A stretch of DNA of 64,000 nt, taken from NCBI RefSeq assembly GCF_014643835.1, contig NZ_BMKD01000001.1:1240001-1304000 (forward strand), read 5' to 3'. Both the position numbers and the translations under genes were made by a program. The DNA comes from Mucilaginibacter rubeus (GTDB taxonomy: Bacteria > Bacteroidota > Bacteroidia > Sphingobacteriales > Sphingobacteriaceae). The notes beneath the pieces were generated by a model. That model worked only from the letters and a program-made list of their open reading frames with translations. It was not told where the DNA came from and made no database searches. Of this stretch, positions 1 to 64,000 are shown piece by piece (within the stretch, counting starts at the first letter, position 1; each line of letters begins with the position of its first letter).

Positions 1-1
1 G

Positions 2-820
2 CGTAATATTACCGGAGGTGGCATCATAGTAATGTGCATAATATCAGGTGGTATTTTTTACGGTTTCAGAACTAAGATAAAAAGCAATCGTATTTTAACC
101 TCTAAAAATAAGGAAATCGACCTAAAAAACGAGAGCCTGCAGACCCTGTTAAGTGAAAAGGAAATACTGCTTGGCGAAAAAGAGCTACTTCTTGCAGATA
201 AAGACATGCTATTGAAAGAAGTTCATCACCGGGTAAAAAATAACCTGCAAATAGTAACCAGCCTGTTAAGTACCCAACTGGCATATTTGGAAAATAGCGA
301 TGCTGTACAGGCTTTGGAAGAAAGCCAGCAACGGGTGCAGGCTATCGCATTGATTCACCAGAAGCTCTACCGGGAAACGGGAGGTGTCAGTATTGAAATG
401 CAGTCTTATGTTCATGATCTTATTGAGGACCTGAAGGATGCATTTAACACATCCACCCGTCATATCCTGTTCAGGATTTCTATTGATGATATCAACCTGG
501 ACATTGATTTGGCCGTACCTGTAGGATTGATCTTAAACGAAGCCATTACAAACTCAATTAAATATGCCTTTGGTGAAAAAGGCGGAGAGCTATCTGTGTC
601 GATACTTAAGACAGAGGACGAACATTATGTTCTCACCGTCGCCGACAATGGCCGTGGATTACCCGAAGACTTTGACTTCGATAAAGTTAACACGCTTGGG
701 ATGGTAATGATCAAAGGACTTGGAAGGCAAATACAAGCCTCGTTCGAGATTAGCAATTTGCAAGGATTAACGCTTTCTTTGAAATTTCCTTTTAGGAAGA
801 CAAGCCAGGTCAAATCATAA
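2..820 (+). CDS. Sensor histidine kinase, HisKA_2 family (5' truncated by window edge)
   Basis: The frame is open to the window edge, so the start lies outside. The visible 272 residues begin with a hydrophobic membrane segment (about residues 3-21), followed by a charged coiled coil, a HisKA_2 phosphoacceptor helix with the HHRVKNNLQ motif (phospho-His about residue 76) and a HATPase_c domain with N-box NEAITNSIKYAF and G1 motif ADNGRGLP. The order (membrane segment, coiled coil, EVHHRVKNN) matches the C-terminal thirds of the TPR kinases at 15676 and 40786, so the missing part is probably a signal peptide plus TPR repeats. It would autophosphorylate and pass phosphate to an unlinked response regulator. 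The stop is certain; the full architecture is inferred. Confidence 0.9.
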   Translation, partial: RNITGGGIIVMCIISGGIFYGFRTKIKSNRILTSKNKEIDLKNESLQTLLSEKEILLGEKELLLADKDMLLKEVHHRVKNNLQIVTSLLSTQLAYLENSDAVQALEESQQRVQAIALIHQKLYRETGGVSIEMQSYVHDLIEDLKDAFNTSTRHILFRISIDDINLDIDLAVPVGLILNEAITNSIKYAFGEKGGELSVSILKTEDEHYVLTVADNGRGLPEDFDFDKVNTLGMVMIKGLGRQIQASFEISNLQGLTLSLKFPFRKTSQVKS

Positions 821-891
821 AGCGGAACCTTATTTTCAAATCATTATAACACAACAAGTAGGTACTCCCTTCCGGTCATCTTGCACACAAT

Positions 892-926
892 AAAAAAGCC
901 TAAGAGCTGGTTTTTCGCACTCTTAG
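892..926 (-). terminator. Rho-independent terminator of the hydrolase gene
   Basis: On the minus strand a 7-bp stem (CTAAGAG at 900-906 pairing with CTCTTAG at 920-926) is followed by GCTTTTTTA. It lies just past the stop codon of the minus-strand hydrolase, between convergent genes. Confidence 0.7.
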
Positions 927-935
927 CCGCCTCCA

Positions 936-2243
936 CTATTTACGTGATCTAATGAATTCCGGAATATCTTTAAGCGTAGGATAATTGGGTAAGGCGGGTG
1001 GGGCGTCGTTCAAAAATTCATCGATTGAGTTTTTTACCCGTACATTGTTATTGTGTAAACCATTCCATAAAATGTGTCCTGCATTTTTGAAATACTGCAC
1101 ACGTTCGATTCCGGGGTTGATACGCAGGAGATCAAGCGGTGCGTTTCTTTCAATGTAAGAGCTTTCCCCCAGCATAAGCATCGACCTTACTTTGTTATGC
1201 TGAAATTTAGTTTTCAAATCTTTATTATAGACTGCTACCTGCGGAGGGATAATACCTATTACCGAGAAATTGATCAAACCCGGTTCTACTTTCGGAATGC
1301 TATTCCTGTCGTCTTTTGGAAAGGATTGAATAAAAAGTTTCTGAACCAGGTCCTGCCTGTTACTCATATAATTCAGGATTTCGTTTTGCGATGTAAAATC
1401 GCCTCCGGGATTTATAAGTATACCGATAATGGCCCTGAGAGGCAGGTTTACATCTTCGTTTAGGGCATTGGGCGACCTCGTAAACGTGGCAGTGCCAGCA
1501 GATGAAACAGTAACTCCGGGCTCCGCATAAACAGCTTTATATATACGCCCAGCCATTCGGCTATCTGATGCAATATCGGCCAAAAGTGACCCTCCATAGG
1601 ACTGTCCTATAACTATATATTGCTTTGCGTTAATAACATTAACAATGGCTTCAAAATCAAGAATATTCCGCAAGTGCGAGTACCCTGACTTAGGCAACAA
1701 TCCGCTTCTCCCGGAGCCAACCTGATCGTACAGGTATACATCGTAGCCGTCAATAGCGAACGTTTTAAAAAAATCGAGATCTAATTTTCTGACATAAGCA
1801 CCAGGCCCACCATGAAGGAAGATGATGGGTGTAGTTTTTTTAGCAATACCTGGTTTCGCCGCGATCTTATAGTATGCGATATGACTTCCGGTCTTCAGAT
1901 TCCAAAAACACGTAGGTACGTCACTAAAGTCCGGCGCAGGTTTCGGATTATCATTAGACGCTAACGGGGTTGATGTATGGATTACGAAAACCATAAACGC
2001 TCCGAAAATAATTATTATAACGTAGCGCTGAACCCCGGGTTTGACCCAGCTTCTACCGATGAACAAGATGAGTGTCAAACCGGCTATCAATATGCCTCCC
2101 AGGGCGGCCACAGCCCCCTGAAGCATTCCGTTAGTGATATATATTAAAGTCAGGTAAACAATAAACCAACTGAGAATAACAGACGCCATTTTAAGGGCGT
2201 AGGCTAACCATGTCTTAATTTGCTGAAATAATGTACTTTTCAC
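936..2243 (-). CDS. Membrane-anchored alpha/beta hydrolase, proline-iminopeptidase-like
   Basis: 435 residues. Three hydrophobic segments (about 17-37, 43-63, 73-91) precede an alpha/beta hydrolase domain from about residue 105. Visible motifs are the oxyanion-hole HGGPG at 144-148, the nucleophile elbow GQSYGG with Ser215, and a C-terminal NAGHILWNG that should supply the catalytic His. HGGPG followed by a DQVGSGRS stretch is typical of the proline iminopeptidase (S33) group. The N-terminal membrane domain is unusual for that family and suggests a membrane-tethered enzyme whose catalytic face could be periplasmic. It is followed downstream on the same strand by nothing, and 76 bp upstream lies the acyltransferase gene. 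Substrate unknown; peptidase versus esterase cannot be settled here. Confidence 0.8.
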   Translation of the reverse strand: MKSTLFQQIKTWLAYALKMASVILSWFIVYLTLIYITNGMLQGAVAALGGILIAGLTLILFIGRSWVKPGVQRYVIIIIFGAFMVFVIHTSTPLASNDNPKPAPDFSDVPTCFWNLKTGSHIAYYKIAAKPGIAKKTTPIIFLHGGPGAYVRKLDLDFFKTFAIDGYDVYLYDQVGSGRSGLLPKSGYSHLRNILDFEAIVNVINAKQYIVIGQSYGGSLLADIASDSRMAGRIYKAVYAEPGVTVSSAGTATFTRSPNALNEDVNLPLRAIIGILINPGGDFTSQNEILNYMSNRQDLVQKLFIQSFPKDDRNSIPKVEPGLINFSVIGIIPPQVAVYNKDLKTKFQHNKVRSMLMLGESSYIERNAPLDLLRINPGIERVQYFKNAGHILWNGLHNNNVRVKNSIDEFLNDAPPALPNYPTLKDIPEFIRSRK

Positions 2244-2319
2244 TGCAATTGTATTTTAGATAGAATCCGAAACATATCCGGAGGCGCAGTTTGCCGCCTC
2301 CGGGTAGCGAACAATTTGA

Positions 2320-3540
2320 TCATCTCACCGCCGCAGATAAAACCCCTGCTGTCTCGGTGAGGAGTGCCGGCATTTCCGACAGACTGATATTTGTCAGGGA
2401 AAGCTTCCCACTGATAGTTACCGCGCCTACCGTTTGCTCAGCGCCGGTGCCGGAAATTACTATAGGGCCCCACAATGATTCGATACGATATTCACCGAAT
2501 GACTCCTCCTCTATCCGTCCGAGATTACTGACCATAAAATCGGTTCCGATGGTTGCTTCTATTCCTTTAACAATTTGAGCAAAGGGAACGGGTTGCAAAA
2601 TACGGCTCCTGAAATATTTCACATATCCCCTGACCTGTTCAATTGACGGAGCCCCATTGAGCTCTGATGTGATTATCCGTGCAAACTCCCAAAAATCTTG
2701 ATGATCTGCCGGATTAACATCGAGGTTTTTGGTAATAACATTTAACGCGTAGTCATCATCAATATTGAGCGCTTTGCGTGCCGATACCGGAGAGCGTGTT
2801 ACTAGTGGCCGTCCGGAAAAACGACCATCAATTTTACTCATCGCGATGGCCACGGCGGCGTTCAACGCGCCATTCACAGTTGTAGATTCATTGCGGGACC
2901 GGTCTGCAAGTGCGTTTGTAAACGCTTCTGAAAATTGCAATTTATTGATATAAATAGAAGCTCCTGTATTTTTATCCCTGCGTCCTAAGGAACCCAAACC
3001 AACCGGCGAAAAATCGGGTACCGGGAAGGAAATTTCATTTAAAGATTCATCCATTGAAAGCGGAACAGGGAGCGTGCCGGATTTCATCCCTGAAAGTATC
3101 TTCAAAAAATCACGCAAGGCGAAACTAACGGACATTCCGTCCCCTATACTATGATTAGAAAGCATGATGAGTACCGAATTTGATTGTTTTTGTAAAACAA
3201 CGACCCGGAAAAGCGGCGCCCTGGAGAGATCAAAAGAGTTTGTCAATTCAGCAGCGACGGTTTCCGGCCAATCAGCTTTATCCTCGATCTGTATAATCCT
3301 GAATGGGATAACGCTGTCCGCGTCACTGATAAACCAGAACTGAAACTGATCATCTTCGGCAATCCGGTACTTAAGTTGGGGATGGCGCTTTGAAAGCTCG
3401 TTAAGTGCGGGGCGGATGCTATTCTCCGGAATTTTACTTCCGAGCTCAGCCACTATAGCAAATGTTTTTACAAAAATCTCGTTTAGCGCCAGATACAACT
3501 TTTCCACGCCGCCCAATGGTCTTCCCTTAAAATCCGACAT
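2320..3540 (-). CDS. Condensation-fold acyltransferase (PapA5/alcohol acetyltransferase-like)
   Basis: 406 residues without signal peptide. The diagnostic HxxxDG catalytic motif of the chloramphenicol-acetyltransferase/condensation superfamily is present (His130 and Asp134-Gly135 in SNHSIGDG). The N-terminal GGVEKLYLALNE region and the C-terminal beta-rich part (SNLGRIEEESFGEYRIESLW, then SGTGAEQTVG) are arranged as in PapA5-like polyketide acyltransferases and fungal alcohol acetyltransferases. Expected chemistry is transfer of an acyl group from a thioester to a hydroxyl or amine. No carrier protein or NRPS/PKS gene is nearby; its minus-strand neighbours are an SDR oxidoreductase upstream (58 bp) and a hydrolase downstream, which might act on the same small molecule. 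Family assignment is good, substrate unknown. Confidence 0.75.
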   Translation of the reverse strand: MSDFKGRPLGGVEKLYLALNEIFVKTFAIVAELGSKIPENSIRPALNELSKRHPQLKYRIAEDDQFQFWFISDADSVIPFRIIQIEDKADWPETVAAELTNSFDLSRAPLFRVVVLQKQSNSVLIMLSNHSIGDGMSVSFALRDFLKILSGMKSGTLPVPLSMDESLNEISFPVPDFSPVGLGSLGRRDKNTGASIYINKLQFSEAFTNALADRSRNESTTVNGALNAAVAIAMSKIDGRFSGRPLVTRSPVSARKALNIDDDYALNVITKNLDVNPADHQDFWEFARIITSELNGAPSIEQVRGYVKYFRSRILQPVPFAQIVKGIEATIGTDFMVSNLGRIEEESFGEYRIESLWGPIVISGTGAEQTVGAVTISGKLSLTNISLSEMPALLTETAGVLSAAVR

Positions 3541-3598
3541 ATCTGTTTTTTATAATTTTCTTTTCTTCAAATGGTTTCAACTATAGATCGAACTGAGA

Positions 3599-4438
3599 TT
3601 AATCATGATCTGTGCTAAGCGATGCCTCAAGCCAGGTCGTCACTTCGCCTGCCACCCTATCAGCGTTACCCTGATACCATTGAACTGCGTCCCGTCCAAC
3701 TAATAAATGGAGTGGCGGGTTTTCGGTATGTGCAATATGAATTGCCAGCCTGGCCAGTTTTTTAGGATCGCCCGGTTGCTGTCCATGAAAACCACCAACG
3801 CGCTCTCTAACTGCGCCAACAGTATCCGTGTAGTCAGCTATAACCAAACCGCTTTGAACGAACGAACCTTTACCTAAAAAGTCAGTGCTGAATAGTCCCG
3901 GCGCTAACGCGGTCACGTGGATACCCAGTGGTGCCAGTTCTTTTGCCATACCGGAAGAAATACCTTCGACCGCATACTTTGTGGAGCTGTATATTGTCCA
4001 TCCCGCTATCGCATCGTAACCGAATAAAGAGGAAATATTAATAATATGGCCAGACTTTCTTTCCCTCATATCAGGCAAGACGGCGCGGATCACGTTAAGC
4101 ATCCCAAAGACATTAGTATCATATTGCTTTCTTACCTCAGCATCGGATGCTTCCTCTACAGCTCCAATTAAACCGTAGCCGGCGTTATTAATCAGAACGT
4201 CGATAATGCTAAAACGCTTTAAGGCTTGCTGAACTGCCTGTTGCACTGCTTCCTCGCTGGTTACGTCCATAGTAACAACAAACAGGTTTTTATTGTAATC
4301 GAATGCCTTCATCAGGCTTTCAGCGTCACTTCTTACGGTTGCTATTACCCGGTCGTCATTTTTCAACGCAGCGCCAACCATTTCAAAACCAAAGCCTTTG
4401 GAGGCGCCGGTGATCATGATCACTTTTTCATTTTTCAT
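3599..4438 (-). CDS. Short-chain dehydrogenase/reductase (classical SDR)
   Basis: 279 residues. Classical SDR signatures are all visible: cofactor-binding TGASKGFG at 10-17, NNAG at 84-87, catalytic Ser in NISSLFG near 136, and YSSTK giving Tyr150 and Lys154. An Arg after the second strand (TVRSD) suggests NADP(H) preference. It is a soluble NAD(P)-dependent oxidoreductase of the 'SDR family oxidoreductase' type that often carries an acyl-chain or hydroxysteroid-like substrate annotation, but the substrate cannot be read. It lies 58 bp upstream of the acyltransferase gene on the same strand and is probably cotranscribed with it. The start ATG is the only good one before the glycine motif. Confidence 0.9.
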   Translation of the reverse strand: MKNEKVIMITGASKGFGFEMVGAALKNDDRVIATVRSDAESLMKAFDYNKNLFVVTMDVTSEEAVQQAVQQALKRFSIIDVLINNAGYGLIGAVEEASDAEVRKQYDTNVFGMLNVIRAVLPDMRERKSGHIINISSLFGYDAIAGWTIYSSTKYAVEGISSGMAKELAPLGIHVTALAPGLFSTDFLGKGSFVQSGLVIADYTDTVGAVRERVGGFHGQQPGDPKKLARLAIHIAHTENPPLHLLVGRDAVQWYQGNADRVAGEVTTWLEASLSTDHD

Positions 4439-4539
4439 ACTTTCAATTTAGTTGTAGATAATCCTCGTCTTTAAAGCCTTTACAAAGGGCAGTTCCGTAA
4501 AACCACCCTTGTTCTCATAGGTGAGTTAGGTTTGATCTT

Positions 4540-6030
4540 TTATTTTTTCGATGGCATGTGCCTGGTCATATCGCCAGGGTCAATACCTAATTCATTCATG
4601 ACCGCCATGCCCAGGCTAAATTCGGCACGAAAAAAATGGCACAATTGCCGGTTAATGATTTCTTCTTTCAGAGGCCCTTCAATTTGCCTCATTGATTCAG
4701 CAATATTTGATACCAAACGTGATTTATCTTCCTGCGATAATACATTACGATAGAAAATTCCGGGTTGTGTGTAGTGATCGTTCTCTCCTTCGGCATTCCT
4801 GTCAAACCAGTCAGCAACCGGCTGATGCACTTGCTCTGCCGGTCTCGCATAGGCTGCATCCGGCTTTATGTTGTCAAAGCTGTTCGGGAAATAATTCGGC
4901 GAGCGCTTTCCATTATCGTCTACCCTCATTAAACCATCGCGTTGGTAATTATTGACGATGAACGGACAGCGGTTAACAGGCAACTGTTCAAAATTAACAC
5001 CCAGCCTGTACCGTTGTGCGTCAGGATAGGCCAATATCCGCCCCTGCAGCATTTTATCCGGTGAGTGTCCTATGCCATCAACAATTCTCGATGGGGCAAA
5101 TGCAGCCTGCTCTACTTCTGAGAAGTAATTGTCCGGATTCTGGTTAAGTTCCAGTTCTCCCACCTCGATTAAAGGGTATTCGTTCTGACTCCAGACTGTA
5201 GTAAGATCAAAAGGGTTAAAGGAATAAGCAGCCGCTTGTTCAGGTGTCATTACCTGGATTTTAAGTGTCCATTTAGGAAAGTTACCGTCCTCAATAGCAT
5301 TCAGAAGGTCACGCTGTGCAAAATCCGGGTCTTCACCACGCATTAACTTCGCTTCTGCCGATGTGAAATTCCTGATACCCTGGACGCTTTTGAAGTGAAA
5401 TTTAACGTAGACTATTTCATTTTCCTTGTTAATCAAAGTATAGGTATGACTGCCGAAACCATGCATATAGCGAAACCCGTATGGCGTACCGCGATCGCTC
5501 ATCAAAAAAAGTACCTGATGTAACGATTCTGGGTTTAAGCTAAAAAAGTCCCAGACCATAGTAGCGCTTTTGCAATTGGTGAATGGGTCCCGCTTCTGCG
5601 TATGTATGAAATCGGGGAATTTCTTTGGATCTTTTATAAAAAACACCGGTGTATTGTTACCGACCAAATCCCAATTTCCGTCCTCCGTATAGAATTTTAC
5701 GGCAAAGCCCCGCGGGTCACGTTCTGTATCCGCAGATCCCTTTTCGCCGCCGACCGTCGAAAATCTGAGAAGCACCCTTGTTTGTTTACCAATTTCTCCA
5801 AACAATTTGGCTTTTGAATATGATGTAATGTCACTGGTCACCGTGAAGGTTCCGTATGCTGCTGAACCCTTGGCATGGACTATACGCTCAGGGATACGTT
5901 CCCGGTTAAAATGGGCGAGCTTTTCATGAAGTATAAAATCCTGAAGTAATAAGGGGCCGCGGGCCCCGGCACTTTGTGTATCTTCATGATTTACATAAGG
6001 GATCCCGGAGGCTGTAGTCAGTTTTTCCAT
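4540..6030 (-). CDS. katA: Monofunctional haem catalase
   Basis: 496 residues, the length of small-subunit (clade 3) catalases. It degrades hydrogen peroxide to water and oxygen. Visible hallmarks are the catalytic His52 in VHAKGSAAYG, the distal Asn region LVGNNTPVFF (Asn125/126), the RFSTVGGEKGSADTERDPRG stretch around 89-108, and RILAYPDAQRYRLG, whose Tyr is the proximal haem ligand. It lacks the extra C-terminal flavodoxin-like domain of large-subunit catalases and has no signal peptide, so it is cytoplasmic. It is transcribed away from the sigma-54-type promoter region at 6.1-6.4 kb and sits 101 bp upstream of the SDR gene. The kat symbol is a family-level choice. Confidence 0.97.
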   Translation of the reverse strand: MEKLTTASGIPYVNHEDTQSAGARGPLLLQDFILHEKLAHFNRERIPERIVHAKGSAAYGTFTVTSDITSYSKAKLFGEIGKQTRVLLRFSTVGGEKGSADTERDPRGFAVKFYTEDGNWDLVGNNTPVFFIKDPKKFPDFIHTQKRDPFTNCKSATMVWDFFSLNPESLHQVLFLMSDRGTPYGFRYMHGFGSHTYTLINKENEIVYVKFHFKSVQGIRNFTSAEAKLMRGEDPDFAQRDLLNAIEDGNFPKWTLKIQVMTPEQAAAYSFNPFDLTTVWSQNEYPLIEVGELELNQNPDNYFSEVEQAAFAPSRIVDGIGHSPDKMLQGRILAYPDAQRYRLGVNFEQLPVNRCPFIVNNYQRDGLMRVDDNGKRSPNYFPNSFDNIKPDAAYARPAEQVHQPVADWFDRNAEGENDHYTQPGIFYRNVLSQEDKSRLVSNIAESMRQIEGPLKEEIINRQLCHFFRAEFSLGMAVMNELGIDPGDMTRHMPSKK

Positions 6031-6296
6031 TTTCAGTCATTTTAGTTTTGATAGGCAAAAGTAGTTTCGGCCTCCAGCCGGTTCAATGGCTGCTTCGAGC
6101 ATTTTATGGTATCATTCATAGGAACGATCATCTGCCCCTACGAACGAATGCATCATTGGCAACAGGTACCAATGACGATGACCAATACTTAAGAGGAGTG
6201 CTTTGCCGTGCCCAAGCCAAGGATTTTATCGAGCCATTCATTAGCTCTCCCGGGAACCCGTAAAGCACGCCTGTTTCGATTCCATCTTTGGAGGGA

Positions 6297-6312
6297 ATGC
6301 GATATATCGCAT
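6297..6312. promoter_or_regulatory. Putative activator-binding palindrome (UAS), module A kinase operon
   Basis: Perfect 16-bp palindrome ATGCGATATATCGCAT, centred 64 bp upstream of the -24 GG at 6368-6369. The core GCGATATATCGC recurs at 15258-15269, and diverged forms occur at 23159 and 27312, all 63-66 bp from sigma-54-like boxes. Probably the binding site of one of the neighbouring enhancer-binding proteins. Confidence 0.65.
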
Positions 6313-6366
6313 CGTAGAAACACGACCATACAATACAATACACTTTATCTCAATCAATTACACCAA

Positions 6367-6382
6367 TGGCATCCTACTTGCA
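6367..6382 (+). promoter_or_regulatory. Sigma-54 promoter of the module A kinase/activator operon
   Basis: TGGCATCCTACTTGCA matches the sigma-54 consensus TGGCAC-N5-TTGCA with only one substitution in the conserved positions and exact GG-N10-GC spacing (GG 6368-6369, GC 6380-6381). It lies 62 nt upstream of the kinase ATG, leaving an approximately 50-nt leader. Confidence 0.75.
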
Positions 6383-6443
6383 TATTCCGGCCATTCTTAC
6401 CACTGAAGAAGCTGGTTAAAGAAGCATATGGATCCTGCTGAAC

Positions 6444-7346
6444 ATGAAAAATGATATAATTAAGTCGCTGCTAAATTGCACCGGCACCGGACATTTCGAT
6501 TCGCTTTTCGGGTCGGATATCCTGATGTCAGGTAAATACTTTTGGATAAGGAATTGGGTGCACTATACGCATGAAAACGTATGGATGGCTTCATTGTTAC
6601 CGGTCCTGATTGCGGCCGGACTTTGGGTCAGAAAGAAGCTTTGCGATAGAACGCTAGCGTTAAACGATGCTCATTTAATGCTAAGGCAAACAGAAAACAC
6701 GCTTGCAAAATGTAACGAGGAACGCGAATGGCTGATCGGCGAAATCAATCATAGGGTCAAAAACAATTTGCAGATCATCAGTAGCCTGCTCAACACCCAA
6801 TCAGCATATTTAATTGGCCAAAACGCGCGGGAAACCTTTAAAAACACTGAACGGCGGTTATATGCCATCTCACTGGCTTATCATAGTTTATACCAGCCCG
6901 ATCACCTTTCAAAAGTTAATCTCCGGCAATATGTGGAAAATCTGATCGGATATCTGAAAGACGAATTTGAGCTGGATGAACGGATCAATTTCAAATCCGG
7001 CATACAGGACATCAATCTGTTGGTAGAACCTATGGTTCCGCTCGGCCTGATCATTTATGAGGCCTTGAGTAACGCAATAAAGTTTGCGTTCCCTGGCAAT
7101 AAACCTGGTAATATAAAGATCGATGTAACCAGGTCAGAAGATGACAACCTTTTTTTGATGATTTCAGACGATGGTGTGGGACTTCCATCCTCCTTCAAAC
7201 CTGGTGAGGGCAACACCATGGGTACTGCTCTTATTATGGGACTAAGTCGTCAACTGGGCGGGGAATGTAAATTAACTGGTATGCATGGATTATCGCTAAC
7301 ACTCACTTTTACAGACGCAAGTAGCGAAAAACTGAACTTAATATGA
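6444..7346 (+). CDS. Membrane HisKA_2 sensor histidine kinase (module A)
   Basis: 300 residues. One membrane segment (about 46-62), a short coiled coil, then the HisKA_2 helix with INHRVKNNLQ (phospho-His103) and a HATPase_c domain with N-box YEALSNAIKFAF and G1 motif SDDGVGLP. There is no recognisable extracellular sensor domain; the first 45 residues are too short to be one. The stop overlaps the start of the REC-AAA+ activator by four bases (ATGA), so the two are translationally coupled and are very likely a cognate two-component pair. The paralogue at 23318 has the same layout. The operon is preceded by a sigma-54 promoter and so may be activated by its own product. Confidence 0.93.
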   Translation: MKNDIIKSLLNCTGTGHFDSLFGSDILMSGKYFWIRNWVHYTHENVWMASLLPVLIAAGLWVRKKLCDRTLALNDAHLMLRQTENTLAKCNEEREWLIGEINHRVKNNLQIISSLLNTQSAYLIGQNARETFKNTERRLYAISLAYHSLYQPDHLSKVNLRQYVENLIGYLKDEFELDERINFKSGIQDINLLVEPMVPLGLIIYEALSNAIKFAFPGNKPGNIKIDVTRSEDDNLFLMISDDGVGLPSSFKPGEGNTMGTALIMGLSRQLGGECKLTGMHGLSLTLTFTDASSEKLNLI

Positions 7347-9319
7347 ACGGTAATAAAGAAAATATCCTGATTGTAGAGGATGAATTTATAGTTGCGAATG
7401 ACCTGCGCTTAAAACTAACTAAAGCCGGGTATCAAATCTGTGGCGTAGCATCCTCGGTGGAAGAAGCAAAGCCCCTCATTGCGTCGTGCGACCCTACCTG
7501 GGTGTTATTGGATATTTATTTACAGGACGGCTCGCTGGGAACCGAACTAGCACCTTTGCTGGTGGAAAAAAACATCGGATTTATTTACATATCGGCGAAC
7601 ACAAACCAGAGCGTTCTCGAGTCTGCCAAGGCGACGCAGCCATATGGCTTTCTCGTAAAACCATTCAGAGAGAAGGATTTACTGATCATGTTGGACATCG
7701 CTCGTCAAAAGCACCAGAACAACACCGATCTTTCGTCACAGCGAGAGTTGATCTGGAAAAGGCAGCTGGAAAACTTAACCGAGTCTGTTAATGACGCCGA
7801 ACAAAAAGTAACCCGGTTGCCGGGATTAATCCAATCATTCATTTCCTTTGATTTCATGAGGATAAATTTTAAGATTCAGAACAATCCTGGCTTGCAAACT
7901 TATAATTTTGTCCGTACCTCTTTTGATGAGTATGATTTCCTGAATGACCAGGACCTAAATAAACAAATTGATTATAAGTCAAATAACAATTCAGCTCCAC
8001 GAATTTCATCCAGACAAACGAATTTTTATCTGAATGGTATCGATTATAAGCGGTCGCTATTGGATGAAGTCTGGGAAAAGCGCCTCAGTTCTTATTTCAA
8101 CCTGAACGCTAAGTTGAATTTCCGGATTGAAGTAGGCGGATCAAACTATGCGGAAATTTCATTTTACAGCAAGAGGGCGATTGCTTATTCTACGAATGAC
8201 CTGGGCTTACTGGAACGGGCTCAAATTTCTTTTTCCGGCTTATTCGAAGAGCTGATAAAAAAGACATTCACAGGTCAAAGTGTTCCTAAATCCAGGCAAC
8301 CAGAAGTGATTACAGATTGGGCAAGCACTACGCCGCAGCCCCAACCTCATAGATTTGATGGAATTATTGGTAAAAGTCCCGCGCTGCTCACCGTTTTAGA
8401 CAAAATAGATGTCGTTGCGCCTTCCGTAACCTCCGTATTGATTACCGGAGAAAGCGGTACAGGTAAAGAACGCGTCGCGCAATGTATCCACAAACTTTCA
8501 CCACGGCACAAAAAACAGATGGTTATTGTAAACTGCGCTGCGCTTCCGATAGATTTAGTCGAGAGCGAACTTTTCGGGCATGAAAAAGGCGCGTTTACCG
8601 GAGCTTTTGAAAAACGGGTGGGCAAATTCGAACAGGCCGACGGAGGCACCTTGTTTTTGGATGAGGTTGGGGAGCTGCCGTTATCGGCACAGGTTAAACT
8701 ATTACGCGTGCTGCAGGAAATGGAATTTGAACGCCTTGGAAGCAGTAAAACAATAAAGGTTGATGTCAGGATATTGGCGGCAACTAACAGGAACTTGGAG
8801 AGAGAGGTATCTGAAGGCCGTTTTCGATTGGACCTTTATTACCGTTTGAATGTTTTCCCTATCGAAACGCCGCCGTTGCGCGAGCGCATAGACGATATTC
8901 CGTTGCTTGCAGAAAGCTTTACGGAAAAATTTGCAAAAAAAATGAGGCGTTCCAGTTTAAAAATCAGCAACGAGGCGTTGGAAAGCTTGAAACTATATGA
9001 TTGGCCCGGGAATGTACGAGAATTGGAACACTTGATCGAACGAAGTGTCCTGGATGCACAAGATAATGAGATCCGGTCTGTCAGGATACCCAATATTCGT
9101 TTAAGCAAACCTGCAAGTGATCCCCCGGTGGTCAAAATACAAAAACTAAAAACATTGGACGAGAACGAAGCCGAGCATATTATCGAAGTACTGAAAGCCG
9201 TTCAGGGCAGAGTTGCCGGAGTTGGCGGTGCTGCGGAAATCCTCGGCGTTCCGCCGGGGACCTTATACTCGCGAATGAAAAGATTAGGCATAAGAAGAGA
9301 ATACGACGCCAATCAATGA
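7343..9319 (+). CDS. Sigma-54-dependent response regulator, REC-(GAF-like)-AAA+-HTH (module A)
   Basis: 658 residues. Receiver domain at 1-125 with phospho-acceptor Asp57 (VLLDIYLQD) and conserved Lys in FLVKPF; a middle segment of about 130-330 ending in a helix pattern typical of GAF domains (LGLLERAQISFSGLFEEL); the AAA+ domain with Walker A GESGTGKE at 369-376, the sigma-54-contacting GAFTGA loop at 416-421, Walker B FLDEVGE and the RLNVFPIETPPLRER segment; and a Fis-like C-terminal HTH ([23 protein letters not shown]). It is an NtrC-class activator that remodels sigma-54 RNA polymerase after phosphorylation by the overlapping upstream kinase. It is convergent with the poly-GAF gene, 32 bp between stops. 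Confidence 0.95.
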   Translation: MNGNKENILIVEDEFIVANDLRLKLTKAGYQICGVASSVEEAKPLIASCDPTWVLLDIYLQDGSLGTELAPLLVEKNIGFIYISANTNQSVLESAKATQPYGFLVKPFREKDLLIMLDIARQKHQNNTDLSSQRELIWKRQLENLTESVNDAEQKVTRLPGLIQSFISFDFMRINFKIQNNPGLQTYNFVRTSFDEYDFLNDQDLNKQIDYKSNNNSAPRISSRQTNFYLNGIDYKRSLLDEVWEKRLSSYFNLNAKLNFRIEVGGSNYAEISFYSKRAIAYSTNDLGLLERAQISFSGLFEELIKKTFTGQSVPKSRQPEVITDWASTTPQPQPHRFDGIIGKSPALLTVLDKIDVVAPSVTSVLITGESGTGKERVAQCIHKLSPRHKKQMVIVNCAALPIDLVESELFGHEKGAFTGAFEKRVGKFEQADGGTLFLDEVGELPLSAQVKLLRVLQEMEFERLGSSKTIKVDVRILAATNRNLEREVSEGRFRLDLYYRLNVFPIETPPLRERIDDIPLLAESFTEKFAKKMRRSSLKISNEALESLKLYDWPGNVRELEHLIERSVLDAQDNEIRSVRIPNIRLSKPASDPPVVKIQKLKTLDENEAEHIIEVLKAVQGRVAGVGGAAEILGVPPGTLYSRMKRLGIRREYDANQ

Positions 9320-9351
9320 AAGTCCCCAATGCCAGGAGGCCCGTCCTTTCT

Positions 9352-12300
9352 TTACCGCCGAAAGCTTTTTTTGATGCCGAGGCGCTTCATTTTAGAGTTT
9401 AACGTGCTTGATGGTACACCCAGTAATTCAGCGGCGCCTTTGGGGCCGCTGATTTTACCAAAACATTGTTTCAATGTTTTTAAGATCAAATCTCTTTCGT
9501 GGTCATCTATTGTTTGGGCTGCGCTATTTTCAATTAAATTAACAGGCAGGACTTCCTGCTTAGCGGTGGGCAGCGAAAAGCTCTTGATGGTGTTACTGGT
9601 TGCAAGCAGCACGCTCCTCTCTATTTGATGTTCCAATTCACGCACGTTTCCCGGCCAGTTGTAAGCCATTAACTCCTGCATAGCTTTTTGACTTATCATA
9701 TTGATGGGCTTACCGGTTTTCTTCGCAAAACGGGCTGCGAAATGGCCTGCAAGTAAAGCGAGATCCGCTTTCCGTTCCCTTAAAGATGGCAAATAGATAG
9801 GAAAAGTGCTGAGCCGGAAATAGAGATCGCTTCTGAAACGCCCTTCGGCTACTTCAGTTTCGAGGTTACGATTTGTGGCTGTAATAATTCGGACATCGAT
9901 TTTTATCGTAGCCTTTCCCCCGATCCGTTCAATTTCCCGTTCCTGCAGAGCCCGTAAGAACTTCACTTGCAGCTCAAGCGGAAGTTCCCCTATTTCATCT
10001 AAAAATAATGTGCCACCGTTAGCAAGCTCAAATTTGCCTATTCTCTTTTCGGTTGCACCGGTAAAACTTCCCCGCTCGTGACCAAACAGTTCACTTTCTA
10101 TCAGGCTTGCGGGCAATGCAGCACAGTTCACCTTTATCATTAATTTATTTTCCCTGGACGAGTGATTATGTATCGCCCTGGCAACCAACTCTTTTCCGGT
10201 ACCGGTTTCTCCCTGGATCAATACTGTGCTGTCCGAGGCGGCAACTTGCGAAACCTGTCGAAATACCTGTTTAATTTCATCGCTTTCTCCAATTATTTCA
10301 GAATAATTGTGGGAGGTTTCCAGCTCCTGCCTGAGATAAACCTTTTCCTCTTCCAGTCTTTCCTTGTAGCTGTTGATCTCAGCCAGCTGTTTGGTAATTT
10401 TATCCGTTGCTATCAAATCGGAAACTGCGATGGCAAGCTGCGAACACAGCCCTTTAAATAAAGGCTGATCCGCATAGTTCGCATCGTACTCTTTAACGAA
10501 CAACACGCCTACCATTTCCTTTCCTTTGTACAAAGGCACACCGATGATGTCTGAAATTCCCTCACTGTAAAAAAGCTTTGCATAGGACGGCGCTTCGGGG
10601 TGTGCCATAATTTCAGCCACTTGAAACCTCGCCGCAACCCCGCCGGAGATCAGGTTCCCCAGGATGATATCATTGGCCGGATATAGTGCAGATATTAACT
10701 TTTCAAAATCCGGTTTAGCAGCATGTTCGCTTTTATCCTTCCAAAAATAACAGAAATGCGAACTCTTATCTTCGGAGAACCAATGAAGACATATATCTTC
10801 AATCAGGCAAAGGTTTTTAAGGTAATGGTTGAATATCTTCCGTAGCTCAAACCGATCTTTGACATCAGCTATAGCACCGGCAAACTCAAGCATGGTTGAT
10901 TTCTCGTGTTCCCGTTTGTTAATTTGTTCATTAAAAGAGATATTGAAAATCGGCACTGTCAGCACATTCGCAATCTCTTCAACCGATTCGAGGTAAGCCG
11001 GTGTGCCATCAGGAGCGGATCCATACCAAAGCACCCAAAAACCTAATACCTCTCCGTTGATGATCAATTTAGTAAACATAACATGAGACATTCCGCTTTC
11101 AAAGCTCACCTGCATATAAAGAGGCATTTTGTTGTTTTTGGAAAAAGCGACAATATCGATGATAAGCGGTTTGTCTGACCTTAGCGCGAGGTCTGCCACT
11201 CCATCATAGACTGGTGTTAAGCCTATAATATCCTTATAACGGGCGTGACCACTGGATTTCGATTCAGCAGGAAGCACCCACGGGAGAGCGAAAGTTTTTT
11301 CCCTGTTATCAAAAAGCACAATCGACCCGTGAGAAAAATTCAGTTCTCTTTTTAATTCTGAGGCGAGTACTTTAAGCAGGTCAACAGGGTTACGTGCCGA
11401 TGAAACTTTTGTACTCAATGAGAGTAGCAGTCCTTTCCGCTTTTCATTATAAGCCAGTTTATTATTGGCCTGAATATTAGCAACGGCAATTGAAAGCTGA
11501 TCGCTAATGCCTTTGAGCATCCTGAAAAGCCCAGGCTCTATATTTTTTTCTTCGGGAAACGAAACAACCCAAAAAGCAAGAATCTTATTATCCTGCACGA
11601 AATTAGTAATTACTGTCTTATGAGGTCCGATGCCTCGATGTACTGTCGGGAAAGCATCAAATTCTGAGGTACCGTCAATAATACAGGGGGAGTCCGCATT
11701 ATCGAGGAGTCGTTTTATCTCGGCTGTCATAACTATTTTGAGCGGCTCATGGAGTTGAAGATGTTTACCGGGATTCTCGTTAGGCAACAGTATGCTTATG
11801 GACTGGCCGTCTTCGTCCGTGACCCCGACAAAAAAGTTATCGAAATTGAAAGCGTTCTTTAGTTTTGTCGACATGAGCCTGATGAGCTCACAATAATTCC
11901 TTAAACCAGCGGAATCATTGCTAAATGTAATAAGCAATTCGTTTTCCTTTTGTCTTTCAGCAATCTCCATATTAGCCCTTATATTGTAAACTGCTGTTGA
12001 CAATTGGTTGGCGATCGCCTGTAGCAGCCCGAACTGGCTGGTCTTAATCGTATTCCGGGACGCAAAACAAAGTACCCAATATCCAAAAACCGTAACTCCG
12101 TCATAAAGTCTCGCAATTAAAATTTCCTCAATGCCACTTTCGAAATTTACCGTTAAGAACTTTGGTAAATCCTGAAATTCAAAACGGCTCGTTCTGGTAA
12201 TGGAAACAGGCAAAGATGAAGAGTCGATAAAATCGATAAATTCTGTGTATCGACTGATATCCAACCGTTGTACCTTAGCGTATTCCTGATGTCCGCGGGA

Positions 12301-14220
12301 CTTTGAGTTAGGGTCATTAAGAAATGAAACTATAAAACCGTCAGGGCATTTCATACTCAAAGAAATATGTTCGAACTTCAAAACCGGCCTTATACGCTCG
12401 TTAATAATCCTGATCAACTGATCTTTTTCCCTTGTTGCGGCTATATCTTCGCTAACTGCCAGCAAAAGTTCTTTTTCACGTTCACGGCTCGCTATCTCTT
12501 CGTTATGTAAAATATTGGAAACCGTCTTCGCGATTTGATAGGAAACTTCTTTGAGAAGATGAAGTTGCGGTTCATGAAGGTGAATGCCTTCCATCAGATA
12601 TAAACTCAGCGTACCGATCTGCCTGTTATCGTTCCGTAAAGCAATAGAAACAACACCTCTCGTGCCCCCATCATACTCCGATTTTAAAAATGGCGATCCT
12701 CCCGTCCTTTCAATTATCCTTTCCAGGCTCGCTACATTAGGGTCCGCAGTTTCGCAAAGCCTTGAGAAAATCTGGCCGCCTTTAAACCAATCATCAACTT
12801 CAGGCGATACACAATCCACACGATTTCCCAGGCCTAACCCGGCAAGATATATAAAAGGTGTGTCTTCATACCCATCAGCATGAACGAAAACGGACATGCT
12901 GTTGAAAATAAAAAATTTGCGAAGATAAGGCTCTATAATCCCAATAAACTCCGCCTTGCTTTTAACGGAGGTCAATTCGAAACTTAAGTCCATGAGCTTG
13001 TTTCTTTCGGTCTCCCTGTATCGCAGGGATTCGCTAATCCGGATATTATCTACGGCAACAGATATTGGTGCCGCAATCGTTTTGGCCAACTCTATGTACC
13101 TCGGACGAACCGGTTGTTCGCCGGTAAAGGCAATACACCATATTCCCATAACTCTAAAATCAACCCTGAGCGCCAGCATTAACACTTTTTTTACTCCAGA
13201 TTCATAATTGATTCGCAGATATAAGGGCAATTGCTTTCGTTCGTTCAACTTTTCGAGATCTAAAATTACTGGTTCCGTGGACAACAGAGCTTTGTTAAAT
13301 ATACCATCGGCAATGTTAACCTCCGTTTTCATGGTGGTTTCAAATAACGGGTGATTTTGTGAACGGGAATGCGCGTCAATAAGCAATACACTCGCCGTCA
13401 TTTGATCATCATTGATCTTGTATATAAAGTGATGGGAAAATTGAAAGAGGTTTAAAAGTTTCGATCTTATAATTTTAAACAGATCATCTTCGTCCCGGGC
13501 AGAGGCGAGCTCCACATTAAGCGACTGCAATACATCATTCTCTTTTTTTGCTTCACTTAACTGACTGGAAGTATTAATACAATAAACTGCAGAGGCCAGT
13601 TGAATAATTATTTGTTCCAAAATACAATTTGGCAAATCGTTTATATCGGCATCATGGTTTAATACTAGCACCCAAAAACCGACAAATTCAGCTCCGCGAA
13701 ACAGATTAACAATTGTAGCTTTTTGAAAGCCCTGTTTTTGGCAAGCGGCGAAAAACGGGTGAAGTCTTTCGATATCAGCATAAATAGTCAAATCGAGTTC
13801 AAAAAAGCCTGCGGATTTCTCCGATCTGCGTAGATGCTCATATAAATAGCCGAAGCTGTCGGCCCCTATCGCTGAAGCAGAATCCGCATATTGATTGGCG
13901 TCACTATCGCGTTCGTTATCATAATAAAACAGGTATTCTATGGGGGCCAATCCCTTATTGTTATAAATAACAGCTGAACTGAATGCGTTTACCAATCGGT
14001 TGACCTTATGCTTTAAAATATCATTCAAAAGCAGAGGCTCCTCGGTCGCTGTCAATAATTTGCCCAGCTGGCAAACTTCTTCCATACAATCAATAAGTTT
14101 CTGCTTATTATCTCCAAGTACCGCTGCAAGTTGACCTGTGTTTGCGCCTGATTGTCCGACTATTGCCCGGATATCATCTTCAGAACTTTCAATACTCGAT
14201 TGATGAGGAAAAATTATCAT
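9352..14220 (-). CDS. Seven-GAF sigma-54-dependent transcriptional activator
   Basis: 1622 residues, far longer than ordinary GAF-type activators such as FhlA. By repeat inspection there are seven consecutive GAF-like units of about 170-180 residues (roughly 45-205, 215-385, 395-565, 570-745, 750-925, 925-1100, 1105-1275), each opening with a pattern such as [18 protein letters not shown] and closing with a helix such as [13 protein letters not shown] short coiled coil ([20 protein letters not shown]) leads to an AAA+ domain with Walker [15 protein letters not shown] in place of GAFTGA, Walker B FLDEIGE, and a C-terminal HTH ([23 protein letters not shown]-type). No receiver domain: ligand binding to the GAFs should control it. 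The AraC gene 66 bp upstream is probably cotranscribed. Confidence 0.92.
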
Positions 14221-14286
14221 ACTACTGATTATTAATTTTATAGGGTATTGGATTTATCGCATACGCTCTTAACCTGGACCGTAGTG

Positions 14287-15150
14287 TCAGGCCGCCATTG
14301 CTCTTTTATAATCGGTAAAACTCTCGCCGGTTATTCGCTTAAAAAACTTACTGAAATGAGATACATCTAAGAAACCGAGCTTATAAGCCACCTCCTTCAT
14401 ATTTAATTCATTGTAACTTATCAAACGTTTGGCTTCTACCAGGATACGCTGTTGAATAAAGTAACTGGTGGTGTTTCCAAGCGTATCCTTTATCATGTTA
14501 TTGAGGTATGCCGGGGTGACAGCCATCATCCTGGCATAGTCGGCAGGCATTTTCAGTGTGGTAAAATATTTATCAAGCAGGGAAAAGAAATGCTGGGTTT
14601 GAAGAAGGCATTTACCCGGTGTCGCTGGACTCAGCTGCGATGTCGCACGATTTAAAAAGGACGCTACTACCTGGAACAAGCCCTGCACTATTTCACAGTT
14701 ACTCCCGTCGTAGCTTTTAGATTCATAAATAAGACGCTCCAGAATATCTTTAAGAAACCGATGCTCACTTTTCTGGAGCGGCAACTGGTCTATTTCTCTT
14801 AAATTCAAAAAAACGGATCTCAGGAGTGCGGAGGACCCGGTTGACAATTGCAGGAAATCATGAGAAAAAGATAGTAAATAACCATCTGCATCACGTCCCT
14901 TTTGTAAGGAAAAGCCCACCGTAGGTCTTACCAAACCTATATTTAATGTATCAACAGTACGATCTTTTCGATCCAATATATAATCGCAGTCACCCTGCGT
15001 CACGAAAATTATCCTGTAATAACCTGTTTGATTCGCTGCAACCTGCACCGCATTAAGGTTTCCATCAGACAGCCGTCGTATATCAAATAGACGACGATAA
15101 TTGAAGATAGCAGGTTTTAGATCGGTTGATTTGGAAATTGTAATGGCCAT
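14287..15150 (-). CDS. AraC-family transcriptional regulator (module A)
   Basis: 287 residues. The C-terminal ~100 residues form the double helix-turn-helix of the AraC/XylS family, with the second helix unit reading EVAYKLGFLDVSHFSKFFKRITGESFTDYKR. The N-terminal ~180 residues resemble a cupin-like sensor (YRIIFVTQGDCDYILDRKD) and are shared with the paralogue at 26358. It is the first gene of a probable two-gene minus-strand operon with the seven-GAF activator. A GG-N10-GC element at 15185-15198 and the dyad at 15258-15269 precede it, suggesting that it is itself sigma-54 controlled, which is unusual for an AraC gene. Ligand and targets unknown. Confidence 0.95.
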   Translation of the reverse strand: MAITISKSTDLKPAIFNYRRLFDIRRLSDGNLNAVQVAANQTGYYRIIFVTQGDCDYILDRKDRTVDTLNIGLVRPTVGFSLQKGRDADGYLLSFSHDFLQLSTGSSALLRSVFLNLREIDQLPLQKSEHRFLKDILERLIYESKSYDGSNCEIVQGLFQVVASFLNRATSQLSPATPGKCLLQTQHFFSLLDKYFTTLKMPADYARMMAVTPAYLNNMIKDTLGNTTSYFIQQRILVEAKRLISYNELNMKEVAYKLGFLDVSHFSKFFKRITGESFTDYKRAMAA

Positions 15151-15184
15151 AGGACTTTATTAATAGAAACTCGACGCCAATTAC

Positions 15185-15199
15185 GCCAATCTTATACCA
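15185..15199 (-). promoter_or_regulatory. Candidate sigma-54 promoter of the AraC/seven-GAF operon
   Basis: Minus strand TGGTATAAGATTGGC has exact GG-N10-GC spacing but weaker flanks than the 6367 site (TGGTAT and TGGC rather than TGGCAC and TTGC). It lies about 35 bp upstream of the AraC ATG, and its -24 GG is 66 bp from the GCGATATATCGC dyad, which is the main reason for calling it. Confidence 0.45.
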
Positions 15200-15255
15200 T
15201 ACATTACAAATGGCTGACCATAAGTAAATTAGATCAAAATATTGATTTTTAAAAT

Positions 15256-15271
15256 TTGCGATATATCGCTA
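15256..15271. promoter_or_regulatory. Putative activator-binding palindrome (UAS), AraC operon
   Basis: The central 12 bases GCGATATATCGC (15258-15269) are a perfect palindrome identical to the core of the site at 6297-6312. It is centred 66 bp upstream of the candidate -24 element on the minus strand. Confidence 0.6.
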
Positions 15272-15675
15272 AAATGAAATTAGTCAAGGGTAGGGTTTGA
15301 TATTTCGATACTTAAGCACATTCTTCCTCCGCAAGCCGGACGCAGTGCAGAAATTTCTCATTCTTTTCGAACTACTTTGGGTGTGACAAGTGGATAGTTA
15401 ATTGAAGTTATTTAAAACTAAAGCGGTAAGCCTTTCCATTCGCCCAAATTGCCTGTTAATTATATCTACCCCCATTTGCTTCATCCGTACCACTAATTAA
15501 TCTTTTTGTACATGGTTTAGACATTTCCTTAGGTATACCTTGCACCCCAAAAATCACCTCATTGAAAATGACCGCGGTTAAAGCTCAATGATATCTATTG
15601 ATGAGGAAGACCGTTGCAGTGCAACACACGTACAGCGACGACTTTTAAATCCAAATAGCGGAACATTAAAACGTA

Positions 15676-17955
15676 TTGCAGATTTTGACAAGGATCCGGA
15701 AAATCAATTTTGTTGGCATATTGCTTAATTTCGTATTGTTATTGAACGGTTCAACAGCAATCGCGCAGGATTCTGCAATTTCGCAAACAGACAGCATAAC
15801 TATAGCCAAGTGGTTAAAAACCGCAGAACTCTACTTGAATAAACCGGGAGAACTTGACCCGGACCTTCGGTTTGCTGAAAAAAATACCAGACAAGCCCTC
15901 GTATTCAGCGAAAAACTCATATATAAAAAGGGCATCGGACAATCTTTTTTTACGTTATCAAAGGTTTACAGAGAACGGAAAGATCAAAAAAAAGCAAAAG
16001 ATTACCTAGGTCGTTCGATTGAAATATTTACTTCAGATGCTTCCTTCAGATTGGCGGAGGCTGATGCCGATATTGAGCTGGCAAGCTACTATGGAATTAA
16101 TGACGCCGGCGATTTAGAAAAAAAAATAGCCCTGTACAGGCATGCAATAGATATACTAAGCGAAAAACTTCCAAATTCGATCAAACTCGCAGATCAGCTG
16201 AAGTACCTTGGAGACCTTTACAATGTGAAGGAAGACAATATCCTGGCGATAGAAAAACTGAAGCAAGCCCTGATAATTTACAAGGCAAATAATTTCTATA
16301 AACTTCAGGACATTTATTGCCTGCTTGGCGCAGTGCTGAATAGAACGGGAGCGTCCCGTGACGGTTTAAAATACCTGCTTCTGGCAGAAAAATGCGCATT
16401 AAAATCCGGTGACAGCACATCAACTGTTGCAACCTTATACAACCGGATGGGGATCATTTACAATTCCTTGAATCAACGAGCTGAAGCCAGTAAAGTATTT
16501 GAAAAAGCAATGCGTTACGCAAGGCGAAATCATGACAATGACGCAGTGATGATCATCAGTGCTAATCTTGGCTGGAGCTATATTCGTATTAACGAAGCCA
16601 ATAAGGCAATAGTTACACTTAAAGAAGCTCTTCGGATTATCACACCACAGGATACAGGGCATTATATCAATTTAAACACAACACTCATGGAGGCGTATCT
16701 GCAAAAACGTGACGTGGATAATGCCCTGAAATATAATGACGCTATTAAAAGTCTGATAAAACAGTTTTATCTCTACGATTTCCTGCTGATGAATTATCAT
16801 CGCGCGGCAGCTCGTTTATTTTTGATGAAAAAAGATTTCAAAGAATGCAAAGTGCAACTTGGTGCTATGCAAACAATTACGCAAAAAACCAAAAATATTC
16901 ATGACATGGCCGGGGTTGAGGAGATCTATTACCGCTTAGACTCAGCAAGCAACCGGCCCTGGGAAGCCTTAACGCACTTCGATCGCTATAAACAACTCAG
17001 TGATTCATTAAACCGTCGCAATCACGACCGCGAATTAACACAGCTTCAAATCCAATACAAGACTGAAAAAAAAGACATGGACATCGCGTCGCTGAAACAA
17101 AAAGCAGCCTTGCAGGAAAGAACACTTAACAGTGAGAAGCTTGTCCGGAACCTTTCTATTGCGGGAATGCTGCTATTCATCATGTTAACATTCGTGCTGT
17201 TAGGCAGCTATCGTCTCAAACAAAAAACAAACAGGGAATTACAGAGCAAACAAAATGCAATCAATGGTCAAAATCTTTCACTTAAACACTTATTAAAGGA
17301 ACGGGAATGGTTGATAAAGGAAGTCCATCACAGAGTGAAAAACAATCTGCAAATTGTAATCAGCCTTCTCGATTCGCAATCATCTTTTCTGGTCGATGAG
17401 AATGCACTTGAAGTACTTCGCGAAAGCCGTCACCGGATGCACAGCATTTCACTCGTGCACCAGAAACTGTACCAGGATGAAAACCTTACCGGTATCAATA
17501 TAAAAGAATACATTTCAGAACTTATCGGTTTTTTGAGGGACAGTTTCGGTACCGGCAAAAATATAAGCTTTGAGTACGATGTCGAAGAGCTTCTATTCGA
17601 CGTATCTCAAATCGTGCCGCTGGGGTTGATATTAAATGAGGCCATCACCAACTCGATTAAATATGCTTTTAAAAACCGAACCAACTGTCTGATAACAGTC
17701 CGGGTAAAGGAAATTACTGAAAATGATGTTGAAATTTGTATTGCGGATAACGGCTGCGGGTTACCTCCGGATTTCGACTTTAATAATTGCAGCACGCTCG
17801 GGATGAATATCATCAGCGGGCTTACCAGGCAGCTTCAGGGGGAATTATCTATATTTTCAGCAAACGGCACAAATATCTGCATTAAACTACAACGGCTTAA
17901 AACATTGGGGGGCATCAAAGATATCCGGCATGAGAAACTGAACAGAGAAGCTTAA
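15676..17955 (+). CDS. TPR-containing HisKA_2 sensor histidine kinase
   Basis: 759 residues. A signal peptide (hydrophobic core about 12-24, ending in AIAQ) leads to a helical periplasmic region of TPR-like repeats (about 100-450, for example units around YNRMGIIYNSLNQRAEASKVFEKA), a membrane segment near 490-512, a coiled coil, the HisKA_2 motif EVHHRVKNNLQ (phospho-His552) and HATPase_c (NEAITNSIKYAF, ADNGCGLPP). The start is TTG: an in-frame TAA lies nine bases upstream and no ATG precedes the signal peptide. No response regulator follows directly; the partner may be one of the receiver proteins in the island. The layout matches the genes at 2 and 40786. Confidence 0.92.
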   Translation: MQILTRIRKINFVGILLNFVLLLNGSTAIAQDSAISQTDSITIAKWLKTAELYLNKPGELDPDLRFAEKNTRQALVFSEKLIYKKGIGQSFFTLSKVYRERKDQKKAKDYLGRSIEIFTSDASFRLAEADADIELASYYGINDAGDLEKKIALYRHAIDILSEKLPNSIKLADQLKYLGDLYNVKEDNILAIEKLKQALIIYKANNFYKLQDIYCLLGAVLNRTGASRDGLKYLLLAEKCALKSGDSTSTVATLYNRMGIIYNSLNQRAEASKVFEKAMRYARRNHDNDAVMIISANLGWSYIRINEANKAIVTLKEALRIITPQDTGHYINLNTTLMEAYLQKRDVDNALKYNDAIKSLIKQFYLYDFLLMNYHRAAARLFLMKKDFKECKVQLGAMQTITQKTKNIHDMAGVEEIYYRLDSASNRPWEALTHFDRYKQLSDSLNRRNHDRELTQLQIQYKTEKKDMDIASLKQKAALQERTLNSEKLVRNLSIAGMLLFIMLTFVLLGSYRLKQKTNRELQSKQNAINGQNLSLKHLLKEREWLIKEVHHRVKNNLQIVISLLDSQSSFLVDENALEVLRESRHRMHSISLVHQKLYQDENLTGINIKEYISELIGFLRDSFGTGKNISFEYDVEELLFDVSQIVPLGLILNEAITNSIKYAFKNRTNCLITVRVKEITENDVEICIADNGCGLPPDFDFNNCSTLGMNIISGLTRQLQGELSIFSANGTNICIKLQRLKTLGGIKDIRHEKLNREA

Positions 17956-18117
17956 CAGAGAGCCCCCACATCAAACCGGTTTCTAATTTCCAAAATTCAA
18001 GCGATCCGTACATCAAATCCAGGGTTCCTTACTTTTTAGCTATATCACCAGCGGTGTATTTTTGAACTGCGGAGCGGACGCATTGTCTTCAGATCCGTCG
18101 GCTTATAATTAAAAATT

Positions 18118-18609
18118 ATGGAAACAATTATTACAATAAAGCATCGCGCGTTAACAATTGATGCAGATTTCAAGCAATTCAATAAAAAAATGGTGTCGTT
18201 ATTAGGCGCTATAGGCAAGGAGGATTTTGATCTCATTAAATCGCATCCTGAAATTGCACAATCACACCTGCGTTCTCTTGGCGGTTTTGAAGATCTTATC
18301 CTGTTTGGCGTCCAGGAGCACGGTGCACTACTGCGCCTGGACGGACAAAATAAAAACGCAATTCAATATATTCTTGGCAATCCCCTGATAGCATTGCAAA
18401 TGACGCGACATGACGTTCGGGCCGCCCTTTATGCGCCGCTTCGCATATTGGTTTACGAAACTGCTACAGGTCAGATCACTATAGAGTATGATCTTCCCTC
18501 TACCCTTTTTGGGCAGTTTGGCAATCCTGAAATTTTAGAGATTGGATTATTGCTTGACCAAAAACTGGAAAAACTCGTCAATGAAAGTGTGAATCGTAGT
18601 GTTCGGTAA
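18118..18609 (+). CDS. DUF302 family protein
   Basis: 163 residues, no signal peptide. The C-terminal half shows the DUF302 pattern: YILGNPLIALQMTRHD, ALYAPLRILVYE, a DLPSTLFGQFGNPEI stretch and a closing DQKLEKLV helix. DUF302 proteins are small alpha/beta proteins of unknown function, some fused to redox or metal-related domains. The first ~60 residues are an N-terminal addition I cannot assign. It stands alone between the TPR kinase and the kinase/kinase/flavoprotein run, with 162 and 178 bp on either side, so it may have its own promoter. Role in signalling is unproven. Confidence 0.85.
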   Translation: METIITIKHRALTIDADFKQFNKKMVSLLGAIGKEDFDLIKSHPEIAQSHLRSLGGFEDLILFGVQEHGALLRLDGQNKNAIQYILGNPLIALQMTRHDVRAALYAPLRILVYETATGQITIEYDLPSTLFGQFGNPEILEIGLLLDQKLEKLVNESVNRSVR

Positions 18610-18725
18610 CAATTCCTCACATTCCATACTATAAATCACACGATTCATACATCAAAGCAAGGGAGCGTAATTTTAATTTTGTAAAGAATTTAATTGAGCA
18701 TAGTCACGTAGGCACTGATAATATC

Positions 18726-18748
18726 GCGGGATTTTTTAACCCGCTTTA
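18726..18748 (+). terminator. Short hairpin, possible terminator after the DUF302 gene
   Basis: GCGGG (18726-18730) pairs with CCCGC (18740-18744) across a T-rich loop and is followed by TTTAG. The stem is only 5 bp, so this is a weak call. Confidence 0.35.
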
Positions 18749-18787
18749 GTATCCGGCTGCTAATATGTTTACGAATCCCGTATTACG

Positions 18788-19906
18788 ATGAATAACCTCC
18801 AGCTGTCAGATAACCAACTTCAGTATAGCATCAGCCAAGATCAACAAACAACGCTGCTGGATAACTATCAAAAAATACTTCAATGCGCTGAAATCGGAAG
18901 ATGGGAAATCGATCTTGAACAACGCATCGCCAGGGGGTGTGAAACGTCAAACTTCTTTTTGGGCATATCCGGTAACGGAATCACTATCAGGGAATTTTGG
19001 AAAAAACTGGGTGCCGATGATCGGGTAAGACTTCGTGAGCAGTACAGAACACTTCAAACGACGGGGCAGATCAAGGTTGACGTTAAAATTTTAAGCTTCG
19101 GGAATTTGTACCCGATTTGGATCAGGATTGTTGGAGTGGCGGTTAAGCGACCAGGGCCCCCTGCCGTGTTGCAGGGTGTTTTGCAAAATGTGACAGAGAA
19201 TTACTCGAATGAATCGGTGGCATCAGAACTGCTGAGTTTTGCTAACCATGAGATCCGTTCCTCGCTCTCTACTCTCAAATTATTTATTCAGCAGTCGATA
19301 CGCATGTTGGCAAGATCAGATCGGGCCGACACCGAATCGCTGCTGAGCAAGGCAGATGAGAAAATCAATGCTATAACCCAGCTTACGACCTCTTTTTTGG
19401 ATTCATCAGCGATCACGGCCGTAAACCTAGGCCTTCAGACAGAGACTTTTAACCTCTCTGACTTGCTGCATGAAATCGCATCCGAATTCAGGTTTACTAA
19501 TCCGGCCTATTACTTCCTGGTTTTAACGTCTTGCCAGGTCGGTGTAAAAGCCGATCGCTTAAAACTCTGCCAGGCTATCACAAACCTTGTCAACAATGCG
19601 GTCAAGTACTCGGCAAGCGGTACAACAATAACCATGATATGTGAAGTTCAGATCGATGGTATCAGGGTTACTGTTCGTGATCAGGGGATCGGGATACCCG
19701 AAAATGAAAAAAACAGAATTTTTGGAAAATTTTATCGCATCGCAGACAGAAAAAACAAAGCCATAAGTGGCTATGGGGTTGGCTTGTATTTTTTCAAAAA
19801 GGTAATTGAATGCCACAACGGAACTGTGGGGGTATTAAGCAGGCCTAAAAAAGGAACTGAGTTTTACTTCAAGTTACCGGCATCCCGGTTTTGGTGCGCA
19901 GGATAA
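18788..19906 (+). CDS. PAS-domain sensor histidine kinase (HisKA)
   Basis: 372 residues, soluble. N-terminal PAS-like domain (about 25-135: EIGRWEIDLEQRIARGC, then the PAC-like VLQGVLQNVTE), a HisKA dimerisation helix with FANHEIRSSLS (phospho-His154), and a HATPase_c domain with N-box NLVNNAVKYS, G1 RDQGIGIPE, F-box FGKFYRI and G2 GYGVGLYFFK. Unlike the other small kinases here it is a classical HisKA type. First of a three-gene run (43 and 14 bp gaps) with the cNMP-binding-type kinase and the REC/flavoprotein fusion, so a shared phosphorelay is likely. The PAS ligand is unknown; no haem or flavin residues can be assigned with confidence. Confidence 0.93.
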   Translation: MNNLQLSDNQLQYSISQDQQTTLLDNYQKILQCAEIGRWEIDLEQRIARGCETSNFFLGISGNGITIREFWKKLGADDRVRLREQYRTLQTTGQIKVDVKILSFGNLYPIWIRIVGVAVKRPGPPAVLQGVLQNVTENYSNESVASELLSFANHEIRSSLSTLKLFIQQSIRMLARSDRADTESLLSKADEKINAITQLTTSFLDSSAITAVNLGLQTETFNLSDLLHEIASEFRFTNPAYYFLVLTSCQVGVKADRLKLCQAITNLVNNAVKYSASGTTITMICEVQIDGIRVTVRDQGIGIPENEKNRIFGKFYRIADRKNKAISGYGVGLYFFKKVIECHNGTVGVLSRPKKGTEFYFKLPASRFWCAG

Positions 19907-19949
19907 AAAGCATAATAGTAAGGATTACATTACTTCTAAGTTTAGATAA

Positions 19950-21353
19950 ATGAGCGCTTCGGCAAACAGTCTCCAATTAGCAAAATTCCCATCGCTGCAA
20001 GATGTGCCGGCGGAGCAACTTTTATGGCTTGCTGCAAACAGTATGCAGCAGGATTTAAATGACGGTGAAATATTGACTTCTCCGGACGTACCCCTGACCG
20101 GCTCTCATTTTATTATGGCGGGGGCATGCATTGTTTATAATTTTCAGCAAGGTGCCCGGCGAGACCTGGGGACCTTAACGTCAGGTGAGATTACCGGTTA
20201 CTTACCCTTTTCGCGAGGAAATAAAACTACAGTTTATATAAGCGCAACGGGTTCGACTATTGTACTGACGCTCCCTATGGCAAAGATCGGAATAATGATT
20301 GCCGAGCACTATGAGCTTACACAGGCATTGGTACATGTGATGTGCAACCGAATCAGGTACATGACCTCCCTGCAACTCCAAAATGAAAAAATGATGGCAT
20401 TGGGCAAGCTATCCGCTGGAATTACCCATGAGATCAATAATCCGGCATCAGCCAATATCAGCGACGCGTTAAACTTGATTAACTACCTCGACGGGCTACC
20501 CGTATCAATCCAAAATCTGCCAATCTCAGATGTGAACATTGAAATTAAAGAAATATTAAAGACGGTTAGTGTTATCCAAACCCGGGTTATTGAAGATATA
20601 GCAGTTTCCTTCAAAGAACGCCTGCGGCGGGAAAACGATTTCAACGATTGGCTTTTAGACAATGGAGTTGAAGATGGTGATGAAATTGCAGAGGCGTATG
20701 TAGATCTTGGCCTTAATCATTTGTTATTCTCCGATTTAAGCAGGTTGTATCAAAACGAAAACCTTGCGGCTTTATTGAAATGGCTTGCAGAATTGTTCCA
20801 GGCACAAAGAGTTGCGCGAAACATGCTGTCGTCATCTAAAAGAATTGAGCAACTTGTTAAGGCGGTTAAAACCTATACACATATGGATCGCGGTTCAGCG
20901 AAGCAACGCATTAATATCCATACAGGTATCAGGAACGCCCTGGTCATGCTTGAACACAAGCGTAAACAATTGAATGTACAACTGGTGGAAGATTACGATA
21001 CCGGTCTGCCCGAGGTGACTGCGCTGGTCGGCGAACTCAATCAGGTATGGACCAATTTGATTGACAACGCTTTGGACGCAATGGAAAAAAATCACAGTGG
21101 GACGCTGGCCATTCGCACCGAACGTGACAAAGAATTTGTTCGGGTGACCGTCACCGACAATGGAGCCGGTATCCCGGAAGATATCCAGGCCCTTGTATTT
21201 GACCCGTTTTTTACGACCAAAGCGATGGGCAAGGGCACTGGTATAGGTCTGGAGGTTGTGAAGACTATTATAACCCAACATTCCGGAACTGTGAAATTAC
21301 AATCGAGTCCGGGCAATACGTCCTTTATTATTTGCTTCCCAATTGATAACTGA
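19950..21353 (+). CDS. Histidine kinase with N-terminal cyclic-nucleotide-binding-type domain
   Basis: 467 residues. Residues about 10-135 read as a CRP/cNMP-binding-like beta-roll (LTSGEITGYLPFSRGN resembles the phosphate-binding cassette region). A helix with AGITHEINNPAS carries phospho-His160, followed by an unusually long helical insert (about 170-300) before the HATPase_c domain: N-box NLIDNALDAM, G1 DNGAGIPE, F-box FDPFFTTK, G2 GKGTGIGLE. The PBC arginine expected for true cAMP binding is not obvious, so ligand binding is uncertain. It ends 14 bp before the REC/thioredoxin-reductase-like gene, a pairing known from PGAP-type annotations of such fusions, which makes it the likely kinase for that receiver. 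Confidence 0.9.
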   Translation: MSASANSLQLAKFPSLQDVPAEQLLWLAANSMQQDLNDGEILTSPDVPLTGSHFIMAGACIVYNFQQGARRDLGTLTSGEITGYLPFSRGNKTTVYISATGSTIVLTLPMAKIGIMIAEHYELTQALVHVMCNRIRYMTSLQLQNEKMMALGKLSAGITHEINNPASANISDALNLINYLDGLPVSIQNLPISDVNIEIKEILKTVSVIQTRVIEDIAVSFKERLRRENDFNDWLLDNGVEDGDEIAEAYVDLGLNHLLFSDLSRLYQNENLAALLKWLAELFQAQRVARNMLSSSKRIEQLVKAVKTYTHMDRGSAKQRINIHTGIRNALVMLEHKRKQLNVQLVEDYDTGLPEVTALVGELNQVWTNLIDNALDAMEKNHSGTLAIRTERDKEFVRVTVTDNGAGIPEDIQALVFDPFFTTKAMGKGTGIGLEVVKTIITQHSGTVKLQSSPGNTSFIICFPIDN

Positions 21354-21367
21354 ATAAAAACAGCAAC

Positions 21368-23029
21368 ATGGAAAAACCAATTATTATTTCTATCGATGAT
21401 GACCCTCAAGTATCCAGGGCTATCGCCGGGGACCTCAAAGCTAAGTTTGGCAAATCTTATCGTATCGTCAGTTCAGTATCGGCAAAAGAAGTCCTTGAAA
21501 GCCTGCCTGATCTGCGTAACAGCGGTGTCCCTGTCGCTCTGTTCCTAAGCGACCAGCGCATGCCCGAAATGAATGGGGTCACTTTCCTCGCAGAAGCTAT
21601 GAAAGTATTTCCCGAAGCAAAAAAAGTACTGCTGACGGCATATTCTGACACTGAGGCGGCAATCAAGGCAATTAATGACATAAGGTTGGATTATTACCTT
21701 CTCAAACCCTGGGACCCTCCAGAGGAACGCCTTTATCCGGTACTTACCGACCTGCTTGAGGATTGGCAACGGGAGTACATCCCCGAGTTTAAAGGAATAA
21801 AGGTTATTGGTTTCCAATACTCGTCACTTACGCACACCGTTAAAGATTATCTCGCAAGCAACCTTATACCTTACCAATGGCTCGAGGTAGACGAATCCGG
21901 AAGCAACAGGGATATCCTTGAAATTAATGGTATTGCTGAAGGCGACCTGCCTGCAATTATATATGAAGATGGTACTTTTGAGGTTTCACCATCGATCAGA
22001 TCTATCGCAGCTAAGATCGGCCGGGATCCTGGTTTGGTTCATCAGATATATGATGTTGTCATTGTTGGGTCAGGGCCGGCTGGGCTTGCGGCTGCAGTTT
22101 ATGGGGCTTCTGAAGGACTTAAAACGCTGGTGATTGAACGCAAAGCCCCTGGTGGACAAGCGGGCACCAGCTCCAGAATTGAAAACTACCTTGGCTTTCC
22201 TGCCGGCTTAAGCGGCGCAGACCTAACCCGGCGCGCTGTCAGTCAGGCTAAACGTCTTGGTGCTGAATTCATTTCACCTTGTACGGTTACCGATATCCGG
22301 CAAAAAGATGGTTATAAAATTGTGATATTGGAAGATGGACGGGAAGTGGTGACCAGGACACTTATCGTAGCAACGGGAGTTGATTACCGCAGACTCGACG
22401 TACCGGAAATTGACAGACTTACCGGGGCGGGCATATATTACGGTGCTTCAACAACCGAAGCCGGGGCTTGTCGCGGCAGAGATGTGTTTATATTGGGAGG
22501 CGGGAACTCGGCGGGCCAATCAGCTGTGTATCTTTCAAATTTCGCAAAAGATGTTTACATACTGATCAGGAGGGACAGTCTATCCTACACGATGTCGGCA
22601 TACCTTATCGACCAACTCAATGCTATTTCAAATGTGCATCTGATAACAGATTCTGAGGTCATTGCAGTTGCCGGCGGGGACCGCCTGGAAACATTAACAT
22701 ATTTCAATTCACGTACAGGAAATTATACGACAAGCGAGGCAAGTGCACTTTATATTTTTATTGGTGCAAAACCCTATACAGACTGGATCAAACTTGATGT
22801 GTTGCGGAATGACAAAGGTTATATATTGACAGGCCGGGAGCTTGCAAGAAGCATTGATCTGCCTAAAATATGGAAACAAACAAGGGAACCATTTTTGCTT
22901 GAAACCAGTTGCAGCGGAATTTTCGCTGCGGGAGACGTACGTGCCGGAGCAATGGCAAGGGTCGCGTCGGCCGTTGGAGATGGCTCTATGGCAATCAGTT
23001 TCATTCATAAGTATCTTGCAGATCAATAA
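21368..23029 (+). CDS. Response regulator fused to thioredoxin-reductase-like flavoprotein
   Basis: 553 residues. Receiver domain at 1-125 with Asp62 (FLSDQRMPEM) and Lys in YLLKPWD; a glutaredoxin/thioredoxin-like segment at about 145-220 (KVIGFQYSSLTHTVKDYL, then LPAIIYEDGTFEVSP) with no CxxC; then a TrxB-type FAD/NAD(P) domain with GSGPAG at 234-239, GGQAGTSSRIENYLGFP, NADPH motif GGGNSAG at 377-383 and C-terminal GIFAAGDVRAG. Where TrxB has CATC this protein has ASTT (360-363); a lone Cys follows at 368. It probably uses FAD and NAD(P)H but cannot do the standard dithiol chemistry. Last gene of the three-gene run. Phosphorylation would couple two-component signalling to a flavin redox output. 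Confidence 0.93.
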   Translation: MEKPIIISIDDDPQVSRAIAGDLKAKFGKSYRIVSSVSAKEVLESLPDLRNSGVPVALFLSDQRMPEMNGVTFLAEAMKVFPEAKKVLLTAYSDTEAAIKAINDIRLDYYLLKPWDPPEERLYPVLTDLLEDWQREYIPEFKGIKVIGFQYSSLTHTVKDYLASNLIPYQWLEVDESGSNRDILEINGIAEGDLPAIIYEDGTFEVSPSIRSIAAKIGRDPGLVHQIYDVVIVGSGPAGLAAAVYGASEGLKTLVIERKAPGGQAGTSSRIENYLGFPAGLSGADLTRRAVSQAKRLGAEFISPCTVTDIRQKDGYKIVILEDGREVVTRTLIVATGVDYRRLDVPEIDRLTGAGIYYGASTTEAGACRGRDVFILGGGNSAGQSAVYLSNFAKDVYILIRRDSLSYTMSAYLIDQLNAISNVHLITDSEVIAVAGGDRLETLTYFNSRTGNYTTSEASALYIFIGAKPYTDWIKLDVLRNDKGYILTGRELARSIDLPKIWKQTREPFLLETSCSGIFAAGDVRAGAMARVASAVGDGSMAISFIHKYLADQ

Positions 23030-23105
23030 AAAACATGTTGATTTTATCTTCGCGTGGATTTCGGCCGGTTATATGAATTGATCAGTGATATTTAATTTTC
23101 AAAAA

Positions 23106-23120
23106 ACTGATATTATCAGT
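23106..23120. repeat. 15-bp dyad upstream of the module B kinase
   Basis: ACTGATATTATCAGT is a perfect 7+1+7 inverted repeat about 116 bp upstream of the sigma-54-like -24 box. It could be another activator site, or a hairpin: on the minus strand it is followed by TTTTTT. Confidence 0.4.
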
Positions 23121-23158
23121 GACAAAAAAATACTTTTTCGCTGTTAATAATCGTAGCG

Positions 23159-23174
23159 ATGCGAAATATCGTCT
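23159..23174. promoter_or_regulatory. Putative activator-binding dyad (UAS), module B kinase operon
   Basis: ATGCGAAATATCGTCT is a diverged copy (12 of 16 identical) of the palindrome at 6297-6312. Its centre lies 63 bp upstream of the -24 GG at 23229-23230, the same geometry as in module A. Confidence 0.55.
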
Positions 23175-23227
23175 TTTAAAATATTTAGTTTTCAGATAAT
23201 TAACTGTAAACTAATCTATTATTAAAG

Positions 23228-23243
23228 TGGCATCAGAGTTGTT
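23228..23243 (+). promoter_or_regulatory. Sigma-54-type promoter of the module B kinase/activator operon
   Basis: TGGCATCAGAGTTGTT fits TGGCAC-N5-TTGCW, with GT in place of the -12 GC. It shares TGGCATC with the module A promoter and lies 74 nt upstream of the kinase ATG. Confidence 0.55.
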
Positions 23244-23317
23244 GATTTTCGGGAGATAATAGTTAACCATATCATTTCAAAGGCTATTCTATCGTCGAAA
23301 TCAACTTAATATAAAAA

Positions 23318-24169
23318 ATGATGCTGACCAACTGGTGGGAGGTAAACCGCCTCTCATATCGTGTTTATAGTTCGATCATAGTAGCCATGCCTGACATATT
23401 CAATTTTCCGGTTAAAAACGGGTATTTGACCTTCGGAATAATTGGAATTATACTAATTTTATTGTGGCAGACCGTAAAGTGGAAAATGTCATTTAAAAAA
23501 AACAGGGAGATGCTTGAAAAGGTCAATAGAGAAAACGAAGTATTGATCAATGAATTGAATCACCGTGTCAAAAACAATTTGCAGATAGCGATCAGTTTAC
23601 TGGAGGGGCAGGCTGCGTATACAGGACAGCCTGAAATAGCCGAGGCCATAAAGGAAGGATGTAACAGACTCTATGTTATGTCACTCGCATTTCATTCCAT
23701 ATATGACGGCGAGTTGCTTTCAACAATCAACCTGCGGGAATACCTTGGTAAACTGGTTAATTATCTAAGAGAAGAATTTGGAAACGATAACAATGTCAAA
23801 CTTGAAAGCGAGCTTGATCCCTGCCTGGTGGACCTGGCGCAGGCCATACCTATGGGGCTTATTTTAAGTGAAGCAGTGAGTAATGCCTATAAGTTTGCTT
23901 TTCCTGACAAAAAAAACGGATGTATCTCAATAACGCTTAAAAACCTGCAAGGTTCAATCGTACTGACGATCAGCGACAACGGTGTTGGCCTCCCCGCACC
24001 GGCAGTGAATGCAGAAAGTCAGGCATTCGGGTTCAGTCTGATAGAAGGACTTGGTAGGCAATTGTCAGCAATTGTTAATATCGAAAATTTAAATGGTTTG
24101 ACCGTTTCCCTGGAGATCGCGCAGTCCGGACAAACTTTATCTAATACCAGTATTGCGAACAATACCTAG
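23318..24169 (+). CDS. Membrane HisKA_2 sensor histidine kinase (module B)
   Basis: 283 residues. One membrane segment (about 36-52), coiled coil, HisKA_2 motif LNHRVKNNLQI with phospho-His82, and HATPase_c with N-box SEAVSNAYKFAF and G1 SDNGVGLP. It parallels the kinase at 6444 in size and layout, and like it lacks a recognisable sensor domain; the short N-terminal stretch faces outward at most. Its stop is immediately followed by the activator ATG with no gap, so the pair is translationally coupled. An alternative start is Met24, which would still leave the membrane segment. Controlled by the sigma-54-like promoter upstream. Confidence 0.93.
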   Translation: MMLTNWWEVNRLSYRVYSSIIVAMPDIFNFPVKNGYLTFGIIGIILILLWQTVKWKMSFKKNREMLEKVNRENEVLINELNHRVKNNLQIAISLLEGQAAYTGQPEIAEAIKEGCNRLYVMSLAFHSIYDGELLSTINLREYLGKLVNYLREEFGNDNNVKLESELDPCLVDLAQAIPMGLILSEAVSNAYKFAFPDKKNGCISITLKNLQGSIVLTISDNGVGLPAPAVNAESQAFGFSLIEGLGRQLSAIVNIENLNGLTVSLEIAQSGQTLSNTSIANNT

Positions 24170-26125
24170 ATGAAAGAAAATATACTCATAGTAGAAGACG
24201 AATTTATTGTTGCGAATGATCTTAAGATCAAACTCACCAAAGCGGGTTATCAAGTTTGCGGAATTGCTGCGTCTGTGAAAGAGGCAGAGCAACTGATCGA
24301 TAAGCACAAGCCGGGTTGGGTGCTGCTCGACATTTTTTTGCTTAACGATTCAAAAGGAACGGATCTTGCGCCAATTTTGATATCCAAAAATATCGGATTT
24401 ATTTATATCTCCGCTAATACCAATCAATCGGTATTGGAAGCGGCGAAAGCTACTCAGCCATACGGATTTCTTGTAAAACCTTTTAGGGAAAAAGACCTGC
24501 TGATCATGCTGGAGATAGCACTTCAGAAGCATCAGTTAAACCTCCAGATGCAGCAGCAGAGGGAACAGATATTCCGTATGCAGCTGGAAGGGCTTGCGCA
24601 TATTTCCGGATCAATGACCGAGAAGATCAGCAAGCTCCCGGCCATGACGCAAAGTTTTGTACCATTCGACCTGTTAAGAATTATTCTTCCCGTGAGAAAG
24701 GAGATTGATCACATTGGCTTTGCACGGACCGGTTATGAAGAATACCAAACCTACGTAAAGAATGAGCTGGCAGCCATATGTGGCACCGGCAATAATGATT
24801 GGAACAGCAATAAATCAATTTTACTTGAACTCGAAAGTGGAACTATCAGCAATTCCATTAACTATCGTAAGCTATTATTGGACGATATATGCGAGAAACG
24901 CTTAAGTACACAGTTTCGGCTCGCGTCGCGGATTGCTGTAAAGTTCCGGCTGAAAAATGGAGACCCTTTTACCCTGGCATTCTACAGCAAAAATGAAGAT
25001 TTATATACGGAAGCACATTTAGGACTGCTTCGGCGTTCATCTGTGGCATTGGAATCCATGATGGAACAGCTTCTTAACGAGCGTCCGGTTTCTGCTGTAG
25101 AAAGACGGGATGCCGCGTTAAGGAAAACTTCGGGCAGTAAACCAGGCGCAGAGGAATCAAAATTTGACGGAATTTTGGGTAAGAGCAGATCGCTGCTGGC
25201 CGTACTTGACCAGATTGATATGGTCGCAACCTCCCCTACTTCTGTGCTCATTACAGGCGAAAGCGGGACGGGCAAGGAGCGCGTAGCTCAGTGTATTCAC
25301 AAACTATCCCCGCGTGCTAAAAATCCGCTGGTTATAGTCAACTGTGCGGCCTTACCGGCCAATCTTATAGAATCTGAACTTTTTGGGCACGAAAAAGGCG
25401 CTTTCACAGGAGCTGTAGATCGCCGTGTGGGTAAGTTCGAGCAAGCAAATGGCGGAACGATCTTCCTGGACGAAATTGGAGAACTGCCACTGGATGCACA
25501 AGTGAAATTACTGCGGGTTCTCCAGGAAATGGAGTTTGAACGTGTCGGAAGTAACAAATCAATTAAAGTAGATGTCAGGGTTATCGCTGCTACCAATCGT
25601 ACTCTTGAAAAGGAAGTCGCTGAAAACCGCTTCAGGCTCGACCTGTATTACCGTTTAAATGTATTTCCGATTTTTATACCGCCACTGCGCGAGCGAAAGG
25701 AGGACATCGGTATCTTAGCTAAAGGTTTCGTGGAAAAATTCGCTCTCAAAACGGGCAGGCCGGTAACCGGGATCAGTGCCGCGGCTATTACCCAATTAAA
25801 AAATTACAACTGGCCGGGCAACATACGTGAACTGGAACATTTTATTGAAAGACAGGTGTTAATAAAAACCGAAGGCGTAATTGAGCAGATTTCGCTGCCG
25901 CAAAGCCAGCCCCTGGCTTCGGCGGAAAATGATACGGCTAATAATAAAACATCCCTGAAGACAATGGAAGAGATGGAAGCAGATTATATCGTCCATGTGC
26001 TGAAAAGTTGCCAGGGACGTATCGGCGGGCCGGGCGGAGCAGCAGAGATATTGGGGATGCCGCCGAGTACCCTACATTCAAGAATAAAGAAATTGGGTAT
26101 CAAAAGAGAATTCAGTGCAGACTGA
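24170..26125 (+). CDS. Sigma-54-dependent response regulator, REC-(GAF-like)-AAA+-HTH (module B)
   Basis: 651 residues. Receiver at 1-122 with Asp54 (VLLDIFLLND) and FLVKPF; a GAF-like middle domain (about 130-320, ending LGLLRRSSVALESMMEQL); AAA+ domain with Walker A GESGTGKE at 363-370, GAFTGA at 410-415, Walker B FLDEIGE and RLDLYYRLNVFPIFIPP; C-terminal HTH with [23 protein letters not shown]. It is a close paralogue of the 7343 product throughout, including the middle domain, and should activate sigma-54 promoters when phosphorylated by the adjoining kinase. It retains every AAA+ motif, so no loss of function is evident. Confidence 0.95.
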   Translation: MKENILIVEDEFIVANDLKIKLTKAGYQVCGIAASVKEAEQLIDKHKPGWVLLDIFLLNDSKGTDLAPILISKNIGFIYISANTNQSVLEAAKATQPYGFLVKPFREKDLLIMLEIALQKHQLNLQMQQQREQIFRMQLEGLAHISGSMTEKISKLPAMTQSFVPFDLLRIILPVRKEIDHIGFARTGYEEYQTYVKNELAAICGTGNNDWNSNKSILLELESGTISNSINYRKLLLDDICEKRLSTQFRLASRIAVKFRLKNGDPFTLAFYSKNEDLYTEAHLGLLRRSSVALESMMEQLLNERPVSAVERRDAALRKTSGSKPGAEESKFDGILGKSRSLLAVLDQIDMVATSPTSVLITGESGTGKERVAQCIHKLSPRAKNPLVIVNCAALPANLIESELFGHEKGAFTGAVDRRVGKFEQANGGTIFLDEIGELPLDAQVKLLRVLQEMEFERVGSNKSIKVDVRVIAATNRTLEKEVAENRFRLDLYYRLNVFPIFIPPLRERKEDIGILAKGFVEKFALKTGRPVTGISAAAITQLKNYNWPGNIRELEHFIERQVLIKTEGVIEQISLPQSQPLASAENDTANNKTSLKTMEEMEADYIVHVLKSCQGRIGGPGGAAEILGMPPSTLHSRIKKLGIKREFSAD

Positions 26126-26149
26126 TCAATAATTTTATTTTGTACTGCA

Positions 26150-26187
26150 TGCCCATCCTGCGATTTATATCGTAAAAAGGATGGGCA
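26150..26187. terminator. Bidirectional terminator-like hairpin between convergent genes
   Basis: TGCCCATCCT (26150-26159) pairs perfectly with AGGATGGGCA (26178-26187). It lies between the stops of the module B activator and AraC genes. The loop holds GCGATTTATATCGT, close to the UAS core. The T-tract is weak (GCATATTTTC). Confidence 0.6.
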
Positions 26188-26357
26188 GCATATTTTCAGG
26201 ACTTTGCTCAAAAAATCAATTACTTAGGCGAGTATTTGAAATCCATCACCAGTTTACAAAGCTCGTCAACACAACTTCTGAGGTTCTTTTAGAGCATAAT
26301 TACGGGCTACCCGATAATATGGTAATAACTGATGCCGAGCCGAACCATATATGCTAA

Positions 26358-27215
26358 TCAGGCGGCTATCGCTCTTCGAAAATCAGTAAAAGGCATTCCG
26401 GTATTTCTCTTGAAGAATTTACTAAAATGAGACACATCAAAGAAGCCTAGTTTATACGCAACCTCTTTCATCGTAATTTCATGTGAGCTCATCAATTTCT
26501 TTGCCTCAGTAAGCACGCGTTGTTGGATATAATAGCTTGTGTTTAGACCAAAGTTTTCCTTAATGATGAAATTAAGATAAGATGGGCTTACCGCCAGTAG
26601 ATTTGCATAATCTGCAGGCATTTTAAGCGTCGCGAAGTGTTCATCCAAAAGTGCAAAAAAACGATTCGCATGATAAAGGCACCTGTTTTGTATTGACGGC
26701 TGCCTTTCAGCAGTAATCCTGTTCAGGTACAATGCGAAGATCTGGAACAGGCCTCTTAAAATCGCATCTTTTAAACCGTTGGTTGTTTGAAATTCGCTGC
26801 GCAACCTGCATACAATATCTTGAAGAAAACCACGGTCCTCATCAGGTATTGCAATTTGTCCCGCGGTACTGTTTAAATGAAATTCCTGCGCCATGCCCGC
26901 AGAATTAAGCGCGGCCTGCATAAATTCAAAAGTGAAAGAAAGTACGTAACCACAGCCCGATTGAGATAGGGCAAGCGTATAAGCCTGCTTCGGTTTAATG
27001 ATGGCAACGGAAGACGGATCAAGTATCAGTACCTGATCAGAAGTTTGACACTCGCAGCTGCCTTTCTCCATAAAAACGACAGTATAACAGTAATTATCCT
27101 GTAACAAACGTCCTTCATGCCCGTGCCGTTGCAGGGAAGCTACGCTAAAAAACGAAGATCCGCATTCATGGTTAAGCATAAATTTCTTATCAGTAGGAGT
27201 TGATGTTGTGCTCAT
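26358..27215 (-). CDS. AraC-family transcriptional regulator (module B)
   Basis: 285 residues from the ATG at 27215; an upstream in-frame ATG at 27266 would add 17 residues that do not align with the paralogue and would run into the sigma-54-like promoter. The C-terminal double HTH (EVAYKLGFFDVSHFSKFFKRNTGMPFTDFRR) is nearly identical in pattern to that of the 14287 product, and the N-terminal half shows a cupin-like sensor (YTVVFMEKGSCECQTSD). Here it lies downstream of the five-GAF activator, 336 bp away, whereas in module A it lies upstream of the seven-GAF gene. It has its own candidate sigma-54 promoter and UAS. Ligand unknown. Confidence 0.93.
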   Translation of the reverse strand: MSTTSTPTDKKFMLNHECGSSFFSVASLQRHGHEGRLLQDNYCYTVVFMEKGSCECQTSDQVLILDPSSVAIIKPKQAYTLALSQSGCGYVLSFTFEFMQAALNSAGMAQEFHLNSTAGQIAIPDEDRGFLQDIVCRLRSEFQTTNGLKDAILRGLFQIFALYLNRITAERQPSIQNRCLYHANRFFALLDEHFATLKMPADYANLLAVSPSYLNFIIKENFGLNTSYYIQQRVLTEAKKLMSSHEITMKEVAYKLGFFDVSHFSKFFKRNTGMPFTDFRRAIAA

Positions 27216-27241
27216 AAATTTGATATTGATGCAAATCATTA

Positions 27242-27257
27242 GGCATACGACATGCCA
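27242..27257 (-). promoter_or_regulatory. Sigma-54-type promoter of the module B AraC gene
   Basis: Minus strand TGGCATGTCGTATGCC has GG-N10-GC spacing with the TGGCAT -24 half shared by the promoters at 6367 and 23228; the -12 half is ATGC instead of TTGC. It ends 26 bp from the ATG at 27215. Confidence 0.55.
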
Positions 27258-27311
27258 CCAGCACAACTAATTGTATATCTGTCAGTTAAATAGAAAATTC
27301 AACAAAATAAA

Positions 27312-27327
27312 TTCTCGATATATAGAA
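27312..27327. promoter_or_regulatory. Putative activator-binding dyad (UAS), module B AraC gene
   Basis: TTCTCGATATATAGAA is palindromic at 12 of 16 positions and keeps CGATATAT from the core motif. Its centre is 64 bp upstream of the -24 GG of the AraC promoter. Confidence 0.5.
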
Positions 27328-27551
27328 AAAATGCGATGTCCGGAATCCGGTAAGAAGGCATCAAAACGAAATTTCGCATTATCAAATAGCAAAAAAACAG
27401 GTCTGGCGAACCAGGAGCCCGAACGGGTTGGCGGTACTACTGGAGGTTGATATAAATATTCAGGATAAATAACTGTAATAAGGCATAAAACTGGTCAATC
27501 ACAATCAAAGCAGTGCCTTTCTTAAAACCGATCAAAACCTGGGAATTTATT

Positions 27552-30500
27552 TCAGGAGCGGCTACCTGAGCTCCTCTTTTCAACGATTTTCTTTGTGATA
27601 TTCAGACGCTTCATTCGGGATGTAAGCGTACTTGCCGGTATTCCTAATATCTCTGCTGCGCCGCCTGCGCCACTTACTTTTCCATTACAATATTTGAGCG
27701 TTTTGATAATGTAATCACGTTCAACGTCATCAAATATACCTGGTATAAACTTGTCTGCCGGACTTTCTGTTTTATTACCTGGCTGGGGGGACGACGGCAG
27801 GTATATCTCCTTTATAGTTGTTCCGTTGGTCATAAGGACACACCTCTCCATTTGATGTTCGAGTTCACGAACATTGCCTGGCCAGTTGTACGCCATTAGC
27901 TCGTTCATAGCCCTGCTTCCAATATTCTGGATAACCTTGCCAGCGCGTTTTGCAAATCTTTTTAAAAAATACATAGCCAACAAAGGGATATCCTCAACAC
28001 GATCGCGAAGTGCAGGGAGATGAATCGGGAAAGTACTAATCCTGAAATAAAGGTCGTTTCTGAAACGGCCTTCACGAATTTCCTGTTCCAGGTTTCTGTT
28101 TGTGGCGGCTATGATTCTTACATCAGTTTTTACTGTACTCTTTCCACCTATCCGTTCAATCTCTTTTTCCTGTAATGCACGCAGCAATTTAACTTGTAGC
28201 TCAGGTGGCATTTCGCCAATTTCGTCAAGAAACAGTGTCCCTCCATGCGCCAGTTCAAACTTACCTATTCTACGCTCCGTAGCACCGGTAAAGCTACCTT
28301 TTTCATGACCGAATAATTCACTCTCAATCAGATTTGCAGGAAGTGCGGCGCAGTTAACCTTTACCAGCATATTCTTCCGTCTCGGCGAATCATTATGGAT
28401 AGCGCGGGCAATCAATTCCTTTCCGGTACCTGTTTCACCGAGTATTAACACCGTGCTCTCTGAACCGGAAACCTGGGAAATCCTGGTAAACACTTCATTC
28501 AAAGCGGGACTATTACCTACTATTTCCGCATAATTATGGGTTGTCTCCAGCTCTTGGGTCAGATAAACTTTTTCTTCTTCGAGTCTTTCCTTGTACCTGT
28601 TAATTTCCGCTAGCTGCTGAACAACCCGTTCAGTGGCTATCAAATCCGAAACAGCTAAAGCAAACTGAGACGACAGGCTCCGGAAAAGTGGCTGATCTGC
28701 GTTATCTATATCATACCGCTCAACTAATAAAACAGCAACAATATCCTCGCCCTTGAATATGGGAAGTGCAACAATGCTCTCAAAACCATGCTTCTTCAAA
28801 AACTTGATATACAGCGGAGCATCCCCACGTTCGCCATAATCGTTAATATCAACGTGCACGGGAGCTGAAGTTGCCAATAATTGATTGATAATACCGTCAT
28901 CCGGCGAATAGACTTCTCCTGTAACAGATTCGAAATCCGGATCGTCTGCATAAGCGGACTCCGGGTTCCAAAAATAACAATAATGAATATCCTTCTTATC
29001 GTCCAACCAATGAAGGCATATCTCATCAAGATTACAAAGGCTTTTTAAATAGTTATGAAAAATGCGTCCAAGCTGGAATTTATCCTTCACGCCGGCAACG
29101 GCATTACTAAAGTCAAGTAAGGCCGATTTTTCCTGCTCCCTACCCCGTATCCGTTCGTTTAAAATTATATTACGGGTACCCAGTGACAATGTATCCCTGA
29201 TGCTTTTAACAAGGTTAATATAATCAGGATCGATTGAAGGTTGTGATCCAAAACAGATTACCCATAACCCAAACACTTCGCTATTTACTTCAAGCCTGGT
29301 TAACATGATATGAGAAGTGCGGTGGCCTTCGGGAAATTCTAATCTGATACCTGTAATCTCCTTCTCAAAAAGATTAATTAATCTTGGCTCCGTTCCAGAC
29401 ATAACTTCGTCCAACAGATCCTTATTTCCGGGTAACTGGCAACCGGCCTTATCACCAATATGTACATTTGATAACCCGTTCAATGAATTTAGTCCCTGAT
29501 GGTATGTATGCAGCAGATTAATACTGGTATGGCTATACCCAAGTGTCAAACGAACGTGCTGATCCATAGCATTTAACAAACTGTCTAAATCCCTCGCCGC
29601 CGAAACGTGCTGACTAAAATTTAATAAAATGCCTTTTTCCCTGTCCCGTCGGGCCAGGACTTCGTGGGCGAGGATATTTAAAACGGCTTTAGATACCTGA
29701 TAAGATATTTCTTTAAACAACGTTAACTGATGATCAGTAAATGTTTCACCTCCACGCAACAAAACCGAGAACATTCCTATGTTCCTGCTATCGTTTTTTA
29801 AGGCTATCCCTACAATCGTTTTAACATCATGTTGCAGATAATCTTTAAAAATTGATCTGAATTGATCGTCGTTGACAATTTCGTCGATACTTGCAATATT
29901 TACTTCAGATGAATCAAAAAACCGCTTAACCAGCTCTCGCTGACCCGTTTCCCCGTCCACGTTATTGCCAGTCGCCACTGATGATGTAGAAGTATATGCG
30001 TGTAAAAATGGTTGTAATGAGCCGTCGTCAGAAAGCGCAAAGACCATCATATCTGAATTACCCAGAAGTTTTTCAAGATGGCGCGAGAGAACCAATTTCA
30101 GATTATCTTTACTTTTTACGCCTGTGATGTCAGAACTCAATAGCATCAGGCCATCGCGTTCAGTTTCACGCGCCCGCAACGAGTCTTCCATCATGATATT
30201 GGCAACGGCAAGCGATATGGGAGCCGCGAGTATTTTGACAAGTTCCGGATAATTTGGTAATACCAGCTGTTCACCTGTAAAACAGATCATCCAAATACCG
30301 ATAACTTTGGTATTGATTCGAAGCGAAAGCATTAACATTTTCGCTATACCAGATTCGTAATTTACCTGCATGTATAGCGGAAGCTCCCGGGTTTGGCCGA
30401 GTTTTTCGAGATCAAAAATAACCGGCTCCGTCGTCAGGATAACCTTGTTCAGAAACCCATCAGCCACAGTTGGGCTGCTCTGTTTTAGTTCCGCGTACCG

Positions 30501-31298
30501 GGGATGGAAACGGGCGCGGGATTGAGAATCTGCCAGCAACAGGTTAAGCGTTATATCATCATCATTAACCTTACATATGAAACTATGTGAAAAAGCAAAC
30601 ATATTCCCGAGCCTCGACCTGATCGTTCTGATCAGGCTCTTCCTGTCCCGACTGGTAGCAAGCAACTGATTAAGCCAATGCAGCACTTCAGCTTCAGCTA
30701 CTTTTTCTTTAAGGTTCTTCCGGATTATTATTCCGGCAACGGCAGCTGTAATATGATCCGCTACGATTATAAACGATTTATTATCGATGATATCTGCAGG
30801 GCTATTCAAGCTGAATCCAGTCAGCCAGTATCCCAATGTTTCGCGATTACTAATCAAAGAAAACATCGCGAATTTTCGGATCCCCTTGTTAAAGCGTTCC
30901 TGTATAAAAGGCAAACTAAGTTGCCTGGCGTTGCTTTCGTTCAAATCGACTTGTCGGACAACACCATCCTGCGATGCCGTATTGGAAACCTTGAAAAGGT
31001 TATGTAATTCCTCTGGATCTACAACTGAAGATAAAATTTCAGGCGTCGTTCCCGGGACTATTTTATGGTCAGCTCCGGGATAAGTGTAAAATAAATACGA
31101 AGGCTCTTTATTATTTTTAAGTGATATGAGAACTCCTGATCCGGCAAGATTAAACATCGGAGCAACCCACTCCTCAATAATTTGAAGTAATTCGGCCTCA
31201 TCCTTAACATTCAGCAGTTGACGGCAAGCCATATAAACCCCATCCTGAAGCATTGCTTCACTTTGCTGCAAATCAAAATTGGGGTTTAACGAACTCAT
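27552..31298 (-). CDS. Five-GAF sigma-54-dependent transcriptional activator
   Basis: 1248 residues from the ATG at 31298, which begins [10 protein letters not shown]; an upstream ATG at 31364 would add 22 unlikely residues. Five GAF-like units are visible (about 15-180, 190-360, 370-540, 545-715, 720-890), with the last two and the second closely resembling units of the seven-GAF paralogue (compare [23 protein letters not shown] with [23 protein letters not shown]). Coiled-coil linker, AAA+ domain with [21 protein letters not shown], and a C-terminal HTH ([23 protein letters not shown]). It has no receiver. Compared with its paralogue it lacks two GAF units. No clear sigma-54 element lies upstream, so it may have a housekeeping promoter. 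Confidence 0.92.
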
Positions 31299-31445
31299 GA
31301 TACTTAAATTAGCTGACAAACAGGAGCTTCTTCCGTGCAGAAACAGGCAGCAAATAGTTAACAATTATAAGAAAGTTATATCTCGTGTACAAGCTACAAA
31401 CTTTAATGCAACAGTAATATCAGGAGAGCTTCCTTATCCGCCACC

Positions 31446-31486
31446 AGAAAAAGACAAGCCCCGGCAATGTGATTGCCAGGGCTTGT
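31446..31486 (-). terminator. Rho-independent terminator of alpha/beta hydrolase gene
   Basis: ACAAGCCCCGGCAAT (31454-31468) pairs with ATTGCCAGGGCTTGT (31472-31486), 14 of 15 canonical; on the minus strand it is followed by CTTTTTC. It sits 16 bp beyond the hydrolase stop codon. Confidence 0.8.
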
Positions 31487-31502
31487 GTCACTACAGATGT
31501 CG

Positions 31503-32348
31503 TTATTCAAATTTGTTAAGGAACGAATTTGCCTGCTCTACAAACAGCTCAGGATATTGATTAAATGATCCATGAGCTGAATCAGGGTAATAGATCAGAA
31601 CGGCATTCGGAATTTTTTGATAAAGGTCAAGCGACGTGGCACTATCCATCATTTCGTCATTGCTGCCCTGTACAATTAAAACAGGTTGGGCGATCTTTGA
31701 TAAATCTATGGTCACCGGATCTGTACCCCATCTGGTAAGAGCGCTGATCTGCGCTTTTATCGCATCCATTGTAGCATTTTGATCGCGGCCTTCGGCCCTG
31801 ATATATAACCGGTTGAGCGTATCAGCGATTCTCGCCCTGCTTTTCTCTGATTTGGTGGCAAATACGAACAAATATTGTTCTTTGGGCTCAAGTGCGAATG
31901 CCTTTTCAACCAACTGCGGGAACGAGTAAAGGGCTTTAGCTCCCTGCGGTGCCGTTCCGACGATGATAAGTTTTCTGAAAAGCTCAGGTTTTAAATCGAC
32001 CATAGCCTGCGCGAGGAAACCACCGAGTGAAAAACCAAGAATATCACACAAATGTATCCCGAGGCCATTAATCACCTTAATTGCATCTTTGCTCATATCG
32101 AGTACATTATCCGGGGTTTTCCCGCCCGAGTTACCTACACCTGTATTATCGATTAAAATTACCTGCCGTTCTTTAGCCAACCCGTCTATAATGATGGGGT
32201 CCCAATTCTCAAGAGTTCCTGTAAAGTGTTGAAGGCATACGATCGGTACTTCAGCCGGTTTGCCAAGACTTCGGTAAGCGTACCTGATGCCGTCAATTTC
32301 AATATATTTTGTAGGCACAGATACATAGTTAAATACTTGCTCATTCAT
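31503..32348 (-). CDS. Alpha/beta fold hydrolase
   Basis: 281 residues from the ATG at 32348 (MNEQVFNYVS); the in-frame ATG at 32402 would cover a likely operator. Catalytic features are the nucleophile elbow GFSLGG (Ser107), DNTGVGNSGG after strand 4, an acid near VQGSNDEMM and a late His in DSAHGSFNQYP. This pattern is common in cytoplasmic esterase/peroxidase-type hydrolases of the 3-oxoadipate enol-lactonase group. No signal peptide. It is transcribed alone on the minus strand between the five-GAF gene and the accessory cluster. Natural substrate not inferable. Confidence 0.85.
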   Translation of the reverse strand: MNEQVFNYVSVPTKYIEIDGIRYAYRSLGKPAEVPIVCLQHFTGTLENWDPIIIDGLAKERQVILIDNTGVGNSGGKTPDNVLDMSKDAIKVINGLGIHLCDILGFSLGGFLAQAMVDLKPELFRKLIIVGTAPQGAKALYSFPQLVEKAFALEPKEQYLFVFATKSEKSRARIADTLNRLYIRAEGRDQNATMDAIKAQISALTRWGTDPVTIDLSKIAQPVLIVQGSNDEMMDSATSLDLYQKIPNAVLIYYPDSAHGSFNQYPELFVEQANSFLNKFE

Positions 32349-32620
32349 AGTAAGGATTTTTATAGTTTTCGATTGGATTAAGATCTCCTTGTTTGCAAAC
32401 AAAATGATTGCACGGCGACAGAGAACACTACAAAAGTATTCAGGCGATAGTGCAGGATTGATGTATCGATTGCGGTTATTATGGTATGGTTTGCGCTTTT
32501 ATCAATCTGGCTGGGTCTGGTAAATTAACAATACTACCGGCACACGTTTAAACACGCTGAGTGCGTATAGCGGACTATGTATTATGCCAGCCGTACGACA
32601 AAAATAAGACACACGTTTCT

Positions 32621-32643
32621 TACCATTAAAAACCTGTATGGTA
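32621..32643. promoter_or_regulatory. Operator dyad TACCAT-N11-ATGGTA, copy 1
   Basis: Inverted half-sites TACCAT (32621-32626) and ATGGTA (32638-32643). Centre is 37 bp upstream of the -7 box TACTTTTG (32669-32676) and 74 bp from the start codon of the next gene; copy 3 has identical spacing. ACACACGTTT, 28 bp before TATGG, is shared with copy 2. Confidence 0.65.
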
Positions 32644-32668
32644 CATCGCCTTGCCTTGCCGGGGACTG

Positions 32669-32676
32669 TACTTTTG
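32669..32676 (+). promoter_or_regulatory. Bacteroidota -7 promoter box
   Basis: TACTTTTG fits the TAnnTTTG -7 consensus of Bacteroidota housekeeping promoters exactly, 30 nt upstream of the start codon; a TTG-containing -33 region is near 32651. Confidence 0.5.
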
Positions 32677-32705
32677 AGCTAAACAATAGCAATCATTAAT
32701 CAAAT

Positions 32706-33437
32706 ATGAAAGACGCGAAACAATTAGTTGACCTGGTGCTGGAAGCACATGGCGGCTTAATAAAATGGAACCAGTTCAATACTGTGAAAGCCCACATTTC
32801 AATGGGCGGGATTACCTGGGGTGTAAAAGGGCACGAAGGAGTGATGAATGATGTTCACTTTACCGGCAATACCCACACACTGCTCGACAGTTGGTCGCCG
32901 ATGTTCGAACCGGGGCTGCGTTCAAGCTTTAACGGAAAGGATGTCGTACTTATCAACTCAGCAGACAAAATAGTTGAAGAGCTGAAAAACGCACGAAGTT
33001 CCTTCGATGGACATAATATCATGACTCCGTGGGAGCGCCTTCAATTAGCCTATTTTTGTAGCTATGCGACCTGGAACTATTTAACCACTCCTTTCGTATT
33101 TGCATTGCCAGGCTTCCATTTTCTGGAAATGGATCCATGGGAAGAAAATGGCGAAACATGGAGAAGGTTACAGGTTATCTTCCCTGACTCGGTTACCACG
33201 CACAGTAAAAGACAGGTATTTTATATTTCACAGGACGGCTTAATGAAGCGCCATGATTATTGGCCTGAGGTCTTGGGCAACAGTTCTGCAGCGCACTATT
33301 ACTCCGATTACAAAGAAGTACAAGGGATCAAAACCCCTTCCAAGCACCGTATTTTCCCGTTGGATGATACCTCAAATGCTTCTGTTAGAGAGCCCCTTTT
33401 AGTATCTATCGATGTTTTGAGCATCGAATATATTTAA
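32706..33437 (+). CDS. Conserved protein of unknown function (paralogue of 39679 gene)
   Basis: 243 residues, no signal peptide or membrane segment. I do not recognise the family. It starts with an amphipathic helix (KQLVDLVLEAHGG), then alternates strands and turns, and ends with a beta-rich region (RHDYWPEVLGNSSAAHYY, TPSKHRIFPLD) that suggests a curved sheet like that of LolA or START-type carriers, but this is only an impression. Conserved with its paralogue are WNQ.NTVK, the TPW..LQL stretch, YATWNY.TTPF and EMDPWEE.GETWRRLQV. It is followed by an epoxide-hydrolase-like gene. The paralogue lies inverted 7 kb away and shares the operator/promoter layout, so the two are probably coregulated. 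Confidence 0.85.
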   Translation: MKDAKQLVDLVLEAHGGLIKWNQFNTVKAHISMGGITWGVKGHEGVMNDVHFTGNTHTLLDSWSPMFEPGLRSSFNGKDVVLINSADKIVEELKNARSSFDGHNIMTPWERLQLAYFCSYATWNYLTTPFVFALPGFHFLEMDPWEENGETWRRLQVIFPDSVTTHSKRQVFYISQDGLMKRHDYWPEVLGNSSAAHYYSDYKEVQGIKTPSKHRIFPLDDTSNASVREPLLVSIDVLSIEYI

Positions 33438-33529
33438 ACGGCAGCAACAATACTATTTAAGGTGCCTTGCCCGATAATTTTTTCAAGGTGAGGCATCTGC
33501 AATTAAAGCCCATTACCAAATAAACTACC

Positions 33530-34345
33530 ATGAACAAACTTCAGACAACAACCATCGATAACCTTGAAATCCGGTATGCAAGCAACCAGGGTAACTTCGC
33601 GGAAAGCATATTGCTTTTGAGCCCACTTCCGGAAAGTATCCGTGCATTTGAACCTATATGGAATAAACTCTCTTCGCGCTTTAACCTGGTCGCTATAGAT
33701 CTACCCGGTTTCGGGAAATCCCAAAGCCGCCAGGATTTGCTGGCACCCATTGCCTTATCAGAGTTTGTTATTAAGGCGATAGATCATTTTAATCTTGGCG
33801 CAGTGCACATAGTGGGACCAGATGTGGGTTCAAGCGTAGCGCTCTTCGTCGCTCAACACCATCCCGAAAAAATTAAAAGCGCTACCGTAGGCAGTGCAGC
33901 GTGTGTATTTCCGATACAGGCGGCGGGCATACTTACCGGCATGATCCTCGACCCTAATTTAGATGATCTGAAAAAGTTAGGCTCTAAAGCAATTGTTAAC
34001 GGATCGCTGGCTACGATGACGCAATACCCATTACCAGAAGACGTACGCGAAGATTACCTCAGCAGCTACGAGGACGGGCGTTTTTGGGATACAATGCTTT
34101 TTCTGAAGCAATTGCCTGTTGATCTTCCAAAGCTCGACTTTGAAAACATACAAATACCGGTGAGCATTATCTGGGGTAAAAACGATCCTTTGGCGATTTT
34201 GAAAAATGGCGAAATCCTGCATCAACTACTTCCACGAAATGAATTTAACATATTAGATTCCGGCCATTACGCATGGGAGGATACGCATGAAGAGTATGCC
34301 GAAATTTTAACCCGTTGGGTTGGCGCCGGCTACCTTGAGGCCTAA
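33530..34345 (+). CDS. Alpha/beta hydrolase with Asp nucleophile (epoxide hydrolase/dehalogenase-like)
   Basis: 271 residues. The elbow reads GPDVGSS, so the nucleophile is Asp98 rather than Ser; this is the signature of epoxide hydrolases, haloalkane dehalogenases and fluoroacetate dehalogenases. DLPGFGKSQ follows strand 4, WGKNDPLA gives a likely acid region, and LDSGHYAWED the catalytic His near 245. It is cytoplasmic and probably cotranscribed with the preceding unknown-family gene (92 bp gap). Which of the Asp-nucleophile activities applies is undecided; the cap residues needed to separate them are not diagnostic by eye. Confidence 0.85.
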   Translation: MNKLQTTTIDNLEIRYASNQGNFAESILLLSPLPESIRAFEPIWNKLSSRFNLVAIDLPGFGKSQSRQDLLAPIALSEFVIKAIDHFNLGAVHIVGPDVGSSVALFVAQHHPEKIKSATVGSAACVFPIQAAGILTGMILDPNLDDLKKLGSKAIVNGSLATMTQYPLPEDVREDYLSSYEDGRFWDTMLFLKQLPVDLPKLDFENIQIPVSIIWGKNDPLAILKNGEILHQLLPRNEFNILDSGHYAWEDTHEEYAEILTRWVGAGYLEA

Positions 34346-34346
34346 A

Positions 34347-34526
34347 TGGACAGATAAAATGCTAACCGAACAAATACTAATGTACGGGCAGCGATTCCAC
34401 CGCGGTGAGGCCTTGGCTCTGCTTGAACACCATGAATTACATCACAGAAGCCAGATCACGGTTATCATGGAACTTGCCGACTTGCAAATACCAGCTTTAT
34501 ATGGTCAAACTGCAAGACTGTACTAA
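34347..34526 (+). pseudogene. DinB C-terminal remnant
   Basis: About 59 codons read WTDKMLTEQ through RGEALALLEHHELHHRSQITVIMELADLQIPALYG, aligning with residues 99-148 of the intact DinB at 34620 (RGDVLSLLTHHEVHHRSQ). The N-terminal two-thirds are gone and the last ~15 residues are replaced by a stop. It begins just after the hydrolase stop in another frame. Best read as the leftover of a duplicated DinB gene rather than an expressed protein. Confidence 0.75.
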
Positions 34527-34619
34527 CGCGGTCTGCGCCGAGCACCCCGAACTTAATACAATTGCCAGCCGTTTTCGGGACTTGAATATTATATCAGGCA
34601 TTTAATTAAAATAAATAAT

Positions 34620-35120
34620 ATGTATTACCACATTAAAGAATTTCTGGAAGATTGGACAAACGAAACCGGCAAAACCACCAAGGTTTATTCCATGATTCCC
34701 GAAGAATCAAAAGCTATTATCGTTAATGAAAAAGTGCGGACGCTTGAGCGCCTTGCCTTTCATATTCCACAAATCATTGTACAGATAGGCGTGCAAACGG
34801 GGTTGCTAAATATACAGGAACTCCCGGAAGAGCCGCTGCCCGATACAATGGAAGGCATCAGCGCTTTATACCTCGATATGCATCAAAAAATGGCCGAAGC
34901 GATACAATCGCAGTGGAAAGACAATATGCTTGATGGCGAGGTGGATCTCTACGATCATAAATGGAGACGCGGCGATGTGCTATCGCTATTAACCCATCAT
35001 GAAGTACATCATCGCAGCCAAATGACCGTAATTATGCGTTTGGCTGGCCTGAAAGTACCTGGCCTTTACGGGCCTGTACGCGAAGATTGGGAACTTTGGG
35101 GCTTGCCAATTGCAAAGTAA
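34620..35120 (+). CDS. DinB/YfiT-family protein
   Basis: 166 residues forming a four-helix DinB-type bundle. Putative metal ligands are His48 (LAFHIP) and the pairs in THHEVHHRSQ (His126/127 and His130/131), the usual DinB triad arrangement; the terminal YGPVREDWELWG is typical of the family. DinB proteins are metal-dependent, often bacillithiol- or mycothiol-linked transferases of uncertain role, frequently induced by stress. It sits between a hydrolase and an alcohol dehydrogenase, 54 bp upstream of the latter, and is probably in their transcript. Confidence 0.88.
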   Translation: MYYHIKEFLEDWTNETGKTTKVYSMIPEESKAIIVNEKVRTLERLAFHIPQIIVQIGVQTGLLNIQELPEEPLPDTMEGISALYLDMHQKMAEAIQSQWKDNMLDGEVDLYDHKWRRGDVLSLLTHHEVHHRSQMTVIMRLAGLKVPGLYGPVREDWELWGLPIAK

Positions 35121-35174
35121 TCGACTGTAACAAACAACCTATTAACCAAAAAACAACAAACAATTACAAAAAAC

Positions 35175-36191
35175 ATGAGCACAGTTAACGCATGGGCACA
35201 AATGGAACCTAAAGGCAAATTGGTTCCTTACACTTACGAATTATCACCACTTACCTCTGAAGAAGTGGAAGTAGAAATTGACAACTGCGGGCTTTGTCAT
35301 ACAGATCTTTCCGCATTAAACGGCGATTTTGGTTTGCCTAACCCTATAGTTGCCGGCCACGAAATTACCGGCCGTATTGTAGCACTTGGTGAGATAGCAA
35401 AAAACAAAGGCCTTGCAATTGGCCAAACGGTAGGTATTGGTTGGAACAGGGAAAGCTGCGGACATTGCGACCCCTGCCTTGACGGCGACCCGCATCTTTG
35501 CGTAAATCTTAAAACTACCATACTTGGTAATAACGGTGGTTTTGCCAGCCGCATTAAAGCACACTGGCTATGGGTTATACCAGTTCCGGAAGGACTTAAC
35601 GCGGCGGATGCCGGTCCGCTGTTTTGCGCGGGCATTACCGTTTTTTATCCATTGTTGGAGTACGGCGTGAAGCCAACCGATAAAGTAGCCGTGTTTGGTA
35701 TTGGTGGGCTTGGCCACCTTGCAGTGCAATTCGCGCATGCATGGGGCAGCGAAGTCACCGCATTTTCATCCACAGCGGCCAAACACGATGAAACCTTACA
35801 ACTCGGCGCAGACCATATCGTATCGAGCAGGGATACTGCTGAATGGGAGGCACTTAAAGGAAAATTTGACATTATCATTGTTACTGTAAGCGTAACGCTT
35901 GACTGGGATAAGATCATTGCCATGCTTGCCCCTAAAGGCCGACTGCATTTTGTGGGCATCCCTTATGATTCAATTCCAGTGTCGGTACTTTCGCTGCTTA
36001 TTCCGCAAACAAACGTTTCCGCATCGCCGGCCGGTTCGCGATCTGCTTTCAACACTATGCTGCGTTTTGCGGCAAGGCACAACATCCGTGCGATGGTTGA
36101 ACATTTTCCAATGAGCCGGATAAACGACGCGATCGAACATCTTGAATCTGGCAAGGCCAACTACCGTGTGGTTCTTGATGCGGATTTTTAA
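35175..36191 (+). CDS. Zinc-dependent alcohol dehydrogenase (CAD/YahK-like)
   Basis: 338 residues. GroES-like domain with catalytic zinc ligands Cys41 (GLCHTDL) and His62 (AGHE), structural-zinc cysteines 95, 98, 101 and 109 (CGHCDPCLDGDPHLC), then a Rossmann fold with GIGGLGHLAVQ near 175-185. The CAD/YahK family reduces aldehydes to alcohols, mostly with NADP(H). Length and motifs are complete. It ends the DinB/ADH pair and is followed by a strong terminator. The substrate is probably a short or aromatic aldehyde but this cannot be read. Confidence 0.93.
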   Translation: MSTVNAWAQMEPKGKLVPYTYELSPLTSEEVEVEIDNCGLCHTDLSALNGDFGLPNPIVAGHEITGRIVALGEIAKNKGLAIGQTVGIGWNRESCGHCDPCLDGDPHLCVNLKTTILGNNGGFASRIKAHWLWVIPVPEGLNAADAGPLFCAGITVFYPLLEYGVKPTDKVAVFGIGGLGHLAVQFAHAWGSEVTAFSSTAAKHDETLQLGADHIVSSRDTAEWEALKGKFDIIIVTVSVTLDWDKIIAMLAPKGRLHFVGIPYDSIPVSVLSLLIPQTNVSASPAGSRSAFNTMLRFAARHNIRAMVEHFPMSRINDAIEHLESGKANYRVVLDADF

Positions 36192-36220
36192 TTGCTAACG
36201 CAAAACCCTCTTAACATAAG

Positions 36221-36266
36221 GGCCGGAAAAAGATGATTTAAAGATCAACGGCTTCCGGCCTTTTTA
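36221..36266 (+). terminator. Rho-independent terminator after the alcohol dehydrogenase
   Basis: GGCCGGAA (36221-36228) pairs with TTCCGGCC (36253-36260), followed by TTTTTATT. Confidence 0.85.
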
Positions 36267-36270
36267 TTCG

Positions 36271-37470
36271 ATGATAATGAAAACGATTAAAGAAAATCAT
36301 AAGGGCTTTAGTACCTTGCTTGCGTTGGCCCTGATTCCTTTGGGCGGACTTGCCACAGATATTTACATCCCCTCACTCCCCCGCCATGGCGCACAACTTC
36401 ACGTTTCTAACAGTGATGTTCAGCTTTCGCTGGTAATATTCATGATCAGTTCCGGCTTCAGCCAGATATTTGTGGTTAGCCTGCTTGATAGCTTTGGCCG
36501 TTTTCGCAGAGCATCTGCTCGCTTATTGTTTTTATAGCCGCCAGCATATTCATCGCTCCCTCATCAAATATTTATACAATATACGCTATGCGTGTTTTAC
36601 GGGTATTACGGTATCGCTCATTGTTGTAGGTAAAAGGGCATATTTTGTTGATATCTATTCAGGCGAAAGGTTAAAAAATTATACCAGTATGTTTTCAATC
36701 ATATCGGCAACTGCCCCGGTTGTAGCACCGTTTATAGGTGGTTATTTACAGAAATCATTCGGCTGGCAATCAAATTTCTATTTACTGGCAGGCATCGCTG
36801 CGGTGTTCCTAATCCTCGAGTTGCTTTACGGCGGCGAATCTTTAAAAACCTATCATCCCTTCAATGCCAGATCTATCGGTAACGTTTACAAAACCATGCT
36901 CGGATCGCCCGATTTCAGCCTCGGTTTGATCATAATCGGTATCAGCTATTAGCTGCTTGTAGTTTACGGCATGGCCAGCCAGTTTATTATAGAGCATGTT
37001 TTTAATTTATCGCCGGTTGTTACCGGCTACAGTTCACTTACATCGGGTCTTTCGTTAATGGCGGGCGGTATTGTTTCAAAAGCACTGATCAACAAGCCAT
37101 TCAAAACTAAAGTGATTACCGGGATATCTTTGCAGGTTGCCATTGCCGCTATGATGTTGGTAACAGTATCTTATTTCAACAGTATTTATTTGCTGGTTGG
37201 CTTTACCATATTTCTTCACCTTTTATCGGGTTTTATATTCAATAATGTTAATGGTTACTGCCTGCGCAGGTTTACAACCAACGCGGGCACGGCGAGCGGC
37301 CTTACCGGCGGAGGAGTTTATGTTGTGAGCTCCTTTTTAGTTATGGCCTCGTAAGCTTTTTATCGATAAAGAACCTCTTGCTGCTGGGCATGGCTAATTT
37401 ATTCCTTACGGTTTGCCTGTTTGGTGTTTTTGCCGTTTTCATCAGGGCAGGGCGCGGCAACGCGGTTTAA
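36271..37470 (+). pseudogene. Bcr/CflA-like MFS drug transporter, frameshifted
   Basis: The reading starts as a Bcr/CflA-type transporter (LALIPLGGLATDIYIPSLP, helix 1) in one frame, breaks near 36500 into a second frame (SICSLIVFIAASIFIAP), moves to a third near 36610 (VVGKRAYFVDIYSGERLKNY, SIISATAPVVAPFIGGY), crosses an in-frame TAG at 36950, and after TAA at 37352 finishes in yet another frame (NLLLLGMANLFLTVCLFGVFAVF) up to 37470. Each piece matches consecutive parts of a ~400-residue, 12-helix transporter. Three or more frameshifts plus a nonsense codon exclude function. The parent would have exported small molecules by proton antiport. Confidence 0.85.
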
Positions 37471-37518
37471 AAGCTATTTTAAGTGTTATAAGTTTTTTCC
37501 TATTGAGTAGCTATAAGG

Positions 37519-37548
37519 CCCCGGCAAATACAGTCGGGGTTTATTTCT
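37519..37548 (+). terminator. Terminator-like hairpin after the MFS pseudogene
   Basis: CCCCG (37519-37523) pairs with CGGGG (37535-37539), followed by TTTATTTCTT. Confidence 0.6.
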
Positions 37549-37604
37549 TAACTCCCCCGTAATAAAATTTTCAGCCTTTTTTATAATTCAACACACACGT
37601 TTTA

Positions 37605-37627
37605 TACAACAGAAAGGCCGTATGGTG
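37605..37627. promoter_or_regulatory. Operator dyad, copy 2 (degenerate left half)
   Basis: TACAAC (37605-37610) and ATGGTG (37622-37627) with the same 11-bp gap as copies 1 and 3. The centre lies 37 bp upstream of TAATTTTA (37653-37660), a 7 of 8 match to the -7 box. ACACACGTTT lies 28 bp before TATGG, exactly as in copy 1. Confidence 0.55.
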
Positions 37628-37664
37628 CATCGGATCGGTAATACATAGGGGGTAATTTTACATT

Positions 37665-38200
37665 ATGGAAACTACCTTTAATGTGCCCGAAAGAAACGAG
37701 GTTTCGGAGGCCAATCAAGCCATTTTTGATACCCTTAGCAAATCAATAGGTTTTGTGCCTAACCTGTATGCAAATTTTGCATACTCAAATAATGCTCTTG
37801 CTACCTTCTTGGCCGCGCAGGGGGCTAAAACTTCGCTTACCGGTAAGGAGAAGGAAATTGTTAACCTTATCGTAAGCCAGGTAAACACCTGCGAATACTG
37901 TCTCGCCGCCCACTCTAAATCGCTAAAATGAATGGCTTTTCTAATGAGCAAATTATGGACATACGTAGCGGGCAGGCATCATTTGATCCCAAATACGATG
38001 CATTGGTAAAGCTTGCGAAAAGCATTGCCAAAAATAAAGGTCGCGCTGATCCAGCATTGGTAGATAAATTTATAGGCGTAGGTTATACCAAAGAAAACGT
38101 AATTGATGTAATTATGCTGGCCGGCCTCCGGATCATTACCAATTACGTTTACGCCATAACGCAGCCATCTGTCGATTTCCCGGCTGTCCCAGCTCTTTAA
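37665..38200 (+). pseudogene. AhpD-like/carboxymuconolactone-decarboxylase family gene split by a frameshift
   Basis: The first 88 codons (to 37931) hold the AhpD-type redox site CEYCLAAH (Cys76, Cys79, His83) and end at TGA; a second frame starting ATG 37928 continues without loss (MNGFSNEQIMDIRSG, GYTKENVIDVIMLAGLRIITNYVYA). Together they make one 178-residue protein, normal for this family of alkylhydroperoxidase-like disulfide proteins. The break lies in CTAAAATGA, where one missing A would restore the frame, so a homopolymer deletion or base-calling error, or a -1 slip, are all possible. The two halves overlap by four bases. Both halves remain otherwise well conserved, suggesting that any mutation is recent. 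Confidence 0.8.
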
Positions 38201-38265
38201 TTCAACAATTGTGATGGCTAAATACAACCATTATCGGGCTGTGCCATCAATTACTATAAGAAAAC

Positions 38266-38844
38266 ATGAACACACTATTTAAATCAATCGTATTGGTAAG
38301 TGCCCGAGCCGGGCGTTTCGGTATACATTTTTCGAGGTTTGCGGTAGCATTGGTGTTGATATGGATAGGAGCCCTAAAGTTTGCCGACTACGAGGCAGAT
38401 GGCATTGTTCCGTTTGTAGCTGAAAGCCCAGCCATGTCGTTTTTTTATCAAACTCCCGAAGCCTATAAAAAACACGTAAACAAAGAAGGCGAGCTTGTTG
38501 AAAAAAACAGGGCCTGGAACACCGATAACGGAACTTATTCTTTCGCTCATGGGCTGGGAATATTGCTTGTTGGCATGGGTTTGCTGTTGCTCCTTAACTA
38601 TGCTACTCCCTATGCAGGTTTGGCCGCCTCCCTCCTTCTGATAATTATGTGTGTTGGCACCCTCTCATTCCTCGTTACCACTGCCGAATGCTGGGTGCCA
38701 AATCTTGGTGATAAAGATTTTGGATTTCCATATTTATCGGCAAGAGGGCGGCTGGTTATCAAAGATGTCATTATGCTCGGCGCTAATTTTTGCCTCCTAG
38801 CAGATTCGGCAAAACAAATCCTTCAAAAAAACAACCTTTCGTAG
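38266..38844 (+). CDS. DUF417 (YkgB/RclC-like) inner membrane protein
   Basis: 192 residues with about four membrane segments (around 24-40, 92-112, 114-134, 163-182). FSRFAVALVLIWIGALKFADYEADGIVPFVAESP is the typical DUF417 opening. The E. coli member RclC belongs to the reactive-chlorine stress operon, and family members often travel with oxidoreductases and AhpD-like proteins, as here (65 bp after the split AhpD-like gene). An insert around 65-90 (KKHVNKEGELVEKNRAWN) is longer than in RclC. Function in this organism is inferred only. Confidence 0.88.
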   Translation: MNTLFKSIVLVSARAGRFGIHFSRFAVALVLIWIGALKFADYEADGIVPFVAESPAMSFFYQTPEAYKKHVNKEGELVEKNRAWNTDNGTYSFAHGLGILLVGMGLLLLLNYATPYAGLAASLLLIIMCVGTLSFLVTTAECWVPNLGDKDFGFPYLSARGRLVIKDVIMLGANFCLLADSAKQILQKNNLS

Positions 38845-38905
38845 TGGAATAAACCACTCATTTAAATCGGTTAATTACCGGTTAAGCCCTACATACATCC
38901 TATGA

Positions 38906-38946
38906 AAGCCCGGTGAACGCAACCTGTTTACCGGGCTTCTATCTTC
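38906..38946 (+). terminator. Terminator after the DUF417 gene
   Basis: AAGCCCGGT (38906-38914) pairs with ACCGGGCTT (38930-38938), then CTATCTT. Strong stem, modest T-tract. Confidence 0.65.
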
Positions 38947-39064
38947 CATTTACAGAAACAAACTTATAAATGGCCGTTATGAAAATCTTTTGCCACAAAA
39001 AAAGCAATTACCAGCCCACGTTAAATTACAGCGTTTAAATAACTTAAAATTAAACTATAAAACC

Positions 39065-39484
39065 ATGAAACCTGATAACTATAAAATTGCGGCCTGGCCG
39101 TCGTTCCTGCATGCCAAATGTCCACGTTGCCGAAGAGGAAAATTGTTTGCTAATAGCATGTATGGCTTCGAGGGGCAAAAAATGAACAATACCTGCGGGC
39201 ACTGCCACCTCACTTTCGAGATAGAGCCCGGATATTTTTATGTGGCTATGTTTGTAAGCTACGCGATGAATGTTGCGGAGTTTATAACCGCAGCGGGTGC
39301 TATTAACGTGCTTACCGGTAGCAGCAATCCCTGGATATACGTAACGGTTATCCTGGCAGTATCTTTAAGCCTTTCGCCCTTTAACTTCCGTTATTCGCGT
39401 GTTATTCTTTTATATTGGCTTACTCCGGGGCTTCATTACCATCCGGAACTAAGTAAAGATAACAACGTTGGAAATCCACAGTAA
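39065..39484 (+). CDS. DUF983 membrane protein
   Basis: 139 residues from ATG 39065; a farther upstream start at 38990 would add 25 residues with no family match. It has a zinc-ribbon-like pair CPRCRRGKLF and CGHC, an EPGYFYVAMFVSYAMNV motif and two membrane segments (about 55-75 and 85-105), the standard DUF983 layout. Some proteobacterial relatives are linked to cytochrome oxidase biogenesis, but Bacteroidota members are generally uncharacterised. It follows the DUF417 terminator and is probably expressed on its own. Confidence 0.85.
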   Translation: MKPDNYKIAAWPSFLHAKCPRCRRGKLFANSMYGFEGQKMNNTCGHCHLTFEIEPGYFYVAMFVSYAMNVAEFITAAGAINVLTGSSNPWIYVTVILAVSLSLSPFNFRYSRVILLYWLTPGLHYHPELSKDNNVGNPQ

Positions 39485-39556
39485 AACATACAAAAAGCTA
39501 CGAACCAGAAACTCCTTATTTTAAAAACCGGAAAATAATAGGATAAATAAACAAAA

Positions 39557-39579
39557 CCCGGATCGGTTAACGATCCGGG
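39557..39579 (+). terminator. Perfect 9-bp hairpin after the DUF983 gene
   Basis: CCCGGATCG (39557-39565), loop GTTAA, CGATCCGGG (39571-39579), followed by CTTATCC. Terminator-like though the T-tract is poor. Confidence 0.6.
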
Positions 39580-39678
39580 CTTATCCCATTAGCAATGCTG
39601 GTTATTCATTACCAAATATTACTAATGGTTGGCAAGGAAAAGGCTGCCAAACAAACAAAGCAACCTTACCTAACCGGT

Positions 39679-40410
39679 TTACGCGTATTCCATATTGAAT
39701 ATATCAAGCGAAACCAAAAGAATATCCTTCATAGCTGTTTGATCGGCATCGTTAAGCGGATAGATGCGGTGCGTTGTTGGGGCTTTGATACCATTAAACT
39801 CCTTATAGTTTGAATAGTAATGTACCGCCGAATTGTTGCCCAATACTTCCGGCCAGTAATCATGGCGCTTCAACAGGCCATCCTGCGAAAAATAAAACAC
39901 CTGTCGTGTACTGTGCGTAGGGATATTGTCCGGAAAAATTACCTGGAGCCTTCTCCAGGTTTCACCGTCCTCTTCCCATGGATCCATTTCAAGCACGTGA
40001 ACACCTGGCTGAGCAAAAAGGAATGGGGTTGTCATATAATTCCATGTAGCGTATGATACAAAATACACCAATTGCAATTTGCTCCAGGGCGTAAGTAATT
40101 CGTGACCTTCAAAAGTTTTACGGGCGTTTTTTGATTCTTCAACTATTTCGCCGGTGTTTTTCATGATGGCTACATCTAAACCGTTGAAATAAGTTTTTTG
40201 GTCATCCGCAAAAATTGGGGTCCAACTGTCGTATGGCGCGTGCAGGTTGGCTTTAAACACGATATCGTCTAACGAGTTCGGATGACCCTTGCGTGGCCAG
40301 GTGATACCTTGTATCGAAACATGTATTTTTACCGTATTAAGCTGGTTCCAGCGATAAATGCCACCGTGTGCCTCAAGCACAAGGTTTACAAGTTCTTTTC
40401 CGTCTTTCAT
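39679..40410 (-). CDS. Conserved protein of unknown function (inverted paralogue of 32706 gene)
   Basis: 243 residues from ATG 40410 (MKDGKELVNLVLEAHGG); an ATG at 40467 would add 19 residues overlapping the -7 box, so it is rejected. It is the same length as the 32706 product and aligns end to end, with nearly identical blocks SYATWNYMTTPF, EMDPWEEDGETWRRLQVIFPD, HDYWPEVLGNNSA. No signal peptide, membrane segment or recognised catalytic motif. The two paralogues face each other across the accessory cluster and share an operator centred exactly 74 bp from the start codon. Product unknown; coexpression is inferred. Confidence 0.85.
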   Translation of the reverse strand: MKDGKELVNLVLEAHGGIYRWNQLNTVKIHVSIQGITWPRKGHPNSLDDIVFKANLHAPYDSWTPIFADDQKTYFNGLDVAIMKNTGEIVEESKNARKTFEGHELLTPWSKLQLVYFVSYATWNYMTTPFLFAQPGVHVLEMDPWEEDGETWRRLQVIFPDNIPTHSTRQVFYFSQDGLLKRHDYWPEVLGNNSAVHYYSNYKEFNGIKAPTTHRIYPLNDADQTAMKDILLVSLDIFNMEYA

Positions 40411-40785
40411 AATAAATTCATTATTTTTTTTGTTTGATACAAAGGTATGGAGACTGCATCCCGCCAACTATGTACCATACGCTGTAACTATGGTACGTAT
40501 CAAATGTTGAAATTGGCGACACTATGCTGGATTCTCGGGAACCGTACAATCTTGCTTATACCGGCTAAATGATCGGCAGAGGAGCGTAAAGAGAACAATT
40601 GTTAAATGTTAGTTTAGGTATTTTCACTAAAGCCAGTGCCCGGTACAGATGATTGTCACAAAACTGATCTTCATTTGACAGATAGATTAATTTAAAGTAT
40701 TTTTAGGAGACAATTTGTATGCTCATCTGATAGGGGATGAAAAATTTATTTTATTACTTACAGTATAAGCTGATTGGTAATACCT
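40411..40785. other. Divergent promoter region (unknown-family gene / TPR kinase)
   Basis: 375 bp without an ORF. It holds a -7 box for the minus-strand gene (minus TACCTTTG, plus 40440-40447) and operator copy 3. On the kinase side I see no clear promoter; GG-CGACACTAT-GC near 40515 has N9 spacing and was rejected. Confidence 0.5.
40473..40495. promoter_or_regulatory. Operator dyad TACCAT-N11-ATGGTA, copy 3
   Basis: Perfect half-sites, extending to 8-bp GTACCATA/TATGGTAC (40472-40479, 40489-40496). The centre is 37 bp upstream of the minus-strand -7 box TACCTTTG (40440-40447) and 74 bp from the start codon, exactly as for copy 1. Confidence 0.7.
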
Positions 40786-43338
40786 ATGAAAAGAACCATT
40801 ACGCTGATATCACTCTTATTTTCAACTCTGTTCAATCTGCATCATGTGCTTGCACAGAGCACTACAGCTAACCTTGCAGTAAAACGCGAATTGGAGGAAA
40901 ATCCAGCCATCGTTTTAAAAGCAATAGCTCAAACAGCGGCCGATACCAACCGCGTTAACCTGCTTAATAAAGTCGCCCACGTTTTCTGGCATCAAAGAAC
41001 TACGGAAAATCACGGACAAGATTCGTGCTTTATCTATGCCAGGCAAGCGTATGACCTCAGCAGAAAACTAAATTTCACAACCGGCAATAATGAAGCTTCT
41101 TTTTTACTTTGCAAAGTTTATACTAAGAAAGAGAATATTAATTCGGCATTAGGCCTGGCCCGTCAGGCCTATGGCGAACAACGGGTGAGGTTACTTTTAA
41201 CTATCGCTGAACATTTTGTATTTGATTTTGATACGAAACAAAACGAGTTTCAACAAGGGCCGGTATTGATATCCGAAGCTAAAAAAACTGCTATTGAGGC
41301 AAAATCGGATAGGTGGATGGATGAGTGCCACGTATTAGAAGGCAAGTATTATTTTAAACTTGGCAATTTAGCTAAAGGTAAAGCCGCATTTATGCAAATT
41401 ATAATTGCCGCGCATCAAACCAATAACTACGCGAGGGAGGCAGAGGCCTGGTCTTCCCTCGGCATGCGGATGCCTGATGATAACAACAATTATCGCGACA
41501 TCATTTATTACCATGAACAAGCTGTTAAATATTACATGCTTGCAGGACGGAAAAAAGATGCTGCTTACAGTTTAAGAGACCTGGCTACAATAAACGGTAA
41601 TTATACCGCAACAGACTCTGCAGAAAACCAATTATTGAGATCGGTAGCGTTATTAAAATCTATTAATGAAAAAATTACAATAACAACTTACACCCTCTTA
41701 GCAGATTTTTACCGGCTGAATGGCAAGTATGATAAGGCGTTATACTTCGCTTTCGAAGCACTGAAGGTAAAGGGCGATGTTGAGCAAAAAAAGATGATCA
41801 CCTACATTGTGTTGGGAAGGGTGTATCACATTTTGAAATCATACCAAAACTCGCTCAAGTATTATCAAATCGTATTCAAATTTGCTGAAGAACGCGATTC
41901 CCCCTATCAATATATGCTGGCCAACGATATAGCTAACGTTGAAGCAGAAGGCGGTAATCCTAAAAAAGCAATCGCATTTTTATCAGCCTTTGTTAAAAAA
42001 CACGCACTGCCGCTTTTCAACTACAAACAAATTACGGCCTGCACATTTGCGGATATTTATAACCGGATGGGAGACTATCAAAAGGCCGAGCGCTATTATC
42101 TCGAAATGCTAAGTTATAATGATGCCGTAAAAGATGAAAACCGCAAAAACCTTGATAAAATTGAAACAACATTTTCCGGGAACGCAGGATATTACAAAAT
42201 CGGCAAATTTTATACAGAGAGAAAAAACTTTAAAAAGGCTAAAGAATATTTGACCTTGTCACTTAACGGTCATCAATACGTGGATGCTGAGGAGATAATC
42301 GATACCGATCATTTGTTATTTAAAGCAGATTCGGCATTGGGTAACTATATGGCCGCCATACAGCATTTTCAAAGATATAAAGCGCTATCCGATTCAGTGA
42401 ACAGCGTAGCCAAAAATAAGCAGATCAACGAATTGAATATTAAGTACGAAACAGCGCAGCGACTTAAAGATATCAAAACACTGCAAAATAAGGAATTGAA
42501 ACAGCAAGCAAAACTTGAACAAGCGGGTATAATCAGAAATATCATTTTAGGGGGTGCCGCTTTGCTCCTGGTTTTAGCGCTGATAGCTTTTAAAGCCTAT
42601 CGTAGTAAGCAAAAAACAAACAAAGAACTCACAGCACAACGGCAAGAGATTAAAAACCAATACCGCACGCTACAGGACTTATTGGCCGAGAAAGACAATT
42701 TTTTAAGAGAAAAAGACTGGCTGCTTAAAGAGATCCACCACCGGGTTAAAAACAATTTGCAAATTGTAATGAGTTTGCTAAGTACACAATCAGCCTATCT
42801 GAAAAGCGAGGATGCTATTGAAGCCATTCTTGAAAGTGAAAACAGGGTGCAATCAATCGCGCTCATTCATCAAAAATTGTATAGCAGTGATAATCCGGCC
42901 AGCATCAGTATGCCTGATTACGTGTCGGATCTTGCGCTGCAACTGTCGCAGGCATTTGACACTTCTAAAAGAAACATACGCTTCAAGCTGCTTGTTGAAG
43001 ATATTTATGTCGACCTTTCGCAGGCGGTTCCGCTGGGACTAATTTTGAACGAAGCAATAACCAATTCGATCAAATACGCCTTTGATGCCGGGGGCGGCCA
43101 AATCACTATTGGGTTTAAGCGCACCGATCTGGATAATGTTGTGCTTACTATTGCTGATAATGGCGTAGGTATGCCGCCCGACTTTGATATCCTTGCGTCA
43201 AAATCACTAGGTATGGAAATGATGCATGGTTTGAGCGGACAATTGCGTGGGGCTTTTCACATATCAAACCACTCTGGAACAGCTATACAGATAACATTTA
43301 AATTGACACCAACCTTACTGAAAGTATTAACTGCGTAA
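40786..43338 (+). CDS. TPR-containing HisKA_2 sensor histidine kinase
   Basis: 850 residues from ATG 40786, which begins a signal peptide (MKRTITLISLLFSTLFNLHHVLAQ); a TTG four codons earlier is less likely. A long helical periplasmic region with TPR-like repeats (about 60-540), one membrane segment (about 585-602), a coiled coil, HisKA_2 with IHHRVKNNLQ (phospho-His652) and HATPase_c (NEAITNSIKYAF, ADNGVGMPP). Same class as the 2 and 15676 genes. It is an orphan: no receiver gene is adjacent, and the convergent neighbour is an oxidoreductase. It could signal to the island's receivers 15-40 kb away; that is speculation. Confidence 0.93.
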   Translation: MKRTITLISLLFSTLFNLHHVLAQSTTANLAVKRELEENPAIVLKAIAQTAADTNRVNLLNKVAHVFWHQRTTENHGQDSCFIYARQAYDLSRKLNFTTGNNEASFLLCKVYTKKENINSALGLARQAYGEQRVRLLLTIAEHFVFDFDTKQNEFQQGPVLISEAKKTAIEAKSDRWMDECHVLEGKYYFKLGNLAKGKAAFMQIIIAAHQTNNYAREAEAWSSLGMRMPDDNNNYRDIIYYHEQAVKYYMLAGRKKDAAYSLRDLATINGNYTATDSAENQLLRSVALLKSINEKITITTYTLLADFYRLNGKYDKALYFAFEALKVKGDVEQKKMITYIVLGRVYHILKSYQNSLKYYQIVFKFAEERDSPYQYMLANDIANVEAEGGNPKKAIAFLSAFVKKHALPLFNYKQITACTFADIYNRMGDYQKAERYYLEMLSYNDAVKDENRKNLDKIETTFSGNAGYYKIGKFYTERKNFKKAKEYLTLSLNGHQYVDAEEIIDTDHLLFKADSALGNYMAAIQHFQRYKALSDSVNSVAKNKQINELNIKYETAQRLKDIKTLQNKELKQQAKLEQAGIIRNIILGGAALLLVLALIAFKAYRSKQKTNKELTAQRQEIKNQYRTLQDLLAEKDNFLREKDWLLKEIHHRVKNNLQIVMSLLSTQSAYLKSEDAIEAILESENRVQSIALIHQKLYSSDNPASISMPDYVSDLALQLSQAFDTSKRNIRFKLLVEDIYVDLSQAVPLGLILNEAITNSIKYAFDAGGGQITIGFKRTDLDNVVLTIADNGVGMPPDFDILASKSLGMEMMHGLSGQLRGAFHISNHSGTAIQITFKLTPTLLKVLTA

Positions 43339-43446
43339 TTTCAAACTTAATTATATATTTTAAAGAATATCAATATAAACAGTAATCCCTGCCGATAAAA
43401 TACAAAAGAGCTGTATCATCAACAGGGATAAATTTATATTGTGGTG

Positions 43447-44388
43447 TTAAACCGTTACTATAACCTTACCAACAGTTCGTCCACTCTCTACCGCCTGATG
43501 GGCTGCAGCCATTTCTTCGAACGGGAAAACTTTAGAAACATGTGATCTTAGCACCCCCTTTTCAAGCAATTCGGCAATTACCTTCATACTATCTCCATCC
43601 GACGATACAAGATAAAAGTAAGCGCTTACATCCAATGCCATAGCGCGGGCAGCTGCGCCCTCACCAGGTAATGTGGGGATAGTGATTAGGGTGCCACCTG
43701 CTTTAATTAAAGGTAACGAGCGGTCAATATTTTCTCCGCCAACAGTATCAAATACAAAATCAAAGGTTTTTAATTTATTATCAAGGTCTGCTGTGGTATA
43801 ATCCAGCGCTTCGTCTGCTCCAAGAGAGTGCACAAACTCAAGATTCTTTGCAGATGAAGTTCCTGTAACCCTGGCCCCAAGGTATTTTGCAATTTGCACC
43901 GCGAAATGCCCCACACCACCAGAAGCCGCCGGAATTAGAACCTCTTGGCCTGCTTTAACTTTCGCCTGTTTTACCAGCACCTGGTATGCAGTTAATGCGG
44001 CCATTGTTGCAGCCGCGGCATCCACAAATGGAATCTCCTTTGGTTTGAGCGCTAATTGCGCGGCGGGCGCGGCTACGTATTCTGCATAAGCTTTACCATG
44101 GCCAAGAAAATTAACCAGGCCAAATACTTCATCCCCTATTTTAAACTCAGATACGTTGCCGCCTGTTTTTTCAACAATTCCGGCTATATCCCATCCGAGA
44201 ATCAAAGGATCCAGATCTTTAAGACGGCTGTAAAATGCCATCCCCGCACGGGTTTTCACATCCACCGGATTAATGCTTATCGCCTTTATTTTAACAAGGA
44301 CTTCATCCTGGTTAACTTCAGCTACCGGAACTTCCTTAATTTGTAAATTTGAGGAATCGCCAGGTGTGTTTAAAATATATGCTTTCAT
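43447..44388 (-). CDS. NADP-dependent quinone oxidoreductase-like protein (MDR superfamily)
   Basis: 313 residues. A zinc-free medium-chain reductase: GroES-like N-terminal domain (AISINPVDVKTRAGM, GWDIAGIVEKTG) then a Rossmann fold with AASGGVGHFAVQ around 152-163 and FDTVGG. These are the marks of the quinone reductase/zeta-crystallin group, which use NADPH and reduce quinones or alpha,beta-unsaturated carbonyls. No zinc-binding cysteines. It is a single-gene unit on the minus strand; upstream, a degenerate copy of the TACCAT/ATGGTA dyad (centre about 44449, 36 bp from TAATTTAG) may put it in the accessory regulon. Confidence 0.9.
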   Translation of the reverse strand: MKAYILNTPGDSSNLQIKEVPVAEVNQDEVLVKIKAISINPVDVKTRAGMAFYSRLKDLDPLILGWDIAGIVEKTGGNVSEFKIGDEVFGLVNFLGHGKAYAEYVAAPAAQLALKPKEIPFVDAAAATMAALTAYQVLVKQAKVKAGQEVLIPAASGGVGHFAVQIAKYLGARVTGTSSAKNLEFVHSLGADEALDYTTADLDNKLKTFDFVFDTVGGENIDRSLPLIKAGGTLITIPTLPGEGAAARAMALDVSAYFYLVSSDGDSMKVIAELLEKGVLRSHVSKVFPFEEMAAAHQAVESGRTVGKVIVTV

Positions 44389-44762
44389 TTGTTATATAGT
44401 TTGCGCTAAATTATCAGGCCAGCATGCCTGACAATTGTACGCATCGACTTTTTTGTGGTACCATACGTGCATCGGGTGCCGCGGCTGGCTTTTAAACTTA
44501 ACATCACCTCGCCGCTATTATAATCGGTATAGGCAACGCGTCGCTAACAATTTCTACTGGCAACGTCACTCACCTAACATAGCACCGGATGTCATCAAGT
44601 TTTCTCAAAACGATATTTAAAATCCGCATGAAGCATTTTAGCGATATACAGCGAATTCGGATGAGTTAACAAAACAGATAAGATTCTGAAAATAAACCGA
44701 TTAAGGAAATGGCCTACTCATTGAATAAATGTTGCCGATTTCAAACATTTAATCTAATAAAC
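44389..44762. other. Divergent promoter region (oxidoreductase / secreted esterase)
   Basis: 374 bp without a convincing gene. The left part holds GGTACCATA (44457-44465) and a degenerate operator for the oxidoreductase. The right part has GCGATATACAGC (44641-44652) and TGGCCTACTCATTGAA (44710-44725), an imperfect sigma-54-type box with GA for the -12 GC, at the 65-bp distance seen in the signalling island. Confidence 0.45.
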
Positions 44763-45824
44763 ATGAAAACTGAAACATTCACTCTTTGGAGGAAAACTTT
44801 AAAAACGATGATGGCTGTAGTAATGCTTGCAGCCGCAGCTTTAAATGCGAAAGCCCAGGTGGCAGACTATGCAACAGATGAACATTTAAGCCCTGAAGTG
44901 CGTACATTTTTAAAAGGGCTAAACACTGGCGGGCCAGGTTTGGAAACCATGAAACCTACCGACGCTCGTATGGTTCTGGTAAATGCTCAAAAAAGCGTTA
45001 AAGTTGACTATTCTGGCATTACCGAGTCTGAAAAAAACATCAAGGCAGATGGCTTTGACATTAAACTCAATATTGTAAGACCTGCAGGTGCAAAAGGCTT
45101 ATTACCTGTATTCATATTCATACATGGCGGGGGCTGGGTACTGGGTGACTACCCTACTCACAAACGAATGGTAAGGGATTTGGTTGTAGGTTCCGGCGCC
45201 GTTGGCGTTTTCGTAAACTACACCCGTACCCCCGACGCCACTTTTCCACGTGCTATAAGCGAAATTTACGCTGCCATGAACTGGGTTGCTACACATGGCT
45301 CTGAAATAAATGTCGATGGCAAACGTTTGGCCGTTATCGGTAACAGCGTAGGTGGTAATATGACCGCTGGGATGTCTCTGATGGCCAAAGAACGCAAAGG
45401 CCCAGAAATCAAGGTAGCTATCATGATGTGGCCGATTGTCGATGCCAATTTCGATAACGCGTCTTACCGTGCCTACGGCGTCGACAGGTTCTTGACTACG
45501 CCGCTTATGAAATGGATGTATGACATGTACATCGCTGACCCCGAAAAACGTAAGGATATCCTGGCATCACCTCTGCAGGCATCAATAGAACAACTTAAAG
45601 GCTTACCTCCCACATTAATCCAGGTAGCAGAAAATGACGTTTTGCGTGATGAAGGCGAAGCTTACGGTCGCAAATTATCAGAAGCCGGCGTCAAAGCGAC
45701 AACAGTAAGATACAATGGTGTTATCCACGATTTCGGCCTGTTAAATGGCCTGGCTACCATTCCGCAGACGCGAGAACTTTTCTTGCAGGCCTCTGCCGAG
45801 TTAAAAAAATACTTAAGCAAATAA
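44763..45824 (+). CDS. Secreted alpha/beta hydrolase, hormone-sensitive-lipase type
   Basis: 353 residues from ATG 44763; an upstream ATG at 44709 would disrupt the signal peptide, which runs to about residue 32 (LAAAALNAKAQ). Oxyanion-hole HGGG at 121-124, nucleophile Ser195 in GNSVGG (the family usually has GDSAGG), acid Asp292 (ENDVLRDEG) and His322 (VIHDFG) form the complete catalytic set of bacterial HSL esterases (family IV). It should hydrolyse short acyl esters in the periplasm. It stands alone and ends at a good terminator. An imperfect sigma-54-like element with a UAS-like motif precedes it. Confidence 0.92.
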   Translation: MKTETFTLWRKTLKTMMAVVMLAAAALNAKAQVADYATDEHLSPEVRTFLKGLNTGGPGLETMKPTDARMVLVNAQKSVKVDYSGITESEKNIKADGFDIKLNIVRPAGAKGLLPVFIFIHGGGWVLGDYPTHKRMVRDLVVGSGAVGVFVNYTRTPDATFPRAISEIYAAMNWVATHGSEINVDGKRLAVIGNSVGGNMTAGMSLMAKERKGPEIKVAIMMWPIVDANFDNASYRAYGVDRFLTTPLMKWMYDMYIADPEKRKDILASPLQASIEQLKGLPPTLIQVAENDVLRDEGEAYGRKLSEAGVKATTVRYNGVIHDFGLLNGLATIPQTRELFLQASAELKKYLSK

Positions 45825-45848
45825 TCCTAAGCTACAACTTATTTATGT

Positions 45849-45880
45849 AAAGCCCGGGCAAATTCGTCTGGGCTTTATAA
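45849..45880 (+). terminator. Rho-independent terminator after the esterase gene
   Basis: AAAGCCC (45849-45855) pairs with GGGCTTT (45870-45876), extended by CCGG/CTGG pairing, then ATAATT. Confidence 0.7.
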
Positions 45881-46002
45881 TTATCAACGACGGTATACAA
45901 CTTGAAACTTATGCCACAATTAAGCCCTATCACCTAATATTATCTGTTAATTCAAATCAACCGAAAAATTTAAAAACACTCAGTCCTCAATACAGGTGCG
46001 TC

Positions 46003-46368
46003 TTGGCAATAGGCATCTCAATATCAATCAGTTGCCTTGGGCTTTTAGGCCTTGCAGTATACACCACTAACCAACGGACGAAGGAAATTGGCATACGCAA
46101 AGTATTTGATGCCAGTGTTGCACAAATAGTTGTGCTGCTATCAACCGAACTGATGTCACTTATTTTACTTGCGTTTGTCATAGTAACTCCAATTGCATGA
46201 TACGCTGTAAATAAATGGATGAATAGCTTTGCCGATCACTTGGCTATCTGGTGATGGGTATTTGTTTTTAGCGGCGCAAGGAGGTTGCTAACAAGATTAT
46301 TTACCCTGAGTTTCCGCACCATCAGGGCTGCCGTGGCGACCCCGATGAAGAGTTTGCGAAATGAGTAA
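46003..46368 (+). pseudogene. FtsX-like ABC transporter permease, C-terminal remnant
   Basis: Reading through two stops gives a continuous C-terminal end of a Bacteroidota MacB/FtsX-type permease: ISCLGLLGLAVYTTNQRTKEIGIRKVFDAS, then VIVTPIA, YAVNKWMNSFADHLAIW, WVFVFSG and a terminal LSFRTIRAAVATPMKSLRNE. The ~650 N-terminal residues are absent. Both in-frame stops (46198-46200 and near 46252) are TGA at positions where the family normally has Trp. The parent would export peptides or antimicrobials with an ATPase partner; none is nearby. A decayed fragment without start signal. Confidence 0.8.
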
Positions 46369-46422
46369 ACTTACATCGGCCGCACGCGCATGTTACACGT
46401 AAGCATTGATCATTGACATATC

Positions 46423-48030
46423 TTACTTTAAGTAAGGTTTAGGAGAAGTACCATCAAAATTATAATGAAACCAATCAAACAGCGCCACGCCTAACTTCCC
46501 GCAGGTGTTGTAAGAAAACAGGGCCGGACGCACAGCCTTCCAGTAATTATACGATGAAAGTACACAGTGTTCGCCCAAAGGCTTAAAAGATTGCCCATCA
46601 ATACTATAAAAAAACTGAGTCTGGCTATCGTCAACGCTGATGACGCATCTTAAATAAATGTTGTTGCCACTAATTTTCTCTCCTTTAATACTTTTGCCGT
46701 TATTATCGGCATAAACAAAATTGCCGCTATCTGTTTTCATAACCCCTATCTCGTGTACGTAATTACCGGTCAAGGCTAAACCGGCGCGTTGGCATAATTC
46801 AAATTTGCCGATATTTACTTTAACGGTAACCAAACCTTTACTCCCCATTAGTTTTTGGGTAAGCGTGTTTCGGGCATGCTTGTTGTCGGCGGCTTGCATT
46901 GCGGTTAATGATAAATAACCTTTGTTCTTAAAAAGGCTCCAGTAATCGTTTTCGGGATTATGATTCCATTGCCATTGGAACCCCAGTTTTGTTGTATTAA
47001 ACTCATCGGAAGTTTGTATAAAGTAAGGAGCGTTTTTTGATACCATACGCGGCTTTTTATAAGTATCAACCGGCTCACCAATTCCGTTCCCGTCGTTGTC
47101 AATTCCCATCAAAGGCCAGCCATCCTTCCAGCTTACGGGCTCCAAATAGGTAACACGACCAATAGCCCCCGCGTCTCTAAAATGGACAAACCACGATTCT
47201 CCGGTAGGTAAATCTATCAAACCGCCCTGATGCGGACCGTTAACCCTGGTTTTACCTTGCTCCAATACAACCTTGCGTTCATAAGGACCATAAATACTTG
47301 TTGATCTGAGAGCGGTTTCGTAGCCGGTTGCCACGCCTCCTTCCGGAATAATGATGTAGTAATAATTATCGCGCTTATAAATCTTTGTGCCTTCGGCTAC
47401 CGGGCCTTCATACACTGTTTTCCCGGAATCAAGCAGATGTTTACCATCCGCGCTCATTTTATGAATAACAATTGGCCCCGCACCTAAACGGCTATGCCCC
47501 AGGTAAGCCTGCCCGTCAGTATCCCAAAACGGGCAGGGATCTTCCCAGCCGCCGGTCCGCTTTACCTCGGTCAAGGCATCCCATTTACCCGCCGGGTCTT
47601 TTGCCGAGCTCATATACAGTCCCTCGTCGGGTGTGCAGAAGTAAACGTAAAACCTGCCATTATGAAAACGGAGGGATGGGGCCCAACTGCCACTTCCATA
47701 TTTTTCCATTGTGCTGTACTTAGGATCGATATCCAGGCGATTATATACCTGACCAATTATCTTCCAGTTTACCAAATCAGTAGATTTCAGCACGGGCATT
47801 CCCATAAAATGAAAATCTGAACAAACCATGTAAAAGCTATCACCAACGCGGATTACATCGGGGTCAGAATAGTCGGCGTTAAGAATAGGGTTTTTATAAG
47901 TACCGTTGAGCTGATCGCCCCAGGAACCGGCCTTAAGCATTCGCTGCTGAGCCCCGGCAATTGTTATCTCCGCCATAAACAGGATCAGCATGCTTAAAAC
48001 AAATTGGATAGAATACCGTGTCTTTTTCAT
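46423..48030 (-). CDS. Glycoside hydrolase family 43 with C-terminal ConA-like domain
   Basis: 535 residues. Signal peptide (to about IAGAQ at 28), then the five-blade propeller: catalytic base Asp56 in NADYSDPDVIRVGD, pKa-modulating Asp164 in WEDPCPFWD, and general acid Glu213 in VAEGTKIYK. From about 345 a beta-sandwich resembling the C-terminal domain of GH43 beta-xylosidases (FNTTKLGFQWQWNHNPEN). Family members release xylose or arabinose from hemicellulose. It is the last gene of the minus-strand polysaccharide locus, 10 bp after GH3. Subfamily and exact linkage are undecided. Confidence 0.93.
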   Translation of the reverse strand: MKKTRYSIQFVLSMLILFMAEITIAGAQQRMLKAGSWGDQLNGTYKNPILNADYSDPDVIRVGDSFYMVCSDFHFMGMPVLKSTDLVNWKIIGQVYNRLDIDPKYSTMEKYGSGSWAPSLRFHNGRFYVYFCTPDEGLYMSSAKDPAGKWDALTEVKRTGGWEDPCPFWDTDGQAYLGHSRLGAGPIVIHKMSADGKHLLDSGKTVYEGPVAEGTKIYKRDNYYYIIIPEGGVATGYETALRSTSIYGPYERKVVLEQGKTRVNGPHQGGLIDLPTGESWFVHFRDAGAIGRVTYLEPVSWKDGWPLMGIDNDGNGIGEPVDTYKKPRMVSKNAPYFIQTSDEFNTTKLGFQWQWNHNPENDYWSLFKNKGYLSLTAMQAADNKHARNTLTQKLMGSKGLVTVKVNIGKFELCQRAGLALTGNYVHEIGVMKTDSGNFVYADNNGKSIKGEKISGNNIYLRCVISVDDSQTQFFYSIDGQSFKPLGEHCVLSSYNYWKAVRPALFSYNTCGKLGVALFDWFHYNFDGTSPKPYLK

Positions 48031-48040
48031 TTAATGATTT

Positions 48041-50320
48041 CTACTTTACAACAATGGTTTTATGAAACGCGATCTGGTTTGACGCACCACCTACCTGGAT
48101 CTCAAACTCGCCCGGTTCAACCACATATTTCATCCTGTTGTTATATAAGCCCAATTCAGATACCGGAACCTGCAGGTTAATCTTTACACGTGCCCCGGCC
48201 TTGATCAATTCCTTTTTAAACGCTTTTAACTGCTGCACGGGTGTTGCCACCGAGCTTACTTTATCCCACACATACAGCTGAACAACCTCTTTACCATCGC
48301 GTGTACCGGTATTTTCAACCTCTACCTCAACGTTTATTATTCCGTTGGCGTTTAATACAGACTCTTTTACTGTGCAGCTTACGTATTTAAAACTGCTGTA
48401 GCTCATTCCCTCGCCAAAAGCCCAAAGCGGATCCGGCCTGTCAAAAATATAATGTCCTTTAGGTTCTTCGGTGCTGCCCGGCTGATCAAACGGTTCGTTC
48501 CTGTCGGTTACGTAATGGTTGTAAAAAGACGGACTGTTACCCGTACTCCTCGGGAACGATACATTTAAATGCCCCGACGGGTTAACCTCCCCCGTTAAAA
48601 TATCGGCTATGGTGCGGCCTTGCTTTTCGCCGCCATACCATTGCACCAGTACAGCGTCGGCATTATTTTTTACCCAGGGCATGGCCAGTGGTTTGCCTGC
48701 AATAAATACTACAACCATGGGTTTGCCGGTTGCTTTAACAGCTTTTAACAGTTCCATTTGTACGCCCGGCAACTCCAGCGATGAAAGATCAAAACCCTCG
48801 CCCGAAGTTGAATTTTTAGGGCTGCGGCCTAAAAAAGTACTGCGTGTGCCTATAGCTACAATAGTAATGTCGCTTAGCTCAGCAGCTTTAACAGCTTCGG
48901 CAATGTGGCTTTTATCCTGGCTCCACCAGTCGCAGCCATCGGCATAGTTTAATTTGATTCCTCTATTACCGATCACTTCCCTTAAGCCGGCCAAAAGGGT
49001 CGTACCTAATTTGGTATCGCGGTCTGTCCAGGCGTAATCACCGAATATAGCTTGATCGCTGTTAGGCCCAACTACAGCTATCGACTTGTATTTGCTCAGG
49101 TTTAACGGCAGGATATTATTGTTGTTTTTTAACAGGATAGCGCTTTCGTCAGCAACCTCTTTGGCCATAGCTACATGAGCGGAACTATGAACCACTTGAG
49201 CAACTTTTCCCGGATCTCCATAAGGATTTTCAAATAAACCGAGCTTAAATTTTACGGTTAATACGCGGCGCACTGCCTGATCAATGTATTTCAGGTCAAG
49301 TTTACCACCGGTAATCATTTCCTCCAGTTTGGTATATGCACCATCAACGTCAAGATCGATACCGGCGATCAAGGCCATTTTAGCGGCATCCTGCTGCGAA
49401 CCTACAGCATGATGAAAAGTTTGCAAGCGGTCTACCGAGCCCCAGTCTGAATATACATAGCCTTTAAAACCCAGCTCTCCGCGTAAGATATCGGTCATAT
49501 AATAAGCTGAGCCAGACATAGCCACACCATCATAAGAACTATAGCACGACATCACCGACAGCGGGTTGGTTTCGGCGATAACCCTTTTAAAGGGATACAT
49601 GTAAAGGCTGCGCAGTTCACGCTCGCCGCCGCTTACATCTGCGCAATTCAATCCGCCCGATGGCGAGCCGTGCGCCATAAAATGCTTAGGGGTACAGGTG
49701 ATGCTATTTTTCTGATATCCTTTTACGAAGGCTGCGCCCATTTCGGCAATGAGATATGGGTCTTCTCCAAAAGTTTCTTCTACCCTGCCCCAGCGCAGTT
49801 CGCGGGCAATATCCAACACCGGCGACAGGATCTGGTGAATGCCGATCACTTTAGCTTCATCGCCCGCGGCGGATGTCATGCGGTTAATTAATGCCGGGTT
49901 AAATGTGCTCCCCTGCGCCAGTTCCTGCGGAAAAATGGTGCAGTTATTTTGCAGGATGCCTTCAATACCCTCAGCAGCAGTAAGAATTGGTATGCCCAGG
50001 CGGGTTTTGGTGAGCATATAGGTTTGCAGCTTCTGGTACATATCTGCGCATTCGGCAGCGGTACGGTTCATTTCGTGGGTACAGCCGTAGCTTTCACCCT
50101 TAAAAATGTTGTCAATTTCGTCGGCACTGCCAGATGCGCGGTTTTGTAACTGCTCAATCTTCTCTTTTAAGGTCATCCGTTTCAGCAGGTCTTCCACCCT
50201 ATCGGCAACCGGTGCATTCTTGTTTTTATAAAGCGGAACATCGTTACCAGGCTTCATGGTGCCCGATGTGGTAATTATGAAGGTCGACAGGCAAAGCAGG
50301 CCCAAAGTTATTTTTTTCAT
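48041..50320 (-). CDS. bglX: Glycoside hydrolase family 3 (beta-glucosidase/xylosidase, BglX-like)
   Basis: 759 residues, close to E. coli BglX in length. Signal peptide (1-20), GH3 N-terminal barrel with KHF at 212-214 and nucleophile Asp292 in VYSDWGS, GH3 C-terminal domain (about 390-620), and a fibronectin-III-like tail (VEVENTGTRDGKEVVQLYV). The enzyme is a retaining exo-glycosidase removing terminal glucose or xylose from beta-linked oligosaccharides, probably in the periplasm. It is adjacent to GH43 (10 bp) and 135 bp downstream of GH2, separated from the latter by a long hairpin. The symbol reflects family similarity, not proof of BglX orthology. Confidence 0.93.
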   Translation of the reverse strand: MKKITLGLLCLSTFIITTSGTMKPGNDVPLYKNKNAPVADRVEDLLKRMTLKEKIEQLQNRASGSADEIDNIFKGESYGCTHEMNRTAAECADMYQKLQTYMLTKTRLGIPILTAAEGIEGILQNNCTIFPQELAQGSTFNPALINRMTSAAGDEAKVIGIHQILSPVLDIARELRWGRVEETFGEDPYLIAEMGAAFVKGYQKNSITCTPKHFMAHGSPSGGLNCADVSGGERELRSLYMYPFKRVIAETNPLSVMSCYSSYDGVAMSGSAYYMTDILRGELGFKGYVYSDWGSVDRLQTFHHAVGSQQDAAKMALIAGIDLDVDGAYTKLEEMITGGKLDLKYIDQAVRRVLTVKFKLGLFENPYGDPGKVAQVVHSSAHVAMAKEVADESAILLKNNNNILPLNLSKYKSIAVVGPNSDQAIFGDYAWTDRDTKLGTTLLAGLREVIGNRGIKLNYADGCDWWSQDKSHIAEAVKAAELSDITIVAIGTRSTFLGRSPKNSTSGEGFDLSSLELPGVQMELLKAVKATGKPMVVVFIAGKPLAMPWVKNNADAVLVQWYGGEKQGRTIADILTGEVNPSGHLNVSFPRSTGNSPSFYNHYVTDRNEPFDQPGSTEEPKGHYIFDRPDPLWAFGEGMSYSSFKYVSCTVKESVLNANGIINVEVEVENTGTRDGKEVVQLYVWDKVSSVATPVQQLKAFKKELIKAGARVKINLQVPVSELGLYNNRMKYVVEPGEFEIQVGGASNQIAFHKTIVVK

Positions 50321-50404
50321 TGATGATTGGTGTCGATAGTGATCGATAAGATAAAATTATGCTTAGTTAACTGCAATCGATTGTGAATAAGTTTGAGTAT
50401 CAAC

Positions 50405-50450
50405 AATGGCTTTGTTATCCCCGGCAACTGCTCCGGATAACAAAGCCATT
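50405..50450 (-). repeat. 16-bp perfect hairpin between GH2 and GH3
   Basis: AATGGCTTTGTTATCC (50405-50420) is fully complementary to GGATAACAAAGCCATT (50435-50450), loop of 14. It starts 5 bp past the GH2 stop. It lacks a T-tract on the minus strand, so a processing or mRNA-stability element is as likely as a terminator. Confidence 0.8.
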
Positions 50451-50455
50451 CACGT

Positions 50456-53410
50456 TTATTTTCCGGCAATCGTATTGTTATACGGTTCAGCAATAAGCTT
50501 AATATTATCCTTGCCTAAAGCAGCTTCGTCAAATTCAATCGTCACTGTTTTGGTTTCGCCTTTCAGCAAGGTAAAATAGTTATCACTCATAATACCCGGC
50601 AAAATCTGATCTCCGTTAGATGCCTTAACGGCCTGCACCCTTATACCAAAAGCAACCGCCTTTGATGATGCAAGATTGGTTACCTGTGCAGTGATATAAT
50701 ATTTACCATCGGCCTTAATCGTTTTGTAAGTTGTTTCCAGGTTAACTTTTGGCAGGGTATTTAAAGCAGTATAATCCTTACGCCTGTTTCCTCTCCAGTA
50801 AAAATTATCTGATACTATCTTACCTTTACTATCAGTCAGTTTTAGTTTAATAAAGTGTACTGCCGATAAACCTTCGCTGGCAACGTCGCCTTCATATACC
50901 TCAAAATTATATAATGAATAGCCCCAGTAAGTAGCACGCTCCACGCCCTGCATTTTTACGTAACGGGCATTAACCTCGGGGAAAGTGATCTTCTGCTCAC
51001 CCTGGCGGCCTTCTGTGGTGCTGTATACATCGTGCCAATGCTCGGCATCGGTAGATACCTGGATCTTGAAGGCTTTGGCATAAGCATCCTCCCAGTTCAG
51101 GCCAACGCCGTTCACCACTTCTTCCTTACCCAAATCGATATAAACCCACTCACCATCATTGTAGCGACTCGCCCAGCGGGTACCCCGATTACCATCATTA
51201 ATGGCCGAAGCATCGCCATTGGTTGATGATGAACTTACCACTTTTTTGTTCTTAGCCAGATCGGCCTTGTACTGGTTAAACTTCAGATTGAAAGCAACCC
51301 CCGAGCTGTTGGCCGGGGCATCAATTGTTTTCGACTGGCTGTACTGTTTTACCAGCGTGCCATCCAGGTTATATACATCGGCCGAAGCGGTTAAACCATC
51401 CACATCCTTACGGGTAGTATTGATCACATTAATGGCATTGGTTAACGGGTTCCATTGGATATGAAGCGGCTCGCAGGCTTTTTTAACGCCCCAATAGGCG
51501 CCGGTCAAGTCATAATAATAATCATAAGTTTGCCATACCATTGATGGATAGGCCGATTGGCTCATCCAGGTCATCAAACCCGATGCATCCTCGCCCATGG
51601 CATCCTGCCAGCCTTCAAACATAGCTTTGTTGCTTTCTAAACTTACAAACTGTGCTTTGCGGCAAAAATCTTCAATGCCTTTAGGCTCGCCATAGCCGTT
51701 GGTAACGCTTGCCTGGTAAGTATCCGGCCCGGCGTTAAACGCCCGCGGACCGAAAAAATGCTGGTCCCACATTTCATTGCGGGGCCACCAGTTTTCTTTC
51801 GGCATAAATTTTTTAAAGCTTTCAAAGTTTACAAATACGGCTGTTCCCAACTCGGTGCGTAAACCCCAGCCTTTGTTGCCACCCAAACCGGTTGGGTAAG
51901 CGGTAAAATAATAACGGGGGTCTTTAGCATCCCAGGGGCCGCTGCCGCTCAGGTTTTCGGCATGCGAGTTGGGTTGGTACCAGCGGTCTCCGCCATCAAA
52001 GGTGGACAGGTCTTCCCTTAGCCAGGCGCTAAGCGGTTGCTCGGGCCAGCCCTCATTATCAGCACACCATACGGCAATAGCAGGATGGTTCCTGAATCGT
52101 TTTATTTTTTCGATGGCATTGGCGTTAAACGCGGTAAGGTCGGCAGGGAGGTTAGGGTTGGCATTCAACCAGAAATCGTCCCAAACCATAATACCGTACT
52201 TGTCGCAGGCATCGTAAAACTCATCGTCGGTAGTTGAACCGATCCAGTTGCGGATCATGTTGAAGTTCATTTCCTTGTGCAGCTTCACTTTGTAATCGTA
52301 TTCGGCACCGCGACAGCGCAATAGGTATTCGCTCATACCCCAGTCGCCGCCTTTTATAAATACTTTGGTACCGTTAATAGCCAAATGGAGCACGTGCCCA
52401 ATGGTATCGTAACTGTATCTTTTAATACCAAATCTGATGTTCTTTACATCTGATGCTTCATCGCCTACGCTAACGCTCAATTTACAGTTGTACAGGTTAG
52501 GCTCGCCGTAACCGTTTGGCCACCAAAGTTTGGGGCTATTAATCATTAACTGCTCAAAATCGCGTTTGGTGAGTTTTACATCGGTACTGCCATAGGCATC
52601 CACATAAACCTTTTTCTGAAACTCGATATTACCCGGTGTGATTACGCCTTTAATAATGGCAGCCTGCGAACTTGCCGCATTGTTTTTAACTTCCAAAGCA
52701 ACCGACAGATCGGCACGGGCATTGGTTGGCAACTCCGCACGGACCCATGGATCTTTAATGGTTATATCACCGGTATTACTCAGGTAAACATTATCGGTAA
52801 TACCCGAGTTTAAGCCCGGCACATACGGCATCCAATCCCAACCCGCACTTGATACATAGTTGGGGCTACCCACATTAGCCAGGGGGTGTTTCGGGATATA
52901 AACCAATGCGGTCAATACGTTTTTACCATTGCGGTTGGCCAACGCGCTGATATCGAAATTGCCGCGCTGCATAAAGCCATCCAGCGTGCCCAATAAAGTA
53001 CCGTTCAGGTAAATATCGGCCTTACGGTTAACGCCCCTGAAATTGAGCCAGATCTTTTTTTTGGTATAGTTTGCCGGGATCACAAACTCGGTGCGGTACC
53101 AGAAGCTGCGATCATATTTAGCTTTATCAACCTTGTAAATATTATCACCAAAGTTGGGGTCTTTCTCTAAACCGGCGGCCACGTACGATGAAAAGGTTGT
53201 TCCCGGCACAAGGGCGGTAACCCAGCTGCTGGCGTTATAACCGGCATCTTTAATTTGCGAGGCATCGGTAACGTCGGCCTGTGGTTTTACCTTCCATTGC
53301 TGCCCTGCCGAGCTATTGAGCGACACCTCGTTGCTTTGGGCACAGGCGCCGGAGTATACACCTGTAAGGATGACAATTAAAAATCGGGATAAAGAAAAAC
53401 GTTTAAACAT
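50456..53410 (-). CDS. Glycoside hydrolase family 2 with F5/8-type-C domain (exo-beta-glucosaminidase-like)
   Basis: 984 residues. Signal peptide ending near SGACAQ (possible lipidated Cys23), GH2 sugar-binding domain (about 95-215: FRGVNRKADIYLNGTLLGTLDGFMQRG), immunoglobulin-like domain, TIM barrel with acid/base Glu453 in CADNEGWP and likely nucleophile Glu520 in GLRTELG, then a discoidin/F5-8C carbohydrate-binding domain (about 715-860: AINDGNRGTRWASRYNDGEWVYIDLGKE) inserted before the terminal beta domain. The WDWMPYVPGLNSGI motif is typical of the exo-beta-D-glucosaminidase/mannosidase group of GH2. Acts on exported or periplasmic oligosaccharides of the locus. Substrate sugar uncertain. 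Confidence 0.92.
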   Translation of the reverse strand: MFKRFSLSRFLIVILTGVYSGACAQSNEVSLNSSAGQQWKVKPQADVTDASQIKDAGYNASSWVTALVPGTTFSSYVAAGLEKDPNFGDNIYKVDKAKYDRSFWYRTEFVIPANYTKKKIWLNFRGVNRKADIYLNGTLLGTLDGFMQRGNFDISALANRNGKNVLTALVYIPKHPLANVGSPNYVSSAGWDWMPYVPGLNSGITDNVYLSNTGDITIKDPWVRAELPTNARADLSVALEVKNNAASSQAAIIKGVITPGNIEFQKKVYVDAYGSTDVKLTKRDFEQLMINSPKLWWPNGYGEPNLYNCKLSVSVGDEASDVKNIRFGIKRYSYDTIGHVLHLAINGTKVFIKGGDWGMSEYLLRCRGAEYDYKVKLHKEMNFNMIRNWIGSTTDDEFYDACDKYGIMVWDDFWLNANPNLPADLTAFNANAIEKIKRFRNHPAIAVWCADNEGWPEQPLSAWLREDLSTFDGGDRWYQPNSHAENLSGSGPWDAKDPRYYFTAYPTGLGGNKGWGLRTELGTAVFVNFESFKKFMPKENWWPRNEMWDQHFFGPRAFNAGPDTYQASVTNGYGEPKGIEDFCRKAQFVSLESNKAMFEGWQDAMGEDASGLMTWMSQSAYPSMVWQTYDYYYDLTGAYWGVKKACEPLHIQWNPLTNAINVINTTRKDVDGLTASADVYNLDGTLVKQYSQSKTIDAPANSSGVAFNLKFNQYKADLAKNKKVVSSSSTNGDASAINDGNRGTRWASRYNDGEWVYIDLGKEEVVNGVGLNWEDAYAKAFKIQVSTDAEHWHDVYSTTEGRQGEQKITFPEVNARYVKMQGVERATYWGYSLYNFEVYEGDVASEGLSAVHFIKLKLTDSKGKIVSDNFYWRGNRRKDYTALNTLPKVNLETTYKTIKADGKYYITAQVTNLASSKAVAFGIRVQAVKASNGDQILPGIMSDNYFTLLKGETKTVTIEFDEAALGKDNIKLIAEPYNNTIAGK

Positions 53411-53573
53411 TGGGTTTTAATTATTTATTATGATTTTTTGGGTAGATTTTAATCAGCGGAATTATTATTGGCTTTGTAAATAAGTTGGGAGCCGGGAAAT
53501 TGAAAATAGATAAACATTGTAAAAATGGATGATACCGTTTACATAGCATTATTACTCAACGCCGCGCTCGCGC

Positions 53574-53602
53574 CCCCTCCTTGCGCTGCGCACAAGGAGG
53601 GG
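53574..53602. repeat. GC-rich palindrome between GH2 and lipoprotein genes
   Basis: CCCCTCCTTG (53574-53583), 9-nt loop, CAAGGAGGGG (53593-53602), followed on the plus strand by CTTTTGAGGCTTTTT. It lies in a 270-bp gap that otherwise has no ORF. Strong secondary structure; could be a dispersed palindromic repeat. Confidence 0.65.
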
Positions 53603-53680
53603 CTTTTGAGGCTTTTTATCTTACACCCTGTTTATGGGGCTGTACGAAGCGAACGCCGGACGGGCAGCTAAGCGAGATGC

Positions 53681-54910
53681 TTATAAACTTCTTAGCTTAA
53701 CACCCTTAAACTGCACATAGGTGTAGTTTTGCGTATTTACCACCCAACCAAAAGTGATGGTGGTGGTTGCCGCTAGTGTAAAGCTGAGCGTATGCGTACC
53801 GCCCAGGTTATTCTGATCACCACGGAAGATGGCCAGCGGGCTGCCAATGTTGGTAATATCCGGCAATGAGTTTCCAACCGCTACTATTTCATTGGCGTTG
53901 AAGTTGCCGCCATAGCCAGCAGTTTCAATATCAAGCGCATAGCTACCTGCAGGCAGGGTAATGGTTTGATAAACCTTGCCGTTGTTCACGCCATCGCCGC
54001 CCCAATCCTTCGATTCGAAATGGATCACGCCATTATTATCCCACGACCAGCCGCCACCTTTGCCGCCATCTTGGTTCAGCACATTGCTGTTGTATTGCCA
54101 GTCTTTAGGGGTGCCCCATTTTTGGGTTCCGCTATCACCGCGTTTAAATGTATATCCGGGGTTTTTGATGTAGAGCAATGTGATGTCGCCCACGCGCCTA
54201 ACCCTCGGGAAAAGAGTAGGTGTAGCCACCGTAAAGGTATCAATAGCACCCCTGAACGGCAGGTAGCTTGATTGATAGGTAACATCGGTACCAAACTGAA
54301 AATCTTTAATGGTTACTATTGAATCTTCAGGTTTTAGCAAAGCGGTTTTGGTTTGCCCGGCGGTATTGATGTACTTAACAATGGTTTTAGTGTTGATGGT
54401 TACCGAATCAGGCGTGATCTGATTAAAGTTCAGTTTAACCAGCCCGGTGGTAATATCAACCGTAAAAGGATTATCGGCATTATAACCGCGGTTAAAAATA
54501 CCACCGGCATAAACAGAACCATATACACGCACCCCATTGATTGTTTTGGCGATGGACACATGACCATCCCTATCAATCGAATTTACGGTGAAGTTATAGG
54601 TACCTTCCACAAGATCAGGGATAATAACTTTTACGGTATCAAGCGGATTATGGCTTTCAGCGTTAATAATTAATGAATCGCGCTTGTTGTCCCAGTAAAT
54701 TTTGTACTTCACAATTTTAGGATCGGGACTCGGGTTCCACTGCAGTTGGGTACGCAGCTTACCGGCCCGGTAATTTGCGTTTGATATTACCCCGGGATAA
54801 TAAATTTCGCCGCCTTTGGTAAGTTCCTTATAGGTTTCATTTTTCTTAGAGCAGCCCCATATGGCCAGCAACAATACCAGCCACGCTATATTTTTAATGT
54901 TGATGTTCAT
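53681..54910 (-). CDS. Surface lipoprotein with DUF4998/DUF5013-like domains (SGBP-type)
   Basis: 409 residues. Lipoprotein signal with lipobox AIWGC (Cys20) followed by SKKN; surface export is likely. N-terminal fibronectin-III-like DUF4998 region (GGEIYYPGVISNANYRAGK, LQWNPSPDPKIVKYKIYWD) and a C-terminal beta-sandwich (YQTITLPAGSYALDIETAGYGG, AIFRGDQNNLGGTHTL) of the DUF5013 kind. Such proteins take the SusE/F position and bind glycan at the cell surface. It follows the other lipoprotein gene by 17 bp and precedes GH2 by 270 bp. Confidence 0.85.
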   Translation of the reverse strand: MNINIKNIAWLVLLLAIWGCSKKNETYKELTKGGEIYYPGVISNANYRAGKLRTQLQWNPSPDPKIVKYKIYWDNKRDSLIINAESHNPLDTVKVIIPDLVEGTYNFTVNSIDRDGHVSIAKTINGVRVYGSVYAGGIFNRGYNADNPFTVDITTGLVKLNFNQITPDSVTINTKTIVKYINTAGQTKTALLKPEDSIVTIKDFQFGTDVTYQSSYLPFRGAIDTFTVATPTLFPRVRRVGDITLLYIKNPGYTFKRGDSGTQKWGTPKDWQYNSNVLNQDGGKGGGWSWDNNGVIHFESKDWGGDGVNNGKVYQTITLPAGSYALDIETAGYGGNFNANEIVAVGNSLPDITNIGSPLAIFRGDQNNLGGTHTLSFTLAATTTITFGWVVNTQNYTYVQFKGVKLRSL

Positions 54911-54927
54911 TGTTTAATGGCTTAAGG

Positions 54928-56160
54928 TTATTGAGGGATTCCGTAAAACGACATTTCTTCGATATAGGTGTAATCCAACCCGAACCAGGTTTCTTTTACC
55001 ACAACCCTTAGGTATTTTACAGTCGGGCTGTTATACGGCATATCGAAATTAACACCGGCATCGGTAAAGGCCTGGTCGGCGGCGTTGGTTTGTCCCTGCG
55101 GCAATCCTGACGGAGGATCGGGGAAGCGCCAGGTACCCAGCATTACCCAATCACCAACAGTTGTTCCGGTAGGCAAACCGCCGGGTGTAACAGCATCCGC
55201 GGGGTTATCTTTGTTCGATCCCCAAATGCTGAATACTTTCGGATTGGCGTATCCATAACCCCTTGGCCACATTAAAAAGTGGCTTAACTTGTAGCTGCGG
55301 CCAACACCAAAGGTACCCTGAATTAGCTTCTGCGTAGGACCTATGGTAGTTTGCCATGGCGAGGCGCCGCCAACCTCTTTAGTAAAGCCATCCCATAAAT
55401 AAGGTAAAATGCCCCCGTAGCCAATAGCCGCGTCGCTTGGCGAATTGGTTGGGAAAAACAGCTTTTTATCCAGCATTTCTTCATAAAACGGAGTAACAGT
55501 AACCAGCAGGGTATCAGAAACGTTTCCAAACTGGTCGGTCACAAAGGCCCCGAATTTGGCGGCGGTGGGAGCAAAACCCCTTACCGCGTATTCAATACTG
55601 TCGGTGCTGGTAAAATGCCTGTCGCGGATATTGAATTTATTATTGGCCGGATCAATAGTGATCACATTAATGCCCACCGGCCGCTTGCTTTTGTTTAAGG
55701 TTGATAAGTGGATCCCTCCAAAATCAGGCGCGATGGTTAAGTTCTTCCTGATCAGCTGGTAATAGGGCGTATCGGGATGAACGGTAACAGTTACCGGATC
55801 TGATTCGATATTGGCCCTCGTTACGGTATGGAGGGTTACCGTATAATCCTTACTGCTCTGAAAGCCATCAACCCTTATGGTATCTAAAAAATAACTCGAT
55901 TTGGTTTGGCGCAGGGTTTTACCGTTGATATTATAATCGGCAACTACGTAAAGCAGGTTTTGTGATGACGGCAGCGTGTAAGTTAAAACAGCTCCTCCGT
56001 TAAAATTGCGCACCTTTACGTTGCTCACTGTTCCGGGCTTTGTTTTATCTGTAGTATCCGGAAGCCTGTAGGTATCGCTTTTTGAACATGAAAACAAACA
56101 TGTTGTTAAAAGCGCCAGTACAAATAAAATATGTACCGGTTTTATATGATTATAGCTCAT
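54928..56160 (-). CDS. Surface lipoprotein with DUF4959/DUF5126/DUF5000-like domains (SGBP-type)
   Basis: 410 residues. Signal peptide with lipobox LFSC (Cys25). Three domains by pattern: DUF4959-like Ig fold (KPGTVSNVKVRNFNGGAVLTY), a second strand-rich DUF5126-like domain, and a C-terminal discoidin-type DUF5000-like domain (ending TVKYLRVVVKETWFGLDYTYIEEMSFYG). Proteins of this kind accompany SusC/SusD and probably capture glycans on the outer membrane. It lies 46 bp downstream of SusD and 17 bp upstream of the second lipoprotein. Confidence 0.85.
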   Translation of the reverse strand: MSYNHIKPVHILFVLALLTTCLFSCSKSDTYRLPDTTDKTKPGTVSNVKVRNFNGGAVLTYTLPSSQNLLYVVADYNINGKTLRQTKSSYFLDTIRVDGFQSSKDYTVTLHTVTRANIESDPVTVTVHPDTPYYQLIRKNLTIAPDFGGIHLSTLNKSKRPVGINVITIDPANNKFNIRDRHFTSTDSIEYAVRGFAPTAAKFGAFVTDQFGNVSDTLLVTVTPFYEEMLDKKLFFPTNSPSDAAIGYGGILPYLWDGFTKEVGGASPWQTTIGPTQKLIQGTFGVGRSYKLSHFLMWPRGYGYANPKVFSIWGSNKDNPADAVTPGGLPTGTTVGDWVMLGTWRFPDPPSGLPQGQTNAADQAFTDAGVNFDMPYNSPTVKYLRVVVKETWFGLDYTYIEEMSFYGIPQ

Positions 56161-56206
56161 AATGTTTCTTGGTTAAAATATTAATCAATTACTACTTCAC
56201 CTGGTT

Positions 56207-58120
56207 CTACCAATACGGGTTTTGAACCAGGTTGTCATTTACTACGATGGCTTCATTGGATAATGGCCATAAATAATCCCTTGTGTTAAACACCGGAATT
56301 TCCACATTACGGGCGCGGTAGTAATTGATGGCCTGCTCTTCATAAATACTCCAGCCGGTTAGCGGGGTGCTTAACACGCCCTGCAATTCCTTCCAACGGC
56401 GAAGGTCCCAACCGCTCTGGCCCTCAAAACAAAGCTCAATGCGGCGCTCCTGGTGAATAATAGCCCTTAAACCTTCTTTGGTGGTTGGCTTGGATGGATT
56501 TTTTGAATAGGCTGCCCACGATGCCACAACGCCGTCCAGCCCCGCCCTCGCCCTGATCTTATCCACGTATGCTATAGCGTCGGCGGTTGGGCCGTTAGCT
56601 TCATTAAGCGCCTCGGCATATAACAGGTACAGCCCTGCCATGCGCATAACCGGCATCGAATAATCGGTCCAGTTAAAGCCATCGTCGTATACCGTTAGGT
56701 AGTTAGCCAGTTTTTTTGGCCAGTAACCGGTAATATTGGTTTTTTGAAGCGTTTTGGGTCCTGCCAACGCCGTTACACCCCTTGCCGGAACGTAGTGCGC
56801 TATTTTGGCATCGTAAATCCCGTCGCCAAACCAAATGCCCCCGTCAAAACCAATACTTCCGTAAAAACGGGGCTCGCGGTCAAAATGCGCCTTAACTGTT
56901 TGATAGCCCTGCTTGATGTAAAAGAAATTGGCCGCGTCGCCGGTACGTAACTGGTTGCGGTCGGCATAGTCCCATGTCTTATCCTCATCAATAGGTACAC
57001 CTTTATTGGTATAAAACAATTCGGTGGTAGAAATTGGCACCGCGTAATACGCCGGATTCTGCCCATCATTTTGGTTAGCCTTCTGGGTTAACCTCGGGAT
57101 GCAATATTCCTGGCCATGCCATATATTGCTTAACGACCAGATCAACTCAGGGTTTAAATCCCATTTTTGGGTAAGCGCTGTTTGAAATGTAAGTACCCTG
57201 CGCAATGAATCGGGCAGGTTTGATACGTTCGGGGCAGCCTGAAATGTCTGGTTCAGGTGCATACCTGCCGCCTCGCACATATCTATAGCCGTTTTACAGG
57301 CAGTGGCCGCCTTTTGCCATTTGGTTGCATCAAATGCTGTTGGGAACAAATTTTTGCCAGATTTATCTTTAAAAGTGGCGTAATCCGGGTTGCCGTTAAA
57401 CAGCGGGCTTGCAGCAGTCATCAAAACCTCTGCTTTGATAGCGGCAGCCGCCGGACCGGTTATCCTGCCCAGTTCCTTCGCAGGGTTATCAATAGTTACC
57501 GGAAGATCGGGAATAGCCTGATCAAGCAAACCAACAATGTAGTTAACCACGTCATCAACCGGCTGCCTTTTAACTTTAACTTCGCCGGTAGAGGCTTCTA
57601 CAGGCAGGTTTACATCGATAATGGGGATAGGCCCGTACATCCGCAGCAGGTAATAATGATAGTAAGCTTTCAAAAATTTGGTTTCGGCTATCCAGCGCTT
57701 TTTCTCCAATGCGGTTAAATCGGCAGGCTTATCAATATTCTCCAGCATGGTATTACATTTCCTGATAGCCTTAAACATGCCAATGCCGTTATTGTAACCA
57801 TCCCAGTAATTAAGGCCCGGGTTGCCTACAGATTGAGTTCCGGTCAAAAGTGAAAAACCGGTTATATCAATAGGGTTACCTGGCAGGTTAAGCGGAAAAA
57901 TGATTTCGCCCGAAGTGGTAAAGCCGGCGCTCCTGTTCAGATCGTTTAATTGCTGAACGGATGAGTAACAGGTGAAAAGGTAATTTTCGGCCTCATTTTT
58001 ACTTCTGAAGGCATAATCAATTGTGCCCACATCAGGCGGTACAACATCAAGGTATTTTTTACATGAGCCGCTCAATACCAGTAAAAGTAATAAGCCGATA
58101 TATTTATGGTTAAATTTCAT
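56207..58120 (-). CDS. SusD/RagB-family glycan-binding lipoprotein
   Basis: 637 residues from ATG 58120 (MKFNHKYIGLLLLLVLSGSC); starts at 58132 or 58150 are possible but the latter overlaps SusC, and AGGAG at 58133-58137 fits the 58120 start better. Lipobox SGSC, then SusD-type helical TPR core: GYNNGIGMFKAIRKCNTMLENID, WIAETKFLKAYYHYYLLRMYG, MRMAGLYLLYAEALNEANG, HQERRIELCFEGQSGWDLRRW. It caps the SusC channel and captures oligosaccharides. The stop of SusC lies 16 bp upstream. Confidence 0.95.
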   Translation of the reverse strand: MKFNHKYIGLLLLLVLSGSCKKYLDVVPPDVGTIDYAFRSKNEAENYLFTCYSSVQQLNDLNRSAGFTTSGEIIFPLNLPGNPIDITGFSLLTGTQSVGNPGLNYWDGYNNGIGMFKAIRKCNTMLENIDKPADLTALEKKRWIAETKFLKAYYHYYLLRMYGPIPIIDVNLPVEASTGEVKVKRQPVDDVVNYIVGLLDQAIPDLPVTIDNPAKELGRITGPAAAAIKAEVLMTAASPLFNGNPDYATFKDKSGKNLFPTAFDATKWQKAATACKTAIDMCEAAGMHLNQTFQAAPNVSNLPDSLRRVLTFQTALTQKWDLNPELIWSLSNIWHGQEYCIPRLTQKANQNDGQNPAYYAVPISTTELFYTNKGVPIDEDKTWDYADRNQLRTGDAANFFYIKQGYQTVKAHFDREPRFYGSIGFDGGIWFGDGIYDAKIAHYVPARGVTALAGPKTLQKTNITGYWPKKLANYLTVYDDGFNWTDYSMPVMRMAGLYLLYAEALNEANGPTADAIAYVDKIRARAGLDGVVASWAAYSKNPSKPTTKEGLRAIIHQERRIELCFEGQSGWDLRRWKELQGVLSTPLTGWSIYEEQAINYYRARNVEIPVFNTRDYLWPLSNEAIVVNDNLVQNPYW

Positions 58121-58136
58121 GATACGCTTCATCTCC

Positions 58137-61100
58137 TTATAAATTAACATTCAAACCAATATTGTAAACCTTTTGAATAGGGTAGTTAAACCCGTTTCCG
58201 CCCAGTTCCGGGTCCCACAACTTAAAATCGGTCCAGGTAATCAGGTTAAGCCCGTTAACATACAACCGCATGCTGCGCAGGCCCAGCCTTTTTGTAAGCG
58301 ATTTAGGAAGGGTGTAGCCAAACTCGGCCGATTTAAGGCGCATAAACGCGCCATTGCGCAGCCACCAGGTGCTTACCTGTATATTATTCTCAATGGTATT
58401 CCTGGTAGTGCCCATACGCGGATAGGTTGCATAAAGGTCCTGGTGCTCCTCGCTCCAGTGGCTATCTGCAAACTGCTGCAGCAACTGGGTTTGCCCATAC
58501 ACATAGCTTTCATCGCTTTGTACAAACGGGCTCACCTTGTTAGGATCGATAAAGAACGAAACCCTCGCCTGCCCCTGGAAGAACGCCGACAAATCAAAAT
58601 TTTTGTATTGGGCCGAAACACCATAGCCGTAAACAATTTCAGGCACCTGCGGATAGCCCAGGTAGGTTTTATCGCGAACATCAATAATGCCATCGCCGTT
58701 CAGGTCGCGGTATTTGATATCACCGCCTCTTGGCGCTTTTCCATTGGTGGAAAAAATTTGCGATGGCGAAGCGGCAGCCTCGGCATCATCAACAAACAGT
58801 CGCTCGGCAATATAACCGTAGCCGTAGCGAATGGGCTGGCCAACAGTGTGGTGATAAGGTTCAGGATAGTTTGGTTCCTCGTAATAGGTATACTTATCGG
58901 CAGCCAGAGTAAAGTTGCCACGCGCCGATACCAGCCACGAACTATTAATCGTCTTTTTGTAATCGAACGAAAAATCGATGCCTTTGGAGTTGGCCTTACC
59001 CAGGTTAGCGTAAATATCGGCTTCAAGCCCTGATGTTGTAGGTATAAATGACCTTTTTTGCAATATGTTATACCTGTTGTAATTGTAAAACTCGGCAACT
59101 ATGTTGAGGTCTTTAAACAGGGTCATCTCCAATGCGAGGTTTGCCTGTTTGGAAGTTTCCCAGGTAACGTTCGGGTCGGCATAATTGTTAATAGTAACAC
59201 CGTTATGCGAGTAACCCGCGGTGGTACCAAAGGTAGCCCCGCCGCCGCCGTTTAAGTTTACGTTTGATGCGTAAAAAAAGCGCCTGTCGCTGATGGCATC
59301 GTTACCCACCAAACCGTAGCTGCTGCGGATTTTTAAGCGGCTTACTACATCCAGCAGGGGTTCAAAAAATTTCTCATTTGATATTACCCAGCCACCGCCA
59401 ATGGTTGGGAAAAAGCCATAACGGTGCTCGGTCGAAAACCTTTCAGAGCCGTTGTAACCAAAGTTAAACTCAACAAAGTACTTTCCTTTGTAATTATAAG
59501 CGGCCCTGCCTGCCAGGCCAAGGTTACGGTGAGGCAAAGCATCAATCAGCTGGCCAGCGTTTGAATAAACGGTTTGCTGGCGGGTGAGTACCATGGTGGC
59601 CGATACGTTGTGATTGCCGAACTGGCGTGCGTAATCAAAATTACCCTGCAGATAAATCTGGTTACTGATGGTAGGGGTACCGGGGAAATATTCAAGATAT
59701 TCAATAGCGTCGCCAGGTTTTTGGTTAAGCCAGGTTAAGGTGTAGGTGTTGTTGGTTTTGTTATAGCTGCCAATATTGTAGTAAAATGGCTTGTAAGCCA
59801 GGTTCGAATCGAAGTACGAATACCGGTTGGTACTGAAGATACCGTGGAAGTTTAATCCGTTAGTGATGAAATTTAATCCCTGGTTTAGTTCTATCTGCGC
59901 CAGTACACGTGATTCGGACGAAGTTTTATGTCCTCTCAACAACAGGGCATAAGGGTTGTTATAAGGCACTCCCTGATCGGCCGGGGCACCAAACAAAATA
60001 TGTTTGGTATCGCGGTTGGCCGAATCGGCAGGGAAATAGGCCGGGAACAACACCGGACTGGTATGCAGCGCGATTTTATAAACATCAGAATTAAAGGAGC
60101 CATCTGTTGTTAACGGGCCGCTATAATCGCTGAAAGTTCCCGAAAAGCGCAGTATAGCTTCGGTGGTTTTGGTAAGGTTTAGGTTTACGTTCGATCGCAA
60201 CTGGTAGTTGGTGAACTTAATGTTATTGCTGTTATTATTAGCAACATCCTCGGCAAGGTTACCATGATCAACATTGTATGATCCGCCAACGTAGTAACGG
60301 GCAAAAGGCGTACCGCCGCTTACACTCAAGTTACCGCGCTGGGTGTTGGTTCGCTTCTTTAACAACAAACCAAGCCAATCAACCGCGGGATATACGTAGG
60401 GGTTATAACCCGGACCTTTGGCTATTGTATTTTCTGTGTTGATGATCTTATCCGGATCAAAAGGGGTTGGCTGGTAAGGGTCGCGAGATAAGGTTGCCTC
60501 GTTAAAAAGCTTCATATAGGTGATAGGATCAGCTATTTTAAGCGACCGGGTATTTTGTGACACCGAGTTTTCAGCGCGGAAGCTGATCTGGGGTTTACCG
60601 ATTTTACCCTGTTTGGTAGCCACCAGGATTACACCGTTGGCACCACGGGCACCGTACAAGGCAGTAGCGCTGGCATCTTTCAGGATAGAAAAACTGGCGA
60701 TGTCGTCAACCTGCAAACGGGCCAGATCGTTGGTGGTAAGCTCAATGTTATCGATCAGGATCAAAGGATCAACTTTATAACCGAAGGTAGTTACCCCCCT
60801 GATAAAGAACTGCGCGTTATCCTGCCCCGGCTGACCTGTGCCCTGGAAAGCGATGATACCCGCCGCCTGCCCGGCCAATGCGGTAGTTAAGTTACTTGCC
60901 GGAATCTTTAATTCTGCAGGCTTGATAGTTGTTACCGAACCTACGATAGCTTCCTTGCGTTCTTTTTTACCATAGGCGGTAACAACAACCTCATCGGCCT
61001 GCTTCATATCTTCGAGCAGCACAACATTAAATAACTTGTTATCGGCTGATACGGTAAAGGTTTGCGGTACAAAACCGATAAACGATACCCGGATTACCGA

Positions 61101-61634
61101 GCCGCTTTTTACATCGAGGATAAACTTACCGTTGTTATCAGTAACTGTGCCCCGCTTAGGGTCGTCAACCACGGTAATGCTTACGCCCGGCAGGGTTACT
61201 CCTTTGCTGTCTTTTACGGTACCGGTTACGGTAATATCGGCAATCACTTCGACCTGGCTATTGTTTTTCGCACCGGGAGCTTCTTTGATGATTACCGATT
61301 TGCCGTCGATTGTGTACGTTAACCCTGTGTTTTTCAGGCTGGTTTTCAAGGCTTCCTCAACAGAGGTATTTTGAAAGTTGACATCTATCTTCGGCGTATT
61401 TTTAATACTTTTTGCCGACCAGAACAGATTGTAGCCCGTTTGCTTGTTTATTTCATTGAATACTTGTTTTAGCGTTACATCATTCTGTTTATAGGTGATC
61501 TTTTGCGAAAAGACCGCCGCGCTTGCCTGCATAAAAGCGAGGAAGAGTATAAACGTGGTTAGCTTCATGATGAGCAGAAATTTCTTAGGGTAGCACGAAT
61601 GCGTACAAATGTTTGCAGTAAAAATTTTATACAT
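58137..61634 (-). CDS. SusC/RagA TonB-dependent receptor with STN domain
   Basis: 1165 residues from 61634, with a second candidate ATG at 61568 (MKLTTFILFLAFMQASA), the more ordinary signal peptide. Secretin/TonB N-terminal STN domain (about 65-118), carboxypeptidase regulatory-like domain (about 137-210: VTGTVKDSKGVTLPGVSI), TonB plug (about 215-345), and an outer-membrane barrel ending NVNL. The protein imports glycans with SusD using TonB energy. The STN domain marks a transducer that signals to the FecR-type anti-sigma next door. A terminator-like hairpin separates it from FecR, so it has its own promoter. Confidence 0.96.
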   Translation of the reverse strand: MYKIFTANICTHSCYPKKFLLIMKLTTFILFLAFMQASAAVFSQKITYKQNDVTLKQVFNEINKQTGYNLFWSAKSIKNTPKIDVNFQNTSVEEALKTSLKNTGLTYTIDGKSVIIKEAPGAKNNSQVEVIADITVTGTVKDSKGVTLPGVSITVVDDPKRGTVTDNNGKFILDVKSGSVIRVSFIGFVPQTFTVSADNKLFNVVLLEDMKQADEVVVTAYGKKERKEAIVGSVTTIKPAELKIPASNLTTALAGQAAGIIAFQGTGQPGQDNAQFFIRGVTTFGYKVDPLILIDNIELTTNDLARLQVDDIASFSILKDASATALYGARGANGVILVATKQGKIGKPQISFRAENSVSQNTRSLKIADPITYMKLFNEATLSRDPYQPTPFDPDKIINTENTIAKGPGYNPYVYPAVDWLGLLLKKRTNTQRGNLSVSGGTPFARYYVGGSYNVDHGNLAEDVANNNSNNIKFTNYQLRSNVNLNLTKTTEAILRFSGTFSDYSGPLTTDGSFNSDVYKIALHTSPVLFPAYFPADSANRDTKHILFGAPADQGVPYNNPYALLLRGHKTSSESRVLAQIELNQGLNFITNGLNFHGIFSTNRYSYFDSNLAYKPFYYNIGSYNKTNNTYTLTWLNQKPGDAIEYLEYFPGTPTISNQIYLQGNFDYARQFGNHNVSATMVLTRQQTVYSNAGQLIDALPHRNLGLAGRAAYNYKGKYFVEFNFGYNGSERFSTEHRYGFFPTIGGGWVISNEKFFEPLLDVVSRLKIRSSYGLVGNDAISDRRFFYASNVNLNGGGGATFGTTAGYSHNGVTINNYADPNVTWETSKQANLALEMTLFKDLNIVAEFYNYNRYNILQKRSFIPTTSGLEADIYANLGKANSKGIDFSFDYKKTINSSWLVSARGNFTLAADKYTYYEEPNYPEPYHHTVGQPIRYGYGYIAERLFVDDAEAAASPSQIFSTNGKAPRGGDIKYRDLNGDGIIDVRDKTYLGYPQVPEIVYGYGVSAQYKNFDLSAFFQGQARVSFFIDPNKVSPFVQSDESYVYGQTQLLQQFADSHWSEEHQDLYATYPRMGTTRNTIENNIQVSTWWLRNGAFMRLKSAEFGYTLPKSLTKRLGLRSMRLYVNGLNLITWTDFKLWDPELGGNGFNYPIQKVYNIGLNVNL

Positions 61635-61686
61635 TTGTTAAAGGCTGTTTTAAGTTGAAATGTGACGACAATTACATTCAGGTTTT

Positions 61687-61735
61687 AAAAAGCTGATTGA
61701 GCAGGGGCATCGGAAGTGCCTCTGTTCTGCTTTTT
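61687..61735 (-). terminator. Terminator-like hairpin between FecR and SusC genes
   Basis: AAAAAGC (61687-61693) pairs with GCTTTTT (61729-61735) outside an inner AGGGGCA/TGCCTCT stem. Minus strand reads GCTTTTTAAAACC after the stem. It would end the sigma/FecR transcript before SusC. Confidence 0.6.
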
Positions 61736-61820
61736 ATAAACCACTGATTTGCTTCGGGCTACGGGGAGTTGTAAAATTTTCTCATATAGTTTAATCGGGT
61801 TTAAATTGGTTTATCGGTTA

Positions 61821-62969
61821 TTACTTCTTCTTGCTTATGGTTATTGTTGAGCCCTGGATGCTGAACCGCGCGTCGCCGGTTTGCTCAATCATTTTTAGCA
61901 GGGTATTGATGCTGGCGAAGCGGGTAGTTACCGCGCCAAAAGTTTCGTTTCGCAGGCTCTGATCGGCAAAAACCACATCCACATTATACCACCGCGATAC
62001 GCTGCGCATAATGTTTTCCAGTTTTTCATCGTCAAAATTGAAATAGCCGTTTTTCCAGGCTACTGCCTCTTCGGTATTTACTTCGCTTACATCAAGCGTG
62101 TTGCCCAGCTTAGCCTGTTGGCCCGGGTTTAAGATGGCGCTACGGTTTGCAGCCGTTACCCTCACCATACCCTGCAACAGGGTGGTTTTGGTGGTGGCAT
62201 CATCGGCATACGCATTCACGTTAAAATGTGTGCCCAAAACTTCAACCGTTTGGCGGTTGGTTATTACCCTGAAAGGCATTTCTTTATTATGGCTCACCTC
62301 AAAATATGCTTCGCCAGATAGTTCAACCCTGCGCTCATTCCGGTTAGCAAAGCTCACCGGGAATTTTAAAGATGAATAAGCGTTAAGCCAAACCCTCGAT
62401 CCATCGGGCAAAACCACCTGGTACTGGCCGCCTTTCGGTGTTTCGATGGTGTTGGAAGCATCCAGATCGGTACTTGAAGCTGCGCCGGAAAGATCTTTTC
62501 TGTCGGTTATGGTATATACCAACTGGCCGTTGGCGGCTTTGGTTACTTTAATGCCGTTTTGATTGGCTATTTGTCCGTTTCCGGCATCCGTAAGCGAGAT
62601 CTTACTACCATTGGCTAAGGTTAAGATAGCTTTATTACCGCCCGGAAGGATATTTGACTGGGTATTTTGATGAAGGAAGTTTGCATGATCAGTAGTGAGC
62701 ATGCGGGTAACGAACACACCGGCTACCCCCAATATTAATACCGCTGATGCAGCTGCTACCCAACGGTATATCGGTTTCGTTTTAGCAGCTTTGGTTTCCT
62801 GGTTAAGGCGTGCCAACATGGCCTCTCCTACCGCATCCTCATCTTCTGGAAATTCGGCATCCTGGTGGGCTTTTTCCCTGTACCAGCGATTTAAAGCTTC
62901 TATGTCCGCTTTAGAAGCAGTCCCATCAACGTATTTCCTGATAAGGTCATTTATTTCCTGCAGGTTCAT
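61821..62969 (-). CDS. FecR-family anti-sigma factor
   Basis: 382 residues. Short cytoplasmic N-terminal sigma-binding part (EINDLIRKYVDGTASKADIEALNRWY), one membrane segment (about 69-86), a periplasmic FecR domain (about 175-275: TPKGGQYQVVLPDGSRVWLNAYSSLKFP, GEAYFEVSHNKEMPF, VLGTHFNVNAY) and a C-terminal DUF4974-like domain (EKLENIMRSVSRWYNVDVVF). It holds the ECF sigma factor until the SusC STN domain engages it. The gene is 211 bp downstream of the sigma gene. Order and polarity match the standard Bacteroidota arrangement. Confidence 0.95.
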   Translation of the reverse strand: MNLQEINDLIRKYVDGTASKADIEALNRWYREKAHQDAEFPEDEDAVGEAMLARLNQETKAAKTKPIYRWVAAASAVLILGVAGVFVTRMLTTDHANFLHQNTQSNILPGGNKAILTLANGSKISLTDAGNGQIANQNGIKVTKAANGQLVYTITDRKDLSGAASSTDLDASNTIETPKGGQYQVVLPDGSRVWLNAYSSLKFPVSFANRNERRVELSGEAYFEVSHNKEMPFRVITNRQTVEVLGTHFNVNAYADDATTKTTLLQGMVRVTAANRSAILNPGQQAKLGNTLDVSEVNTEEAVAWKNGYFNFDDEKLENIMRSVSRWYNVDVVFADQSLRNETFGAVTTRFASINTLLKMIEQTGDARFSIQGSTITISKKK

Positions 62970-63180
62970 GTTATAATTGGTTTATATATACATGTACGCT
63001 GAGAAAGGTTCTACCCCACACGGAAAATAAAAAAAAATTAAATTATCTGATAAAACAGCATGACAGAAAAATGGGAACAGTAACACGCGCTATGTAAAAC
63101 CAGCGCGGCTGCATAAAATGGCGGGTATTGGTGTTAAAGAGGACGGCAAACTACCTATTGAATTCCGAATTTTTTAAAGG

Positions 63181-63771
63181 CTATTTGCGCAGCGAATCAA
63201 GAATTTGTAACACTAACAGCAGCGAGATCCCGTGGTTTTTAAGTTCGCAACGAATAATTTTCAGCGCCCTGGTGAGAGTATTTTCGACACCTTTTTCCGA
63301 GATATTGATAAGCTCGGCTATTTCCGAGTTTTTAAGTCCCTGGGTCCGGCTGCATCTAAAAACCAGGCGGCATTTTTCAGGCATTTCTTCTACAATACCA
63401 TTAATGAACTCTTCCAGGAACCTCGCATCAAGTTTTTCTTCATCCAGAGATATGTCATTATATAAATAATTCTCTTTTGCAAGTTCCGAACGGCGTTGTT
63501 CTTTCTGGTAGTACTTAAAAACCTGAAATTTAATAGCTGTGGCGAGAAATGCCGGAAGGTTGTCGATATGCAGTTCCTTGCACCGTTGCCACAAATTAAC
63601 AAACACCTCCTGTACAATATCTTTTGCTATTCCGTTATCCTGACTGTGGTTCCACGCAATCAGCAGCATCTTTTTCCAATACCTTCGGTAGATCTCGTTA
63701 AAGGCTTTATGGTCATGTTGCCTGAGCAAATTTGCCAGTTCCCGATCATCATAATTAGCGTACTGTGGCAT
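63181..63771 (-). CDS. ECF RNA polymerase sigma factor (FecI-like)
   Basis: 196 residues from ATG 63771 (MPQYANYDD); a GTG nine bases upstream is less likely. Sigma region 2 (EIYRRYWKKMLLIAWNHSQD, AKDIVQEVFVNLWQ) and region 4 (MPEKCRLVFRCSRTQGLKNSEIAELINISEKGVENTLTRALKII) are both intact. It should recognise the SusC promoter and perhaps its own. The expected partner, FecR, is immediately downstream. 229 bp between it and the window end contain no clear ORF. Confidence 0.95.
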   Translation of the reverse strand: MPQYANYDDRELANLLRQHDHKAFNEIYRRYWKKMLLIAWNHSQDNGIAKDIVQEVFVNLWQRCKELHIDNLPAFLATAIKFQVFKYYQKEQRRSELAKENYLYNDISLDEEKLDARFLEEFINGIVEEMPEKCRLVFRCSRTQGLKNSEIAELINISEKGVENTLTRALKIIRCELKNHGISLLLVLQILDSLRK

Positions 63772-64000
63772 TAAAATCACTTAGTTAAATATAGCCGCTA
63801 CTGATTTCATGGATTCAACAACTTGTGAGGCAGCAATTATTAAAAGGCATTTGGGCAACACAAAATTTAATTTAGGGTGGTGTTTTAGTTTTAAAATAAT
63901 TGGCAAAGATTGAACACAAAGGTTAGTTGAAATCTCGCACAAGGATAAGAATTAAAAATCTATAATAGAAACTTAATTTTTTTGAAAAAAAGTAGACTAC
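63772..64000. other. Region upstream of the sigma factor gene
   Basis: 229 bp of A/T-rich sequence. The minus-strand motif TAAATTTTG (plus 63862-63870) loosely resembles a -7 box with one extra base; I cannot call a promoter. No ORF or hairpin of note. Confidence 0.3.

Follow-up and report, generated by a model that had tools for sequence, protein, structure and literature searches.

Predicted sigma-54-type promoters with upstream dyads at near-constant spacing in a signalling island of Mucilaginibacter

The 64-kb window, the whole stretch of Mucilaginibacter rubeus DNA analysed here, contains a signalling island comprising two kinase-activator cassettes (6444-9319 and 23318-26125), two large GAF-AAA+ activators and two AraC-type genes. 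Each cassette lies on the plus strand, with a HisKA_2 kinase gene ahead of one for a REC-AAA+-HTH activator. In the first, a histidine kinase of 300 residues (6444..7346; assigned by Pfam) precedes RR1 (7343..9319), with the recognition helix GTLYSRMKRL; in the second, a histidine kinase of 283 residues (23318..24169) precedes RR2 (24170..26125), with the helix STLHSRIKKL. RR1 and RR2 both show the features of NtrC-family response-regulator activators, namely REC, Sigma54_activat and HTH_8 domains and a GAFTGA motif. The large activators big1 (9352..14220, 1622 aa) and big2 (27552..31364, 1270 aa), both on the minus strand, show those of GAF-type EBPs: GAF sensors, Sigma54_activat, a GAFTGA-type loop in its GSFTGA variant and a Fis-type HTH. 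Pfam HTH_8 is found in big2 and not in big1, with a recognition helix that can be aligned in both; the helices of RR1, RR2, big1 and big2 are four different ones. Among the best 25 NCBIfam rows for each of the four activators, none reached a curated cut-off.

AraC-type regulator 1 (14287..15150, minus strand) and big1 apparently form a single operon. We place the start of AraC-type regulator 2 (26358..27215, minus strand) at ATG 27215 and rejected an alternative TTG at 27266, because the open reading frame beginning there overlaps the P3 box described below. A TPR-HisKA_2 kinase of 759 residues (15676..17955, plus strand) also lies in the island; pair scoring across the 64-kb window found no dyad/box pair for it. 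Between 19950 and 23029, a gene for a cNMP-binding HATPase protein precedes one in which a response-regulator receiver is joined to a thioredoxin-reductase-like FAD protein. A catalase and this thioredoxin-reductase-like neighbour give a faint hint that the stimulus of the island may be redox stress.

Four transcription units of the island are preceded by a dyad and a sigma-54 box, the latter scored with hand-set weights. P1 combines a 16-bp perfect palindrome, ATGCGATATATCGCAT (6297..6312), with the box TGGCATCCTACTTGCA (6367..6382, plus strand), which under these weights is the top sigma-54 match in the whole window and predicts a transcription start near 6394. P2 comprises the dyad ATGCGAAATATCGTCT (23159..23174) and the box TGGCATCAGAGTTGTT (23228..23243, plus strand). 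P3 comprises the dyad TTTCTATATATCGAGA, read on the minus strand and belonging to a pyrimidine-flank class (27312..27327), and the box TGGCATGTCGTATGCC (27242..27257, minus strand). P4 has the dyad GCGATATATCGC (15258..15269) in the 16-base context TAGCGATATATCGCAA, with a sigma-54-like box, TGGTATAAGATTGGCG (15184..15199, minus strand), whose -12 element is weak. All four pairs that the original prediction had placed on both strands were located, and its fixed distances of 64, 63, 64 and 66 bp agree with the 64, 63, 64-65 and 66 bp that we measured from dyad centre to the middle of the GG in P1 to P4, respectively.

The GG-N10-GC element stands in a TGGCA-N6-TTGC context that is strong in P1, fair in P2 (GT at -12) and P3, and weak at the -12 of P4. 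Only two exact copies of GCGATATATCGC occur in the window, which holds 23 perfect 12-mer palindromes; these copies lie in P1 (6299-6310, within the 6297-6312 palindrome) and P4 (15258-15269). The claim of two perfect palindromes with one core holds to this extent, the other dyads departing from GCGATATATCGC by two mismatches in P2 (23161-23172) and three in P3 (27315-27326). When all pairs with a gap of 50-64 bp in the 64 kb were ranked, P1, P2 and P3 took the first three places and P4, because its box is weak at -12, only the eighth, among chance pairs; the case for P4 as a putative promoter rests on its conservation. Sigma-54-like boxes scoring at least 14 are common across the window. The Bacteroidota -7 box is TAnnTTTG; exact copies are absent from all four promoter regions, and relaxed -7-like octamers are present in those of P2, P3 and P4.

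Two further elements were noted in this region. A fifth box upstream of big2 (TGGCAATCACATTGCC, 31463-31478) was rejected by eye as a likelier terminator, because it lies within an inverted repeat followed by T, 3' of a hydrolase gene, and gives a score on either strand; the inverted repeat at 31440-31490 after that gene mimics a sigma-54 box on either strand. A second perfect palindrome, CGAAATTTCG (27367-27376), precedes the P3 -24 element by about 115 bp and showed no conservation in the P3-region alignment with M. psychrotolerans.

A related locus occurs in M. psychrotolerans (NZ_SOZE01000009.1), with 69% identity to RR1, and P1 to P4 are all found there at syntenic, orthologous sites: P1 at L001 8963/9030 (dyad 8963-8972), P2 at L059 6298/6365, P3 at L059 10461/10394 and P4 at L001 18372/18303. 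In the order P1 to P4, the dyads are identical at 13/16, 14/16, 16/16 and 16/16 positions and the boxes at 10/16, 13/16, 11/16 and 10/16, with 45, 61, 49 and 44% identity in the remaining ungapped columns of the same alignments. The P3 dyad, degenerate relative to the P1 motif, is evidently kept in its own form, since all 16 of its bases are retained. This relative also possesses rpoN and one HU/IHF-family gene above the cut-off.

The M. psychrotolerans genome was scanned with the 11-mer GCGAWATATCG, which yielded 18 distinct sites (20 rows, two palindromes being counted twice; 8 rows for the reversed control). Scattering of dyads through coding DNA without boxes, named in the original prediction as evidence against it, was seen for 14 of the 18, which lie inside mechanically called ORFs of at least 100 aa and have no box of at least 14 at N52-61 (best 13.9), N being the number of bases from the 10-mer dyad core to the T of TGG. 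The scattering does not extend to the four non-coding dyads, all on contig C109 between 116 and 179 kb (a span of 62 kb): three have a box at N55-59, and the fourth has an AGGCAT -24 element at N55 without the -12 G. Neither the P2 nor the P3 ortholog fits this 11-mer. At L225 (1501-1512), a perfect GCGATATATCGC precedes a small ORF and what by eye is an antiporter-like gene; it is accompanied by a -24-like GGCAT and lacks the -12 G.

The arrangement recurs among relatives. We assembled 63 activator operons, comprising 60 full-length RR1 relatives (mostly the best-scoring), W1, W2 and the M. psychrotolerans P1 operon; in 49 of them the unit includes an extra upstream gene, mostly of kinase size, and in 14 the activator stands alone. 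With minimum scores of 9/10 for the dyad and 14 for the box, and N54-60, we found a composite in 17 of the 63, against a mean of 0.155 and a maximum of 2 in 200 dinucleotide shuffles; the other 46 had none at these cut-offs. Counted in 7-bp windows of N, the operons peak at 16 for N56-62, the next windows being N49-55 and N70-76 with 7 each. In a second set, 7 of 32 loci had a non-coding composite with a dyad of at least 9/10 anywhere in 6.5 kb; two of these loci (L169 and L180) overlap the first set, one L169 composite being that of L063. A second CGA-type dyad adjoins the first, farther upstream, at L068, L073, L076, L086 and L091.

With the gap left free between 43 and 73 bp, the dyad plus sigma-54 box matched in 19 of 399 family genomes, compared with none when the pattern was read backwards and one when the -12 was shifted by one base, an unplanned control. 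Three of the 19 matches fall within long open frames (N43, 46 and 46); of the 16 non-coding ones, 15 have N56-57 and one (L134) has N50 and precedes a cysteinyl-tRNA synthetase-like gene. Each of the 15 either precedes a sigma-54 activator gene or is no more than about 6 kb away from one. Ten directly precede GAF-activator genes, cases that are related to each other and so do not represent ten independent events; one precedes a kinase-activator operon, and the remaining four lie about 2.5 kb (L148), 6 kb (L151), 0.2 kb (L197) and 2.4 kb (L198) from an activator gene. The possibility that ten family matches (L124-L133) mark a conserved coding gene was rejected, as they have no long open frame and GAF-activator genes downstream. 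A looser search of the genus found 27 places, spread over 25 of 149 genomes, versus 4 for the reversed pattern, many of the 27 being coding-like by eye.

The region between dyad and box was compared across 46 promoters chosen at N52-61 (53 before similar spacers were removed); 30 of the 46 have N56-57, a peak that is not independent evidence on spacing because of that selection. The IHF consensus is WATCARNNNNTTR, and it occurs in 7 of the 46 promoters on one strand and in 7 on the other, where a Markov null for one strand only gave a mean of 0.33 and a maximum of 4 in 1000 runs. Six of the seven forward matches begin 18-19 bases before the box, and all seven promoters with reverse matches have one spanning about -31 to -19. 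Among 39 strong promoters, the 99% null maximum is surpassed in columns -9 (T), -8 (T), -15/-14 (A) and -29 (A). In the window, P4 is the only spacer with the exact consensus, and there it lies off the usual place.

The bases flanking the CGA of the dyad vary with the recognition helix of the activator. We paired 34 promoters with their own or presumed activators, in a set that includes close relatives and some dyads of 8/10. The base adjoining CGA is C or T in 11/11 half-sites (6 promoters) paired with TLTSR activators, and A or G in 39/39 (28 promoters) paired with activators whose helices are N-K, H-R, H-K or Y-R. The pairings P3-big2 and P4-big1 were assumed from position, and without P3 the pyrimidine count is 10/10; this side of the rule draws on six promoters from about three lineages, P3 among them. 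Ten GAF activators fetched later have N-K helices and purine flanks, one flank per site having been fixed by the search pattern, so that the free test amounts to only 10 half-sites. One site, L179, runs against the rule, with a C flank beside an I-S-K helix. The TLTSR activators L144 and L152 had no matching dyad within two mismatches in the 15 kb fetched, and no new TLTSR site was obtained.

By this rule the odd P3 dyad fits big2 (1270 aa) and those of P1, P2 and P4 fit the other activators, and big2 is the predicted reader of P3. Rather than sharing one enhancer motif, as had been proposed, the dyads likely fall into at least two specificity classes, judging from the pyrimidine and purine counts above. 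In M. psychrotolerans, a big2 relative with an identical helix is encoded on a different contig, consistent with a reading of P3 in trans in that organism. This relative (L201, contig C26) has one in-frame TGA within the match and may, for that reason, be interrupted.

Composites also precede genes outside the cassettes, named here by eye from their translations: a 188-aa outer-membrane-like gene (L001), a TolC-like efflux gene (L014), a FAD-dependent NADH-dehydrogenase-like gene (L009), a LytTR-like gene (L026) and an HD-domain membrane gene (L020). These targets, together with the big2 relative on a separate contig, speak against the self-contained regulon originally envisaged. The HD-domain membrane protein behind the L020/L199 composite resembles Pycsar-type effectors by eye. 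No activator gene was detected by motif in the 19.5 kb fetched around that composite (about 9.7 kb on either side), nor in the like stretch around the site at L200.

Several explanations can be set against these data. One activator might bind all four dyads and make the island a single-input regulon, an option that the original prediction left room for. In its favour, P1-P4 have a CGA-N4-TCG-like core and near-constant spacing in common, and P1 and P4 the same 12-mer. We consider this unlikely, given four activators with four different recognition helices and a P3 dyad whose half-sites are pyrimidine-flanked, unchanged at every base in M. psychrotolerans and matched to the TLTSR class. That the dyads are sites of another factor, such as an AraC-type protein or a repressor, and lie near sigma-54 boxes by accident seems far less probable still. 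Two of the four promoters do drive AraC-type genes, but 61 of 65 fetched composite loci contain no ORF related to the AraC proteins of the window at E 1e-5 (L001, L087, L151 and L197 are the exceptions, and several of the 65 span only 3 kb or overlap). Composites, moreover, precede kinase-activator operons and GAF-activator genes, and their flanking bases track the activator helix.

Mere coincidence of palindromes with GG-N10-GC matches we find scarcely credible. Boxes of at least 14 are indeed common in the window, and most 11-mer dyads of M. psychrotolerans (14/18) lie in ORFs; yet four orthologous sites are conserved, and the shifted -12 (1/399), reversed (0/399) and shuffled (0.155) controls all argue against chance. 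The original prediction had likewise judged chance unlikely, a view upheld by the conservation of the four sites, the 17/63 operons relative to the shuffles and the leading ranks of P1-P3.

Our preferred reading, to which we assign a probability of roughly 0.8, is that the P1-P4 dyads are UAS of sigma-54 promoters, read by local AAA+ activators that feed back on their own genes. It draws on features legible in the DNA and its translations: the composite itself, its spacing, conservation and family recurrence, and the association of helix class with flanking base. A Fis-type HTH dimer of a local AAA+ activator would bind the CGA-N4-TCG dyad, whose centre lies about 64 bp, some six turns of the helix, 5' of the -24 GG. 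The AT-rich spacer would probably be bent at some sites by an IHF/HU-like protein, and the AAA+ hexamer would then remodel the sigma-54 closed complex via GAFTGA/GSFTGA. The kinase-activator pairs of RR1 and RR2 would feed back on their own operons through P1 and P2, big1 would most likely act on the AraC-big1 operon through P4, and big2 would act on the AraC2 gene through P3; it is binding, activation, bending, a positive sign and the exact activator-site pairs that we infer. The identification of the dyads as activator sites beside sigma-54-type promoters, made in the original prediction, gains support from the near-constant spacing and from the composites beside activator genes, and its proposal that kinase, activator and AraC genes are under the circuit's own control is likewise supported at the level of sequence.

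We speculate, with slightly less than even confidence, that the Sphingobacteriaceae possess a standard fixed-phase cassette, consisting of CGA-N4-TCG, a 56-57-bp spacer with an IHF-like bend and -24/-12 elements, that is common to many paralogous activators and takes its specificity largely from helix residues and CGA-adjacent bases. If so, the targets of an activator would be readable from its sequence. The island offers a concrete promoter layout and a candidate recognition rule for this Bacteroidota family, and the rule could link many kinase-activator pairs with their targets. The near-constant spacing raises the question of what keeps these enhancers in place when textbook ones may shift position.

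ZraSR (HydHG) and NtrBC-type systems are autoregulated two-component sigma-54 systems. The island resembles them in coupling a kinase to a REC-AAA+-HTH activator, with an activator site upstream of its own operon's sigma-54 promoter; P1 and P2 show this ZraSR-like, putatively autoregulatory arrangement of activator-type site and sigma-54 promoter before their own operons. It differs from them in its HisKA_2 kinases, its longer activators, the presence of four activators together and promoters with one dyad at a near-constant 64 bp. As in the EBP regulons reconstructed for Desulfovibrio vulgaris (PMC4641369) and Clostridiales (PMC6615313), UAS motifs lie upstream of sigma-54 promoters. In the former, promoters no more than 100 nt from the site form the largest class, distances above 300 bp are seen in four cases and some sites are found downstream, unlike the clustering at 56-57 bp from dyad to box seen here; some EBP genes adjoin their targets, and one EBP is proposed to be autoregulated. 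In the latter, the UAS of fifteen groups consist of TGT and ACA with a 10-12-bp spacer, unlike the CGA-N4-TCG dyad. A review places UAS about 100-150 bp upstream, with looping often IHF-assisted (PMC7057263). The promoters described here are like such IHF-assisted promoters in having an IHF-like consensus between UAS and -24, but the whole arrangement fits within about 64 bp and exact IHF matches occur in a minority, and a role for IHF is putative. A 2025 comparison (PMC12316311) describes sigma-54 control outside Pseudomonadota as less explored and treats Bacteroidota through promoter matrices; its main text contains neither 'UAS' nor 'Mucilaginibacter'. Among the literature matches listed, in a search covering few subscription papers, none concerned sigma-54 activator sites in Mucilaginibacter, Pedobacter or Bacteroidetes. 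Overall, a single closed regulon is not supported, a sigma-54 enhancer arrangement of a known kind is well supported by the sequence comparisons, and autoregulation through it is likely; what appears to stand out is an unusually constant spacing together with a candidate specificity rule.
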